From Forficula auricularia (lineage: Eukaryota > Arthropoda > Insecta > Dermaptera > Forficulidae): DNA of 64,000 nucleotides. The number at the start of each line of letters is the position of its first letter. Position 1 is the stretch's first letter. Below are positions 1 to 64,000 of this stretch, piece by piece. The translations under genes were made by a program, and so were the position numbers. The stretch lies in the NCBI GenBank assembly GCA_024734495.1, contig JALMQS010000128.1:17725079-17789078 (forward strand), written 5' to 3'. A model generated the notes under the pieces. That model ran no database searches and had not been told where the DNA came from. It saw nothing but the letters and a program-made list of their open reading frames with translations.

Positions 1-127
1 CAGAAATTTTAAAACGGTAAACTGGCTGCTGTGTCAATTGCCGGGTTAGGTGAAAAATTTAATACACTATCCATCATATTAGTATATAGTATATTGTGGA
101 AATAAATCTTAAAAACAATCAATTATT

Positions 128-400
128 TTTAGTCGAATGTTTCCTATATTTGATTCAATCGCGAATCAAATGTAGGTAATTTTTGTCAAATATTGAGTTG
201 ATCACATCTTTTTCTCTCTTGGTCCAGACTTAAGACTCCGCAGACTCCAATAGCGTCATCCGCAGTAGTCTCGCGAAATATATATTTTTCAAAAAAGAGC
301 GATAAAAACAATTCTCGTTGATATATCAATTATTCTTTGATATATTGATGAGAAAAAATTATAAATTATTTTAAGCCTTTTAAAAGCTTTTTTCTTTCCT
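128..400. repeat. Dispersed repeat, partner at 39205-39385
   Basis: Bases 131-200 contain a short palindrome (GATTCAATCGCGAATC) and closely match 39205-39273 in the same orientation. The stretch at 310-370 matches 39330-39385 in the opposite orientation. The family is not recognised. I see no gene in 1-916. Confidence 0.5.
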
Positions 401-916
401 ATTATAAGAATCGTAAAATTAATTCAGTGGATTATTCAAAGTAGTGTAGGGTATACTAGCAACTTTTAATCTGGGCGATTTTGCTTAATATTCAGTCTGA
501 AAATTGATTTTGTAGAAGATAAATGTGTTTGTGTTCTCGTTCGTAGACAACTAAAAAGAACAAAAGAGCATAAGATTTTAGGTCCATCCAATAATAAGTA
601 GAAGACTAATGGATAATTTTATCAATTGTTTGAAAACTTAAGAAAAGACCCCACAAAAATTTTAAGCTTTCGTGTTGAAAATTTCAAAAATCTGTTGATA
701 TTAGTGGGTGGGACCTTGTATTTCTTACCATAATACTAAATTACGTTTAGCTGTGCAACAACAGAAAAAATTGACTAAGCAATTCAATATTTGAGAAACA
801 TTCTTATACCAAGTGGTAGTAAGAATGAGAAATCAAAAGGATTAACTAGTGTAGATTAGAGCGTATCTAAACTTTCAATAAATTGTTTATTGTTGCCTAA
901 AATCATGAATATTCAA

Positions 917-1714
917 TCTATATATATATAATTAAGGTTTTGTCTGTACATTGCTCCAAATCACGCCAAATTTTGGTTGCATGCGTTTCAAGCAAAGTTA
1001 TGAACGAAAACACCCTCAACAAAATTCCTGTCTCAGTCTGTATATTTCCGTCGTTTCCGAAAAGTTGCTCACGATTCACGTAAAAACGGCTGAAGGGATT
1101 ATTATGAAATTTCATATTTACATCAGATGTCTTCTAACTTACGTTTTTAGCTATATAACGTTTAGATATTTTGACCCCAGAAGGGGTTTTGTGGGGGGGG
1201 GCGTACAAATGAAAATTATCAAATAACTCCTAAAATATTAACTCTACGGCAAATTTTATTATGAGCAAAGTTGTAGGGGATGTGATTTCTGACAACGTTT
1301 GTTTAAAAAAATTCTCCCAAAAACCACCCAAAAAAAGGGGGCGGGGGGGTCAAAAAATGAAAATTCTTGCTCTTTGACCAAACTAAACCAAATTTTGTAT
1401 ACATAATCTGTGAGTCACTAGAAGACTAGAAATTCAAAAACTGGGTGCGGGGTATGGAGGGCACGGAGTGGGGCCCGGGGGGTGCAGGGTTTAGGTGAGG
1501 GTCCAGAGGCGTAGAGGGGCGGTGCGAGAGGGTGGTGGTGTTGGGGCGGTGGTTGGGCACGGGTGCGTGGTGCGGGGGGGTGGGAGGTGCTGGGTGGGGT
1601 TCGGGGGGGTGGTGGTTGGGAGTGGGGTATGAAGGTGGGGTTCGTGGGTTGGGGGTCCAGGGGGCGTGCTCCCTAGCCAGCAAGAGGGCCGCCGAAGGCG
1701 GGCCTTGCAGCTGG
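917..1714 (+). mobile_element. Non-autonomous Helitron, copy 1
   Basis: The element starts with TCTATATATATATAATTAAG next to A. It ends with a GC-rich hairpin (about 1689-1704) and then CAGCTGG followed by T. This is the Helitron layout: 5' TC, a 3' hairpin, CTRR, inserted between A and T. The interior matches copies at 10457, 36528 and 47111. It has no transposase. The 3' third (1440-1670) is an extremely G-rich run of TGGGGGTG-like units. Open frames there are low-complexity artefacts. Confidence 0.75.
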
Positions 1715-2106
1715 TAAGTTATAAATTTTTCTCATCATTTTCTCTCAAATATCTCCTGGATAATAGCATCCTGGAAATACATAAATAGAGTTCTATATTT
1801 CAGCTAATTTTTATATTTAAACATGATATTTTTTTATTTATTAAATTAATTTCTAATTGAATGGGCAGGGGGCTGATTTGTAATCTTCCCTAAGATCATA
1901 GGATCTATCAAAGTTTCAATACCATATGTCTCAAATCAAATATTTGTTTACTATAAACTCGGGATTCATTATTCTGTAGATCTAAGTTTTTACCACGACT
2001 GATCATATTCTCAGTGCGCCTGCGCCGAACATGAGGATGCTTGTAATATCTACCTCGAACGAAGCTAATATTGGTATTTTATATCCATTTATTAATCAAA
2101 TAATAC

Positions 2107-5100
2107 CTTTTTAGAGGATCAATATTTTGGGTAGTTATATCTTCAAATAAATTTAGCGGATCAGACTTAACTTTAAAATCTTGACCAATAAAAAATCTTC
2201 CCGATGAATCAGATCTGAGGACAAATTTTTTTATAACTATATATTGTATAAAAAATTTCAATTAAAAAGGAAAATGGCTATACTTAGTAGGTGGGCCTTT
2301 TAATTTAGGTATATTCCGTCTGTGGTTTTTTCCCATATAATGCTGTCGAGCATTCATCTTTGAAGTAAATGTAATATCACATTTGGCGCAATGTAAATAT
2401 TCTTTATCAATTTCCTGAAAGCAGCGTCAGGAATATTATTAATTATTGTAAATATTAAAATAAGGGTTCTTGAGAATTAGGAAGAAAAAAAATTTCTAAA
2501 TACTTATAAAATCTTTATCCAGAGATGTTTCGCCTCCAATAGATGGCTTTTTCAGACAGTAAACTATACTATATGTTTCGTAGTCAATCTATAATACAAG
2601 GATTGCATTCAAACATCAACTTCCAAATCACTCCAGTCAATCAAACACAAAGAGTTCATAATTTTTTTAACCGACTTCAAAAAAGGAGGAGGTTCTCAAT
2701 TCGACTGAATTTTTTTTTTGTATCCTTGTTACGATATCTTCGCCAATTGTGAACCGATTTTGATGAATTTTTATGCATTGGGTTCAGTATAGTTTCCGAT
2801 TACATTGGTATTGGACCTTTTTTGATATGTATATTCAGACATAACTTCTTTGTTTATGGACCGATTTCAATGATTCTTCTTTTATTGAAAAGGGGGGTCC
2901 CATATTAATTTGGTCAAGTTCTGATGATATGATCAATGACGAAATAACGTAAATCTCCAATTCTTATGAGCAAATAATCGAAATTATAATAAATAAAATT
3001 TTTTATAAAAAAATCTTAAAACATTCATTTAAAACCCGCAAACGTTTCGAGAGAATATCTATATTTATGAATTAAATTTTATCATTTTCTGATTCATTCG
3101 CCCGACGCTTTCTCTTACGAGATACATGCAAGGTATTATATTAAGTCACTATTAATAACATCACTAAAAAGAGAAAAAATAAAAATAATTTTTATAAAAC
3201 AAAATAAGACCGACTTCAAAAAAATTAAATGCTAGAAATAAAATAATAAGAACTCAAAAATAAAATAAAATGAACTAAAAGGTATAAAATAATTATCTAA
3301 TTTAGTTACAACTAAACGACGAAATATTAACATGAAATCACTTTTTGAAGTCGGTGCTAAACAAACTATATAGGCGAGCGTACCCGCCAAACGTACTAAG
3401 TAAGATCCGTCGAGTTGATTCATAAAATGTATATGTTTGGCACCGACTGCAAAAAGTGATTTCATATTAATATTTCATTGTTTAGTTGTAACTAAATTAG
3501 ATAATTATTTTATACCTTTTAGTGCATTTTATTTTATTTTTGAGTTATTATTTTATTTCTAGCATTTAATTTTTTTTGAAGTCGGTTTTATTTTTTTTTT
3601 ATAATTATATAAAAACATGTATAGTTTGTGATTGACTGGAGTGATTTGGAAGTTGATGTTTGAATGCAATGCTTGTTTTTAAGATTGACACGATATTTAT
3701 GGGAGAAATCCTCGGTTGGAGGCAGAACGTAGCTGAATAAACATGTAAAAAGTATTTAGAAACTTTTTTCTTCCTAATTTTCAAACTCCGTTCACTCGTT
3801 CACAACATAAATTTGTCCAACCTTGATCTAAACCCTACACCAATTTATACTGAAACTTGTATAGACACATATAGAAAAAATAAAATAAAATACATAGGAT
3901 CTGGCTAAATAGGCTTTAGTTCTGAATGGCAAAAAAAAAATACCTCAATATTCATTATCTTTTTTTGAAAATAATTTTACATGTTTTGAGATAATAATCA
4001 AAAATATTTTAATAATAATTTAAATAGCTTGAAGAATCTATTTTAATTCGTTAAGATATAAATAATTTGAAAAGCTAAAATATATTTATTTACTTATAAT
4101 GTTATAATATATTTGGAATCTAGATGAAAAAGTGACTTCTAAAAAGTACGAGATGTAATGATAATATAATTTAATAATATATGTGAAATTATTAATCAAG
4201 TTAGTAAATTTATTGATTTTTTTAAAATATAAATTAAAGAATAGAAACGATATTACCTCTTCTTTTTTCTCTATCTGGAATCGGATTGCCTGTTTTTATA
4301 CTCCATTCCAGTAAAAATTGGTTTACTTTTTTTTCATGAGTTTTTCCTGTGTAATGCATTTTCGCTTGTAATGTTGAATTCATAATTGCTTCACAGAGAT
4401 TACATTTCAAAGGAGTAAATTTCTCTTTTAGTTCTTTCGGCAAGCCTGCATCATTAAAGATAGTCCATGCTTGGGATTCTAAGATAAATTGCAGATGAAA
4501 TAAATTAATTGGTAGATAGTAAAATTGAAATTTTCAAAAAAGAAAATACTTTTTATTTTCGGTCTTTTAAGCTGATCTGTGTCAAATTTACTATCAGATA
4601 CCGGATCAGAATCTAAAATCAAGTCATTTGGATATAATACTACGATAAATTGCAAATGAATTAGATTGATTGGTAGGTATTAAAGTTAAATTTTCAAAAA
4701 AGAAAATACTTTTTTTCAGTTTTGGTCTTTTAATCCGTTCTGTGTTATTTTTAGAGTTAGATGCCGCATCAGGACCTAAAATTTTTGAATTTAATATTAA
4801 AATTAATTCCAGATTAATTAAATTAATTAGTACAAGACCACTTCGATTTTCGCAGAGAAAAATAAATCGATAAAATCAATTCGCGATAATTGTGATAAGT
4901 ATTAGGGGTAAAATGTGTGATCAATGTGTGATCATTAACAAGGATTTTTCAAATCTAATTAAATTTTATACAGGATAGGACAAATCTCCGTGCATAGTTC
5001 TGAAGGTAAATTAAAAAAATACAATAAAATGTATTTTTACATCCTAAACTTACAAGAAAATTTTATCTCATGTGCTTTTGAAAATAATATTGACCAAGTG

Positions 5101-7138
5101 GTGTCAGTCAGTGTCCAAAACGGTGCTGCAACTTGTGAAGTTTCTCATAACTCTTGTGAGCATTTATCAAGTATCTTTCTATTGTGTAATAAGCAAAATA
5201 TTCGATATTAGAGTGAAACCAATACGAGGTTGATCCACCAGAAGCCTTTGCAGAGTGATCATGCTACAGTTTGGTGCGTTGAGTCACAAATGGGGATCAT
5301 CAGACCTTACTTATTTGAAAAGGGAAATCGGGAAGCTACCAACAATTCGGAGCGGTATATGAGTATGGTCCAAAATTTGTTGGCCAGAGGTCTTGAAAAA
5401 ATTGGCCTGGAGAATATCTGGTTTCCGAAGGATGGGGCCACAGTAGCAACAATGCAGATTTCGAGGAAAATGTGCCCGGGCGCTTGATCTCACTGTGGCG
5501 CTATTACATGGCCCGCTAGCTCGCCAGATATGACCCTGTGCAACATTTTTTGTGGGGGCTATCCCAAAACCGAGATTTATAAACATCGTTCAAGGTAAGT
5601 GCGAACCCTAAAGAATCAATCCGGATAGAAATTCACCATATACCTCAAGAAATGATCGAAATATACTTCAAAAGTAGCTTGCAGTTTTTGGTACAATGAC
5701 GGACACCACTTGCCCAATATTATTTTAAAAATAAAAATTCGAGATTGCAAGTTTAGGATGTGAAAATAAATTGTTTATAACTTGAGGCCTGTTTTTTTTA
5801 AATTCACCTTCAAATCTAGGGACGGAGTTTTACCCTACCTTGTATGTATATGGGATAAAAATGAAATATGTGCACTTCTTATTATTTCGTCCATTACTTT
5901 GAGGGTAAATTACTTCTGTGTCCCGTCAATTTGTTCATCATTATATTATCGAAATGAGCTCTCTAGGTTAATTAGGTCATCATAATTCAGCTCTTGAACA
6001 TCACCTTTTTCAGTTTCTTTTAGTCCTAGATCGAAGTTAGCATAGTTATGTCATTGATAACATGAATTTCTTCATTTTCACATGCTTTGAAATAATTTGC
6101 ACAAAGATAAAGAGAAATATCTTTTGGCAAGATGGTCTCAGGTTGCTAAGCGTTATTTAATTCAGTGGTTCCTTGACATTGTCAATGCAATTTTTGATAC
6201 ATAAATGACTTCCAGAATTCTATCATAGTCGGAGCTTCATCTCCTGTAGTCCTTTCTATTGTTTGTGAAAAATATCTTCCTAGGAAATATGCCTTTAAGG
6301 ATGCGAATACATTTTGATCCATTGGCTGGATGATGTAAGTGGTATTAAGTGGTAAATAAATAACTTTACATTTTAGCACATGGTGTTGTTGGACATCTGG
6401 GTGCATTATCAATAATATTTAATGACTTGCAGAATGTTCCATCTTTGAGATAAAACAATTTTTAAACCAATCCTTGTTTTTGTTAATCAAATTTTTTATT
6501 GGATCTCCAATTTTTAATGTAGTGGGATATTTTTCGAGACCGCGATAATTCGAATTTGGAGAGCAATAATTGGAATTTTGGTAACAAATTATAAACCGCG
6601 ATAAATCGAAACTAATAAAATCGAGGTATTCCTGTAGATATTAAAATTAAAATAAAAACATACTTTTTTTAGTTTCGGTATTTTATATTGATCTATACCC
6701 TCTGGAGAATTAGATGCCGCACCCTGATCTAAAATTAAGTCATTTGTATTTAATATTGCAATAAATTGCAGATGAATTTAATTAATTAATGTTCAAAAAA
6801 AAAAATACTTTTTAGTTTTGGTATTTTAAAATGAATTGTGTCATCTTGAGAACTAGATGTCGGTGCAGGATCTAAAATGAATTCAATTGGATTTAATATT
6901 ACGAAATAAATTGTAGATGAATTAATTTAATTAATAGATTATATATAATTAAAAATGAAAATACTTTTTAGTTTTGGTATTTTAAACACATCTTTGTCAT
7001 CTTGAGAATTAGATGGTGTACCAGGATCTAAAATTTATTATCAATTGGATTTAATATTACAAAATATTATTTGATAAAATATTAATTTAATTTTCTTACC
7101 GGTAGGTCTTGGACGTTTTTCGGATTTTGAATTGTTAT
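2107..7138 (-). CDS. U1/matrin-type C2H2 zinc-finger protein (partial, multi-exon)
   Basis: Nine exons can be supported on the minus strand: 7100-7138, 6965-7027, 6809-6871, 6664-6728, 4710-4775, 4550-4612, 4257-4478, 2284-2414 and 2107-2214. Each is bounded by AG and GT. Exon 4257-4478 encodes a finger with spacing C-x2-C-x12-H-x5-H (PLKCNLCEAIMNSTLQAKMH onward). Exon 2284-2414 encodes a second with the same spacing (HCAKCDITFTSKMNARQHYM onward). This spacing is typical of U1-like/matrin-type fingers that bind structured RNA (ZMAT/ZNF346-like); the function here is inferred. The six upstream exons encode short linkers, five of them variants of DPxxxSNSQDDxxxxKxPKLK. Exons 4257-4478 and 2284-2414 do not join in phase (1 versus 0), so a small exon is probably missing between them. 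The start codon and the final exon were not found. Confidence 0.7.
2476..3781. repeat. 1.3 kb foldback element inside a zinc-finger-gene intron
   Basis: The outer arms are inverted copies. AATTAGGAAGAAAAAA at 2477 pairs with 3750-3780. TTGCATTCAAACATCAACTT at 2602 pairs with 3650-3672. CGCCTCCAAT at 2529 pairs with TTGGAGGCAG at 3715. Inside them lies a second repeat (2669-3590) with its own inverted ends. It separates the two zinc-finger exons and may hide a small exon. Confidence 0.75.
2669..3590 (+). repeat. ACCGACTTC-AAAAAAGG repeat, copy 1
   Basis: It begins AACCGACTTCAAAAAAGGAG and ends with the inverse, TTTTTTGAAGTCGG. It contains an internal palindrome (3210-3600) in which CACCGACT(T/G)CAAAAAGT recurs on both strands. 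A second copy is at 27742-28465. As far as I recall, sequences starting ACCGACTTCAAAAAAGGAGG are widespread in arthropod genomes. I do not assign the superfamily. Confidence 0.65.
5021..5775 (+). mobile_element. Tc1/mariner-like element remnant
   Basis: Bases 5021-5110 are repeated in inverted orientation at 5700-5775; ACATCCTAAACTT and ACCAAGTGGTGTC are shared. Between them lies a decayed transposase (5230-5740). It sits inside the zinc-finger gene, between linker exons 4710-4775 and 6664-6728. The duplicated arm includes the end of the coding region, so this is a rearranged copy rather than a clean full-length element. Confidence 0.6.
5230..5745 (+). pseudogene. IS630/Tc1-type transposase C-terminal half, broken
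   Basis: The readable stretch 5230-5487 contains ATVWCVESQMGIIRPYLF and then NIWFPKDGATVATMQ. These correspond to the region around the second catalytic aspartate (WFQQDGATAHTA-type) in insect Tc1-like transposases. Decayed equivalents of the later blocks continue to about 5740 (PGRLISL, FLWG, then DGHHLPNII near the end), with stops and frame changes. It is not functional. Confidence 0.65.
5950..6430 (-). pseudogene. Tigger/pogo-like DDE transposase fragment
   Basis: On the minus strand the frame at 6182-6412 reads VIYLPLNTTYIIQPMDQNVF. This matches the family motif after the second catalytic aspartate (FLPPNTTSLIQPMDQGVI-like). Just upstream, in a shifted frame near 6395-6420, IDNAPRCP resembles the LDNAPGHP block. 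Decayed C-terminal sequence continues to about 5950 and matches 11970-12140 in inverted orientation. Frameshifts and stops make it a pseudogene. Confidence 0.7.
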
Positions 7139-7219
7139 CTGAAAAAAAAAATAACAAATTTATAAATGTATTTGAACGAAATTTTCTCTTTGGAGAGAGA
7201 CGGACTGATAGAATTTTCA

Positions 7220-7545
7220 ACTGAACGTAATGAAAGGCAGCCCAGGGGTAATGAAGAAAGAAAAAATTATCATATATCCAAATAAGGTGTAATTTATTGG
7301 ATTTTCATTTCCTTCTTTCCTTTTAAATCGAAGTTTCGGAGGATTCTTTCCTCCTTCTTCATGGTGTCAAAGGGTCAATGAAGGAAACAAACAAGATGCT
7401 TTCTTCCTGTCTCATCAGCAGTGTTTAAAATTTCTTTCTTCCTTAGCAGAAGAATTAAAATAGAAAATAACATTTTTTTGATATGTGATGATTTTTTTCT
7501 TTCTTCACTACCCTTGGGCTGCCTTCCATTACTTTCAGTTGATAT
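7220..7545. repeat. Foldback repeat with a degenerate hammerhead-like core
   Basis: Bases 7221-7262 (AACGTAATGAAAGGCAGCCC) recur inverted at 7493-7541. The centre (7318-7385) belongs to the family seen at 16911, 17092 and 35530: GGAGGATTCTT next to TCGAAGTTTC. On the minus strand, 7330-7362 reads AUGAAGA, an AGGAGG/CCUCC hairpin, then GAAAC. This is a hammerhead-like core with a damaged first base. The mariner at 7549 is inserted at its right edge. Confidence 0.6.
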
Positions 7546-7548
7546 ATA

Positions 7549-9270
7549 CAGGGTGTTTCAGGAGGAATAGTAAATATTTAAGGAGGTGCTAGTAACGACG
7601 AATTGCAATAAAAAATGCCATATATTAGTTGTACAAATAGGTTTTGAGGGATTTTCAAAAGATGGAGTAACTAGCATTAAATCGCATCGGATCATCTTGT
7701 AACTATATTCATGTTAAAGCGTCATCATTTCCCTATAAAAATCAGTATCTATCATTTCGCTGAAGTATAAGCAACATACTTTCTTTGTGCTCTAACCATG
7801 TCAACGTTTATGCCAACAAAACTCAATTGCCGGAAGCGCTGCTTTTTTGTTTTCATTTGAAAAAAGTGCAGCTGATGGACATCGATTGCTGCGTGAAGCA
7901 TATGGGGAACATACTCCATCAATAAAAACATGCGAGTACTGGTTCCGGCATTTTAAAAGTGGCGATTTTGACACCAGGGACAAAGGACGAGAAGGGAGGC
8001 CAGTAAAGTTTGAAGACGCTGAGTTGGAGGCCTTATTGGATCAAGATTCATGCCAAACTCAAGAGTTCGCTGAAACCTTGGAAGTGACTCTACAAGCTAT
8101 TTCGAAGCGTCTCGTGGCCATGAGTATGGTGCAAAAACAAGAAAATTGGGTTCCCTATGAACTCAAGCCAAGAGACGTCGAACGACGTTTTTTCACGTGC
8201 GAACAACTGCTTCTAAGGCAAAATCGGAAGGGTTTTTTGCATCGAATCGTGACGTGGGGCGAAAAATGGATCCACTACGACAACCCAAAGAGCAGAAAGT
8301 CGTGGAGTAAGCCCGGCCATGCATCAACTTCAAGGGCCAAACCGAATATTCATGGCCAGAAGCTAATGCTGTGCATCTGGTGGGATCAGCTCGGAGTAAT
8401 CTACTATGAGCTACTCCAGCCTAACGAAACTATTACTGGGGAACGTTAACAACAGTTGAAGCTCAAACGCTCGCAATATGCCAAAAGACATGACAAAGTG
8501 ATCTTTCAGCACGACAACGCTCGGCCACATGTTGCAAAAATAGTCAAGGAAACTTTGGAGGCGCTTCAATGCGATGCCCTCCCACACCCGCCGTATTCAC
8601 CAGACAGACATTGCTTCTTCCGACTACCACTTGTTTCGGTCGATGACTCATGCCTGGCCGAGCAGCACTTCACTTCTTATGAAGAAGTCAAAAATTGGAT
8701 CGATTCTTGGATCGACTCAAAAGACGAGGAATTTTTTCAACGCGGAATCCGTATGCTGCCTGAAAGATGGGGAAAAGTCGTAGATAAGGATGGACAATAC
8801 TTTGAATAAAATACATTGTCCAATTTCTCTGAATAAAGCTTCAAAGGTACAAAAAAACCTCACAACTTATTTGTAGACCTAATAGCATGTGTCCAATTTT
8901 TATTGAGTACAGAGATACAGCTGTTAGTATGTAACCCAATATCGGCATAATCAGCATGTGTAAATACGTGAGGCAGGTTTACACGCTAAAGTACAGTACA
9001 CTTGGCCAACAAATCGCAATGAAAACTTCAATGTAAACTAAAGCAAAACTTCACAACTTGAACATCAACACTCTTCTGCTGACATTCGATAAATACGCCC
9101 ATAGCAACCCATAGCAACCGGCGTACCAAGACACGAAACGAAAATGCATTGAACTCAGCTGTATCTTTGTACTCGATAAAAACTGGACACATGTTATATG
9201 ACATTTTTTAATGAAATTCGTCTATACTACCACCTCCTTAAACATTTACTATTCCTCCTGAAACACCCTG
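7549..9270 (+). mobile_element. Mariner element with long ITRs
   Basis: Perfect outer ends CAGGGTGTTTCAGGAGGAAT face each other and are flanked by TA on both sides, the mariner target duplication. The similarity extends about 45 bp inward. At 1722 bp it is longer than the usual 1.3 kb. The excess lies after the transposase, where 8888-8923 (GTGTCCAATTTTTATTGAGT) is repeated inverted at 9158-9194, probably a secondary insertion or inverted duplication. Confidence 0.9.
7799..8806 (+). pseudogene. Mariner transposase (inactivated)
   Basis: The frame opens at 7799 (MSTFMPTK) and shifts near 7855 into [19 protein letters not shown]. It continues as a typical mariner transposase to 8449, where a stop interrupts it. 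It resumes at 8456 with FQHDNARPHVA (second catalytic Asp) and YSPD. It shifts again near 8605, where the third-Asp context ASSDYHLF is in another frame, and ends near GQYFE. The first catalytic motif, normally TGDEKW, reads TWGEKW, so that Asp is lost. The final block (MLPERWGKVV) resembles Mos1-like mariners. It cannot encode active enzyme. Confidence 0.9.
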
Positions 9271-9474
9271 TATATATATCCATATTTCAGGTAATTTTTA
9301 ATTTATATTTAGTGTTGGTTCTGGACTGGGGCCTGGGTACGTCTCTTTGTAGGTGGTTATAAATTTCTTTTCAATTTTCATTTTTTTACTTTAATTTCTT
9401 TTTTTTAATAATAATTTGTTCAGATTTTTTTATATAAATATTTGAATATATTTTATTTTCTAAATACAATAATA

Positions 9475-10010
9475 TATTTAAATAATATAAAAGATGTAGG
9501 GAAATATTATAATTCGATACCTGAAGGGGTACGATATATGGAGAAGTCTTTTTTGGTTGTATCTTCTTTTCTCAATTGTGATTCTAAAATAGAATTTGAA
9601 CCTAAAAAATGTATAAGAGCCAATTAATATTATCCATTCATATTACAGCAGTGGCATTTATAAATTAATAGATCTGATTGATTAATTAGATGACAATATT
9701 TAAAGTATAGTGAAATTTTATATATAGGTAGGTATATAATTTTCTAAATTATATAAAAGATGTAGGGAAATATTATAATTTGAACCTAAAGGAGTACGAT
9801 ATATGGAGGAATCTTTTTTGGTTGTATCTTCTTTTTTCATTAGTGATTCGTATAAAATAGAATTTGAACCTAAAAAAATGTATAAGAGCCAATTAATATA
9901 ATCCATTGATATTACAGCAGTGGCATTTATAAATATAATAGATCTAATCAATTAGGTGACAATCTTTAAAGTATAGTGAAATTTTATATTATATTATATA
10001 GGTATATAAT
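9475..10010. repeat. Tandem duplication, unit about 266 bp, two copies
   Basis: The stretch beginning AAGATGTAGGGAAATATTAT at 9491 recurs at 9757. Similarity continues through AGAGCCAATTAATAT and ACAGCAGTGGCATTTATA to the end of the second unit. Open frames inside are accidental. Confidence 0.85.
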
Positions 10011-10040
10011 TTTTGAGTTTTAGCTCTTACATATCTTTTG

Positions 10041-10202
10041 ACGAGGGGTGAACCGCGACCTAATATTGTGTACATCTACTTCCACTTTCATTTCTAAGTA
10101 GAAGACAATAGATAAAAGGGCATTATCTAATGAATTCCAAAATAATTCCACATAATTCCAAAGATGGTGTACACCTAATTCCAATCGTGGTTCACCCCTC
10201 GT
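10041..10202. mobile_element. 162 bp MITE with ACGAGGGGTGAAC ends, copy 1
   Basis: Inverted ends ACGAGGGGTGAACC and GGTTCACCCCTCGT bound an AT-rich interior with further inverted sequence (GTGTACAYCT near both ends). The flanks read CTTTTG on both sides, a possible 6-bp target duplication. A second copy is at 45307-45472. Confidence 0.75.
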
Positions 10203-10456
10203 CTTTTGATAATAGTCCCACAGAAATTACCAATAAATTTGATACAGTTTTTAATCTTTGGTATTTACATTCAAAGCTGCAAACTTTTTTCTTTAGTACC
10301 ATGAAAAATAATAAAAGGAGAAATAAATTAAAAATCCACCTTCTTTAAATAGCTAGAAGAGCGAGGACTGATTAGCTTTAGTTGGTTAAAGCATGATGCT
10401 ATCAAAGGTCAAATTATCGAATTCTCAACAGGTCTTAGTGTCTAAATAACTTTATA

Positions 10457-11390
10457 TTAAATATATATAAAATTAAGGTTTTGTCTGTACATTGCTCCAA
10501 ATCACGCCAAATTTTGGTTGCACACGTTTCAAGCAAATTTATGAACGAAAACACCCTCAACAAAATTCCTGTCTGTCTGTATGTCTGTTTCAGTGGTTTC
10601 CGAAAAGTTGCTCACGATTCACGTAAAAACGGTGAATGGATTATTATGAAATTTCATATTTACATCAGATGTCTTCTAACTTACGTTTTTAGCTATATAA
10701 CGTTTTGATATTTTGACCCCAGAAGGGGGTTTGGGGGGCGCACGAATGAAAATTATCAAATAACTCCTAAACTATTAACCGTACGGCAAATTTTATAATG
10801 AGCAAAGTTGTAGGGGGTGTGATTTCTGACAACTTTTGTTTAAAAAAATTTTTCCCAAAAACTCACCCAAAGGGGGGGGGGGGGGGTGAAAAAATATAAA
10901 TTCTTGCCCTTGAAGCAAACTCAACCAAATTTTGTATACATAATCTGTGGGTCACTAGAAGGCTAGAAATGCAAAATCTGGGTGCGGGGGTGGAATGGGG
11001 GTGGGGTGAGGAGTGATGCGGAGTAGGGTGGGGGTGCCGGGGGTGGTGTCCACGGGCATAGCGGGGGTGGGGTTCACGGGGCTAGGCGGCGGTGTAGTGC
11101 GCAGGGTTGGAGGGCACGGGATGGATGGGGTGCGGGTTGTGGTGTGGGGGCGGGGGTTGGGAACTGGTGCGGAGTGAGGGTGCTGGAGGGGTATTTAGGG
11201 GTGGGGGTAGTGGGTTAGGGTGTGGAATGGAGTGTTTGGGTGGTGGTGTGGGGGCGGGGGCTGAGCATGGTGCGGGGTGGGGGTGCGGTGGGTGGGAGGG
11301 GGGGGTGAGGGTGGAGTTCGATGGCTGGGGGTCCAGGGGGCGTGCCCTCTGGCTAGCAAGAGGGCCGCCGAAGACGGGTCTTGCAGCTAG
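10457..11390 (+). mobile_element. Non-autonomous Helitron, copy 2
   Basis: Same family as 917-1714, from AAAATTAAGGTTTTGTCTGT through the G-rich 3' region to the hairpin and CAGCTAG|T. The initial TC has been lost. The G-rich segment (10980-11340) is longer than in copy 1 and contains many GGGTGNGGG units. Confidence 0.75.
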
Positions 11391-11494
11391 TATTAAATAT
11401 TTTTAGGTTCACTTGACAGATTTGTTTTATTTGTTTCTTCTTATGTTAGGTTCTGTATATCTAAATTAGTGAAGAAAATATCAAGTTAATTTCC

Positions 11495-11610
11495 GAAAAT
11501 ACCAAGGTTATTTGAGAATTTTCAATTGAATAATAGAGAATCCCAATTGGATTTCGGAAATTTCAATTCAATTTCAGAAAATCTCAATTGTATTTAAGGG
11601 ATGTATCTTT
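11495..11610. repeat. Degenerate minisatellite of CAATTGAATTTCAGAAA-type units
   Basis: Units of about 20 bp alternate TCAATTGNAT with TTTCNGAAA. The same array, in opposite orientation, lies at 63715-63870 just inside the right end of the hAT element. This may therefore be a hAT-family fragment. Confidence 0.5.
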
Positions 11611-11959
11611 TTAATCAAATAAAATGGTAGGCCAACAGAATTGCAGGGCCTTGTAGTAGCTACCTTTTTTTTCTATGTATTTTTATAAGTTTTTTAATCA
11701 CCACTTACCGGACTTGATAGTATCAGCCATAATGATGAATTATTCAACTAATTTACTTAGAAATTAGCTGAATATGAAATCAAATAGAGGATTCAGTAAA
11801 TGTTATTCTACATGTTAAACAGTTTGACATGACATTTAAGCAATTTAAGCATGCGATAGGCTTGCCATCTAGTGGAGTTCTAAATATCTAATCCGAATTT
11901 GACCAGCAATTTCGATTTATTAAAAAGTATCTGGCGAGCTTTGGTCGGTAATTTTTTGC

Positions 11960-12140
11960 TTTAGATAAAAGCTAGCTGGCTAGGACTAAAAGAAACTGAA
12001 AAAGGTGATGTTCAAGAGCTGAATGATGATGACCTAATTAACCTAGAGAGAGAACATACTTACGATGCTCATTTTGATAATATAATGATGAACAAATTGA
12101 CGGGGCACAGAAGTAATTTACCCTCAAAGTAATGGACGAA
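11960..12140 (+). pseudogene. Tigger/pogo-like transposase C-terminal fragment
   Basis: The plus strand reads ETEKGDVQELNDDDLINLE, resembling the acidic ELTNEDLIELE tail of jerky/Tigger transposases. It is the inverted counterpart of 5871-5992. Only the tail survives. Confidence 0.45.
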
Positions 12141-12470
12141 ATGATAAGAACACATTTCATTTTTATCTCATATACATACAGAGTTTGCTGGCTAAATGGG
12201 CACAGGGTAGGGCAAAACTGTGTCCCTAGATTTGAAGGTGAATGCCCCAGCAATAAGATATACTTCAATCGGTTGTTCCCCGGTCAGTGTCCCTTATTGT
12301 TCTGAGTATTGGTACTCCGGACGACCTCAACGTTTTCGTAGAAAACCAGCCTAATATCTTGAAGACTACGAGCTATAATTTTGGAGGAGGAGAATGTGAT
12401 AATTAAAAATAAATGTAGTTATGTTAGTTTCATAGAGTCACATACCCGCATTATCAAATATGCGCTGTTA

Positions 12471-12657
12471 TTTTTTTGGCTTTTCGGCCTTTCTAGCCAT
12501 AAGCCAATTTACGATACTTACTACTTATTATTATTTTTTTTTTTAATTTGTCTCTACCCCGAGGTCAGATTTTAGCCGGATGCCTCGAGTCGGATTCGAA
12601 CCCGGGTCCACTTGGTTAGCAGGCTGGCACGTTAACCCCTATCCTAACCCGAACTCC
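12471..12657 (-). mobile_element. tRNA-derived SINE, copy 1
   Basis: On the minus strand the head (12657 downward) has a B-box GGGTTCGAATCC and CTGCTAA, as in a tRNA-Ser(GCT)-like ancestor. It is followed by a body ending GGCTAGAAAGGCCGAAAAGC and an A-rich tail. The T-stem no longer pairs, so it is not a working tRNA. A second copy is at 53593-53778, same orientation. Confidence 0.7.
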
Positions 12658-12984
12658 TATGGACTGTTTTGTTTATTTATTCGCATCCTGTTGTAATTTT
12701 TCAATACTCTTATTATTCTTTTGTATCAATCTTTAAGTTAATGAAAGCCTATAATTAAAGGTCGTTTTTGTGTAATTCTTTACAATATTCATGGGCGTAG
12801 TTAAGGGGGGAGGGGGCAGTGCCCCCGCTACAAAACTCATTGACCCCTAGAAGAATAGAAACTCCATTATTATACCTGGAATCTCTTATGTATTCCTCAT
12901 TAAATTATTTCGTTACTTCCAAAATTTGTCAATTATTTTACTAAAAAGTTAGTTGACTCTATTCCCATAGGAAAACTCCCTACT

Positions 12985-13240
12985 TTATATAATATTTTTT
13001 ATGAAATGCTAAATTAAGGGTAGTCACCTTCTGATAGGGGGCGAAGAGTTTAACATAAAACTTATTGCTGTGGCTATCTATATTCATACTTATAGTGATT
13101 TGGAATTGTCCTACATAAGCAGCTAGAAATAATATTTTTTATTAAATGCAAAATTAAGGGTAGTCACCCTTTTTAGAGGGTAAAGGATTGATAATAAAAC
13201 GTCATGTTCATACTTAGTAATTCGGAATTGTTCTAGAAAT
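12985..13240. repeat. Tandem duplication, unit about 140 bp
   Basis: AAATTAAGGGTAGTCACC occurs at 13011 and 13151. Each is followed by an alignable stretch ending in GGAATTGT-CTA. The bases 12660-12985 are AT-rich with no gene seen. Confidence 0.6.
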
Positions 13241-13254
13241 GACATGTAACTATA

Positions 13255-13580
13255 TCTTTCTCTTTTTCAAAAAGCCTTGGAGAGGAAGCATATATTTCCA
13301 CCGCTGGCTGTATTCACTCGAGAAGAAAAATGACAATTCTTGGAAAAAAGCGAAAGTGAGAGCGAAGATGGCGACAATGACTTCCCCACCCACCACTCTC
13401 TATTAATAGAATTTTTTTTATAATGATACTGATACAAGAAGAAGTTGTACCGAAAAGGTTCAACCTCTGAAGCCCGCGGTGGACCCTTTTATCTTGGAAA
13501 TAAGAAGAGATTTAGGGATTGGGTCGGAGTTGAAGGTGTTCGTGGATGCGTGTCTTGAAAGATTGAAGGTTATTTGTTGC
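13255..13580. repeat. Dispersed repeat, partner at 23840-24085
   Basis: The block around 13456 (CAACCTCTGAAG then GGTGGAC and GATTGGGTCG) matches 23960-24060. The upstream part with AATGACAATTCTT matches less well. A small open frame (13479-13685) lies in it but has no recognisable domain. Confidence 0.5.
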
Positions 13581-13794
13581 TGGGAAGACGGTCGGGGGAA
13601 GAGAGTTCCAGTCTCTAGATGTCATAGAGATAAACGAGTTGGCGAATGCGTTCGTTCGATTAGTATCCAAATTAAAAGCGCGTAAGGGTGTTGAGTCCTA
13701 GAAAATCGTGTGTTTCGAGCAAATGAAGCCTTTTATTTTAAATCAGTAGACGGACAAAAGTGTCCTTATACATAACAATACAAGTACAAAATAA

Positions 13795-13960
13795 ATTTAC
13801 AAAAATATAAGGTGATATGTTAATCATTATATAAACATACAAGAAATACAAATTTTTTTTACAAAAATATAAGGTGATACGTTATAATCATAATATAAAC
13901 ATACACAAATTTCGAAAATATAAGGGACACACCAATCACAATACAAACACACACAAGATT
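13795..13960. repeat. Degenerate tandem repeat, unit about 60 bp
   Basis: Three units share AAATATAAGG(T/G) followed by AT-rich spacer and TATAAACATACA. The minus-strand open frame across it is a by-product of the repeats. Confidence 0.55.
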
Positions 13961-14162
13961 CAGAAACAGAGAGTGAAAAAAAAACACAATAACAATTATC
14001 ACAAGTACAAAACAAAACATCACCGAAATTTAACATTGACAGACCGCAAGTAAGGTATCGCCAATCACACGAAGTTCGATTACTCAAAACAGATTGATTT
14101 TAGGAATCCCAAAGAGTCATGGAAGATATCAAAGCGATGTGAGATCCGATTAGTAGATCTTT

Positions 14163-14291
14163 CCCTAGTAGCACAATGTATAAAACTATATAGTAACTAT
14201 ATGGTCCCTATATAGATTTTGAGAATCTACCTACATAGGCACTACCTATATAGTTACTATAAGTATAGTTTGAAACATTGTGCTTCTAGGG
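14163..14291. mobile_element. 129 bp MITE with CCCTAG ends
   Basis: CCCTAGTAGCACAATGT at the left is matched by ACATTGTGCTTCTAGGG at the right. The interior is itself nearly palindromic (ACTATATAGTAACTATAT). Terminal CCCTAG recalls piggyBac-type ends, but an intact TTAA duplication is not present (TT on each side). From 14292 to 15167 I see AT-rich sequence and no gene. Confidence 0.7.
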
Positions 14292-15167
14292 TTGTATTCG
14301 GTCAATCGCATTGACATAACCATAATTTGTGTTACAGCACTTTTGAGAGAGAGGGAGAATAAAACATAGAATTAAAGGGAGCATGAAAATTTTACAAAGA
14401 AATTTAAATACCAGTAGGTTTATTTATATGTATTCAAAAAAATTGAAGGTTTTTCTAAGACTCTGTACATTAGACCCGTTCTAGTAATAACCATATTGGA
14501 CCTAGTTAGTAAGTTTTTCTATATGGGGCAACCGACCAGCTAATTAGCCACCACAAGGTTTCAATTTCGGTTATCCGATTAGAGATCAACTATAACTTTT
14601 TAGTAGAATTGACAAATTTTGGAAGGATGATTGAAATAATTTAATGAGAAATACATAAGTGATACAGTGAAGCAGTATATTTCTTCAATACTGTCTATTT
14701 TTCAATGGGGGGCAATGAGTTTTGTAGGCTAGCTACACATATTTGGCCGGCTTATTATTTTATTCAAGCCGATAATTTTTTTTATCCATAGCTTTTCCGA
14801 CATAGTAGCTTGAGATTCTTGGCTCTAGAACCTTGATTGCTAGCCTCCCGGAAACTAGCTTATAAATGCTTGTCAGAATACTTTTAAAGGTGTTATAAAA
14901 TAATAATTACTCATTAATTAAGTTTTTGAAATTTTCAAATAATATTTTTAAAGAAAAATGCATTTTTATTTATAATTTTTCGTTTTTTCATTTCTTCACG
15001 TTGGCAACAAGTTTCTTTAAAAACAGCCATGAACTGTCAATTGAAATGTCAATAATAAATAGAAATTCATTTATTTTATTTATATATAATTATTCTATTC
15101 TGATTTAAATATCGTTTTAAAATTTAGAAGATAACAATTTAAAAAAATCTACTAAATCGATTTAAAA

Positions 15168-18100
15168 ATGGATGAAAATGAAAAATGTAAAATCGTGAAG
15201 TCGATTATTTCTGCTGGAACAAAATCTATAAATTTTTTTCCAGGTTCAAGAGTAAGTTAATTTTAATTATGCTGTACCATTTTGTCTTAATTAGTTTACA
15301 TTAATTAATTTCAATCATTGTTATTAGATGATATATATTACATATTACAACTAGGCTTATAGCATATGTCTCAGTTTGACCTGGACTCTTTCTTTAAATG
15401 TATGGTCTCGGTGTCCCGGCGAGTTAGTAATTTTCTCCCGGTTACTTGGAAAACATTAAGGTAAAAATTGGCGAATATACACCATGTTCAGGATCGTAAG
15501 ATATTTGCCGCCTATGGGATAATTACAATTATACGCCCCTTTTCATGAGATTCAATATATACGGGAGATTGAAGCGGTTGCGGGGTGATCAGTGAACTTT
15601 TACTGAGCTAGAAAAAGTCAGTATATTACACAACTCTACGAAAAAATGTTTTTCCTCTCCCAAAGTTTATTTCATGATTTTTCTATTCATTGTGCACCAA
15701 AATAATGGAAAAGCACCTATATTCCGTATAAAGTTTGCTTTTGTAGTTGTTATAATAATATTGAAGGAGACAATAAAAGAGTGTGTCTTCTACTGGAATT
15801 ATAAATTTTATTTATTGATAACGAGACTATAGTTTCGAGGGCTTTGCCCTCTTCATCAGTCTATTACAATGGATTCACAGGAATTTATAATTCCAACAGA
15901 AGACACACTCTTTTATTGTCTCCTTCAATATATAAAAATTCTGCTACTCTCGGCCAAAACTTTCATTTTGTTATAATAATAAACGACGAAAAAGGCCATT
16001 TTGACTAATTTTCGATTCCCATTAGATATTAAACAGCAATATTTGAAATTAAAATATTTTGTTGACGTGATAGAAAACAGCTTCCTCTTTGATTTTCAAA
16101 TTACCATTTGTTTGTAACTCAATTAGAACTCCAGTTATAACTAAAAAAATTAACACCATATGTTTTTATCTATGTTTATTATCCTTTATAATCAAGAAGT
16201 TTTAGTTTTTTAATTATAATTCGAGTTCTAATTGAACTAAAAACAAGGCGTAATTTGACAATCAAAGAGGAAGCTGTTTTCTATTACGTCAACAAAATAG
16301 TGTGATTTCAAATATTGCTGTTTAATATCTAATGGGACTCAATATAGGTCAAAATGGACTTTTTCGTCGTTTTAACCGATAATATCTCCAAAACAAGAGC
16401 TAATCGGTAATTTTTATGGTGATTTTTGAATTCAGCAGGAGGAAATACATAAGAATCAGCTATTTTTGGCCAGAGGCATTTTCATTGTCGACCTGTGTTA
16501 CCAATAAATCAAAGAAAATTACAAAATTAACTAAAAATAACCCATATGAACAAAAACAAACTATTTAAACAAAAAAACAGAAGTAACTCATTATATATAT
16601 AACTTATATTAAATTGAAAGTTTCTTTTTGCCGAGAGTAGTAGAATTTTTATAAATTCAAGGAGACAATAAAAGAGTATGTCTTCTGCTAAAATTATAAA
16701 TTTTTAATTTATTTATAACGAGACTATAGTTTCGAGAGCTTTGCCCTCATCATCAGTCTATCACACTTGATTCACAGGAATTAATGAAGAGGGCAAAGCC
16801 CTCGAAACTATAGTCTCGTTATAAATAAATTAAAAATTTATAATTTTAGCAGAAGACACACTCTTTTATTGTCTCCTTCAATTTATAACTTATATATTTA
16901 CTTTCCTTTTAAACCGACCTTTCGGAGGATTCTTCCCTCCTTCTTCAGGGTTTCAAAGGATCAATGAAAGAAACGGAATTAAGGAAAATATTTTTTTTTC
17001 TATTTTAATGCACCCCTAAAGAAGGTAAAATTTTCAAACACTGCTGAGGAGAGAAGCACCTTGTTTGTTCCTGCATTGACCCTTTGAAACCCTTGAAGAA
17101 GGTGGGAAGAATCCTCCGAAACGTCGGTTTAAAAGGAAAGGAGGAAAGAAAGAAAGGACTAATTTAATGCAAATAATTTTTATTTTGTTGCCAACGTTTC
17201 ATCAACTTTATTGACTTCTTCAGGGCTCAAATAGTTATCTTCCTTGCATATTTGTCATTTTTATAATTCTTTCTTAGTTACAATTAGCGAAAAACATAGC
17301 AAGGCAAGTCACTGACAAATATGCAAGGAAGATAACTATTTGAGCCCTGAAGAAGTCAACAAAGTTGGTGAAACGTTGGCAACAAAATAAAAATTATTTA
17401 CATAAAAATATAGTCCTTATTTCCCGATACCAACTTTAATAATTAATCGATGGGCATAACTAATTAAAATAAAGAAAGGAATGACAATCAAATAAATAGA
17501 CCCTATTTGGAAATGGAATAATTTTTTCTTTCTTCACTACCCCTGCCTGGCCTGCCTTTCATTACGTTCAGTTCAGTCAGCCCGTCTCTCTCCAAAGAGA
17601 CAATTTCGTTCAAATATGTTCTTGTTATTTTTATTAATATTTATAAAATAAAATGGGGGAGTTCAGATTTAACAGCTAACACCGGCCCTTCAAATGCGTC
17701 ACTGGATATGACATTTGAAACAACTAGTTATCGACTGTATTAATACAAATCTATATATATAAAATTCTTTACCCGCTACACTCACTCATCATCAAAACAG
17801 CCAGAACCACTGGATATAGAAACATGAAATTTGGAGAGGATATTACATCTATGACATAGGGGCTCACTAAGAAAGGATTTTTCGAAATTCGACCTCTAAG
17901 GGGGTCAAAGGGGGCAGAGTGTGTTTTCACTGATTATGCGATATCTCTTAAGGACTATAAAATATCTACTTGCTTTTTACTTATAAAAATACTAAATTAA
18001 AATATCTAAAAACTAATTTCAGGATTTTTTGAAATTCGACCCCTAAAGGGGTCAAAGGGGGGAAAATATCTTTGCAATATGTTTACACTAATTATGCATT

Positions 18101-21100
18101 TTCAATTAAGAACGATAAGATATCTACTTGATTTTTACTTAATAAAATTCTAAATACAAATATCTAAAAAGCAATTTCAGAATTTTTTGAAATTCGACTC
18201 CCAACTATCTAAAATGTGAGTGAGGGAAAAAATTAAAACCCTCTCCTATCTTGATCAAATTTTGTAGAGTTATTCTTTATTACTTTAAGAAACTATTCTT
18301 GTAAAAATCGACTATCAAAATTGACTGTAGGGGGCGAAAGGGGGGGGGGGGGGCAAAATATAGAAATTTTTAGCTTTTTTGTACATTTACTCTTTAGAAA
18401 ACTGAGAGTTATTTATTTGCAAATATCTAAAAAATAATTTCAACCTCGCAAAATGTGAGTGGAGGCAAAAAATTAATACTCTCTCCGATATAGATCAAAT
18501 TTTGTAATGTTAGTTTTTAAGACTATATAAAATGTATGCCGTAAAAATCAATAGCCAAAATGAGTGGGGGCGAAAGAGGGGGCAAAATATTACAAATATA
18601 TATTACAGACCTAATAATCATATGCCGAGAAGCTGCCTGCTAGGGGCACCTGCCCGGAGGGCCGAGCTGCAAAGGGCGTGCCCCCTACAGCTCGTTATTT
18701 ATATAAAATAAGAATTTGCTTTCAAATCCTCTTTGCTATAAGTACTTTTGTATATAAATAAATTCAACATAGAGCCATTTTCACACTAACTTCAATATAT
18801 CTGAATTTCAATTCACATAAAATTTATTCACATTGAAAATAAAATACTTCGGTTATTGGGTTGTTTAAAAGTAGAAAAATTTCCCCCCAGATTAAACATT
18901 TTTAATGCCATATTCTAATCTGAATACAAGACGTAATACCATATATGCAATTAATTTATTAAATTATTCACTTAAAATGTTGATTTATAATAATAATAAT
19001 AAATATAATTAATAATAGTTTAAAAATTGTTTTTAATATTTCTAGGTATATTTTCATTTCCAAACTATTAAATGTGATGATCAAAGAACTGTAATCGACG
19101 ATAGCAAGAAAAATGGAAAGCCAATGGAGCTTGTTTTGGGAAAAAGTTTTAAATTTGAAGTTTGGGAATCAATCATTCAGATGATGAGCATTAATGAAAT
19201 AGCAAGATTTACAGTCGACAAAACGGTAATTGTAATCATATGAAAAAATTAATCAGAGATTTAAGAATCTGCTTATTCAGTTGGTAACTTCGTATCCATT
19301 TATATCAAAAACATTGAGAGACGCTTCGAAGCCGCCTGAGAAAAGAAATCATCGATGTTGTGGTGTCACATTACAACATGAGGGAATCGGATATGATGAT
19401 TTAAATGAATTAATCAAAAATCCTGTTGATTTAGAGTTCATAATAGGTAACTTGAAATATATATTATTTTTAAAAACATATCGTCGCCTTAGAGTGTAAA
19501 CCTGATAACTCACAACAAGGAAATTTTACAGGGCAGAGAAAAAACAAACAACATTTAATATTGTTGTTATGGAAAGAAACTATTTTTCACATTTTTTTTC
19601 TACAACTTAGAATCGTAATTTTAAGTAGGAGTTTTACTTGGACGATGCTGCATCTCTTTTCCTTTCAAACGGTATTAATATGTCATATATGATAAAAAAT
19701 GGATTTAGCAGGTTTACACTCTAAGGCGACGATGTTAATTTTGTTATGAAATATATATATATATATAAACTTAAACTAGGGTGACACTACTGTGTATGTA
19801 CTTTTCTCTTTCACATAATTTATAGACCAACTACTTAAAATCATTTTGATGGGCCTAGTTCTTTGATTTAGCCTGAGAATTTTTAAACTAATTTGAGGCA
19901 AAGCTAGCTTTCAGTCATCAATAGACTTTGTGATCAAATCATAAAGTAGGCGAGCCGTACTTCTTTTCCTTCTCGTTTCTAGACTATACATATAAAAGAT
20001 TTTCAGCATTATACAACAAAAATAGACATGTAATTTTAAGGAAAAATTGGGAATTTAGCCAAGTTTTGTCAAAATATCTCGAAAAGGGTTAAAATTATTT
20101 TGATACAATCATGTGAGCGAAATCGGGGAATTAAGGCAAAAAAAATCATTTTTTTAAATATATCATTAAAAACGACAACTTTTTTGTTTGAATTTTAACC
20201 AAACTCTAATCAGCTCATAATAGCAATTTAAAATAACTAAATATGAAATTCATTTTCATATTCATTTTGGTTTTTGGGCTAGAACGCACAAAAAATTTTG
20301 CTAACTCACAAAGTCACTCACGTAAGCAAAGACATTTTACAAAATAATTCATATCTTTTTTCTTTAACATTTTTTGATTTTTGTCCTCCTTAGCGCCCTG
20401 ATTCAGCACATTTTTTTTATTTAAATATATATAGCCGTCTTTGAAATATTTCGAAAAAAAACCACTACTTTTTCTTGCACAATTACAATACGTGCCCATA
20501 CTGCGTATAATAAATTAAAAAAGATTCAACTTTTAAGTTTGGAAGATGTTCGAATAGATGGTGATGTTTGAGTTTGGCTTTTCTGAGATTACTTTTGTTG
20601 GTGCATTCTGGAAAGATCTTTACTTCTATAGTTCTATTGGCTTGGTGCAAAATTATTTTTTGCGACTTTTTTTTCTTTAAAAATGCATCACAATCATTTC
20701 ATGATTTCAACAAACTTTTTGGCGAAGGAGCAATCAGGAAAAGCCAAGTTGAAAAAAGGTTGAAGAAGTTCAAATCGGGTGATACAAATCTCGCAGATGA
20801 AGAAGGAAGAGGTTGACTATCAAATTTCGACGACCAGACACTTTTGTCAGCAGTGGAAGAGGACGAAAGCTTGACAATCAAAATGTTGGCCGAAGACGTC
20901 GTTCCTCGCCTCATAAAGCTCGAGAAAATATGAAAATTGGCTGGATGGGTTCGCCACGAACTCTCCGACAACAACAAAGCCGAATGTGTCCGAATTTTCA
21001 CCGATTTGCTGCAGCTAAACGAGCAAACTCCGTTCCTGCAGAATCTCGTCACTGGGGATGAATCGTGGCCTCTCTTCAAAAAGGTTAAAAGAAAGAAGAT

Positions 21101-23316
21101 TTGCGTTTCGACAGGTGCTTCACCCAAAGGAATACCGAAAGGCGTCCACTGTAAGAAGGCAATGTGGTGTGTGCCATCTTTCAACTTGACTGTTGCTGAT
21201 TGTTCCTTCGCCAAAAAGTTCGTTGAGATCGCGAAATGACTGTGCTATATTCCAAACTTTTTCGAAGTGGTCATCATCATCATCATCATTGAGTATACAG
21301 TCTAAGACTGGTTTGACCCAAACACCCGTCTCCACTCGGGTCTGTCTCCCCCCAGCTGTTTGACCTCTCTAAATGTCTTGCATCGGATTCCCAATTATTT
21401 GGTTGAAATATTCTAATCTGGGCCTTCCCCTTTTCTTTCCCACCTCCCCCTCCAAGTGGTAGAGCATAACATGGTGAATATGGATATGATTGTCGATACG
21501 CATTTTCATTAATAGAACTATACTTGTTTTGCACGCTAAGGACATTTTATGAATTTGTTTCGGTTTTTTTGTATTAAAAAAGTACAAATAATTGTTTTTA
21601 TTTTTAAATTTGTTTATTTTAAAACGATTCTCTCCTTATTTTATATATCTTCTGTCATCTCGTTAAAATTTAATTATATTTTCATCACTCAATTGGCTAT
21701 CTAATGATTTTTTCGTAACCTTTAAAAACAATTTCTACCATCCCATTATAACTATTTTAATTAATGTTACAATTTTATAAATTATAGAATTATTGAAAGT
21801 TGAATCGCCGGAAGATTATGAAAAAGAATCATGGCAACTGAATGAAGAAGAGAAATTAAAAAAGATTCCTGCATTGAAAAATCAAGGAAACGAATTGTAT
21901 AAACAAGCGGAATATTCAAAAGCATGTGATAAATACGCCCAAGCCATCGGCATGCTGGAACAACTCATGCTTAAGTAATTATTTTTATCTACAATTTATT
22001 ATATATAACTCTTAATATGAAGCGTTCAAAACCAAAAAGAATCAAGTCCACATATCATAATTAATCATATAACGATCTTAAAGTTAATTCTTAGCTCTTT
22101 CCTCAAATCTAGATAGATATTTGGAAACATAGCTAAGCTTTGATCTGAGAACTCAATAGGAAAAAATTATCTGTTTATCTAATTAAAAGAACGAATATTA
22201 TGGATATGATTCTTTTTGGTTCTGAAATGTTTTAATGTCGATAGGGTCAAATGAACATGATTTAGTTAAAATCCTTGCCAGCCACTTGTTTACAACGGTG
22301 AAACTAGCCTAAATTACATTAAAACGATACAAATTCTGTCTCTAGTTTTCAATTATTATTTATTTTAATGGTGAGGTCAAGCTCAAGGCTAAAGGCATTC
22401 AGGTTCAATTCCCGAAAGGATAAATACAACTCATCTGACATATAATAAAAAATTATCCATAACACCTCGGATTTAGTAGTTGACATTTTCTTTAAAAATT
22501 ACAATATTTAATCATTAATAATATTATATGTAGTATAGTAGAAGAAGCGACCAGTAAATGAGTTTTTATCGATGTTAATAATAATAAAGTCCAGCGATCA
22601 CAACCAGTTGAGAAGTAACATCAAAAAAAGTCCCTTTAATTTCCTTATTATATATTTATAATTAAAAAGTTAAAAACAAATAAATCACGTGGAAGTGACG
22701 GTGTTAAAAACGAAACTTTAAAATATGCCCAAGAAATAATTATAAAATCACTCACTTTAATATTTAATTAATTCTAATTGAACTCTTATTGAAGATCTTA
22801 ATGCATTATAAAAATTTACTATTTTAAGTTGTATTTAAACTTGAAAAAAAATAAAAAAATATCTATATAAAAATATGTTATTGTTTTTTTTTCTAGCGAA
22901 AAACCAGGTGAAGTCGAATGGAATGAATTGAATGATCTAAAGCGACCACTCTTACTTAATTTTGCCATGTGCAAATTACAATTGAAAGATTTTTATTCAG
23001 TGATTGAACACACGTCTACTGTACTTAAACAAGAACCTGATAAGCATCTTCTATTATAATGATTTTGAAAATAGAAATATTGTCAAATTTATAACAAAAG
23101 ATTATTTCTTTAGATAATGTAAAGGCTTTATTTCGACGAGCTCGAGCACATAAAGAAGTGTGGAATCCAGAGGAGGCGAAACAAGATTTTCAAAGGGCCG
23201 CAGATCTAGACCCATCGCTTAAAATTGCCGTTGCCAAAGAACTTCAAGAGATTGATCGACTGCAAAAAATTAAAGATTTGAAAGATAAGGAACTGCTAAA
23301 AGGAAAGATATTTTAA
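15168..23316 (+). CDS. AIP: AIP: aryl hydrocarbon receptor-interacting protein (FKBP-like + TPR)
   Basis: Six exons: 15168-15251, 19046-19225, 19281-19446, 21788-21974, 22897-23039 and 23114-23316. They total 963 nt, giving 320 residues; human AIP has 330. Residues ~15-160 form an FKBP-like domain (NGKPMELVLGKSFKFEVWES, RCCGVTLQHE). LKVESPEDY links it to three TPR motifs (KNQGNELYKQAEYSKACDKY; LLLNFAMCKL; NVKALFRRARAHKEVWNPEE). The Lys/Asn/Asn/Lys/Arg positions of the carboxylate clamp that grips HSP90/HSP70 tails are kept. The known role of the family is a cytosolic HSP90 co-chaperone for AhR and other clients. The ATG at 15168 was chosen because it opens the only frame continuous with the FKBP domain. 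Intron 5 (23040-23113) seems to begin with AT. Introns 1 and 3 are loaded with transposons, all non-coding for this gene. Confidence 0.93.
15759..15930. repeat. Penelope-type palindrome in AIP intron 1
   Basis: Arms starting TTGAAGGAGACAATAAAAGA at 15761 face each other and end at 15929. Between them is a minus-strand hammerhead-like core. The same arm sequence recurs at 16651-16888 and 24351-24448. Confidence 0.7.
15825..15859 (-). ncRNA. Hammerhead-ribozyme-like motif 1
   Basis: Minus strand: CUGAUGA, then a perfect 6-bp hairpin GAGGGC-AAA-GCCCUC, then GAAAC, then UAUAGUC, whose UC could be the cleavage site. One extra A separates CUGAUGA from the stem, as in motifs with CUGAAGAAG seen in Penelope-like elements. 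Stem I pairing is weak, so activity is uncertain. Confidence 0.55.
15981..16375. repeat. Foldback repeat (Penelope-tail family)
   Basis: The arm GACGAAAAAGGCCATTTTGAC with AACAGCTTCCTCTTTGATTT, up to 16160, is inverted at 16190-16375. The same arm sequence forms the outer part of the 61127-63376 palindrome, adjacent to Penelope-like coding sequence. Confidence 0.75.
16651..16888. repeat. Penelope-type palindrome with two hammerhead-like cores
   Basis: Arms containing GGAGACAATAAAAGAGT, GTCTTCTGCTAAAATTATAA and ACGAGACTATAGTTTCGAG are inverted around about 16770. Each arm carries a hammerhead-like core, one per strand. The plus-strand core (16781-16815) has lost the CUGA box. Confidence 0.75.
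16722..16756 (-). ncRNA. Hammerhead-ribozyme-like motif 2
   Basis: Minus strand: CUGAUGA, hairpin GAGGGC-AAA-GCUCUC (one G-U pair), GAAAC, UAUAGUC. Same layout as motif 1. Its inverted partner at 16781-16815 keeps the hairpin and GAAAC but has UUAAUGA instead of CUGAUGA. Confidence 0.5.
16916..16948 (-). ncRNA. Hammerhead-ribozyme-like motif 3
   Basis: Minus strand: CUGAAGA, then AGGAGG...CCUCC hairpin, then GAAAGGUC. The inverted partner at 17092-17125 (plus) has UUGAAGA and GAAACGUC. The pair bounds the repeat 16905-17140. Confidence 0.45.
17190..17223 (-). ncRNA. Hammerhead-ribozyme-like motif 4
   Basis: Minus strand: CUGAAGA, stem UCAA/UUGA, GAAAC, GUUGGC. Weak stem II of four pairs. 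Confidence 0.4.
17347..17380 (+). ncRNA. Hammerhead-ribozyme-like motif 5
   Basis: Plus strand: CUGAAGA, stem CAAC-AAA-GUUG, GAAAC, GUUGGC. Inverted partner of motif 4, with a slightly better stem. Confidence 0.42.
17750..18694 (+). mobile_element. Non-autonomous Helitron, second family
   Basis: It starts TCTATATATATAAAATTCTT next to A. It ends with the hairpin GGGCGTGCCCCC, then CAGCTCG and T. CTCG departs from the CTRR rule by one base. The interior differs from the family at 917: repeated blocks of GAAATTCGACCCCTAAGG-type sequence with AAATATCTAAAAA. It lies in AIP intron 1, same strand. Confidence 0.7.
19480..19733. mobile_element. 254 bp MITE with ATCGTCGCCTTAGAGTG ends
   Basis: Inverted ends ATCGTCGCCTTAGAGTGTAA and the reverse at 19710-19733. 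It inserted 34 bp into AIP intron 3, close to but outside the splice donor. Two further joined copies are at 33020-33520. Confidence 0.8.
20636..21275 (+). mobile_element. Cecropia-type mariner remnant in AIP intron 3
   Basis: The left end (TTGGCTTGGTGCAAAATTAT) resembles the ITR of cecropia/Hsmar1-type mariners. The right end is missing. Instead 21171-21275 is an inverted copy of the transposase 5' region at 20690-20765 (CAACNAACTTTTTGGCGAAGG). Confidence 0.8.
20690..21190 (+). pseudogene. Cecropia-type mariner transposase N-terminal half, broken
   Basis: Readable pieces in shifting frames: FGEGAIRKSQVEKRLKKFKS with GDTNLADEEGRG to about 20815. Then AGWVRHELSDNNKAECVRIF and LVTGDESWPLFKKVKRKK (first catalytic Asp in TGDESW) at 20937-21170. 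Frameshifts occur near 20815 and 20935. It is truncated after MWCV; the second and third Asp regions are absent. Confidence 0.85.
21276..21550 (-). mobile_element. LINE 3' end fragment with (ATG)n tail
   Basis: The minus strand encodes KKRGRPRLEYFNQIIGNPMQ, resembling the C-terminal GRPRxRWxDxI tail of LINE ORF2 proteins. It runs down to a (TGATGA)n microsatellite at 21279-21293, a plausible LINE tail. A related fragment is at 33590-33830. Confidence 0.5.
23040..23113 (+). other. AIP intron 5 with AT-AG ends
   Basis: The reading frame requires a junction after CCTG (23039) and before ATAATGTAAAGG (23114). The intron therefore starts ATAAGC rather than GTAAGC and ends TTTCTTTAG. No GT nearby keeps the frame. 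At 74 bp it could be an AT-AG intron, a splice mutation, or a sequence error. Confidence 0.7.
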
Positions 23317-23326
23317 TCAATCTTTG

Positions 23327-23332
23327 AATAAA
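23327..23332 (+). terminator. Poly(A) signal AATAAA of AIP
   Basis: Canonical AATAAA lies 11 nt after the AIP stop codon, giving a very short 3' UTR. A second possible signal follows near 23382. Confidence 0.6.
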
Positions 23333-23839
23333 CTCATTTTGAAAAATACAAAAATAACTTTTATATCTATAAATATTTTAAAATAAATTCTTGATTGTTT
23401 TTATTTTATATAAATGAATACAATTTTTTATGAAGCAATCATAAAATTTTTTGAATAATAGTTGAATTAAATAAATGCAAATTGAGTTTTCCAAAAATAA
23501 AAGAAAATACATTTCTCTCGATATATTTCGGGATATTAGGGGTGTTAAGGGTATTTAGGGAAGAGTTTGAAGAAAAGGGATTTAAAAGGAGGGGTGGAGG
23601 TAAGTCAAGTAAAGATTTGAAAAAAGGGTCAAATGAAACGGAAAGGGGTGAATGTTTATTTATATTTGTGCTTGATTGTACTTTTTCTAATTTCTAACTG
23701 ATTATTTAGCGTATTATTTTCATTTGAGAAGCCAATATAATTTCAGATGATTCTAAAAAGTCTAGTCGGAAACCTTTTGTTTGTAAATAAATGGGAATGG
23801 GTTTGTTGACACCATGTTCCTTAACAATTATCAAAACTT

Positions 23840-24085
23840 CTATTTAAAACTCAAAGATTTTGGGAGAAATAAATTCTCACTCTTTCCAGAAAAATCAGTA
23901 AAATGAAGTTGTCATTTTTCTTTTAAAGATCTTGATGCATATAAATGTTGGACCAAAAAGATGCAACCTCTGAAGTCAAGGTGGACTCTTATTCCTTCGT
24001 GAAAATAAGGAGAAAAGAAAGAAATTTCAACGATTGGGTCGTAGTTGGAAGTACCTTTGGATTCGAGAATTGCTTTTAAAAGAGT
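23840..24085. repeat. Dispersed repeat, partner of 13255-13580
   Basis: GCAACCTCTGAAG, GGTGGACTCTTA and GATTGGGTCG blocks align with the earlier copy. Coding potential is not evident. Confidence 0.5.
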
Positions 24086-24350
24086 TGTTATCCTCTTAAG
24101 AGCAAGTGCTTTTAATAAACGTTTTTATCATTGTTTCTTAAAGAATCAAATTCAATTTATATCTTTATATAATATTGGAGCTTTCTATTTTGAAGATAAA
24201 TCGATTAAAGGAAATTTTATTTAAATAACACAGAGCAAATTTTATAGATATTTTTTGGTAAAACAACAAATAATACAATAAAGAATTATACTGAATACTG
24301 TAATCGTTAAATTGAAAGTTTTTGCCGAGAGTAGCAGAATTTTTATATAT

Positions 24351-24448
24351 TGAAGGAGACAATAAAAGAGTGTGTCTTCTGCTGGAATTATAAATTTTTT
24401 TTTTTTATAATTCCAGCAGAAGACACACTCTTTTATTGTCTCCTTCAA
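24351..24448. repeat. Near-perfect 98 bp palindrome (Penelope-type arms)
   Basis: The 43-bp arm GAAGGAGACAATAAAAGAGT...GGAATTATAAA is repeated exactly in inverse after a run of about ten T. It is the arm of the 15759 and 16651 palindromes without the hammerhead-containing centre. Confidence 0.9.
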
Positions 24449-24607
24449 CTGTAATCGTTATCATGTATGAGTAACCCACTTCAATTTTGGATAGACTGAT
24501 TTGGTTACGTTCTTTACTCTCAAAATGTAAAGTTTGGACCTGACAGGTTGATCTTGTGATCTGAATCTAAAATAGCTGATGTTTTAACCTGATTGATCTA
24601 TACATTT

Positions 24608-27275
24608 CAGTCATTATTATTAAAATTTTCTTAATGGCCTCACAACATATACTTAATTGCATTCTCAAATTACTTTGTAAACGCCATTAATAAATAAACC
24701 ATTGAGAAGCCATGTTTATTAGACCACTCATCAAGCTGTGTCCCCTTCCGAGTCAATGATGACCGCAGGCAGTCATGGCGGGTCGTTACACCCCCCTAAA
24801 TGAGTCCAAAACTATAGGCTGACATCTTCGCACTCATCAACCGCTTTCGTCTACATAAATACGTATTTAGTGCCGATATCCGCCAGATGTACCGTCAAAT
24901 CCTTGTCAGAGGGGATCAGCAGGATAATCAACGCATCCTATGGCGGTTCTCTCCTCAAGAATCTATATCGCCATATCGTCTTACTACGGTCACTTACGGC
25001 GTATCTTCCTCTCCATATCTCGCATTACGCACACTTCAACAACTCCCCAGTGATGAACGTCATCGCTTTCCGAATCTTTCAATCAGATGTATATGTTGAT
25101 GATATTTTAACGGGTTGCGAAACAACAATTGAAGCACTTCGTGTGCGTCATGAGTTAGCTGACCTCCTTATGACGGGCGGGTTCGAATTACCCAAATGGC
25201 TTGCTAATTCATCTACACTTCTCCAGGGACTTCCAGCCGATCATCTTCGGATCCCCTCGTCATCAGACACTCTCACCCTTGATCGTGACCCCGTCGTGAA
25301 GATTCTTGGTCTCGAATGGAATCCTGAATTGGATCATTTTACTTACTCGGTTCATATATCCATACAGGCATGGACCCGATTCCAGAGTGAACTCCCCCTC
25401 GTCTAATATCACTATCCCTCGACATCTTGTGGGCGTCAAAACTCCTTCTTCAATTAATTCCTTGGTGAGATTCTGTGACGCATCAGAACGCGGGTACGCC
25501 GCGGTAGTCTACTTACTCACCGCCCTCCCTCACGGGGACCCTGACGTTGCGCTCCTTGCTTCGTGGTCTCTCGTTCCGCCACTTAGGAAAGTAAATGTTC
25601 TTCGCTTGGAATTGTGCTCTGCTCATCTGCTTGCTAAACTCGTACAAAACCTTTGCACACAGTTAACCGACTTCCAAATTGGCTCCGTATTCGCCTTCAG
25701 CGATTCCACCGTTGCACTTGCATGGATTGCGGGCGAGCCTCACAGATGAAAAACATTCGTCGGAAATCGGGTTTCTGAAATACAGGACATGATTTCACCC
25801 TCGAGATGGCTTCGTGTGACTTCCGAACAAAATCCTGCTGATTGTGCTTCTCGCGGATTATTCCCAAGAGAATTTGCATGATCATCCCTTGTGGTGGTCG
25901 AGCCCCACGTGGGTGAAGGCGCCACCCTATTGGTGGCCGATGGGATGTCTATCCGATCCCAACATCCCGCAAATATTAGCGGAGGAACGGGCTTTTCCAC
26001 TCTTTAATCTACTGGTTCCTTCAGAAACTTTTGAATTCGAGGAACGTTTCTCCTCACTCGACCGCCTTAAACGAGCATATTGCTTTCGGTTCTTCCACAA
26101 CGCCAGGGCATCCCGTACCGTGAACACACGTCAACATGGTCCTATAACCACCATTGATTTGAAAAGTGCACTCACGTGTATCCTTCGCCGGGTCCAATCG
26201 ATCGCCTTACCCATTAAAAGGGAAAAAGCTGTGAAGCCATGCACTCGTCACCGCCTAGTGCGACGGCTCGCGCTCTTCCTTGACAAAGATGATGTTCTGC
26301 GTGTGGGAGGCCGTTTGTCTGCCTCCGGTCTAGCATACGAACAGCGACACCCTGCATTGATACCAAAATCACACCATTTCACGAATCTCGTCATTGATCA
26401 TGCTCATAAACTCAACTTACCCGCCCGTGCATTTTCCACTCACGCCTTTATTCGTCAATCCTTTTGGATACTCGATGGACGCAATGTCACCCGTTATCGC
26501 ATTTCCAGATGTAACCGTTGCTATTCGTGCAAACCCCAACCTGCCATTCAGCCTATGGGAAGCTTACCCGCTGATCGGTTTCGCGCCTTTGCTTCTTTTC
26601 ATCGGGTCGGAGAGATCCAAATGGCTGGTCCCTGAAACAGTCATCACCCCCGGAATTTTGGTCCTAATCAAGAACGACCAGGCACCAATACACTCATGGC
26701 CCCTAAGGCTCATAACCAAGATATTTCCCGGTCCTGCTGGTGTTATTCGCGTGGTTGAAGTAAGGACGACAAGCAGAACGTTTTTTAGACTACTCATCAA
26801 GCTGTGTCCCCTTCCGAGTCAATGATGACCGCAGGCAGTCATGGCGGGCTTGGGCTCCTGTTGGAATTTGGGCTGCCTGCCGGCCTATGTCATTCGTTTT
26901 TTTCGCTCGACCAAGCCGCATCCACATATTTAAAAATCGAGGCTTCGACGTGGAGCCAGCCATTTTTGTTTCTTTGTTCATTTATTCTTTTCGCTAAAGA
27001 TTATCTCATTCTTTGTACATATCACCTCCGCCAAATAGTGGGCAATAAATCATTATTTTTATATATGGTATATTCGTCTTACGTGTATTTCATTGACTCC
27101 ATACTGAAGGGCTGTTTTCAGTCCGGCCCTGCAGTTGAACAATTTCTCTCCCATCCCGGTGTACGCCGTTACAGTCATTATTGTTAAAATTTTCTTATTG
27201 GCCTCACAACATATACTTAATTGCATTCTCAAATTACTTTGTAAACGCCATTAATAAATGAACCATTGAGAAGTC
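24608..27275 (+). mobile_element. BEL/Pao LTR retrotransposon remnant
   Basis: Bases 24608-24710 and 27170-27273 are near-identical direct repeats (TTGGCCTCACAACATATACT class), best explained as LTR pieces. A 60-bp block starting CTCATCAAGCTGTGTCCCCT is present at 24724 and again at 26791. So the left end is a deletion product joining LTR, 3'-internal sequence and mid-pol. The 3' LTR may start near TGTTGGAATTTG at 26858. Confidence 0.75.
24820..26823 (+). pseudogene. BEL/Pao pol polyprotein, multiply frameshifted
   Basis: Order on the plus strand: RT fingers/palm (VFSADIRQMYRQILVRGDQQ, LTTVTYGVSSSPYLALR; 24840-25080). Then a frame change, then the catalytic YVDDILTG near 25091. Next is an RNase H-like region (VRFCDASERGYAAVVYL and FSDSTVALAW; 25440-25749). 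A stop at 25747 precedes VTSEQNPADCASRGL. The integrase zinc-binding region follows (VIDHAHKLNLPARAFSTHAF, RCNRCYSCKP; to 26560). Most of the integrase DDE core is deleted. The frame resumes with the C-terminal domain (RVVEVRTTSRTFFR, KLCPLPSQ) ending at 26823. It is dead. Confidence 0.85.
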
Positions 27276-27741
27276 ATTGCGTATATTAAACAAAAGTTAT
27301 ACAAAATTGATTTTTTTAAATCCCAACTTCATATAACATATTCAGAAGAAACAAAAAGTAGAACCCTATGGGGTAAGCAAAAACAAGAAGTAAAACCTTA
27401 TCTATTAATATACTATAATAATATCTAATAATATACTTAATTTATTGAATTCGTCAGAAGTTAGCCAGACATTTAGGCAACTTTTTATTATTAATTGATT
27501 GAGGATACCTGATTATGTAGTGGTAATAAATAAATAAATAGTGACGATAATCAATAAGGGATGACATAACTAGGAACCAAATTAGGAATGTGATTGCAAT
27601 AGTGAGAGGTTTATAAGGAGAGGGGTGAAAGGTCTCATGGGGGACTTTGTTCCTGGACTTGACTGAGGCCATTGTTCATGAGATAGTTCTTGGATGGGTC
27701 TCTTGAGAGATTGTTCCGAAAGGCTGTTTGAGGAATGTTTT

Positions 27742-28465
27742 TAACCGACTTCAAAAAAGGAGGAGGTTCTCTATTCGACTGAATTTTTTTTTTTTTTTTT
27801 TTGTGCCTATGTTACCTCATATCTCCGCCAATTGTCAACCGATTTTGAAAATTTTTTTGCATTGGGTCCAGTCTAGCTTCCGATTGGTCCCATTTTTTTT
27901 TCGATTTTTTTCCATAGGTATTAGACCTTTTTTATTAGGTTTGTTTAGACCTAACCTCTTTGTTTATGAACCGATTTCGATGGTTCTTTTTTTATCCGAA
28001 AGGGGGTGTCTTAGGGATGGTGTCATATTAATTTGGTCAAGTTCTGATGATATGATCACTATTAATGACATCACTAAAAAGAGAAAATAAAAATAATTTT
28101 TAAGAAAAATAAAAACCGACTTCAAAAAATTAAATGCAACAAATAAAATACACTAAAAGGTATAAAATAATTATTATCTTATTTAGTTAACAACTAAACG
28201 ACGAAATATTAACATGAAATTACTTTTTGAAGTTGGTGCCAAACATATACCTTTTATGAATCGCACTCGACGGATCTTACTTAGTACGTTTGGCGGGTAC
28301 GCTCGCTTATAGGTATAGTTTGTTTGGCACCGACTTCAAAAAGTAATTTCATGTTAATATTTCGTCGTTTAGTTGTAACTAAATAAGATAATAATTATTT
28401 TATACCTTTTAGTGTATTTTATTTGTTGCATTTAATTTTTGAAGTCGGTTTTTATTTTTTTCTTA
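27742..28465 (+). repeat. ACCGACTTC-AAAAAAGG repeat, copy 2, with palindrome
   Basis: Begins AACCGACTTCAAAAAAGGAG. The second half (28105-28465) is a palindrome whose arms contain ACTAAAAGGTATAAAATAAT and ATTAACATGAAATTACTTTT. It is structured exactly like 2669-3590. Confidence 0.75.
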
Positions 28466-30190
28466 AAAATTATTTTTTTATAATAAATACATTTCATTTT
28501 ATAACTACGTCTCTTACAACATACATACAACTCTTAATCATTTTCTGGCTAAACCACTAACGATCATAACGTTACCGACTGAGGGTCTTTTTGATGATTT
28601 TGTATGGAAGTAATTTTGAAAGATGATGGGCGGCTATAAAAAGAGAATTTGGGAAGAGAACGGTAACCGATCAATTTGATTCATACTTTTATCAACATTG
28701 CTGGAGGAAGAAGCATGGCGTCCACCCTGTCAAGGAATTTCTTAGGCATTTAAAGCAGTTTTTCCTCCAGAGAAAAAAGATGCCCCGTTCTAAGAAGTAC
28801 AATATTTTTGCGCGTTTTAAATGTGTTTTATTTAGGGGTGGGTGGGGAGATAGGCAGAGTGGAGAACTACTGACAACTAACATGTTTTCATGTGACGTCA
28901 CGGGACATCTACTCCCGTTTTATCAATTTTGTCCATTTTCTTCAGATAGACTACTACTTCTAGAAGCTTTGGAACTACGAATATTTCCCTTAACCCTAAC
29001 CCCTTGTGAGGTTACGTCAACTCTAACTTCAATAGTAGTTTAACTCGCATACTACTATGACTATTATTACAGATTAAAAGTTATAAAAATTTAGAAATTT
29101 TCAAAAAGTGAACTTAATCACTCGTGTTTTTATCACTTAAAACTTAAATGACTAGATTTTATTATAAATTCATTTTTAATTTTGCTGAATTAGTAGTTCG
29201 AAACGTCATAATTCTTTATTGTACTGTATTATTTGTTGACTTATAACTAATTATCTTTAAAATATACTATATGAGATTTAAATAAAATATCCTTTAACTT
29301 TTTTTTATCTTCTGTTTTGTAATAAGTATCTAGATACATTTTTGAGTATCTAGTTGCGTATTTAGATATTTGGAAAAATTTATATCTGTATCTATTTAAA
29401 AAACGATACAAGATACATGTTCAGATTCTAATTTTTTAAAATTGTAATTTTTATTTGAACTCGTTTATTTGTTCCCTTCGATGGCATGTTGTTTGTCACA
29501 TATTGTTATTTATAATATCTAACCAAGGTCCGAAATTTGTTCCCCATTCTTACTTAAATCTAACATGAAATACATTTAAAATAGATAATTAAAAATTTAG
29601 TTAATAGTTTTCTTTTTAACCCTAAAATTGTTCAAAATTTTCAAATAACTCAAAAACTAGATGTTAGAATCAGTAGCGGGAGATCACAAGGTTTCCTGGT
29701 GGGCCGGTCCAAACGGAGCCACTATGAGTAATTTTTCGCGTACGAGTGATCTCCACCCGAAAAAATAAACTCAATGAGGCCGGTCCATTAAGATTTTACA
29801 AGGCAGGCTAACTCTACCAGCCCGCTTCTTGTTGGAATATTTTATTTAAATTAATCATATAGAACTAATCAAAGAAAAAATATACAAAAAATCTCAAAAC
29901 TTATTAAAAAGGCTATTATTGGATAATCACCCTTTCTATTCTAATTCTAGTATTTGTTTCCTAAATACTTTTGTGAAATTTAAGTATTTTTAATAAAATG
30001 TGTTAATAATTAAAAATACTTGGATATTTTTTGCAAAGATCCAACTACAGTAGCGCTTAAAATTGTTTATATCTTCACATGTAACTTGTATCTAAATATT
30101 TTGCAAAGGCTTTATCTGTATCTAAACATTGGAAAATTTGAATCTGTATGTGTATCTAAATATATTTTCAGAGCATCTATCCGTGTCTAG
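28466..30190. other. No recognisable gene
   Basis: AT-rich, with a slightly less AT-rich stretch at 28680-29040. That stretch holds short open frames on both strands with no domain I know. 29668-29830 (CAGTAGCGGGAGATC, GGCCGGTCCA) may be a small DNA-transposon piece. Confidence 0.5.
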
Positions 30191-30620
30191 GGAGGTGTCC
30201 ATAAAATAGGGAAGATGAGAGCATATAGCCGTTACAATATGTGATGAGGAGGGAAAAGGCGATCAGTTGCAAATGTGACGTCACGTAGCTACTACATTAA
30301 TTCCATTTTTATTCTTTTAACAACCATAATTTTGAAATAAATTAATAATTAAACTAAATGAGGCCTCATAATTTTTAAATTTGTTTTATTGGTTTTAAAA
30401 AATTATAATTTCTTGCTCCCAAACTTACATTCTTTTAAATAAATATAATTTTATGAATATGCTTGTATTATTTCATTTTTCGTTTTAAGACAGGTGAGGG
30501 CTGGAGTCTCGTGGCGTAATTATATTTAGGAGGTTTATTGAAATGTGAAGAACTGCGTCAGAGGGGGAAAGGGTGTCGAAAATGCCTTGATTTAGCGAGC
30601 CGTATTTTATGGACATCCTC
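30191..30620. mobile_element. 430 bp MITE with TA target duplication
   Basis: Ends GGAGGTGTCCATAAAATAGG and, inverted, GAGGATGTCCATAAAATACG are flanked by TA on both sides, fitting a Tc1/mariner-superfamily MITE. It lies just downstream of the nrf-6-like gene and contains TGACGTCAC at about 30280. Confidence 0.8.
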
Positions 30621-30748
30621 TAGAAGCTTTTAAGATTGTATATTTAATAACATAGTATATCTAAAATATCCCTAATATATATATATATATATATATTGTA
30701 ATATTATATATTATTTATGTTAAAATTTAAAGAACTATCAGTTATTAT

Positions 30749-30754
30749 TTTATT
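30749..30754 (-). terminator. Candidate poly(A) signal of the nrf-6-like gene
   Basis: AATAAA on the minus strand about 90 nt past the stop codon. The region is AT-rich, so this is only a candidate. Confidence 0.35.
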
Positions 30755-30841
30755 TATTTTTTAAAAAACATACATTCTATTAAAAATAAAATTTGTTTAA
30801 GTCTATTTTAAAATTTACAATTTTTCTCTTTTCCTTTTTCG

Positions 30842-33800
30842 TTATTCCTCAATATTTTCCTGACTGGTGTTAAAACTTGATGGACACTCGTATCTAACCA
30901 ATAGTCTTTCCCTAGGAGCTAGAAAAAATAAAAAAAATAAATAATTTTAGATTAATCTTTTGGAGAAATTGTCAATCATAAATATATATCTTACCAGATT
31001 TTGGAAAAATAATTTTTTCTAAATTTATAAATGGTGCTTCGAAAAATAAGGATAAAATTATTGCAATAAGCGATGAAAATATGAAATCGCCAAAAAATAA
31101 TGGAATCTAAAATCGAGAAGTTATTTTTAAAAATTTATTTCATTTCATAAATACATTAAAATAGTAAATTAAACATACAATTATCTTATCAGAAAGATAA
31201 CTCGTATATCTATATGATGAAAGTAGAGCCACCTGAAGCGACATGTGCACAATAAATATCGCATAAGTTAGTCGAGACAACGGAATAAAAATCTTCCAGG
31301 ATAAAAATTTATTAATAATTCCTAAAATAAAATAATTATTTGATTTTGCTTATATTACTATTCAGGGGAGAGTAAACCAATTGAATCCGTTAATTGTTGT
31401 TACTTGTAACTGGTCATTGTTAAAATAAAAAAAAAATCGTATTCTTTTAATTTCAAGGGTAACTTGCTACGCAATTGAAATAAATTTAATAATTTGATAA
31501 TTTTTTTATTTATTTATATTCATCCACTAAAGAGTTTCGGTAACCACAGGTTTACCATCTTCAGTAATAAAAATCGTTTTAGTTTTTGCAGATAGCTAAT
31601 ATAAACATCTCATTCTTAATTTGTCTTCATAGATCTTGAGATTCAGATGAATGAATACCCTTGTGTGAGTGTAAAATCCATAAAAACAAATCAAGAATCA
31701 TATGTTTATTATATATATAGACAATCTCTAAAAAATAAAATGATTGACAAGTATAAAAGAATTCAAATTACATACAGTCATTTATCTTGTATATTTATAA
31801 AAGATCTTGTACTTATACTCACTATCCTTTTTTGGGAGCAACTGTAACTTTAAATATAAAGTTACTAGTTTCTTTAATTATTTTTGTTTCATGGGATCTC
31901 ATACCTTACCAAGATTTTATCTGAAATACTAATTTAGCGAATTTGGTCTTAAAATTGAATCATTATTATCCACAGTAACAGATAATTCATACAATTTTGT
32001 AAAAGCTTTAAGGAATTCGGATGACTATAAACCTTTAAGTGAAAGTTAAAAAAAAATATATTTTATTAAAATTTTAATTAATATTTCATTATTTTTGATT
32101 TAGTGAAGAGGTGAATCAGTGAATGATAAAATTGATTTAGAAATGAATAAAATAGAATTACTTAAACCTCTTCATTAAGCTGCTCTCACATTGTCCAACA
32201 TTGTGGTTTCGGCAGATTTTAAAAATGCCTTAAGAAATTCCTCCTGCTTCTAAATATCATTACTTTATGGAAAATTTTCTGCTCATACACCAGATAAATC
32301 GAAATTTTTTATCAGTAATTCGCAACTAACTTGAAACTGCAATTAGTTCCCCAAAATGAATGGAAATAGTTCTTATACTCAGTTCTTTAAAATTAAAGTA
32401 ATTATTAAATAGTTCTCTTATGTTTCTGTTAGTATTCATTATGTTTATTATGATTAAATAAATAAATCAATAAATGGATCATAAGTAAACGCAAGTTACC
32501 TCCATTTCCTGAAACACAGGCATAAACAATGCAGCCTATAAAAGCAGCCCATGCATGTCGATAAGTTGCCAAATAAAGAGCTTCAATAAATCGATGTCGT
32601 TGATAATCTGTCTGATTGAATGGATAAATGGATACCAATACACCAAATCCATAAGCAAGAACAATAGTCCATAATAATGTCAGAGATTTCTGTAAAATTT
32701 TATGAAATATATATTTATTTAATTTTTTTCTTTTTGTTAGCAATTATTCACTTCCTTCAAATTTCCACGTTTATTTGCCTAAACCTTAATTTATAAATAA
32801 CCCATTCCTATAACAAAAAATCAGGGTTACTCTCGTAAAATGTACATACCTAATTCCACAGGAACTCTTATTGTGGCTTATTCATAAAGTAAGGTGTGTA
32901 TTTCAATTAATCTAGAAATTTGGATGAGCTTAAGATTGCCTTAAATAAATAAATATAACTTTTTTATTTTTTAATTAACTAATGAGCATCAAACTATTGT
33001 TTTCTATTTTTATACACATATCGTCGCCTTAGAGTGTAAACTTGCTAACTCACAAGGAAATTACAGGGCAGAGAAAAAAACAAACAAAATTTAATATTGT
33101 TGTTATGGAAAAACCATTTTTCTTATTTTTTTCTACAACTTACGATCGTAATTTTAAGTGGCAGTTTTACTTGGACGATGCTGCATCTCTTTTTCTTTCG
33201 AATGGAATTAATAAGTCATATCGTCGGCTTAGAGGGTAAACCTGCTAACTCCATTTTTTATCATATATGACATATTAATACTGTTCGAAATAAAAAGAGA
33301 TGCAGCATCGTCCAAATAAAACTGCTACTTAAAATTACGATCGTAAGTTGTAGAAAAAGAAATGTGAAAAATAGTTTTTTCCATAACAACAATATTAAAT
33401 TTTGTTTGTTTTTTCTCTGCCCTGTAAAATTTTCTTGTTGTGAGTTAGCAGGTTTACTCTCTAAGGCGACGATATATGATAAAAAATGGATTTAGTAGGT
33501 TTACACTCTAAGGCGAAGATATGAAATTGTTATTCTTCGAATTTCAAATATAGAATCTTAATTTAAATAAATAACTAATAATAATCATCATCAAGTAAGT
33601 ATATTGTCTTAAGCCTGGTTTGACGCAACATCCCTCACCCACTCAACTATCTCACGCGAACTCTTTGACTTTTCTAAAAGTCTCATCTATTTAATTATCT
33701 GGAGAAAATATTCTAATCTAGGTCTTCCCCTTCCTCTGAGTTATAAGGTCTGCCTATCATATGATCTCTTCTCATCTTCACATTCTTCCAGTCTTCTCTT

Positions 33801-36800
33801 TTCTCTAATTTCTTCAAGAACATCCTCGTTTGGTATTTTATAAATATTAATTTTAATTATAAATAATGAGTGTGTTTTCAGTTCAAAAATGGCCAACTTA
33901 CACTATCCCTTGTTTGGAAATGATCTTTGTTTTTATATATATAATAGCCCGTGATCATCCCTAGCACATAGGGTCCAAATCGAGAATGAGTGGTTGAGTA
34001 AATATCTGGAGGACCACTAAAACAATACAATTAGTGACATAAAAATTTCTTCCTGTAAAAAAAGGAAACGAATAAATATAGAAATGAAATATTTCTAAGA
34101 CCCTCACCACTCAGGTATATGGGTATTAATTCGTGGAGCGTGGACTCGACCAAAGCAGTTGTTTTATATTTAATATGAGTACCTGTTCAGATATCCTGGA
34201 CTCAAGTGATTGACGTAGGCTATACTAAAGACGACAATGACACTTGCGAGGACAGCGACCCAGCAAAGAGCGATCCCCAACGCGGGCCAAATCCACAGAG
34301 GAAAGAGCAGAATTGGAGTCAACCAAAAAAGTTGCATATCAACGGCCAAATACCACGCCTGTCCTATACACGGAATATAACAATATTTTTTATTAAGCTT
34401 ATATATCATTATTATTTAATATTGTTTTTCAAAGATTTAAGATAATAATTTCTAATTTAAGATTCGTAGAGATGTGGAAAAAATAAACCCTCTAGAACGT
34501 TTCGTCGATTTATTCCCACTACATCAGCAACTTAGATTTTAGTGATTTGACATTAAAACTAATAAAGTAAAAAACAAAAAGTGAATTAAATACTAGGACC
34601 GAGTAATTTATAAATCATGGAGACTAATCATCCTAAAAATGTATTATGTTGATTAATCCGTCTAGACTTATTTTGTTGTATCAATCTAGAAAGAAAAAAT
34701 TCTACTATGTCTCAATTATTTTTATCTTTATTTCAACCAATGTTGCTCTAACCAATTGAGTGCTTGAAAAAGTCTCGAGAGAGACGAAACGTTGTACAAA
34801 AATTGAATAAGAGCTTCAATAAAAAACATTGTCCAAAGAACTGTGAATTTTTAATCTAAAAATGTATGTTCTCTGGACCATTTTTCAGAAAAATTATGAA
34901 TTAATATTACTATATATAATTGAATCGGTCATTTCAAAATCCACATAAGTCAAGATTTTTCCAAACATGCTTTTTTTTGTCGCGAACACTTTATTAAAGG
35001 TAAACTCATAATCTGAGTAAAACCATCACGTCAGTACATTCTTTCCTATTGAAACAGCACCCCGAAGTGGTCGGTCGTTCATTGCTTAAACGACACAGGT
35101 CAGTGACTTAAGTTTGATTCCTGAAAAGTTCTGATTGTATGACTTAAGTGGTTTTTGGAATGACCGATTCAATTATTTTAATCGAAACCCTTGTAAAGTA
35201 AACATATTTATCTCTATGTATTAGAAATTAGATTATAATACAGGGCAGTTCTTTAAAATTTAACATTGTATTTTAAGTAGGTACTCTAAAATCACTAACG
35301 GATACGATTTCTACCGGTCTGATTTAATTCTAATCTGGACCTGCCTAATTTTTGTAGGACCCGGTTCAAATACTGACTTTAAAGTATAAGAAAAATAAAA
35401 TAAATAAATTTACTCTAAAAATTAATTACTCAGGATTGGATGAAGGCAGCCCGGGAATAAATAAGAGATAAGAGACTATTTCCAACAAATAAAATTTATT
35501 GGAAATGTTTTTCCCTTATAATATTGTTTTGATACAGACGTTTCGGAGGATCTTCCCTCCTTCTTCAGGGTTTAAAAGGGCCAATGAAGGAAACATATAG
35601 TACTCTTCCTTCTTGCCTCCTCTCTCAGTGTTAGTTGGTATGTAGAGAATACTTAAAGACTTCCCATCATCAGTAGAATTTCATCCAATCCTGAGATATT
35701 AATAAATCATTCCGTCTCCAAAGAAAAATCTCTAACGTAGTAATTAATTAATTAATCGCGGAACCAAACTCGCTTAACCATTCTCGGAGCGGCTCTTCTC
35801 TCAATTACAATGAATTTATTATTTCAATAGACTTATTTTTCAAATTGCTATGTGCTCCTTTTTGAAGATATTAGTATAGTGAACTTTCTCTTCTACCAAC
35901 AGTTTTTTTTTTTTTATTAAATACGAAGGATGTCGCTTCTGGTCAACATCAATCAACCTGGGGAGAGACTTTTAAATTAATATTAGCCAAGGAAATTACT
36001 TCTCCAAGGTAAGTTTGAATCAGCATATCATAAATTGAATTCCTAGCGTTTAGCTATTACACTACACTAGTCCCCTCAAAACAAATGATCTCATTTACCG
36101 GAAGTGTGGCCCCATCTCCAGCTTCCTCTTGGACATAATTATTGACGTAAAGAAGTAAATGCCACCAATGCTTTTTGCAACCGTTTTCAAAAGTATCCGT
36201 TGCTAGTGGCCAATAAGGTCCATCACCAAAAAATTTAAAAATTGTTACATGGATGAATATCATAATAGCAAGAAGTGGAGTTAATCTATAAAAGATAAAA
36301 TAAACAAATATAATCAAAAGGGTATTTTTCCGAGAATAGCAGATTTGTTTATATTAATTAATAAACTATACATCATAGTGTGCGACTTCTGCTTGATATA
36401 AATAAATAAATATATCTCGGGATTGGCGTAGTTGAAAAATAAAGTATTAACTAAAAGCTAACTAAAGAATAAAGACTAAATCGACAAGTACTTTTAACAT
36501 AATTAATCATTTAGTTTTTGTTAGGAATCTATATATATATATATAAAATTAAGGTTTTGTCTGTACATTGGTTCAAATCACGCCAAATTTTGGTTGCACA
36601 CGTTTCAAGCAAAGTTATGAACGAAAACACCCTCAAAAAATTCCTGTCTGTATGTATGTATGTCTGTCTATCTGTTTCCGTCGTTTCCGAAAAGTTGCTC
36701 ACGATTCACGCAAAAACGGCTAAAGGGATTATTATGAAATTTCATATTTACATCAGATGTCTTCTAACTTACGTTTTTAGCTATAACGTTTTGATATTTT

Positions 36801-39800
36801 GACCCCAGAAGAGGGTTGGGGGGGGGGGCGCACGAATGAAAATTATCAAATAACTCCTAAACTATTAACCCTACGGCAAATTTTATAATAAACAAAGTTA
36901 TAGGGGATGTGATTTCTGACAACTTTTGTTTAAAAAAATTTCCCAAAAAACCACCCAAAAAGGGGGGCGGGGGGTGAAAAAATGTAAATTCTTGCCCTTG
37001 GAGCAAACTAAACCAAATTTTGTATACATAATCTCTGGGCCTCTAGAGAGCTAGAAATGCAAAAACTAACCACCCAAAATGGGGGGAGGGTCAAAAAATG
37101 AAAATTCTTTCTCTTGGGCCCTCAACTAAATTTTGTATACATAATCTGTGGGTCACTAGAAGGCTAGAAATGCAAAAACTGGGTGCGGAAGGTGGGTGCG
37201 GGGGTGGAATGGGGGTGGGGTGAGGAGTGAGGCGGAGTAAGGTGGGGGTGCAGGGGGTGGTGCGGGGTGGAGTCCAGGGCGCTAGGCGGGGGTGTGGTGC
37301 GCAGGGTTGGAGGGCACGGGGTGGGGTCCGGGGTGGATGGGGTGCGGGGCCCGAGGTGGGTGGGGTGCGGGCGGGGGTTGGGAACGGGTGCATGGTGCGG
37401 GGTGGGGGTGCTGGAGGGGTTTGGTGGGTTCGGGGGGGGGGCATGGTGCGGGAGTGGGGGTGCTGGGTAGTGGGGGTGAGGGTGGGGTTCGAGGGTTGGG
37501 GGTCCAGGGGGCGTGCTCCCTGGCTAGCAAGAGAGCCGCCGAAGGCGGGCCTTGCAGCTAGTATACATATAATATTTTTAAAAACAGGGTATTCTCCACT
37601 CAATTAGGTAACTGGCGAACTCTGTCGACAGCCAAAGTCAAAACATTTTTTCATGATATCACTTCTAAGAATTTTATTTATACATGTCTTTGTACATTAT
37701 GACTCTTAAACTTTTTTCAATTATAAAAGCTATGTTATTAAACTTTTAATAAGTATTTGATTTCAGACATCCTTACTTTAAACCCAACAGTTTTTAATTT
37801 GTTTTTTTCATTTTTCATTAGTGTTGCTGTATTTGTTTCAACTTACGAATGATTGGAAATAAAATAATAAATCATCTAAATATTTTAAGCTTCAATACAA
37901 ACAAGGCTGTATCATGAAAATGGTCTAATTGTGGAGCTATGGTAAAATCAACTTTTTTTTCATTTTGATGAATGAAATAGAGGCCCGCACTTTTTGTTAC
38001 CTGTATTATACTATTTTTGTATTAATCTATACAATATTTATTTCAAGCAGAAGATGCACTGTTTATTTATTCCTTGTAACAAGTATAGATACACAATTTG
38101 AAATTAACCAGTATGTACTTATTATATTTATTTTACCTAATATATCGATGAAAAAAATACAAAGGTACATTGAAATATTGAGCATCCTGCAGATTTTTTA
38201 GTCCTATATAAGTGACAAGTAATCCTCCTATGAAAAAAAACGTGTCCACTGAGAGAAATGCGTTTGATAAATATAGCCGGGAAAAATCAGTCAGATACTA
38301 AGAAATTACGATGGAAAATAAATATATAATCAACGAATTATTATTAATTAATTTTGTTTTCTTAAAAAACTTACGTTGAAGGCGTATGTCTTATTAACTG
38401 TAGGAAAAAAATAGAATAATAAATATCGGTGGCCGAGAATGACCCATGCGATAGAGAGAACTTTGATCCCGTTGATAGGCTCCAGAGCCCAATCAGGGCT
38501 TTCGGTGTTAAATAATTTTCGACCATTGTAGATAAGAGAAAATTGTCGAAGCCAGGTGAAAGTTGGTCTTGATTCGGAGGAGGATTGAAAATCATATACA
38601 GAACAAATTAAAATCCAAGCAGTCCAAATTGCAAAAAATGAGCTAAAATTAAAAAAAAAATAATAAAATAAATAAATAAAAATAAAATAATAATAAAAAA
38701 AGCAAGATATTATGTAAATAGAAAATAAATAATGAATAAGTATTTTATTGAATGTTTAAAAAAAATTGGGTTTGGGGGCTTAAGATCTCCAACTTTACAT
38801 ATACGTAAATAAAAATTATACCTTTTTACGAGTCTTGAAAAAAAAAATTACCTTCTAGGGTTTCTGGCCTATCGCAGTATTCAATTCACTCAACTTTTTT
38901 TTATTTTTTTGATTATTCGTGTTTAAAAATGTCTGAAAGATATGATAAAATAAGCTGACGTTCTGATGTGGCCATCCACTTGACTTACCATACACCCTGG
39001 CACCTAAAATTATTTATAATCTTGTAGGGGGGGGGGGTAGTTTTTGCATTTTTATACTTCTGGTGTCCCAATGATTATGTATACAAAATTTGGTTGAGTT
39101 TGGTAAATGGCCAAGATTTTCATTTTTTGACCCTACACCCCCACCCCTCTTTTTTGGGCGGTTAGTTTTTGCATTTTTAGACTTCTGGGGTCTCACTGAC
39201 TATAAATCGAATGTTTTCTACATTTGATTCAATCGCGAATCAAATGTAGGTAATTGTTGTCAAATATTGAGTGAAAATAATATCTGAACTTATATATTTC
39301 TAACTTGAAATAATGATGTTAAATAAATTTATAATTTTTCTCATTAATATATCAAAGAATAATTGATATATCAACGAGAATTATTTGAAATAGAATAATT
39401 TGTATGCATATTCCAATTTTGAGTCCTAAGTATGCGATACATTCTTCTGGAGACTCAGTCGGAAAGACAGACATTCTATTTTATTAATATTTGTAAATAT
39501 TTCATAATAGCTTACATTGCAAAGATATCCAGTGAAGTGACTTTGGCTTGAAATGTTTGGTTCTCCCTTGCCTGGCATCCAACTACTTGATTAATTTTAA
39601 AAGGAATCTTGATAGGAACTTTCGATAACCAGTCGGATAATTGTTGCTGTATCTCTTCTGGCGAACAACTTTTTGGAAAGCAAATTCCAAAACTGATGCT
39701 GATATCAAACTGAAATGGAAATAAATATTATTTAGTATTATTATTTTGTGATTAATGGAAAGAAACACTAACGACGAATTCAGTCATAGACTTAATTCAT

Positions 39801-42800
39801 TTAATCAAAAACATTGAAACTAAAAAAATTCTTCTTCTTCTTCTTAATCATTCAAATAAAGACACAGGTGTCTGTTTATCCAATGTATTCCAGCCTTCGG
39901 GGTCGTAGCTTTCCTTCCATCTTTTCTTTGGTCTGCCTCTGCTTCTGTACCCCCCTGGACGGTTTATGCAGAACAATCTTCGGGAGACGGTCGTTAGACT
40001 TTTTTTCCACATGTTAGGCCCAATATCGCCTTCAATTATTAACCCATTCAACTATATCTTTTATCCCGCTTCGATTCCTTAGTTCTTCACTGAGACTAAA
40101 CTCAAATTTTAATATTTGTTATTATTAAATTAATATTTCAATCATTTCAATTGTAAAATTTTCTAAATTTAAATAAAGATCTAGTATAAGACAATCTTTC
40201 GTAAGTTCTTAAGAAATTGTAAGTCTACTTCTATGGACAATTTGAACTTTTATATGATCAAAATAATTGTTTTTAAAAGTGTCGAATATTTAGAAGTTTA
40301 TTTTTTGCGGCGAATTAAATAATCTAATATTAATTATTAAATCTCTCCTTACTTTTGATGTTGGATTGACTGAAGCTAAGCAGTACTGAGGAATTACAGA
40401 CTCTTTATCATCATTAAGATCCATACATTCGTCAAATTGACCCAAAGATATAAGGTTGCCGGTTAGAAGACCAGGAGGAATCTTTCCCCATGCATCAATC
40501 ACTAAAATAAAAAATAAATTATAGAAATAGGAAGTGATTGAAATACAGGTTGATTGTCGTATTCTATAGAATGAGGATTATAAAATTATATTCCTAAAAA
40601 CTTTAATAAAAAATCAATTAAAAAATATACAGAAATAAGGTATTTTTTTCTTATGGAATATTTTTAGCGGCCTTAAAAGTGACGCAACAATATCTGTCGG
40701 TCCTTCTCTCTGACGGAGAGAGCACTGTAGCTCTTATGCCAATCAAAATACAAACTTGAAATTTACCAACTATAGATATGTACATTAATTTTTCCCAAAA
40801 TCAAAAATTGTAATAAAATTGTAATTAATTGACTATTTGAAGAGAAGATCGACTTTTCCATGGACTTGAAAATATATTTTTTTTTTATCATAGTCGTTAG
40901 ATAAGTAACCCCGTTAAGATCAAATTAAGAATAATTTGGCTGTTGTTTCTTTGTTTTGTTTTTAATTTAATTCACTTTAAAATGACGGTCTGAGAGGTGA
41001 GAAGTGGTAATTTTTATGTGATTTTTGAAACTATCGTCGTTCAAAAGTGACTTAATTTTAAATTATAAAAAATTCCACGAAATCACTCATTCTCTCTTTA
41101 CCAACGACAAATAATAACTTATTTGATATCTCAAGTACTATTTTCGAAGATATAAGTTACCTAAAGATTCTGTCTGACTCGGTTTATTTTTATTTTCTAA
41201 TTAAAATATCTAGATCAAATTTGCAACTGCCTTAGTCCCCCGCAGCCCCTCCCTGCCCCGTACGCTAGCGTGGGACCAGCAAAGGGGCAGAGGCGATCTA
41301 ATCCCTGGGTTACAGGCTACCTCAAACCAGACAAGATATATATATATATGCGCTGGAATGCATCTTACTCTAGATTGTACTAAAACAAATGAAACCCGAG
41401 CAACTTGCGCGAATTGCAACGGCGAACACCCGGCAAACTACCGCGGCTGTCAAGTAGCCAAGCAGCTACAAGAAATACGCAACAAACAAAAAAAATAAAA
41501 AACACCACAGATATGGCTGCCAAAACGAATAGAAACCTGGAACAACAAAAAACAAATTCCAATGAGCAAAAAGCGAACACAGCATCGAATGAACTAATCT
41601 CGCAACAGCAAACGAGCTATGCAAAGATAACTCAAAAAGAAATCACTACCACTGCAATAAATCCAGTGGAAAAAATGCTACAAGATATTATAATCAAGCT
41701 AAATCAGCTAGAAAACCAATACAGCAACATAAACCAAAGGTTAGAAAAATTAGAACAAATACAATACTCACAAGTTCAACTTTAAAACATGAAAAATTTA
41801 ACAATTATGGCCTGGAATGCCAACGGACTCCTGCACAAACGTAATGAACTCCAAACAGTACTGGAAATAAACAATATAGATATATGTCTTATATCCGAAA
41901 CGCATGCCACTCGAGAGACAATATGTAAAATAAAAGGATATAATTTTTATCACTCCTATCACCCCAGCAATTGCGCAAGGGGCGGAAGCGGTATCCTAAT
42001 AAAACAAAGCATTCAACACTATGAAGATACTATACTACAAACAGAGAAAGCTCAAATCACATCAACAACAATTAAAACAAAAAAATATCCCATCACAATT
42101 GCTAGTATATACTGTCCACCCCGACATAAATTAGAAGAACATGAATTTACAGAAATAATACAACAGCTTGGAAATCGTTTCATTCTTGGTGGTGACTTTA
42201 ACTCAAAGCACACACACTGGGGATCTAGATTGATCACCACTAAAGGTCAAGCACTCATGAGAGCTATTCGTTCAAATAAATGTGAAGTCCTATCAACAGG
42301 AAAGCCAACGTACTGGCCCGCGGATCAAAACAAACAACCAGATCTAATAGACTTTTTCATTACCAAGAATATACATTCTAACTACATTATGATAGAGGAA
42401 AATAATGAATTGAGCTCTGATCATACACCAATTATACTCACACTAAGTGAAAACCCAATCCAGAAACCCCACAACCCAGTATTGGTCAACAAAGGTACAG
42501 ACTGGATAAGTTTCAGGATAGAACTGGCTCGAAATATTGACCTAAAGACCTCAATCGAAACCCAAGAAGACCTCGAGACAGAACTAAGCAAACTGGTTAA
42601 CAGCATACAAAGTGCAGCTTGGAACAACACCCCAGAAATAAAAATAAAATTGCATGGAATAAATTATCCACGCGAAGTCATCCACCTCATTCGGGAGAAA
42701 CGAAAAGCGAGGAAAAAATGGCTACAAACTCGCGCGCCAGCACACAAAACAACCTGGAACCAACTCACTCGTCGCTTAAATACAGAAATACGGAATATTA

Positions 42801-44599
42801 AATCAACATCAGTCCAAGCCTACCTCAGCGAACTGTCGCCCGAACGGTGTACAGAATACTCCCTATGGAAAGCCACGAAATGGAACAAACGCCCCATTTT
42901 ACAAGCACCTCCACTCAAGGATGCTCAAAGAAATTGGATAAAGGATAACCAGAGCAAAGCTGATTTGTTTGCGGATTACTTGGCCAATACTTTCAAGCCA
43001 AACCCAGAAAGTACGAACCAACAACCACTTGAATATGCTGCGCTAAAAGATCATGAAACTAAAATCCAACCCACCACAATTAAAGAAATTCAAGAAATGA
43101 TCAAGTCAGAAATTAAAACGAAGAAAGCCCCAGGATATGACCTAATAACAGGGCAAATCCTAAAAAACCTACCTAGAAAGGCTATTGTTCAAATTACCAA
43201 AATCACTAACGCAGTCTTTCGGCTAGAATATGTGCCACAACTCTGGAAGTTCGCAGAAGTTATTATGATACCCAAATCCGGCAAACCCCTAAATGAAATC
43301 ACATCCTACAGACCAATCTCACTCCTACCAGTCCTCTCCAAATTGTTTGAAAAGCTAATACTTAGAAGAATAACACCCATCATCGAAGAAAGAAAGTTAA
43401 TTCCAAACCACCAGTTTGGCTTTCGAAAAAAGCACTCGACAATCGATCAAGTGCATCGAATTATCACTAATATAGAACAAGCACTTGAAGAAAAGAAAGT
43501 AACCTCGGCAGTGTTTCTTGACGTCTCTCAAGCTTTCGACAAGGTCTGGCATGAAGGACTAAACCACAAAATAAGAAAAGCTCTTCCAGCATGCTACGCA
43601 AAAGTTTTTGAATCGTACCTTGCAGATCGATACTTCCGCATAAAACAAGAAGAAGCTTATTCTGAACTTAAAAAAATCAACGCTGGAGTACCACAAGGAA
43701 GTGTCTTGGGACCACTCCTTTATCTTCTCTATACCAGTGACCTCCCAGAAATTTGCTCTAATATAACAGCTACATTTGCAGATGATACCGCAATTCTAGC
43801 AACCGGACACAACAACTACGAATCTACACAAAAATTGAACACCTCACTTTCCAAAATCCAAGAATGGACTGCCAAATGGAGAATAAAACTCAACGAAACA
43901 AAATCGGTTCATGTTGACTTTACAAATAAAAAAGTCACGCACATACCTGTGTATATCAACAACAACATCATCCCATACTCCAATCAGGCCAAATATCTCG
44001 GAATGACGCTAGACACGCGTCTCCGATGGAAGGTGCATGTCAAGAAAAAAAGGGAGGAGCTTAATATCAACTTTAAAAAGATCTACTGGATAATTGGAAG
44101 AAATTCTTCAATGTCAATTGAAAATAAGCTCCTTTTATATAAGCAAGTACTCAAACCAGTGTGGACATACGGCATCCAGCTGTGGGGATGTACAGCACAG
44201 TCAAATAGAAACATTATACAAAGATTTCAAAATAATGTACTAAGGTGCATTGTAAATGCTCCTTGGTACATTCGAAACGCGGACCTCCATCGTGATCTTG
44301 GCGTGGAAACCGTCAGTGAAACCATTAAGAAGCTATCAGCAGCCCACCAGACGAGGCTGCAAGGGCATGTGAACGAGGAAGCCTTGCAACTACTCAACGT
44401 TGACACACAGACTCGCCGGCTGAAGCGTATCAAGCCTCATGAACTTTGTTAAAAACATTTTAATAAAAAATAGAGATAAAGACAATTATATATAAGAAAT
44501 ATATGATTGCTTGTTGTTTTGTGTTTTGTTTTAAGTTAAATCTATAGCAAAATTACTTATTAGCTGCGGCTAGCAGCTAGATTGTAATATTACTATTAA

Positions 44600-44636
<37 letters not shown>

Positions 44637-47600
44637 GTCAAGAAAATTTAAAAAAAATTTAATATTTTTTTAAAATTTTTTTAAAATTTTCTTTACTTTA
44701 TTTGAATATGTTTCACCAAGAACCTACACCATTCTTGATTTTCGTCTTATTTTGACGAGTTCTATAAGAATCCGTTGTCAAATCACGGTGCTACGGAAAG
44801 CGTGATTCTAAAGTTACCATATGCTTGGCCCCTATTTAATATTTAATAAAATCATTTAGAGGGTGGGGGTCAAAAAAACAATTTTTGTACCAAACTCAAT
44901 CAAATTTTGTATACATTATCAGTGAGCCCCCAGAAGACTAAAAGTGCAAAAGCTAACCAAAACTATTCAATATTTGGTTCGGTTTGGTCAAAGAGCCTAG
45001 ATTGTATTTTTTGACCCCCCCCCCTCCCGCCTAATTTTGTTCCCAAAAAATATAATAATCTTTTCGTTATTATAAGATCATTTTATAGTATATTTTCTTT
45101 TTCTTGTTTTTCAGTTTGAAAAATCTTATAGTTTTAATTTTAAACCCCTCCTTAATTTTGGGTCCGGTTTCAACCAAAATCTTTTTAGATTCTTAATCTC
45201 AATCCACCAAAACAACATGTGAAATTTCGTTTTGATATTCACACTAATTTTTGTGTTAGAGCTTCCACAATAATTTGTTATCTCACGCACGTACTATAGT
45301 ACTAACCGAGGGGTGAACCGCGACCTAAAATCGTGTACACCTACTTCCACTTCCACTTTCATTTCCAAGTAGAAGACAATAGATGACAATAGATTATCTA
45401 ATGAATTCCAAAGTATTTCCAAATAATTCCAAAGACGGTGTACACCTAATTCCAATCGCGGTTCACCGCTCGATTTTGACAAAACAGTTAATATCTCGAA
45501 AAATATCATTTTTTCGAGGATTTTTTGTAGACTGCGTAAAGACATGGTTTCGCTCAATTTTTTTTAATCAAAATAGTTTCAGCCGTTTTTGAGATAATTC
45601 TAAAAAACGAAGCAAAAAAAACACTTTTGTCATGCACTATTACAATTCTTGACTATACCCTGTATGTTAAAGTAAAAACAATTGAAAAATAAAAAAAAAA
45701 ATCGAAAAATTCACTTAACAAAAGGTCAGACAATGGACTGTTTTTCTAATATTTATAAAAAAATTTTAGGGAAAAATAATTTTTTATAAATATTTTTTTT
45801 ATTATTTTATAGTTATTTGATAAATAGAGCCTTATCTCATAATGATTCATGATATTTCCCCTCTCTTAATTTTGGGTCTAATATCAATTAAAAATATCTC
45901 CTTTTAATTATGTGACTATTTTATTAGAAATTTCAGCTTTCTTCCATTTTTGTTTGAAAACGCCCCCTTTTTCTTTGTTTACTATCAATATCAATGGGAA
46001 ACTACCCCTGTGAAAAATTTCCTCTGGAAAATTACAATGGAGAGGATACTCTCTCCACTGTAATCATCGAGTCTCGGAATCGAAATGGCACTTGAAGAAG
46101 AAGTAGAGTCTTCTCTAGATATTTAAATAGTCATCGTATCGAATTATAGATAATTTACTTAATTTTAGTAAATTAAAATATCAAAATGTTTGTTCATTAG
46201 AGTTTTTGAATTTGTAGGATATGAATAAGAATAAGCCTCGAGAGCAGGATTTATCTAACTTTCCACATAAATTTCACCATCACTGCCTAACCCTTTGAGT
46301 CACACAAATTTATATATAATGATCTTTATTAAACAAGATTTAATTTCCAACAGAAAAGTTCATATAAGTAAAATGTCTAAGATTAATAGTTTGTGCGTTA
46401 AAAATATTCTAATATTGTAGAATGAATGGACTTGAATCAATGACAAATAAGATGTCTAATAATGAGACATCCTCTGGAAATAAAAGACCAAATTAATTAT
46501 AAATGAGAAAGAAATCGATCTTACTTTATCGATTTCATCTATCTGAAGGATCACAGTATGCCTATTATAAAAGAAAATAGCACTTTGATTAAGAATTTTG
46601 TAGTTTAAAAGAAATTGTATGAAAAGATTCAATTTCTTCTCTCCGAAAGCGAATCAACTAGAAATGGCCAACATTTTTATTTTTTTCTCATTAGATATTT
46701 ATTCAAATCTATTGAAATTTCATATCTGTGTTTTATTTTCATTTATTTTTTATATCAAATAATTATTATTAGGAAATTTGTATTTTAAAGGGTAGTTTAT
46801 TTGAAGTCCAATTTGAAAAAACGCTAATAACTCCGTTGAATTTTTTTAAAAAATATGAAATTAATAGATATTATAAAACAATTAATTATGAATCATTTAA
46901 TATCATTTTGAACGAAATCGATTTGGCACTTTTTGAGAAAATTGAAAATTTTTTATAATGAGACAACTAAAAATCCACTTAACTGTTCAATTTTAAGCGA
47001 TTTTTCAAAACCTGCATTTTATTACTGAACTTTTTAAATGGATGGAACATAAAATATGAAAAATTTTTTTTTTAATTTTTTTGACTTAGTCCACTTTCAT
47101 AATTATGGGCACATATATAAAATTAAGGCTTTGTCTGTACATTGGTCCAAATCACGCCAAATGTTGGTTGCACACGTTTCAGGCAAAGTTATGAACGAAA
47201 ACACCCTCAACGAAATTCCTGTATGTCTGTCTGTATGTTTCCGTGGTTTCCGCGAAAAGTTGCTCACGATTCACGTAAAAACGGCTGAAGGGATTATTAT
47301 GAAATTTCATATTTGCATCAGATGTCTTCTAACTTAGGTTTATAGATTCATAATGTTTTGATATTTTGACCCCAAAAGGGATTTTGGGGGTGCGCACGAA
47401 TGAAAATGATCAAATAACTCCTAAACTATTAACTCTACGGCAAATTTTATTATGAGCAAAGTTGTAGGGGATGTGATTTCTGACAACTTTTCTTTAAAAA
47501 AATTTCCCCCAAAAACCACCCAAAAGTGGGCGAGGGTCAAAATATGAAAATTCTTGCTCTTGGACCAAACTCAACCAAATTTTGTATACATAATCTGTGG

Positions 47601-50198
47601 GTCCCTAGAAGGCTAGAAATGCAAAAACTAACCAACTAAAATGGGGGGGGGATCAAAAAATGAAAATTCTTACCCTTAGAGCCAACTTAACCAAATTTTG
47701 AGGGCACGAGATGGGATCCAGGGTAGCTGGGGTGGTGGGGTGGGGGCGGCCTTGAGGGCACGGGCGTGGGGTCCAGGGCGGTGGGGGTGATGGGGATCTA
47801 GGGGGCGTGGTCCCTGGCTAGCAAGAGGGCCGCCGATGGCGGGGCTTGCAGCTAGATTTAAATAAAATCAGTCATGGTCACAATAATTATACATTAAATT
47901 GATGTACATTTAATTACGCAATAATATAATAGATAACACTTCCTGTTCTCCTCAATTTGGGCTTAATTTTTTATACAAAATATTACTAATAATAATAAAT
48001 TGTAATTAGTTATAATGGGAGGAGGGACTCGTCATTCAACAAGGTGAAATCTAAGCACTTTGATATGCATCCGGGGAATTTAGTAATTTAATTAGGCTCT
48101 AAAAGTTATTTTAATATCTCAAGATGGACAAAAATTTGGATTAGACAGAATCTGGAAGAGATAAGGAGTCAAATTAAAAACTTAACAAGGGAACTGGAAG
48201 TTTATTGTTTTAGAAAACATCATAGGGGTTGGCACTCGAAGTGTTACCATCTGCCGTGAAAAGATTTTAAACGATGCTTTGTTACCTTGGGCAAGTAACA
48301 AATCGGTAACAAGTTGGACGTTTCAACAAGACTCGGCACCATCCCATAAAGCACGTGAAACCCAATGTTTTTACAAGAAAAAGTTCCCAGCTTCATTTCT
48401 TCACAGCAATGGCCACCATATTCCCCGGTCTTAAACCCTGAGGATTTTTCCATATGGTTCATTCTTGAGGCCAAAGTATCAACTAAAAAATATCAGACGG
48501 TCAACGCCTTAGAGATTGCTCTTCGAAAAATACCATTAGACCAAATTCGCGCAGCGTGTGAAGCCTTCCAGGACAGACTCGATGCTATTATCCGCACTAA
48601 AGTTGGCTACATCAAACAATAACATATTTTTATTATAATTTGAAATGTGTTTACGATATACTGAAGTTTTTAAATAAATAAACTGACACGTTCTGATCTG
48701 GCCATCTACTTGACTTTACCATACAACCTGGCCCCTCACTTTTATTTAATATTTAATCATGTAGGGGGGGGGGGTTTAGCTTTTGTATTTTTAGACTTCT
48801 GGACGTTCACTGAATATGTATACAAAATTTGGTTGAGTTTGCTCAAATGGCCTAGATTTTTAATTTTCAACGCCCCCTCCACCCCTTTTAATTTTGAATT
48901 GATATGCACCAAAATCTAATCAGCTCTTAATCTCAATGCACCAAAACTACGTGTGAAATTTTATTTTGATATTCACACTAGTTTTTGAGCTAGCTCGTCC
49001 ACAAATATTTGGTAACGCACAGACTAACAGACAGACTAACTAACAGACATTTTGACAAAACAATTATTGTCTCGAAAAATATAATTTTTTCAATGTTCCC
49101 TTATTGGGGCTTTTTTGTAGACCGAAATACCATGGCTGCGCTCTAATTTTTTTAATCAAAATAGTTTTTGCCGTTTTTGAGATATTTCGAAAAATAGAAA
49201 CAAAAAAATCACTTTTTTTATGTACGATTAAGTAGGTATGGTCAAGTAATACCCTGTATGGTAAAGTAAAAAAAATAAAAATTGAAAATATTACATAATT
49301 ATTAATTAGTAACACTTCGAGCGCCGACCCTAGAATGATGAATTCAACCTTTCCCCTTTATAGAATAATCGACTGTGGTCAGAGAGGAATTCTAGCGAAT
49401 ATAATATTGAACCTTGAATTTAAAATTTTTGACTAAAAATGAATTCCCTTATCTAATCAACATTTGTTTATAATAATTTAAAAGCTAAGAGAGAGCTAAG
49501 CTCTGTGATTAGAAATACCCGCCTTGTGGAGTCTATGGACGGAAACTGAAAATGAGTATCTTGATAACTATTTGATAAAATTCTCAATATATACCATATA
49601 TTTTAACTGATAATAGAGGCAAGTGAATGTCGTTCTCAGTTAACACTAATCTGGGAAAGCACTTTCAGTTTATTAATTTTATTAAGATTTACCTAATATA
49701 AAAACAAGTAAAAGATATTTCCTAATAATTTGTTAAAATTTGTACAAAGCAAATCGAGTGAATTCAATACTAAGGCCGTCCGGGAGGCAGGCTGAGCTTA
49801 ACGAGTAAATAAGGCCCACATCTCTTTTTAGTTGTATCTCCTATCTTATAAATTAGTTGTTTGTATCGCGTAAATTGTAATTTTTACTTACTCTTCAGTG
49901 CCCAGTTGTTTCCAGTCGTTAAAGCTGAGATCATTTTATCCGTGTCGTTCATACATTGCGCGCTTATATTAATCCTTTCTTGTGCCTGAATCGGCTTATA
50001 ATTAATGTTTCTCAGGATTGCTGGCGGCATCCAGGCTGGTCGAAACGCCTCAAAAGGATCTTGTGGCATTTCGTGAAAGATATCCTTGGGCAGCCAATTG
50101 GATAACATAATCGATATCCCTTCATCTTCTTTTGATTCACAATTAACATTTGTTATAAGAAATAATAAAAGAACGAACACAAGTCTTGAGAGAGCCAT
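30842..50198 (-). CDS. nrf-6-like (nose resistant to fluoxetine) membrane acyltransferase
   Basis: Twelve exons: 49892-50198, 40353-40501, 39516-39709, 38375-38642, 38137-38297, 36099-36285, 34183-34397, 33902-34016, 32500-32689, 31179-31321, 30995-31106 and 30842-30918. They total 2118 nt, about 705 residues, and all phases agree. Residues 1-20 (MALSRLVFVLLLFLITNVNC) are a signal peptide. An NRF domain follows (~75-215: WALKMIDAWGKIPPGLLTGN, FGICFPKSC). Then comes an acyltransferase-3 domain with many membrane spans (~274 on: NGIKVLSIAWVILGHRY, SVDTFFFIGGLLVTY, CIGQAWYLAVDMQLFW, YSTTHSRFGPYVLGMITGYY, PLSRLTYAIFIVHM). Family members act in lipid or sterol transport and drug uptake in worms and insects; substrates are unknown. 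The weakest junction is exons 6-7: the phase-correct acceptor (34398) is poor. TTTTCAG directly precedes the ATG, so an upstream 5' UTR exon is likely. Confidence 0.92.
31531..31564 (-). ncRNA. Hammerhead-ribozyme-like motif 6
   Basis: Minus strand: CUGAAGA, U, stem GGUAA/UUACC around ACCUGUGG, then GAAACUCUUUAG. Lies alone in an intron of the nrf-6-like gene. Confidence 0.35.
33020..33520. mobile_element. Two ATCGTCGCC-ended MITEs joined in inverted orientation
   Basis: 33020-33240 matches 19480-19700 and 33240-33475 is the inverse. A third terminus (TAGGTTTACACTCTAAGGCG) ends at 33520. The inner ends have drifted (GTCGGCTTAGAGGG). Located in the intron between the exons at 32500-32689 and 33902-34016. 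Confidence 0.75.
33590..33830 (-). mobile_element. LINE 3' fragment related to 21276-21550
   Basis: CTTAAGCCTGGTTTGACGCAAC, TTAATTATCTGGAGAAAATA and AATCTAGGTCTTCCCCTTCC-type blocks align with the earlier copy, again next to ATCATCATCA. Confidence 0.45.
34495..34800. repeat. Inverted pair of degenerate hammerhead-like cores
   Basis: Minus 34495-34537 reads CUGAUGU, a spacer, then CGACGAAACGUU. Plus 34763-34796 reads CUUGAAAAA, hairpin GUCUC/GAGAC, then GAAACGUU. Both are damaged versions of the motif seen at 15825 and elsewhere. Confidence 0.4.
35429..35697. repeat. Foldback-ended repeat with hammerhead-like core
   Basis: CTCAGGATTGGATGAA at 35430 is inverted at 35680-35697. The centre carries GGAGGATCTTCCCTCC as in the family at 7318 and 16911. 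Confidence 0.6.
35537..35568 (-). ncRNA. Hammerhead-ribozyme-like motif 7
   Basis: Minus strand: CUGAAGA, AGGAGG-GAAGAU-CCUCC hairpin, then GAAACGUC. Intact CUGANGA and GAAA boxes. Confidence 0.5.
36528..37561 (+). mobile_element. Non-autonomous Helitron, copy 3
   Basis: Starts TCTATATATATATATATAAA next to A. Ends with the GCCGCCGAAGGCGGGC hairpin and CAGCTAG|T. It is the most complete copy of the 917 family, with both termini canonical. Its interior holds a partial internal duplication (AAATTTTGTATACATAATCT at 37016 and 37131). The G-rich 37180-37510 segment produces spurious Gly/Pro open frames. Antisense to the host nrf-6-like gene. Confidence 0.8.
38985..39200. repeat. Fragment of the CCATACAACCTGG-type repeat
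   Basis: GGCCATCCACTTGACTTACC, a G-run and TATACAAAATTTGGTTGAGT match the left part of 48700-49269. Its interior also resembles reversed Helitron-internal sequence (AAATTTTGTATACATAATC). Confidence 0.5.
39848..40055 (-). pseudogene. LINE ORF2 C-terminal tail fragment
   Basis: Minus strand reads RPGGYRSRGRPKKRWKESYD, the basic GRPKxRW tail seen at the C-terminus of several LINE ORF2 proteins. No reverse transcriptase lies nearby on this strand. Confidence 0.5.
41352..41785 (+). pseudogene. Jockey ORF1 C-terminal part (truncated, frameshifted)
   Basis: It begins inside a zinc-knuckle array: GMHLTLDCTK, then ATCANCNGEHPANYRGC, typical of Jockey ORF1 nucleic-acid-binding proteins. The frame stops in an A-rich run near 41497. 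It resumes in the next frame (readable in the 41405-41785 frame) with a Gln/Asn-rich tail ending QLENQYSNINQRLEKLEQ, a short coiled coil. It stops 3 nt before the ORF2 ATG. Confidence 0.75.
41789..44452 (+). CDS. Jockey-clade LINE ORF2: APE endonuclease and reverse transcriptase
   Basis: Uninterrupted 887 codons. The N-terminal APE-type endonuclease (~1-220) has MAWNANGLLHKRNEL, CLISETHA, IASIYCPP, GGDFNSKHTHWGS and SSDHTPI. The reverse transcriptase (~450-730) has SYRPISLLPVLSKLFEKLI, HQFGFRKKHSTIDQV, VFLDVSQAFDKVWHEGL, AGVPQGSVLGPLLYLLYTSD and the catalytic FADD in TATFADDTAILATG. The tail includes KYLGMTLDTRLRW. All expected motifs are present, so the protein could be functional. ORF1 is not, so this copy is probably not autonomous. 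The ATG follows the ORF1 stop almost directly, as is usual in Jockey elements. Confidence 0.95.
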   Translation: MKNLTIMAWNANGLLHKRNELQTVLEINNIDICLISETHATRETICKIKGYNFYHSYHPSNCARGGSGILIKQSIQHYEDTILQTEKAQITSTTIKTKKYPITIASIYCPPRHKLEEHEFTEIIQQLGNRFILGGDFNSKHTHWGSRLITTKGQALMRAIRSNKCEVLSTGKPTYWPADQNKQPDLIDFFITKNIHSNYIMIEENNELSSDHTPIILTLSENPIQKPHNPVLVNKGTDWISFRIELARNIDLKTSIETQEDLETELSKLVNSIQSAAWNNTPEIKIKLHGINYPREVIHLIREKRKARKKWLQTRAPAHKTTWNQLTRRLNTEIRNIKSTSVQAYLSELSPERCTEYSLWKATKWNKRPILQAPPLKDAQRNWIKDNQSKADLFADYLANTFKPNPESTNQQPLEYAALKDHETKIQPTTIKEIQEMIKSEIKTKKAPGYDLITGQILKNLPRKAIVQITKITNAVFRLEYVPQLWKFAEVIMIPKSGKPLNEITSYRPISLLPVLSKLFEKLILRRITPIIEERKLIPNHQFGFRKKHSTIDQVHRIITNIEQALEEKKVTSAVFLDVSQAFDKVWHEGLNHKIRKALPACYAKVFESYLADRYFRIKQEEAYSELKKINAGVPQGSVLGPLLYLLYTSDLPEICSNITATFADDTAILATGHNNYESTQKLNTSLSKIQEWTAKWRIKLNETKSVHVDFTNKKVTHIPVYINNNIIPYSNQAKYLGMTLDTRLRWKVHVKKKREELNINFKKIYWIIGRNSSMSIENKLLLYKQVLKPVWTYGIQLWGCTAQSNRNIIQRFQNNVLRCIVNAPWYIRNADLHRDLGVETVSETIKKLSAAHQTRLQGHVNEEALQLLNVDTQTRRLKRIKPHELC
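44812..45672. mobile_element. MITE-like repeat with TTTACCATACAGG-type ends, copy A
   Basis: Left end AAGTTACCATATGCTTGGCC and right end ACCCTGTATGTTAAAGTAAA are diverged inverted repeats. The interior matches 48700-49269 (TTTTGACAAAACA, ATAGTTTNNGCCGTTTTTGA). A different MITE (45307-45472) is inserted inside it. Confidence 0.65.
45307..45472. mobile_element. MITE with CGAGGGGTGAACC ends, copy 2
   Basis: Close match to 10041-10202, with ends CGAGGGGTGAACCGCGACCT and AGGTGTACACC. Nested in copy A of the TTTACCATACAGG repeat: the flanks ACTAAC and ATTTTGACAAAAC are contiguous-like at 49030-49060. Confidence 0.75.
46240..46960. repeat. Long AT-rich repeat, copy 1
   Basis: Contains GTCACACAAATTTATA, AAAGGGTAGTTTATTTGAAG and AAAACGCTAATAACTC(C/T)GTT. 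Related copies: 57510-57970 and 58028-58475 (same strand), 58640-59330 (inverted). No coding capacity. The superfamily is unknown. Confidence 0.65.
47111..47855 (+). mobile_element. Non-autonomous Helitron, copy 4
   Basis: Matches the 917 family from ATATATAAAATTAAGG to the hairpin GGCCGCCGATGGCGGGGC and CAGCTAG|A. The 5' TC is lost and the G-rich section is short. Confidence 0.7.
48245..48622 (+). pseudogene. Tc1/mariner-type transposase C-terminal third
   Basis: It reads SWTFQQDSAPSHKARETQ (second catalytic Asp). A 1-nt shift near 48367 follows, then VPSFISSQQWPPYSPVLNPEDFS (third Asp position) and LDAIIRTKVGYIKQ to a stop at 48622. The spacing between the two acidic motifs resembles the maT (DD37D-like) group; I could not confirm this. 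The N-terminal two thirds are absent. Confidence 0.75.
48700..49269. mobile_element. MITE-like repeat with TTTACCATACAGG-type ends, copy B
   Basis: CTTGACTTTACCATACAACC at the left is matched inverted by ACCCTGTATGGTAAAGTAAA at the right. A G-run at 48765 and TATACAAAATTTGGTTGAGT are shared with 38985-39200. A much older copy of the right half is at 53985-54240. Confidence 0.65.
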
Positions 50199-50902
50199 CT
50201 GAAAATAATACACATTTATAATTCTTATCAGGGTAGCTATAATCAGAGATATGATAATATTGATCATTTGGATAACAGGTGAATATATAGATACCTAAGA
50301 TTGCAATTTGCTTTTCAAATTTATATGAATGAAAAAAATGATTAACAAAATATCTAAGAGTATTTTATTATGATGTTTATTATTACATATTATATTATAA
50401 AAAAAATCATGACATATTGTCATTATTTTTTGTAGTATTACTTTTAAGTGACTCAGAGAAGATAAGTCAAATTATCAACATTATGAGTAATATTTATAAT
50501 TTCAATTCATAATAGTATACGACCTTGGAAAGACCACGAGGCAATTCAATCTTAGAAAATATACTATAGAAGTAATAAAGACAGAAAGGTGAAGTTTCGA
50601 AACAAATAAAGTGGAGGGGGGGGGGGGCAATGATCAAAACTTTCCAAAAGTTCAAAAAATAAAAATTATTTTAGCCTATAAATATAAATAAATAAATGGA
50701 GGAAAAAGTTAAAACATTTGACACTTTTCGATACGCTCGCCAGTTAGAGCAGCCCTAGTAATAAAATTAAATATAATAAACTATTGGAAATTTATTTTTT
50801 ATTTTAATTATCTTGAGAAAAAATAATATTTACTGCATTTTGGAACCGGAAATTAGAAAGCTAGAAAATCCAAAATCTAATCAGTTCTTCCTAATTCAAA
50901 AG

Positions 50903-50937
50903 ACTGATGATGAAGATCAAATCTTCGAAACTATAGT
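50903..50937 (+). ncRNA. Hammerhead-ribozyme-like motif 8
   Basis: Plus strand: CUGAUGA, U, perfect 6-bp hairpin GAAGAU-CAA-AUCUUC, then GAAAC and UAUAGUC. Together with motif 1 this is the best-preserved core. It is solitary, next to (TA)n at 50950-50990. Confidence 0.55.
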
Positions 50938-50939
50938 CT

Positions 50940-53592
50940 CAAACAAATAAATTATATATATATATACAATACATATATATATATATTTGAAATTATATGT
51001 ACAATTTATATATCTCAATCAGAAGATTTTTGCCTTAATTCAACACCAAGCCGAGTGTTATTATTCGTCTGAATAGAGCGAGTCCTGATTAGTTGAAGGC
51101 TCAGACGATTCTCTATATACATGTATAGTGTATACATTTCAATATTTAGATAGGAGTTTTAATTAGGTATACATTTTGATATTTTTTTTGGCAATTCTCC
51201 TCAATATTGATTCATTTTTTGAATCATCGCGTGGAAAGCAGCATGCTTGATGAATTTGCCAAGGACACCTTTTCCTCTTGAAATTAGAGTCATGAGTGTG
51301 AAATATTGCACCACTTGCGTTTATTTAAATACATGTACAAGCTCTTCAGTGTTATATACAAATCATGTTTTGATAAGAAATAAACGATAATACTTATATC
51401 ACCTTAAATATCCGGTTCTAAATTAATTTCAAATCTTTTTTTGTTAAATAATATACATTTAATATATAAAATATTATTTTATATTAGAGAGAATATTTTT
51501 AATTCTTATTTAGATTAAATGGCTTATTTTCCTTGTTGCTCAGACACATGTGAATTAAAATTGTCCCAAGGAGAGGAAGAAGTGATGAATCATAAAATGA
51601 CAAAGCTAAAGAAAACTCAAGTCTACAAAAGATATATGTCTACTAATTAGTTTATATCTATATAATCCTATTTAATGAGCAAAAATTATTTATATATATT
51701 CGTAGGTTCCGAGTATAGTCTGATCGATTATGATGAAACCAACTTTATTAACCAATTTCTTAAACAATCTTTAACTATGAGAAAACTCAATTTGATAGTT
51801 TTTTCTTATTAATTGGAGTAAAGTAAAAACAAGTTGGCGAGAAACAAAAGAGATGCCTGTTATCATAAAAAAGCACATGTATTGAATCAAAACAAACAGG
51901 TGGTTGATGATAAATGAACATTAATTAAAAATAATACATATTAATAAAAAATATCATTTTGGCTCTTTTTATAAATTTAAACGATGATATATTATTCAGC
52001 CAAGTTTGATTAAATTTAAAATAAAAGTTAAAAGTAGTATATTATTATTATTTTTTATTTTTAATTCAGTTAAAAGTCTGATTTTTAATAGCAGCCAGGA
52101 TTTAATCAAAGTGAAATAAATGTAATTTTTTTCCCTCAAACCCTCGCTCCGCCAGGTGATTAAATAATTTTATGCGTAGATATTTTTCAGTAAATATTTG
52201 AAATTTTTGATAATTATTATTTTAATTTACCTATCCAAGAATGAAAAGTAAAAAAATCTTTTAACTTATAAGTAGGCTACTTCAAACTATACAGACACCC
52301 ACTATCTCCCTTTAGCTCTTCCTTTTCAATGCCAATGAGGTGCGAATGTACGTAACACGACCGGATTAAGATTTATTTTTTTCTGAAATAATTACAACAG
52401 TTCGTTCCATGTTAGTTTGTTTTCGTCTATTAGAAAGAATAATAAGAAATCAATTAAAAGCGTTTAATTCTTAAGGAGAAATCAATAAGGTTGTCTGCCC
52501 TATTTATGCAAATAAACAAATTATATATATATACATATATATATTGACGTTCATCAACAGTCTTTTATTTTATTCTGTTTTCATATACGGTATAAAGTAC
52601 AATTTCATTATTCATTAAGGAAATAGTTGAAATGTGACTAGAAGTGAGTTTTATGATGAATAAAATTGAATAAATTATTTAAATGATTTATTTACCTATA
52701 AATAGGATGCTGAATTCATATAGGTATGTGGTGTGTGACTGAGCCGAAGTTGGAATATACTATGTCTTGAGAACATTCAGCCATGTAGGAACTAGAAATA
52801 CTGACTTGCCTGGACTGTGGTATGGAGGGAAATAATCCGAGATCGCGGGGATTCCCGATCCAGAATCGAGCTGTGAAGTGTGACCGAACTCACTATGCGA
52901 ATTGGCAAGAATGAGTTAGAAAAATTATTCACGTTATCCAACCTTGAATCGTCGAGCGTAAGCAAAAGCAAAAGTTGTCACCCTGGGTGGGGGGACTTGG
53001 GGAAATAGAATCTAGAGTGGGGGCGAGGATAAATATTACTTTACTTTAGTTTTGCTTACAGTGAAAAATAGCCTCCTCATTGATAAACATTTCAAGTGTT
53101 ATCTGAGCTTTCTGAGCCTTTTGTTTTCATCTACCTATATATATGGAGAAATTGCAAAGTTTCTCGTTGCCAAAGTTTAAAGATTATACATACTAGTATA
53201 TCATACAATACAGCATAATATGTGATTGAAACTAGTTCTTTCAATTTGTGATCTAGTTCTGTGCATTGAGATGGTGAAAAGATTTCGCTTAAAATGTTAT
53301 TTTTAAGTATTTTTACATTTATCTATAATTTTTATTATTTATTTTTGTAATTTTCTCTTTAAAAAACAGTTTGTAGATTTAAAAAATTAAATTATATAAT
53401 GATTAGCTATTGCTAGAAAAGTGGTCATACTTTATTTATTTTTTTATATTTAATTTTAATTCCATTTTACATTATTTTATCTTACAGTAATTTAAAAATT
53501 TTTATCTTTTCATTTTATTAATAAATTTTCATTATCTATTGCTAGATACATATCATTCTTTATTTTTATTTTAATATTTTTATATATTTTAA
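50940..53592. other. No recognisable gene
   Basis: AT-rich DNA with (TA)n tracts near 50950 and 52520. 52720-53040 is noticeably less AT-rich (CCGAGATCGCGGGGATTCCC, G-run at 52987) but has no open frame of note. Confidence 0.5.
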
Positions 53593-53778
53593 TTTGTTTT
53601 TTTTTTGGCCTTTCGGCTTTTCTAGCCATCAACCAATTTACGATACTATTATTTTTTTTTAATTTTGTCTTCTAACTTAGGGATCAGAATTTTATCCGGT
53701 TGCCGCGAGTCAGATTCGAACCCGAGTCCACTTGATTAGCAGGCTTGTACGCTATCCTCTTGACCAACCCGATCCCCA
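53593..53778 (-). mobile_element. tRNA-derived SINE, copy 2
   Basis: Same family as 12471-12657. On the minus strand the head has GGATCGGGTTGGTCAAGAGG, CTGCTAAT and the B-box GGGTTCGAATC. The body ends GGCTAGAAAAGCCGAAAGGC with an A-rich tail. Confidence 0.7.
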
Positions 53779-53984
53779 ATTTTTTTAAAAGATTTTTTTT
53801 TTTTAAATGTTTTTATCAAAAAATTATTTGAATCCAAGTTGTTTAAAAACGTATTCTTTAATAAACACTTTAAAAATGTGATTTTGAGAGAAATCAATTA
53901 TTTTTATAAAAAAATCTTCAGATCACGTTTGCGTGTTTCGAACCTAATCATCTTTCATCCTCAATTTAAAAAAACTACATATGA

Positions 53985-54240
53985 ATTTTCGATCTGATAT
54001 TATTTTGTTTTTTGATCTATAGAGTAAAGCGCACACAAACTCAGAACACAGATGTTTTGACTAAATAATTATAATTATTTATATCTCATGAAAATATTTT
54101 TGTTGTTGTACGCTATAAAACACTACGCTTAACGTTGTGATTTTGAATAATTTGTTTTTTTACCAAATTAGTTTTAGTAGTTTTTGAGATATTTCTAAAA
54201 AATGAAGCAAAAAGACTACTTTTTTCCTCTATTACCGGAC
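53985..54240. repeat. Old copy of the TTTACCATACAGG-type repeat, right half
   Basis: TTTTGACTAAATAATTATAA, AGTTTTAGTAGTTTTTGAGA and AAGCAAAAAGACTACTTTTT align with the right halves of 44812-45672 and 48700-49269. An (ATTT)n run follows at 54250. 54280-55490 shows no gene. Confidence 0.5.
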
Positions 54241-55490
54241 TTCCTTATATTTATTTATTTATTTATTAAACAATGCTCTGAGGCAAGATTCCTCATAGAG
54301 CAGATACAATAAATTATTTGATACAATATACTGAGAAATAATATAAGTACAACATTATTACACTTTTTAAATAACAGATAATTTTAAAGAACAACACCAA
54401 CACCATAATTTTAAAGAACAACACCAAACCAACGCCAACACTCTATAAATTATAGTTAACAAGTAGTTAGATAAGCTAAGTATAGTTTTTTATGTCATCA
54501 AGGAAAACAGTTTAAAATTATTCTATCTTTATAGAATTTTTTAGTCAAAGTTAATTCATTTAACTAAAGAAGAAATAAACTCACTTATGAACGAAATTCT
54601 ATACTATACTATACTAGGTGTCGTAAAAATATATGTACCTATATTTATTTATATTAATCAGAAGACAAACTCTTTAATTTATTCCTTATACAAAATGTAT
54701 TATAATAAGAATAAAATTATATAATAAACATTTTTGAATAGCATTTACCCTGCTTTATTTTAATTTGCTCTTTAGCTATACAGATGATCAGTATAAAAAA
54801 TTGTATAATTACATATTCTATAGATATATGTAAAATTAAAAATGGGTAGCTTAAGAAATGAGAATAGCTGATCTAAATTTAAAAAATCTTAATATTAGTA
54901 AACTAGAAAATGCTAGAAAAATATTAATAATAGTTTTCTGATTGAAAATACTTCAACTTCACGTAAAACAAAAATAATAATTTCTCGTGTTTCAGAATTA
55001 CATTTTCATGGACACCACACACACTGATGAAAGCTTCGATTCTTATGGAATTAATACAATAGGTCAAGTTTGATGTTTAAAGGGAAACCTTCAACTTGAA
55101 ACCATATATTTAAATACATATACTATTTCAAATGGACGATAAATACTAATTTAAGGTAGTTATATCGCACAGTAGTAGCAAAAAGTTAATGCTAAATTAT
55201 ATAGTACAGACCTTAGACCATTTAAATTTTCCTTTTTTTCCTTTTTTGCTCATTGTATTGAAAAATGAGAAAAATAATTTTGTCTGTGGGTCTGGATTCA
55301 GATACCCACGATAATTGAAGAACGAAAAGTCGTAGAAAGTTCGTTCTTGTGCTAAAATATTTGTATTTCCAATAGAGGGAGCTAATTAGATTTTGGCTTT
55401 TCTAGCTTTAGAACTTCTAGTTAAAAAATAAAAAAAACATTATTTTAGGAATGATTTTAATTCTCGTATTAAATCAATGTTATAATATCG

Positions 55491-55850
55491 TTAATAAAGT
55501 AAAGGTGTGTATTTTCACAGTGAATGAAGTAAAACTCAAAGAGGTTTATACAAACTCAATATATTTCGCTATAGATCATAGTTTACAGGTTAAAAACTAT
55601 ACTATTTGAACAGTGACGATCTATAAAATATATTATCAAATCATGTATCAATATAACAAAATATAACATCCAAATCAGTACGTATATGATTTAGATGTTA
55701 TATTTTGTGATCACTGTTCAAATAATATTAGTTTTTAACCTGTAAACTCCTGATGATGGACTAATAATCCGAAATATATTGAGTTTGTATAAACCTCTTT
55801 GAGTTTTATTTCATTCACTGTGAAACTACACACCCTTTACTTTATTAATT
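55491..55850. repeat. 360 bp palindrome with hammerhead-like core
   Basis: Arms AATAAAGTAAAGG(G)TGTGT, AAACTCAAAGAGGTTTATAC and AACTCAATATATTTCG face each other, and the palindrome continues inward to GTTATATTTTGT. The right arm carries an intact core. The left arm has lost it between 55570 and 55585. Confidence 0.75.
55750..55780 (+). ncRNA. Hammerhead-ribozyme-like motif 9
   Basis: Plus strand: CUGAUGA, U, short GGA/UCC stem with a 7-nt loop, then GAAAUAUAUUGAG. Boxes intact but stem II only three pairs. Confidence 0.4.
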
Positions 55851-55964
55851 AAAATCATGTTTCACCTAAAACCTACACCATTTTCTCTAAGTAAAATTAT
55901 AATATAATCATGAATTAACAATTTATTTTATATTTAAGTTTATTATTAATTAATTATAAAGGCG

Positions 55965-56700
55965 TCTCTAACCTAAATAAGTTTTCACATTTTATTATTT
56001 AATAAATGCAGCGAATGAGCGTTTGATTCATTAAAATCTGATCGAAGAAAAAGACTAAAAATGATCTAGATAACAATGATCTCTATTCTTTTAGAGCTAA
56101 GCTAATTGCAAGGATGCCAAAAACAAATTCAAAACTAATTATTAGATAATTTCTTAATTTCTATTATTTTTATAGGCTTTTACATCTAGGTAGAAAATGT
56201 TAGATCGAAATGAAAATAAAATTTAGATAATTATCATCAAATTATTAATTCATCGAAACTGCAAAAAGCGCACCGAGCCTTGAAAAAGTTTCACTTTTCC
56301 TCCAATTTAATGTTTGATACATAGATAAATGATACATACAATCGAATCAGTAGCGGAACTTCAATACTACACGACCCCGCAACGTTTCCCAAATTTTTCG
56401 GATTTAATGATCTATTAATTATACTAAAATTGTCTCTATTTAAATAAAAATAAAGATACACTGACAAAAAACATACTTACAGTTTTAGTCTAGAAAAATA
56501 ATAAAGTGCTGTGCCTTTTCTAGATTAGGGTAGGGTTAATAAATTCTAACTTTTTTAAATTATTTAATAAATGTGCGGATGAGCGATTCTTTCATTAAAA
56601 TCTTAGAAGGAAAACTACTAAAAAAAGCTGATAGAATGATCTCCTTTCTTAAGAGCTAAGGCATTGCAAGGATGCCAAATACAAATCAAAGTTATAGTTT
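55965..56700. repeat. Direct duplication, two copies about 560 bp apart
   Basis: 55965-56140 and 56525-56700 share TTATTTAATAAATG, GATGAGCG-TT and TTGCAAGGATGCCAAA. No gene is seen from 56700 to 57510. Confidence 0.55.
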
Positions 56701-57509
56701 AGAAAAATATTAAAGTCAAAAAAGTTTGGTATAATAACGTTTTTCAGATACTCATTGAATACTCACTCAACTTATAATAAAACAATCAATAGTATCATCT
56801 AAATTAAATCCTCTTAAAATACTTAGTTTTCTTTTGAATGACATTCTCCTAAGGCAATATGCTATTTAATAATAGAATTGTTTATTCGATACTACTAATA
56901 TAATAATTGTTTTCTGAGTACTGAGCCCCTAGAACGAGCCCTTGTCGCTAGTCCCAGTGATGTTAAGTATATTTAATAGGCACATATTAAATTTGAATAT
57001 CTGAAAAGATTAATTTATATCAAAACGTGTAGACGGTACCAGTAATTTTTAGTGAATTTATAATGATCAGAAAAATAATACTTAAAATTCAGTGGATGAG
57101 ATTTCCCTACCGACCGACTGTCTTGAGAGAAGCTTCTCTCGATACCTAAGAAAGAAAGGGATCTTATTTAATCAATTTCAAATAATAGTAAATTACACAT
57201 TGTGCTTTTATAATAACATAAATAATAAAATAATGAATAATTTTAATTAAATACTAATAATATGAAAATAGCTTTCCTTATCCTTTGAGTCTTGGGCCAC
57301 TGATGGTTGCCAAACCTAAGAATGTTTAAATATAATACATATAAATCGAATATTTAAATTATTTTATTTATTTATTATATTAAATATTCTCACACTTAAA
57401 TATATAGAAAGATATTTCACTAGGGTATATTGAATGAGCTTGATGAAATGACGTGATTCCTATGCCGAGAGGGTTGTCTCAACCTCACCATAATACAGAC
57501 CAAAAGGTT

Positions 57510-57970
57510 TATAAATGAGAAAGAAAACTATTTTATTTTATCGATTTAATCTATATGAAGGTACACGTAATGTTTGTAATATACGAAAATAGAATTTAAA
57601 TTAAGAATTTTGTAGTTTGAATGAAATACTATGAAAACATTCAGTTTCTTCAATGGGGCAGAGTAATGGCAAAAGGGTTTAATTTTTTTCCTCATCAGAT
57701 ATTCAATTAAATCTATTGAAATTTCATATCTATGAAATATTTTTAAAAACTTTTATATCAATAGTTTTTATTAGAAAATTTGTATTTTAAAGGGTAGTTT
57801 ATTTGAAGTCTAATTTGGAAAAACAGTAATTACTACTTTGAAATAATTTTTAAAAGTATGAAATTAATAAATATTCTAAAACAATTAATTATTAATAATT
57901 TAATTCAATTTTGAACGAAATTGATTGATTAGTTTTCAAGAAAATGCTAAAAATCTAGAAAAATCAAAAC
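57510..57970. repeat. Long AT-rich repeat, copy 2
   Basis: Aligns with 46490-46960 through AGTTTCTTC, TAAATCTATTGAAATTTCAT and AAAGGGTAGTTTATTTGAAG. It is the most diverged copy. Confidence 0.6.
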
Positions 57971-58027
57971 AAATGACTCGCTGATGCCGGATGACTTGCG
58001 ACCCAGCTCTTGATAAAAAATAACTAA

Positions 58028-59330
58028 AGAATTATAAATCAGAAAGAAAACGGTCTTATTTTAACGATTTCATCTATCTGATCGTTTATAGTATGTATAT
58101 TATATAAGAAGATAGCATTTTTATTAAGAATTTTGTAGTTTAAAAGAAATTGTATGAAAAGTTTCAATTTCTTCTCCCCGGGAGCAAATCAACTAGAAAT
58201 GACTAAAAGTTTTATTTTTTTCTCATTAGATAGTGAGTCAAATCTATTGAAATTTCATATGTTTATGTTATTTTTATTTATTTTTTATATTAAATAATTA
58301 TTATTACCAAATTTGCATTTTAAAGGATAGTTTATTTGAAGTCAAATTTGAAAAAACGCTAATAACTCTGTTGAAATTTTTTTAAAAAATATGAAATTAA
58401 TAGATATTATAAAACAATTAATTATGAATCATTTAATATCATTTTGAACGAAATCGTTTCAGTACTTGTTGAGAAAATGATCAAAAACCATCTGAGCCGT
58501 CTCAAAAACGATGCTTTTTGAAAGCACGAGATGCCTATGAAAAAGTTGAAAAAGTCATATGAAACGAAATATTGACTTGTGACATGGAATTGAATTTTAA
58601 AATGTTTCTAAAACGGTCTTTCATAGACTTTTTTCTGGGTTTTGACGATTTTCTCAAAAAGTACTGAAACGATTTCGTTCAAAATTGAAGTAAATTATTA
58701 ATAATTAATTGTTTTATAATATCTATTAATTGCATATTTAAAAAAAATTAACGGAGTTATTAGCGTTTTTTAAATTGGACTTCAAATAAACTACCCTTTA
58801 AAATTCAAATTTCTTAATAATAATTATTTGATATAAAAATAAAATAAAAATAACATAAACATATGAAATTTCAATAGATTTGACTCACTATCTAATGAGA
58901 AAAAATAAAACTTTTTGCCATTTCTAGTTGATTCGCTCCCAGAGAGAAGAAATTGAATATTTTCATACAATTTCTTTTAAACTATGAAATTCTTAACCAA
59001 AATGCTATTTTCTTATATTAGACAGATACTGTGAACCTCCAGGTAGATTAAATCGATAAAATAAGATCGATTTCTTTCTCATTGATAATTATTTTCGAGA
59101 GGGAGTGTTGAGATCAGAGACACATTATTTGTTACTGATTCATAAAGTCCATTCACCCTACAATATTGGAATCTCTCTTTTAACTCGTAAACTATTGATT
59201 TTAGACATTTTCTTTTAATGACCTTTTCTGTTGGAAATTAAATTTTGATTAATAAAGGTCATTTTAAAAATTTGTGTAACTCAAAGGGTTAGGCACTATT
59301 GGTGAAATTTAAGAAGAAAGTTGGTTAAAT
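58028..59330. repeat. Long inverted repeat of the AT-rich family
   Basis: 58028-58475 is inverted at 58640-59095, with a spacer of about 165 bp. Matching landmarks are AAACGCTAATAACTC on the left and AACGGAGTTATTAGCG on the right. The right copy extends further (to 59330) and there matches the start of the 46240 copy. No gene is seen from 59330 to 60240. Confidence 0.75.
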
Positions 59331-60249
59331 ATTGATCTAATTCTAGATATTCTACATATAAAAAAATTCTAATTAAGAAACATTGATAATTTAATTTATT
59401 AAAAGAAAATTAATTATGTATAATTAGTTCCGATGATTATTTAAATATCTGTTTTATATATATGGTGCCCCTTAGATTGAATGTGAAATCTTTTATTGAC
59501 ATCCGTGTAACCAACCTAATTCAATATTTTTATTTAAAAAATTACGTGGCCAATTCATTGGACTAGAATTTTTGATATTGAAAAATATTTACATTTATAT
59601 AACTCGTAAACTATTGATTTTAGACAGTTCTCTCATAAAAACTTTTCTAAATGTCTTTTTTTATTAAATATAAAATAAAATTATTTTCATTTTCTTTTTC
59701 ATAGTTTGAGTTTTGAATTTTGAAAGTCCTCAAAAATATTAGTTGATCTGGGATCTGATTTTTTTCTCTAAAAGACCCTGCTAACCGGGATAGTTAATAG
59801 TATTCTTAAAATAATTGCAAACTTTGGAAATGATAATTTATTTCACACAATGTGTTGGAAGATAACAATAGAATTATATATTTTAGAATAAATATCAAAA
59901 ATATCTCTGAAAGCTCTTGTATTTTGTCTGAGTTTAATGTATTTATTTCTTTATTACTACCATCTTTTAAAAGATTTTCTATGTTGTCTCAATTTCTTTT
60001 TAATACTTACTGTCAATTTCAAAAAGCTTATATAAGAAACTAAAATTATCATCTTATGTTTTAAATAGCGTGGAAATAAAGGATCACTCCAGGGGCTCAA
60101 GAGCTAATTTTTCATTTCATTTTATCAGCCAATAGTTTATTCTTTTATCTATTATAATCAAGAGGGAAAAAATAATTGAATATTGTAGCTCATCTTGTCT
60201 GAAATCGAACTTGAATTTGAATTATTTTTCCATTTAGATCTTTTTAACT

Positions 60250-60480
60250 GATTGAATTATTTTTGCTGTTATAAGAAAAATATTGAATTACAAAATATAA
60301 ATAAATAACTGTACTAATTAAAATTCTCAAAATGTAGTCTGAATTTGAACTTGATTCATGACGGTGTGCGCCTGTATTTAGGCAACAATTTGCGCGCAGA
60401 AGAATGAAAGCTGCGTAAGAGCTAGGTGAGTCCAGTCGTTGATGGAATGCTGCCACAGATTATGGGCATGTAGACAGGCC
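60250..60480 (-). other. Possible orphan exon or fragment, unidentified
   Basis: The least AT-rich stretch nearby. The minus strand has an acceptor-like TCTGTGGCAG at 60455, followed by an open frame reading FHQRLDSPSSYAAFILLRAN. I recognise no domain, and no partner exons were found. Confidence 0.2.
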
Positions 60481-61629
60481 ATCAAGTAGATATGTATGAA
60501 AGGATAATTTTTAAATAAGCTTTAAATAGGTAGAGAATAGAAAAGATAGAGTTTATCATATAAACATTCGAGTTTTCCCGATTTGCTGCATCAGTTCCAT
60601 TTTATTAATGTGATTTTGCCTTTTACTTTATACAATGTGAAGCATGGATAAAGTATTGGCATCGTTCTCGCGCCAAGCGCTACTTCAAAAGATCTTCAGT
60701 TAAAGACTACGGAACCCATGCGAATTAGATTTCATTTGACAATTTAATTAAAATTTTCGTTTAGAAAAAATTCAGATGAAAAGTGTATGAAAAAAAGAGA
60801 TTTTGATTTAGTTGAATATCTATAATATCTAAATAAATAATTAATAATACAGGTGTGGCCACTAACCTTAACTTTGGGAGCCGCAAATTTATAAAATTGT
60901 TTCAAAGCGAGCCACATTGTTTGGAGATTAATTAATGTTTTATTAAAAAAAAGACACATTTTTTTATTTTATAAAATATAAATGAAGTAGGTAACATTTA
61001 TTTTTGCTCTACTTACTTATAACATTTGTGTTCAATTACAATAAAAAAAGAAATAACATTTTACTTTTGAGAAGTGCTTTTACGAGCGTTCATGTTAGTT
61101 CTTAGTTTGGAAATCTGGCTGATAAGACTGGTCGACAAAAAATTTTTCCTCTTAAACCTAACAATGAATTCCAACAGAGTTTTATACGCTGATTATCATG
61201 CAATTTCCTGATTTTTTCCAACACGTCAGAGTTTTAAGATATTATCGGTCAAAGTGACGAAAAAGGCCATTTTGACCTATTTTCCCATTAAATATTAAAC
61301 AACAATATTTGAAATCAAAATATTTTTTTGACGTAATAGAAAACAGCTTCCTCTTTGATTTTCAAATTGCCATTTGATTGTAGCTCAATTAGAACTCGAG
61401 TTATAACTAAAAAAACTAAAACTACGTGATTATAAAGGATAATAAACATAGATAAAAACAATCAGTAGAGATTGTGGTGTTGGTGCAAGGTGAAACATCT
61501 TTAATAAAGATAAGAGTAAATAGATATTTTATTTAATATGGATTTACTATGAGTTAAGGATACTGGGTCACTTATTTCACATTAAAATTAAAAAATTAAA
61601 AGATATAAATTTTTTTTTCTTTTTCAATA

Positions 61630-61660
61630 TATATATTTCGGGCTATCAACCCATCTTCAG
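61630..61660 (-). ncRNA. Hammerhead-ribozyme-like motif 10
   Basis: Minus strand: CUGAAGA, U, stem GGG/CCC around UUGAUAG, then GAAAUAUAUAU. Lies downstream of the Penelope-like C-terminal coding sequence of the left arm. Confidence 0.5.
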
Positions 61661-61889
61661 GAAATACAGAAGGTAACTAAATAAAATTTATTGAATGACA
61701 GGCTATATATATGTTTATTGAACAGAGAGACAGAATTTATCAAATTATTTTAAAAGGACACTTTCTCTTAAGCTGTTATTCAAGAAAGAAATTCGGGTTG
61801 ACCTTTTACATTTACATAGGATTGTTTGGGTAAAAGGCAGGATTTGTGAGGTCATTGACTTATGTCTCTGGGTTGGAAACTGATTTTTA

Positions 61890-62110
61890 CATTTGGATAT
61901 TAAAAAAATCAATTCTTCTGTTTGATTTTACATCTAGTTGATTGTTGATAACATTTTCATCATTCTGACTAATGGCATATTTTATTTCCATGGATTCAAG
62001 AAGGTCCAATCTTAATCTCTTTCTCTTTCGAAATGAATAGGGGAGGGGTTGAGAAGGTGAGAGGTATTTTTCAAAATTAATAAAAAACACACGCTTTCGC
62101 CAATTACATT
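61890..62110 (-). pseudogene. Penelope-like ORF C-terminal tail (left arm)
   Basis: Minus strand reads FRKRKRLRLDLLESMEIKYA followed by NDENVINNQLDVKSN, resembling the KGxxLxxLExxEIxK tail after the GIY-YIG domain of Penelope-like proteins. The same tail, degraded, is in the right arm at 62515-62640. Confidence 0.55.
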
Positions 62111-62296
62111 CCCTCACAATCGAGATCTGGAAAAATCTATAAAAGAATCCCCCTTTATTTCCAAACATACAACCTAATCTCAACAGCAAATATTCTCCAG
62201 AAGCATGGTATCACTCCAGCCCTTTATAATATAAATAATTTATCCTCCCAATTAATAAATAATAAATTCGAACAAAAGTATGATAAAATAATATAG

Positions 62297-62640
62297 ATCT
62301 GGGTGTGTACAAATTTCTCATTCCCTACGATTGCGAGGCTAATTTATATTGGCCAAACGGGACTGATCTTTTATAAAACGGCACATAAGAACATTTCAGC
62401 TTCCCACAGACAATTAATAAGAAACCAGCCCATAAATCCAGACTCTACTTCCGCATTTGCTGATCATCTATATGCCTTAGATCATGTACCTTGCTACCTT
62501 CTGACCCCTCCCCTATTCATTTCGAAAGAAAAGGATTGAGATTCGACCTTTCTTGGATCCATGGAGCTAAAATACGCCTTGTCAAATGATGAAAAATCTT
62601 ATCAACAATCAACTAGATGTAAAATCAAATATAATAATTG
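62297..62640 (+). pseudogene. Penelope-like GIY-YIG endonuclease segment
   Basis: Plus strand reads RLIYIGQTGLIFYKTAHKNI, then SAFADHLYALDH, the YIGQTGRSFKTR...FAxHLxxxxH pattern of Penelope-like GIY-YIG domains. The frame ends at 62539. The tail (SMELKYAL, in another frame) follows. The catalytic Arg expected after YIGQTG is replaced in LIFYKT. No reverse transcriptase is present: 5'-truncated. Confidence 0.65.
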
Positions 62641-62888
62641 ATTTTTTAATATCCGAATGTAAAAATCATTTCCAACCCAGAGACATCAAGTCAATGACCC
62701 TCACAAACTTGCCTTTTACCCGAACATATCCTATGTAAATAAAAAGGTCAACCCGAATTTCTTTCCGAATGCCAACTTAAGAGAAAGTAGTCCTTTTAAA
62801 AATAATTTGATAATTCTGCCTCTGCTCAATAAACATATATAGCCTCTCATGCAACAATTATTTAATTTAGTTACCTTACTGCTATTTC

Positions 62889-62919
62889 CTGAAGATGGGT
62901 TGATAGCCCGAAATATATA
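62889..62919 (+). ncRNA. Hammerhead-ribozyme-like motif 11
   Basis: Plus strand: CUGAAGA, U, GGG/CCC stem, GAAAUAUAUAA. Inverted partner of motif 10, about 250 bp downstream of the GIY-YIG/tail coding sequence on the same strand. Confidence 0.5.
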
Positions 62920-63358
62920 AATTGAAAAAGAAAAAAAAATTTTATATCTTTTAATTTTTTAATTTTAATGTGAAATAAGTGACCCAGTATCCTTAACCTC
63001 ATAGTAATATCCATATTAAATAAAATATCTATTTACTCTTATCTTTTTATAGATAAAGAAACATAAAGTCTTAGTTTTTTATTTATAACTCGAGTTCTAA
63101 TTGAGCTAAAATCAAGTGGTAATTTGAAAATAAAAGAGGAAGCTTTTTTCTATTACGTCAAGCAAAATATTTTGATTTCAAATATTGGTGTTTAACATTT
63201 AATGGTACTCGATAATAGGTCAAAATGCCATTTTTTGTCATTTTGACCGATAATATCTCAAAACTCTGACATCTTGTAAAAAATCGGGAAATTACATGAT
63301 AATCAGCGTATAAAACTCTACTGGAATCCATTGTTAGGTTTATGAGGGGAAATTTTGT

Positions 63359-63560
63359 TTAATTTTTGTCGAGCAGTGTAATTGATAGCGCAGTTCGCAC
63401 GAGTTCACTTAAATGTTCATCAGTTAGTTCGGATCGATATTTAGATTTAATGAACTTAAGCGTTGAGTACAGTGATCCAAACACATATGTAGTTCCAAAT
63501 ATTGAGATTAGTCTCTTAGAACACTCTTTTGTTAGTGGGTATTTTTCTTCTGGGACCTTC
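63359..63560 (-). pseudogene. hAT transposase dimerisation-domain fragment
   Basis: Minus strand reads KRLISIFGTTYVFGSLYSTL, then KSKYRSELTDEHLSELVRTA, ending in a stop at 63359. This matches the FGSTYxCEQxFSxMKxxKSKxRSxLTDExLxxLLR pattern of the hAT C-terminus. The rest of the transposase is missing. Confidence 0.7.
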
Positions 63561-63714
63561 TTCTAAAACTCTATTGGCGAAACGCCACTTCCTTTGAATT
63601 TTTTAAATTTAATTATTATACTTTTTAAAATCAGTATTATTTTAAAGATTGGCTATTATCGATATGGCTGACGGGTTGGAGTGATTCCAGCTTATGAATG
63701 TATTTTTGGTAAGC

Positions 63715-63870
63715 AAGATTAGGGTATTCTGAAATTGAATTGAGATTTCTGAAATACAATTGTGATTTTCTAATATTCAATTAAGAATTCTGAAATATAA
63801 TTGTGATTTTCTGAAATTGAATTGAGATTTCTGAAATACAAATGGGAATTTATGAAATATATATGGAAAG
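63715..63870. repeat. Degenerate minisatellite near the hAT end
   Basis: About 20-bp units alternating AATTGNGATTT and CTGAAATA/TTGAATT. Opposite-strand relative of 11495-11610. Confidence 0.55.
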
Positions 63871-64000
63871 TTCTAGTAGTCCCTGGGCCATAGTTTGAGA
63901 AACACTGGATTAATTCATTGAACTTAATAGTAATATTTTATGGATGTTTACATCATAAACAAACAACATAATACCCCCTGTTAAAACTATTCTCTTTTCC

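Follow-up and report, generated by a model that had tools for sequence, protein, structure and literature searches.

Foldbacks with hammerhead-like cores in Forficula auricularia as probable insertions of several Penelope-like element lineages

How Penelope-like elements (PLEs) produce inverted copies of themselves is unsettled. The role of the hammerheads that they carry has been termed still a mystery (PMC7761336). A 64,000-nt stretch of the Forficula auricularia genome (the window) raises both questions: the original prediction, made from the sequence alone, placed in it at least eleven hammerhead-like cores associated with foldbacks, and read the foldbacks as pseudo-LTR remnants of several Penelope lineages. 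What are these foldbacks, and what do their cores and ends tell about the way they were inserted?

All eleven predicted CUGANGA–hairpin–GAAA cores were found, at 15825(-), 16722(-), 16916(-), 17190(-), 17347(+), 31531(-), 35537(-), 50903(+), 55750(+), 61630(-) and 62889(+). A strict scan of the window, requiring CUGANGA, 0–2 nt, a stem of at least 5 bp and GAAA, gave 10 matches, compared with a mean of 0.145 and a maximum of 2 in 200 dinucleotide-shuffled windows; the eleventh core, at 55750, has a weaker stem II (four of the five outer pairs) and a stem I of 9 bp. The sites are real, but the coordinates predicted for the minus strand mark the low end of each core, and the C of CUGA lies about 30–35 nt higher, at 15859, 16756, 16948, 17223, 31564, 35568 and 61660. 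Where one or two extra nucleotides had been proposed before stem II, exactly one gave the best fit in all 10 strict-scan matches. Five degenerate cores had been proposed as well. Those at 7330 and 17092 are members of family B, and the one at 16781 is the second, truncated arm of the foldback with the core at 16722 (model R1, E = 0.0032), while the site at 34763 was marginal (E = 0.79) and that at 34495 was not recovered with R1 at E ≤ 10. R1 had been trained on 13 cores, 7330 and 17092 among them, which leaves 16781 and 34763 as the sites independent of the model. The B1 and B2R cores deviate from CUGANGA.

A covariance search with the Rfam hammerhead models, proposed as a check on the prediction, matched none of the window cores at E ≤ 10, an outcome that had been named beforehand as counting against it. 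Nothing in the window exceeded the gathering cut-offs of Rfam 15, and the 22 matches at E ≤ 10 were mostly miRNA models on inverted repeats, with no hammerhead among them. The miss may stem from the reduced stem III and the inserted nucleotide. The cores do have the features of a minimal type I hammerhead, namely the CUGANGA/GAAA core, stems I and II, and a position H17 that is not G; in the best-fitting reading of each lineage, H17 is C or U.

As had been predicted, the hairpins vary in a compensatory manner, stem II covarying between lineages. In stems I and II together, 85% of the cells were paired in comparison with 56% in shuffles, none of the 500 shuffles reaching as high a value. Stem I, which played no part in the selection of the cores, pairs too, a level reached in 4 of the 720 permutations of lineages. 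Among genome copies selected by core letters and spacing alone, 11 of the 18 stem II types pair at six of six positions, and five of them are distinct helices consisting entirely of Watson–Crick pairs. In six of the seven lineages, the segment corresponding to stem III forms a palindrome, as is expected for minimal hammerheads cutting as dimers. We also folded dimers with RNAcofold and discarded the results, as the output was mostly long duplexes.

Six of the foldbacks turned out to be structurally complete insertions with target-site duplications (TSDs) and a one-sided tail, so that the term pseudo-LTR remnants understated them. A1 (15747–15981) has its element at 15761–15967 between 14-bp TSDs (15747–15760 and 15968–15981), with a core at 15833–15859 (-) and the tail on the right. 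A2 (16598–16895; 12-bp TSD, 16598–16609 and 16884–16895) has a core at 16730–16756 (-), a truncated core at 16784–16821 (+) and the tail on the left, and A3 (24297–24460; 13-bp TSD, 24297–24309 and 24448–24460) has its tail on the left and is without a hammerhead core. C (17149–17480; 10-bp TSD, 17149–17158 and 17471–17480), which sits in the right arm of foldback B2, carries cores at 17197–17223 (-) and 17347–17373 (+) and an extension, its tail, on the right only. D (55480–55905; 9-bp TSD, 55480–55488 and 55897–55905) has its core at 55750–55774 (+) and a right-hand tail with ATGTTTCACCT. Insertion E (61448–63057) lies within a copy of foldback F and consists of a tail at 61461–61496, an inverted arm at 61497–62058 with a core at 61636–61660 (-), a broken GIY-YIG frame at 62084–62536 (+; IYIGQTG...SAFADHLYALDH, with one stop and the GVYK part in a different frame) and a right arm at 62496–63050 with a core at 62889–62913 (+). 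Its TSD, ATAGATAAA, is exact over nine positions and longer by eye when an indel is allowed. TSDs were thus found in six of the six complete insertions, each at a null frequency of at most 0.019. A copy of F that has neither the insertion nor a hammerhead (15981–16387) serves as the paralogous empty counterpart of the E site, and a rougher counterpart was found for C.

The remaining cores lie in less complete contexts. B1 (7144–7542) has a degenerate core at 7334–7362 (-) and a right arm that a mariner element interrupts; B2 (16901–17635) is split by C and has cores at 16920–16948 (-) and 17092–17121 (+), its stem I consisting of 5 bp and then 3–4 additional pairs past one mismatch or bulge; and B3 (35528–35632, -) is a partial copy with a core at 35541–35568. 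G (31535–31564, -) is single in the window, with seven wobble-rich pairs in stem I and a nonpalindromic stem III. H (50904–50930, +) is of the type found in the tandem-array Penelope family L198, from whose hammerhead it differs by a compensatory stem II change from C-G to U-A; stem I measures just 2 bp in lineage H, as it does in the open-frame parent.

The long inverted arms, the small size and the many genomic places (at first look 2,813 candidates for A1, 3,365 for A2, 2,284 for C and 2,844 for D, with 40 of each scored) would also suit DNA transposons of the MITE kind, bounded by terminal inverted repeats and resembling hammerheads only incidentally. We consider this very improbable. The ends of the insertions are asymmetric, with one tail each; the A tail resembles the start of the open frame of a tandem-array PLE; and copies of E hold a GIY-YIG frame between such ends, which refutes the DNA transposon explanation for E.

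The attribution to PLEs draws its support mainly from loci of the same genome outside the window. There, hammerhead motifs do occur in the terminal parts of several Penelope lineages, and copies adjoining Penelope-like coding sequence, the absence of which had been named beforehand as counting against the prediction, were found: in 22 of the 30 fetched loci, a core lies downstream of a GIY-YIG match on the same strand, at a distance of about 0.3–0.75 kb. For the 3′ part of E, 8 of the 12 fetched copies have an open GIY-YIG frame and, with both strands scanned, an E-type hammerhead 188 nt downstream; the motif in these copies scores 17.5 bits in Pfam, under the cut-off of 22.6. The fragment in the window itself had no match in Pfam, NCBIfam, PDB or the protein database, and a tblastn search with the other PLE proteins of the genome gave it 20.4 bits, no more than background (null maximum 21.6 over 57 window segments); it is identified through the E copies. 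The H-type array L198 has 858-aa ORFs that join a reverse transcriptase (RT; RVT_1, 1.6e-16) with a C-terminal GIY-YIG domain (8e-6), and three identical cores at a period of 2,909 bp; tandem copies forming pLTRs were seen in this family only. Against telomerase chains, the RT reached E = 0.15–0.17 at best, and bacterial RTs scored higher. In lineage A, YIG frames adjoin the core at two loci (L183 and L194); L188 was dropped as an A parent since its core and GIY-YIG frame are on opposite strands. Two GIY-YIG loci, L172 and L173, have no core downstream and presumably represent the cellular nuclease SLX1. Lineages A, E and H thus have a direct GIY-YIG tie. B, C and D appear connected to PLEs through the anatomy of their foldbacks, through tails or through TSDs, and G is a candidate by its core only.

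Retrozymes, small non-autonomous elements that form circular RNAs from hammerheads in direct tandem repeats, have the same type of ribozyme as the foldbacks and probably share a PLE helper with them (PMC7761336). That the foldbacks belong to this class is hardly credible, however: their arms are inverted and head to head, self-comparison of the window revealed no direct hammerhead repeats of 150–300 bp, only a palindrome is left of stem III, and members of E and H have EN or RT+EN frames. We are confident that the foldbacks are insertions of several PLE lineages whose 3′ part contains a putative hammerhead of the minimal type I, in which one extra nucleotide precedes stem II; our confidence stops short of certainty, given that no direct PLE tie is available for lineages B, C, D and G.

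The activity of the hammerheads had been called uncertain on account of the extra nucleotide. The insertion need not signal decay, as open-frame elements of the same genome have it. Known hammerhead alignments contain insertions of at most 1–2 nt between CUGAnGA and the stems (PMC10085705), and, in the hammerheads tested, activity fell when nucleotides were inserted elsewhere in the core, after A6 or beside C3 (PMC3088659). In viral contigs, used as a side control, the pattern had at least 120 matches; 14 of the 120 matches listed had a stem II of at least 4 bp, and stems I and III were also complete in 8 of these 14 compared with 7 of the other 106, indicating that elsewhere, too, hammerheads that look complete can contain the one-nucleotide insertion. 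With a stricter pattern for PLEs, the viral contigs gave no match. It is possible, although we think it unlikely, that the PLE insertions are real and the hammerheads inactive, retained as structural RNA, for example one to which the PLE protein binds. Stem I is weak in H, and an anole PLE ribozyme is described as not cleaving in the absence of protein, its mutants still inserting in vitro (PMC11167929). A mere binding hairpin would not, however, need the palindromic stem III of six of the seven lineages, the catalytic letters recurring across lineages and the C or U at H17. Among 39 A1 genome copies, conservation was barely higher in the core (0.971) than in the flanks (0.94–0.96).

The arms of the insertions are head to head, and exactly one tail was present in all 18 two-ended insertions, window copies included: A1, A2, A3 and C of the window, 8 of 8 for E and 6 of 6 distinct ones for D, where the D count is biased by a one-tailed query and the E count, obtained with the tail-less arm, is unbiased. 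Among eight C copies, a TSD of at least 10 bp was seen only in that of the window, the others being mostly without a clear TSD. For A1, amplification of one unit and repeated formation of a junction at microhomology both agree with the data: the AATT microhomology at the junction permits recurrence, and the 40 scored A1 copies are those closest to the query. In vitro, a PLE RT starts at two internal sites flanking the tail and both target strands are cut and extended (PMC11167929). The single tail fits cDNA synthesis off both target strands from two start sites, yet is not predicted by the in vitro system alone, which shows no strand difference in the start site.

We propose that the PLE protein would cut the two target strands about 9–14 nt apart, and that each cut end would prime reverse transcription within the PLE RNA, starting in one case from the tail's far end and in the other from a point just 5′ of the tail. 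Joining the two antisense cDNAs head to head would leave a foldback with exactly one tail. Least certain of the steps, two hammerheads in tandem transcripts may share a palindromic stem III, their cleavage yielding RNA of unit length. More speculatively, some A1-, A2- and C-type foldbacks, rather than being by-products, might be non-autonomous derivatives of PLEs and multiply as units, with each insertion obligatorily using both RT start sites, one for each target strand; this extension we hold as doubtful. The tail-strand RNA of A1-type units, their presumed template, has the hammerhead in antisense only, so that insertion could not depend on the template being cleaved by the hammerhead. The genome has thousands of candidate places as well as open-frame parents and two-ended insertions that are clean, which permits such questions to be tested and could show whether every insertion pairs one tailed with one tail-less start and whether units with template RNA without a sense hammerhead still insert.

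Minimal PLE hammerheads, reportedly described by Cervera and De la Pena in 2014 and Lunse et al. in 2017, have a type I core that lacks a proper stem III, as do ours, whereas the cores scanned here each carry one extra nucleotide before stem II. Such hammerheads have been proposed to work as dimers (PMC7761336). The PAc element of Anolis carolinensis (PMC11167929) resembles the present elements in its RT and C-terminal GIY-YIG ORF, tandem units, hammerhead, tail and TSDs that look AT-rich; it differs in host and in having the hammerhead at the start codon, not between the ORF end and the tail of the next unit, and the count of one tail per insertion comes from the present insect data. In the Penelope families of the rotifer Adineta vaga, whose description in the portions drawn on here does not mention hammerheads (PMC3846280), copy number is low, unlike the thousands of candidate places here, but the head-to-head inverted pLTRs, junction palindromes, one-sided tail and TSDs of about 8–10 bp are alike. 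Hammerhead-bearing PLEs are thus a known kind of element, and the copies described here record clearly how insertion occurs.

We checked by script all eleven hammerhead-like cores of the original prediction and found 10 of them to fit a strict pattern of CUGANGA, one nucleotide, a stem of at least 5 bp and GAAA; the same pattern averaged 0.145 matches, with a maximum of 2, in 200 shuffled windows. The eleventh, at 55750, differed by its weak stem II and had a stem I of 9 bp. The original prediction gave one or two extra nucleotides before stem II; the 10 pattern-fitting cores have one. The covariance check with Rfam hammerhead models recognised no core in the window. From sequence and window self-comparison, cores were assigned to seven lineages: A (15859, 16756), B (7362, 16948, 17092, 35568), C (17223, 17347), D (55750), E (61660, 62889), G (31564) and H (50904).

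The self-comparison placed the foldback arms head-to-head. Six insertions were complete (A1, A2, A3, C, D and E), all with exact target-site duplications (TSDs; 14, 12, 13, 10, 9 and 9 bp, respectively), each matched in at most 1.9% of 1,500 placements drawn at random with equal slack; the boundaries had initially been set by eye. In each of the six, a tail was present at one end only. E is nested within foldback F and C within B2. With E removed and its flanks joined, the sequence aligned cleanly to an uninterrupted paralogue; the same treatment of C, for which TSD support is weak, left an 11-nt gap in the alignment close to the junction. Positions 15747-17635 (1.9 kb) contain four insertions of Penelope-like element (PLE) type (A1, A2, B2 and C) and foldback F, one of them nested, and this cluster possibly reflects a preference for inserting into PLE or foldback DNA. 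Foldback B1 is interrupted in its right arm by a mariner-like element with inverted ends (7542-9277), which matches Mos1-type HTH and transposase. Further long foldback repeats (3192-3604, 15981-16387, 28089-28477, 61139-61460 and 63049-63356) had no hammerhead core in the scan of the window.

Among 12 family E loci, including the window copy, both ends were visible in eight, each with one tailed and one tail-less end (8/8) and flanks identical over 11-12 bp, or over 9 bp in the case of the window copy; the other four had a single visible end. Lineage D was likewise one-tailed in six distinct two-ended loci (6/6), L227 being a duplicate of L225; L222, L223 and L226 had one end under the pattern used, which overlooked the tail of L223 through a one-letter change. 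Together with A1, A2, A3 and C of the window, exactly one tail was found in 18 of 18 two-ended insertions. In eight E loci (L200-L205, L207 and L208), GVYKLNC(D/N)DCEAIYIGQTGRSFIKRHKEH lies in an open frame, 148-411 aa long, and the same core follows 188 nt past the frame end; the motif is partial in L206 and L210, absent from L209 and broken in the window copy.

Lineages A and H (ACUAUAGU), B and C (ACGU), D (AUAUAU) and E (AUAUAUAUAU) have an exact palindrome as the segment from GAA to the cleavage position; G does not, and the B copies at 16948 and 7362 lack it; such palindromes occur at 13% of 1,221 GAAA sites in the window. Stem I, which played no part in core selection, paired better within than between lineages: 4 of 720 permutations did equally well when the palindrome set the cleavage position, and 8 of 5,040 when that position was optimised. 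It has 7-9 pairs in lineage A once one bulged A is allowed and 2 bp in H. Over 12 aligned cores the paired fraction was 73% for stem I and 97% for stem II, the latter inflated because stem II served to choose the cores. As a control less prone to selection, we used fetched loci matched by core letters and spacing only and, since these loci overlap, considered types rather than counts. Eleven of the 18 stem II types paired at 6/6 and seven at 4 or 5 of 6; the fully paired types included five different all-Watson-Crick helices (GAGGGC/GCCCTC, GAAGAC/GTCTTC, GAAGGC/GCCTTC, GAGGAC/GTCCTC and GAGTGC/GCACTC), in agreement with the predicted variation under kept pairing. The window's lineage H has GAAGAT/ATCTTC. 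Against a PLE-hammerhead reading, core decay in inserted copies was about that of the surrounding sequence. In five viral-contig loci (L093, L105, L113, L016 and L010), hammerheads that look complete share the extra U before stem II; Rfam made no call on them at the gathering cut-off.

Searching the 1.06-Gb genome, in which the window occupies G000:C33:17725079-17789078, gave 2,813 (A1), 3,365 (A2), 2,284 (C), 2,844 (D) and 1,445 (E) first-look candidate places, with 40 scored per query. Outside the window, 29 of 39 A1 copies had exact end repeats of at least 10 bp; L148 and L150, sharing an end repeat, are probably duplicates. The GIY-YIG profile PF01541 gave 3,423 candidates and 150 scored matches. 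Of 30 fetched loci, some near-identical, 23 contained cores (29 in total, 28 with one extra nucleotide); mononucleotide shuffles averaged 0.17, with a maximum of 2. A core lay downstream of the GIY-YIG match on the same strand in 22 of the 30 and on the opposite strand in L188, and the pattern scan found none in seven. Hammerhead-type cores adjoin Penelope-like coding sequence elsewhere in the genome, as predicted, an example being L198 (G000:C563:410300-417300). This tandem Penelope array, which may be recent, has two complete 858-aa open frames, with both RVT_1 and GIY-YIG, and a partial third; its three cores lie 2,909 bp apart in identical hammerhead stretches. Separately, a protein from a short ENA contig had 100% identity to an open LINE frame of 888 aa with endonuclease and RT (41786-44452), and the next best match reached 78%; organisms named among at least 120 matches were the hemipteran insects Cyamophila willieti, Diaphorina citri and Lygus hesperus, which makes an insect source for the window likely.

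PLE hammerheads, inverted pseudo-LTRs and tails are each already published; a search by title and abstract start, with most subscription journals outside its coverage, found no description of hammerhead-bearing foldback units amplified as such. In a study of the anole PLE (PMC11167929), the element's protein cut both strands, extended them and began reverse transcription at two internal sites that bracket the tail. Here, the two target ends would prime at different start sites and the two antisense cDNAs would then presumably be joined, which would give a foldback with exactly one tail. The A tail translates as NSATLGQNF, resembling NSATLGK at the start of the L198 open frame, and we infer that ATGTTTCACCT, common to the D and E tails, is an ORF start. 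Lineages B, C and D are candidate PLE lineages, and G is a more tentative one. Self-cleavage of the cores is a predicted activity; also against the ribozyme reading, the anole ribozyme required protein to cleave in that study, and ribozyme mutants still inserted in vitro.
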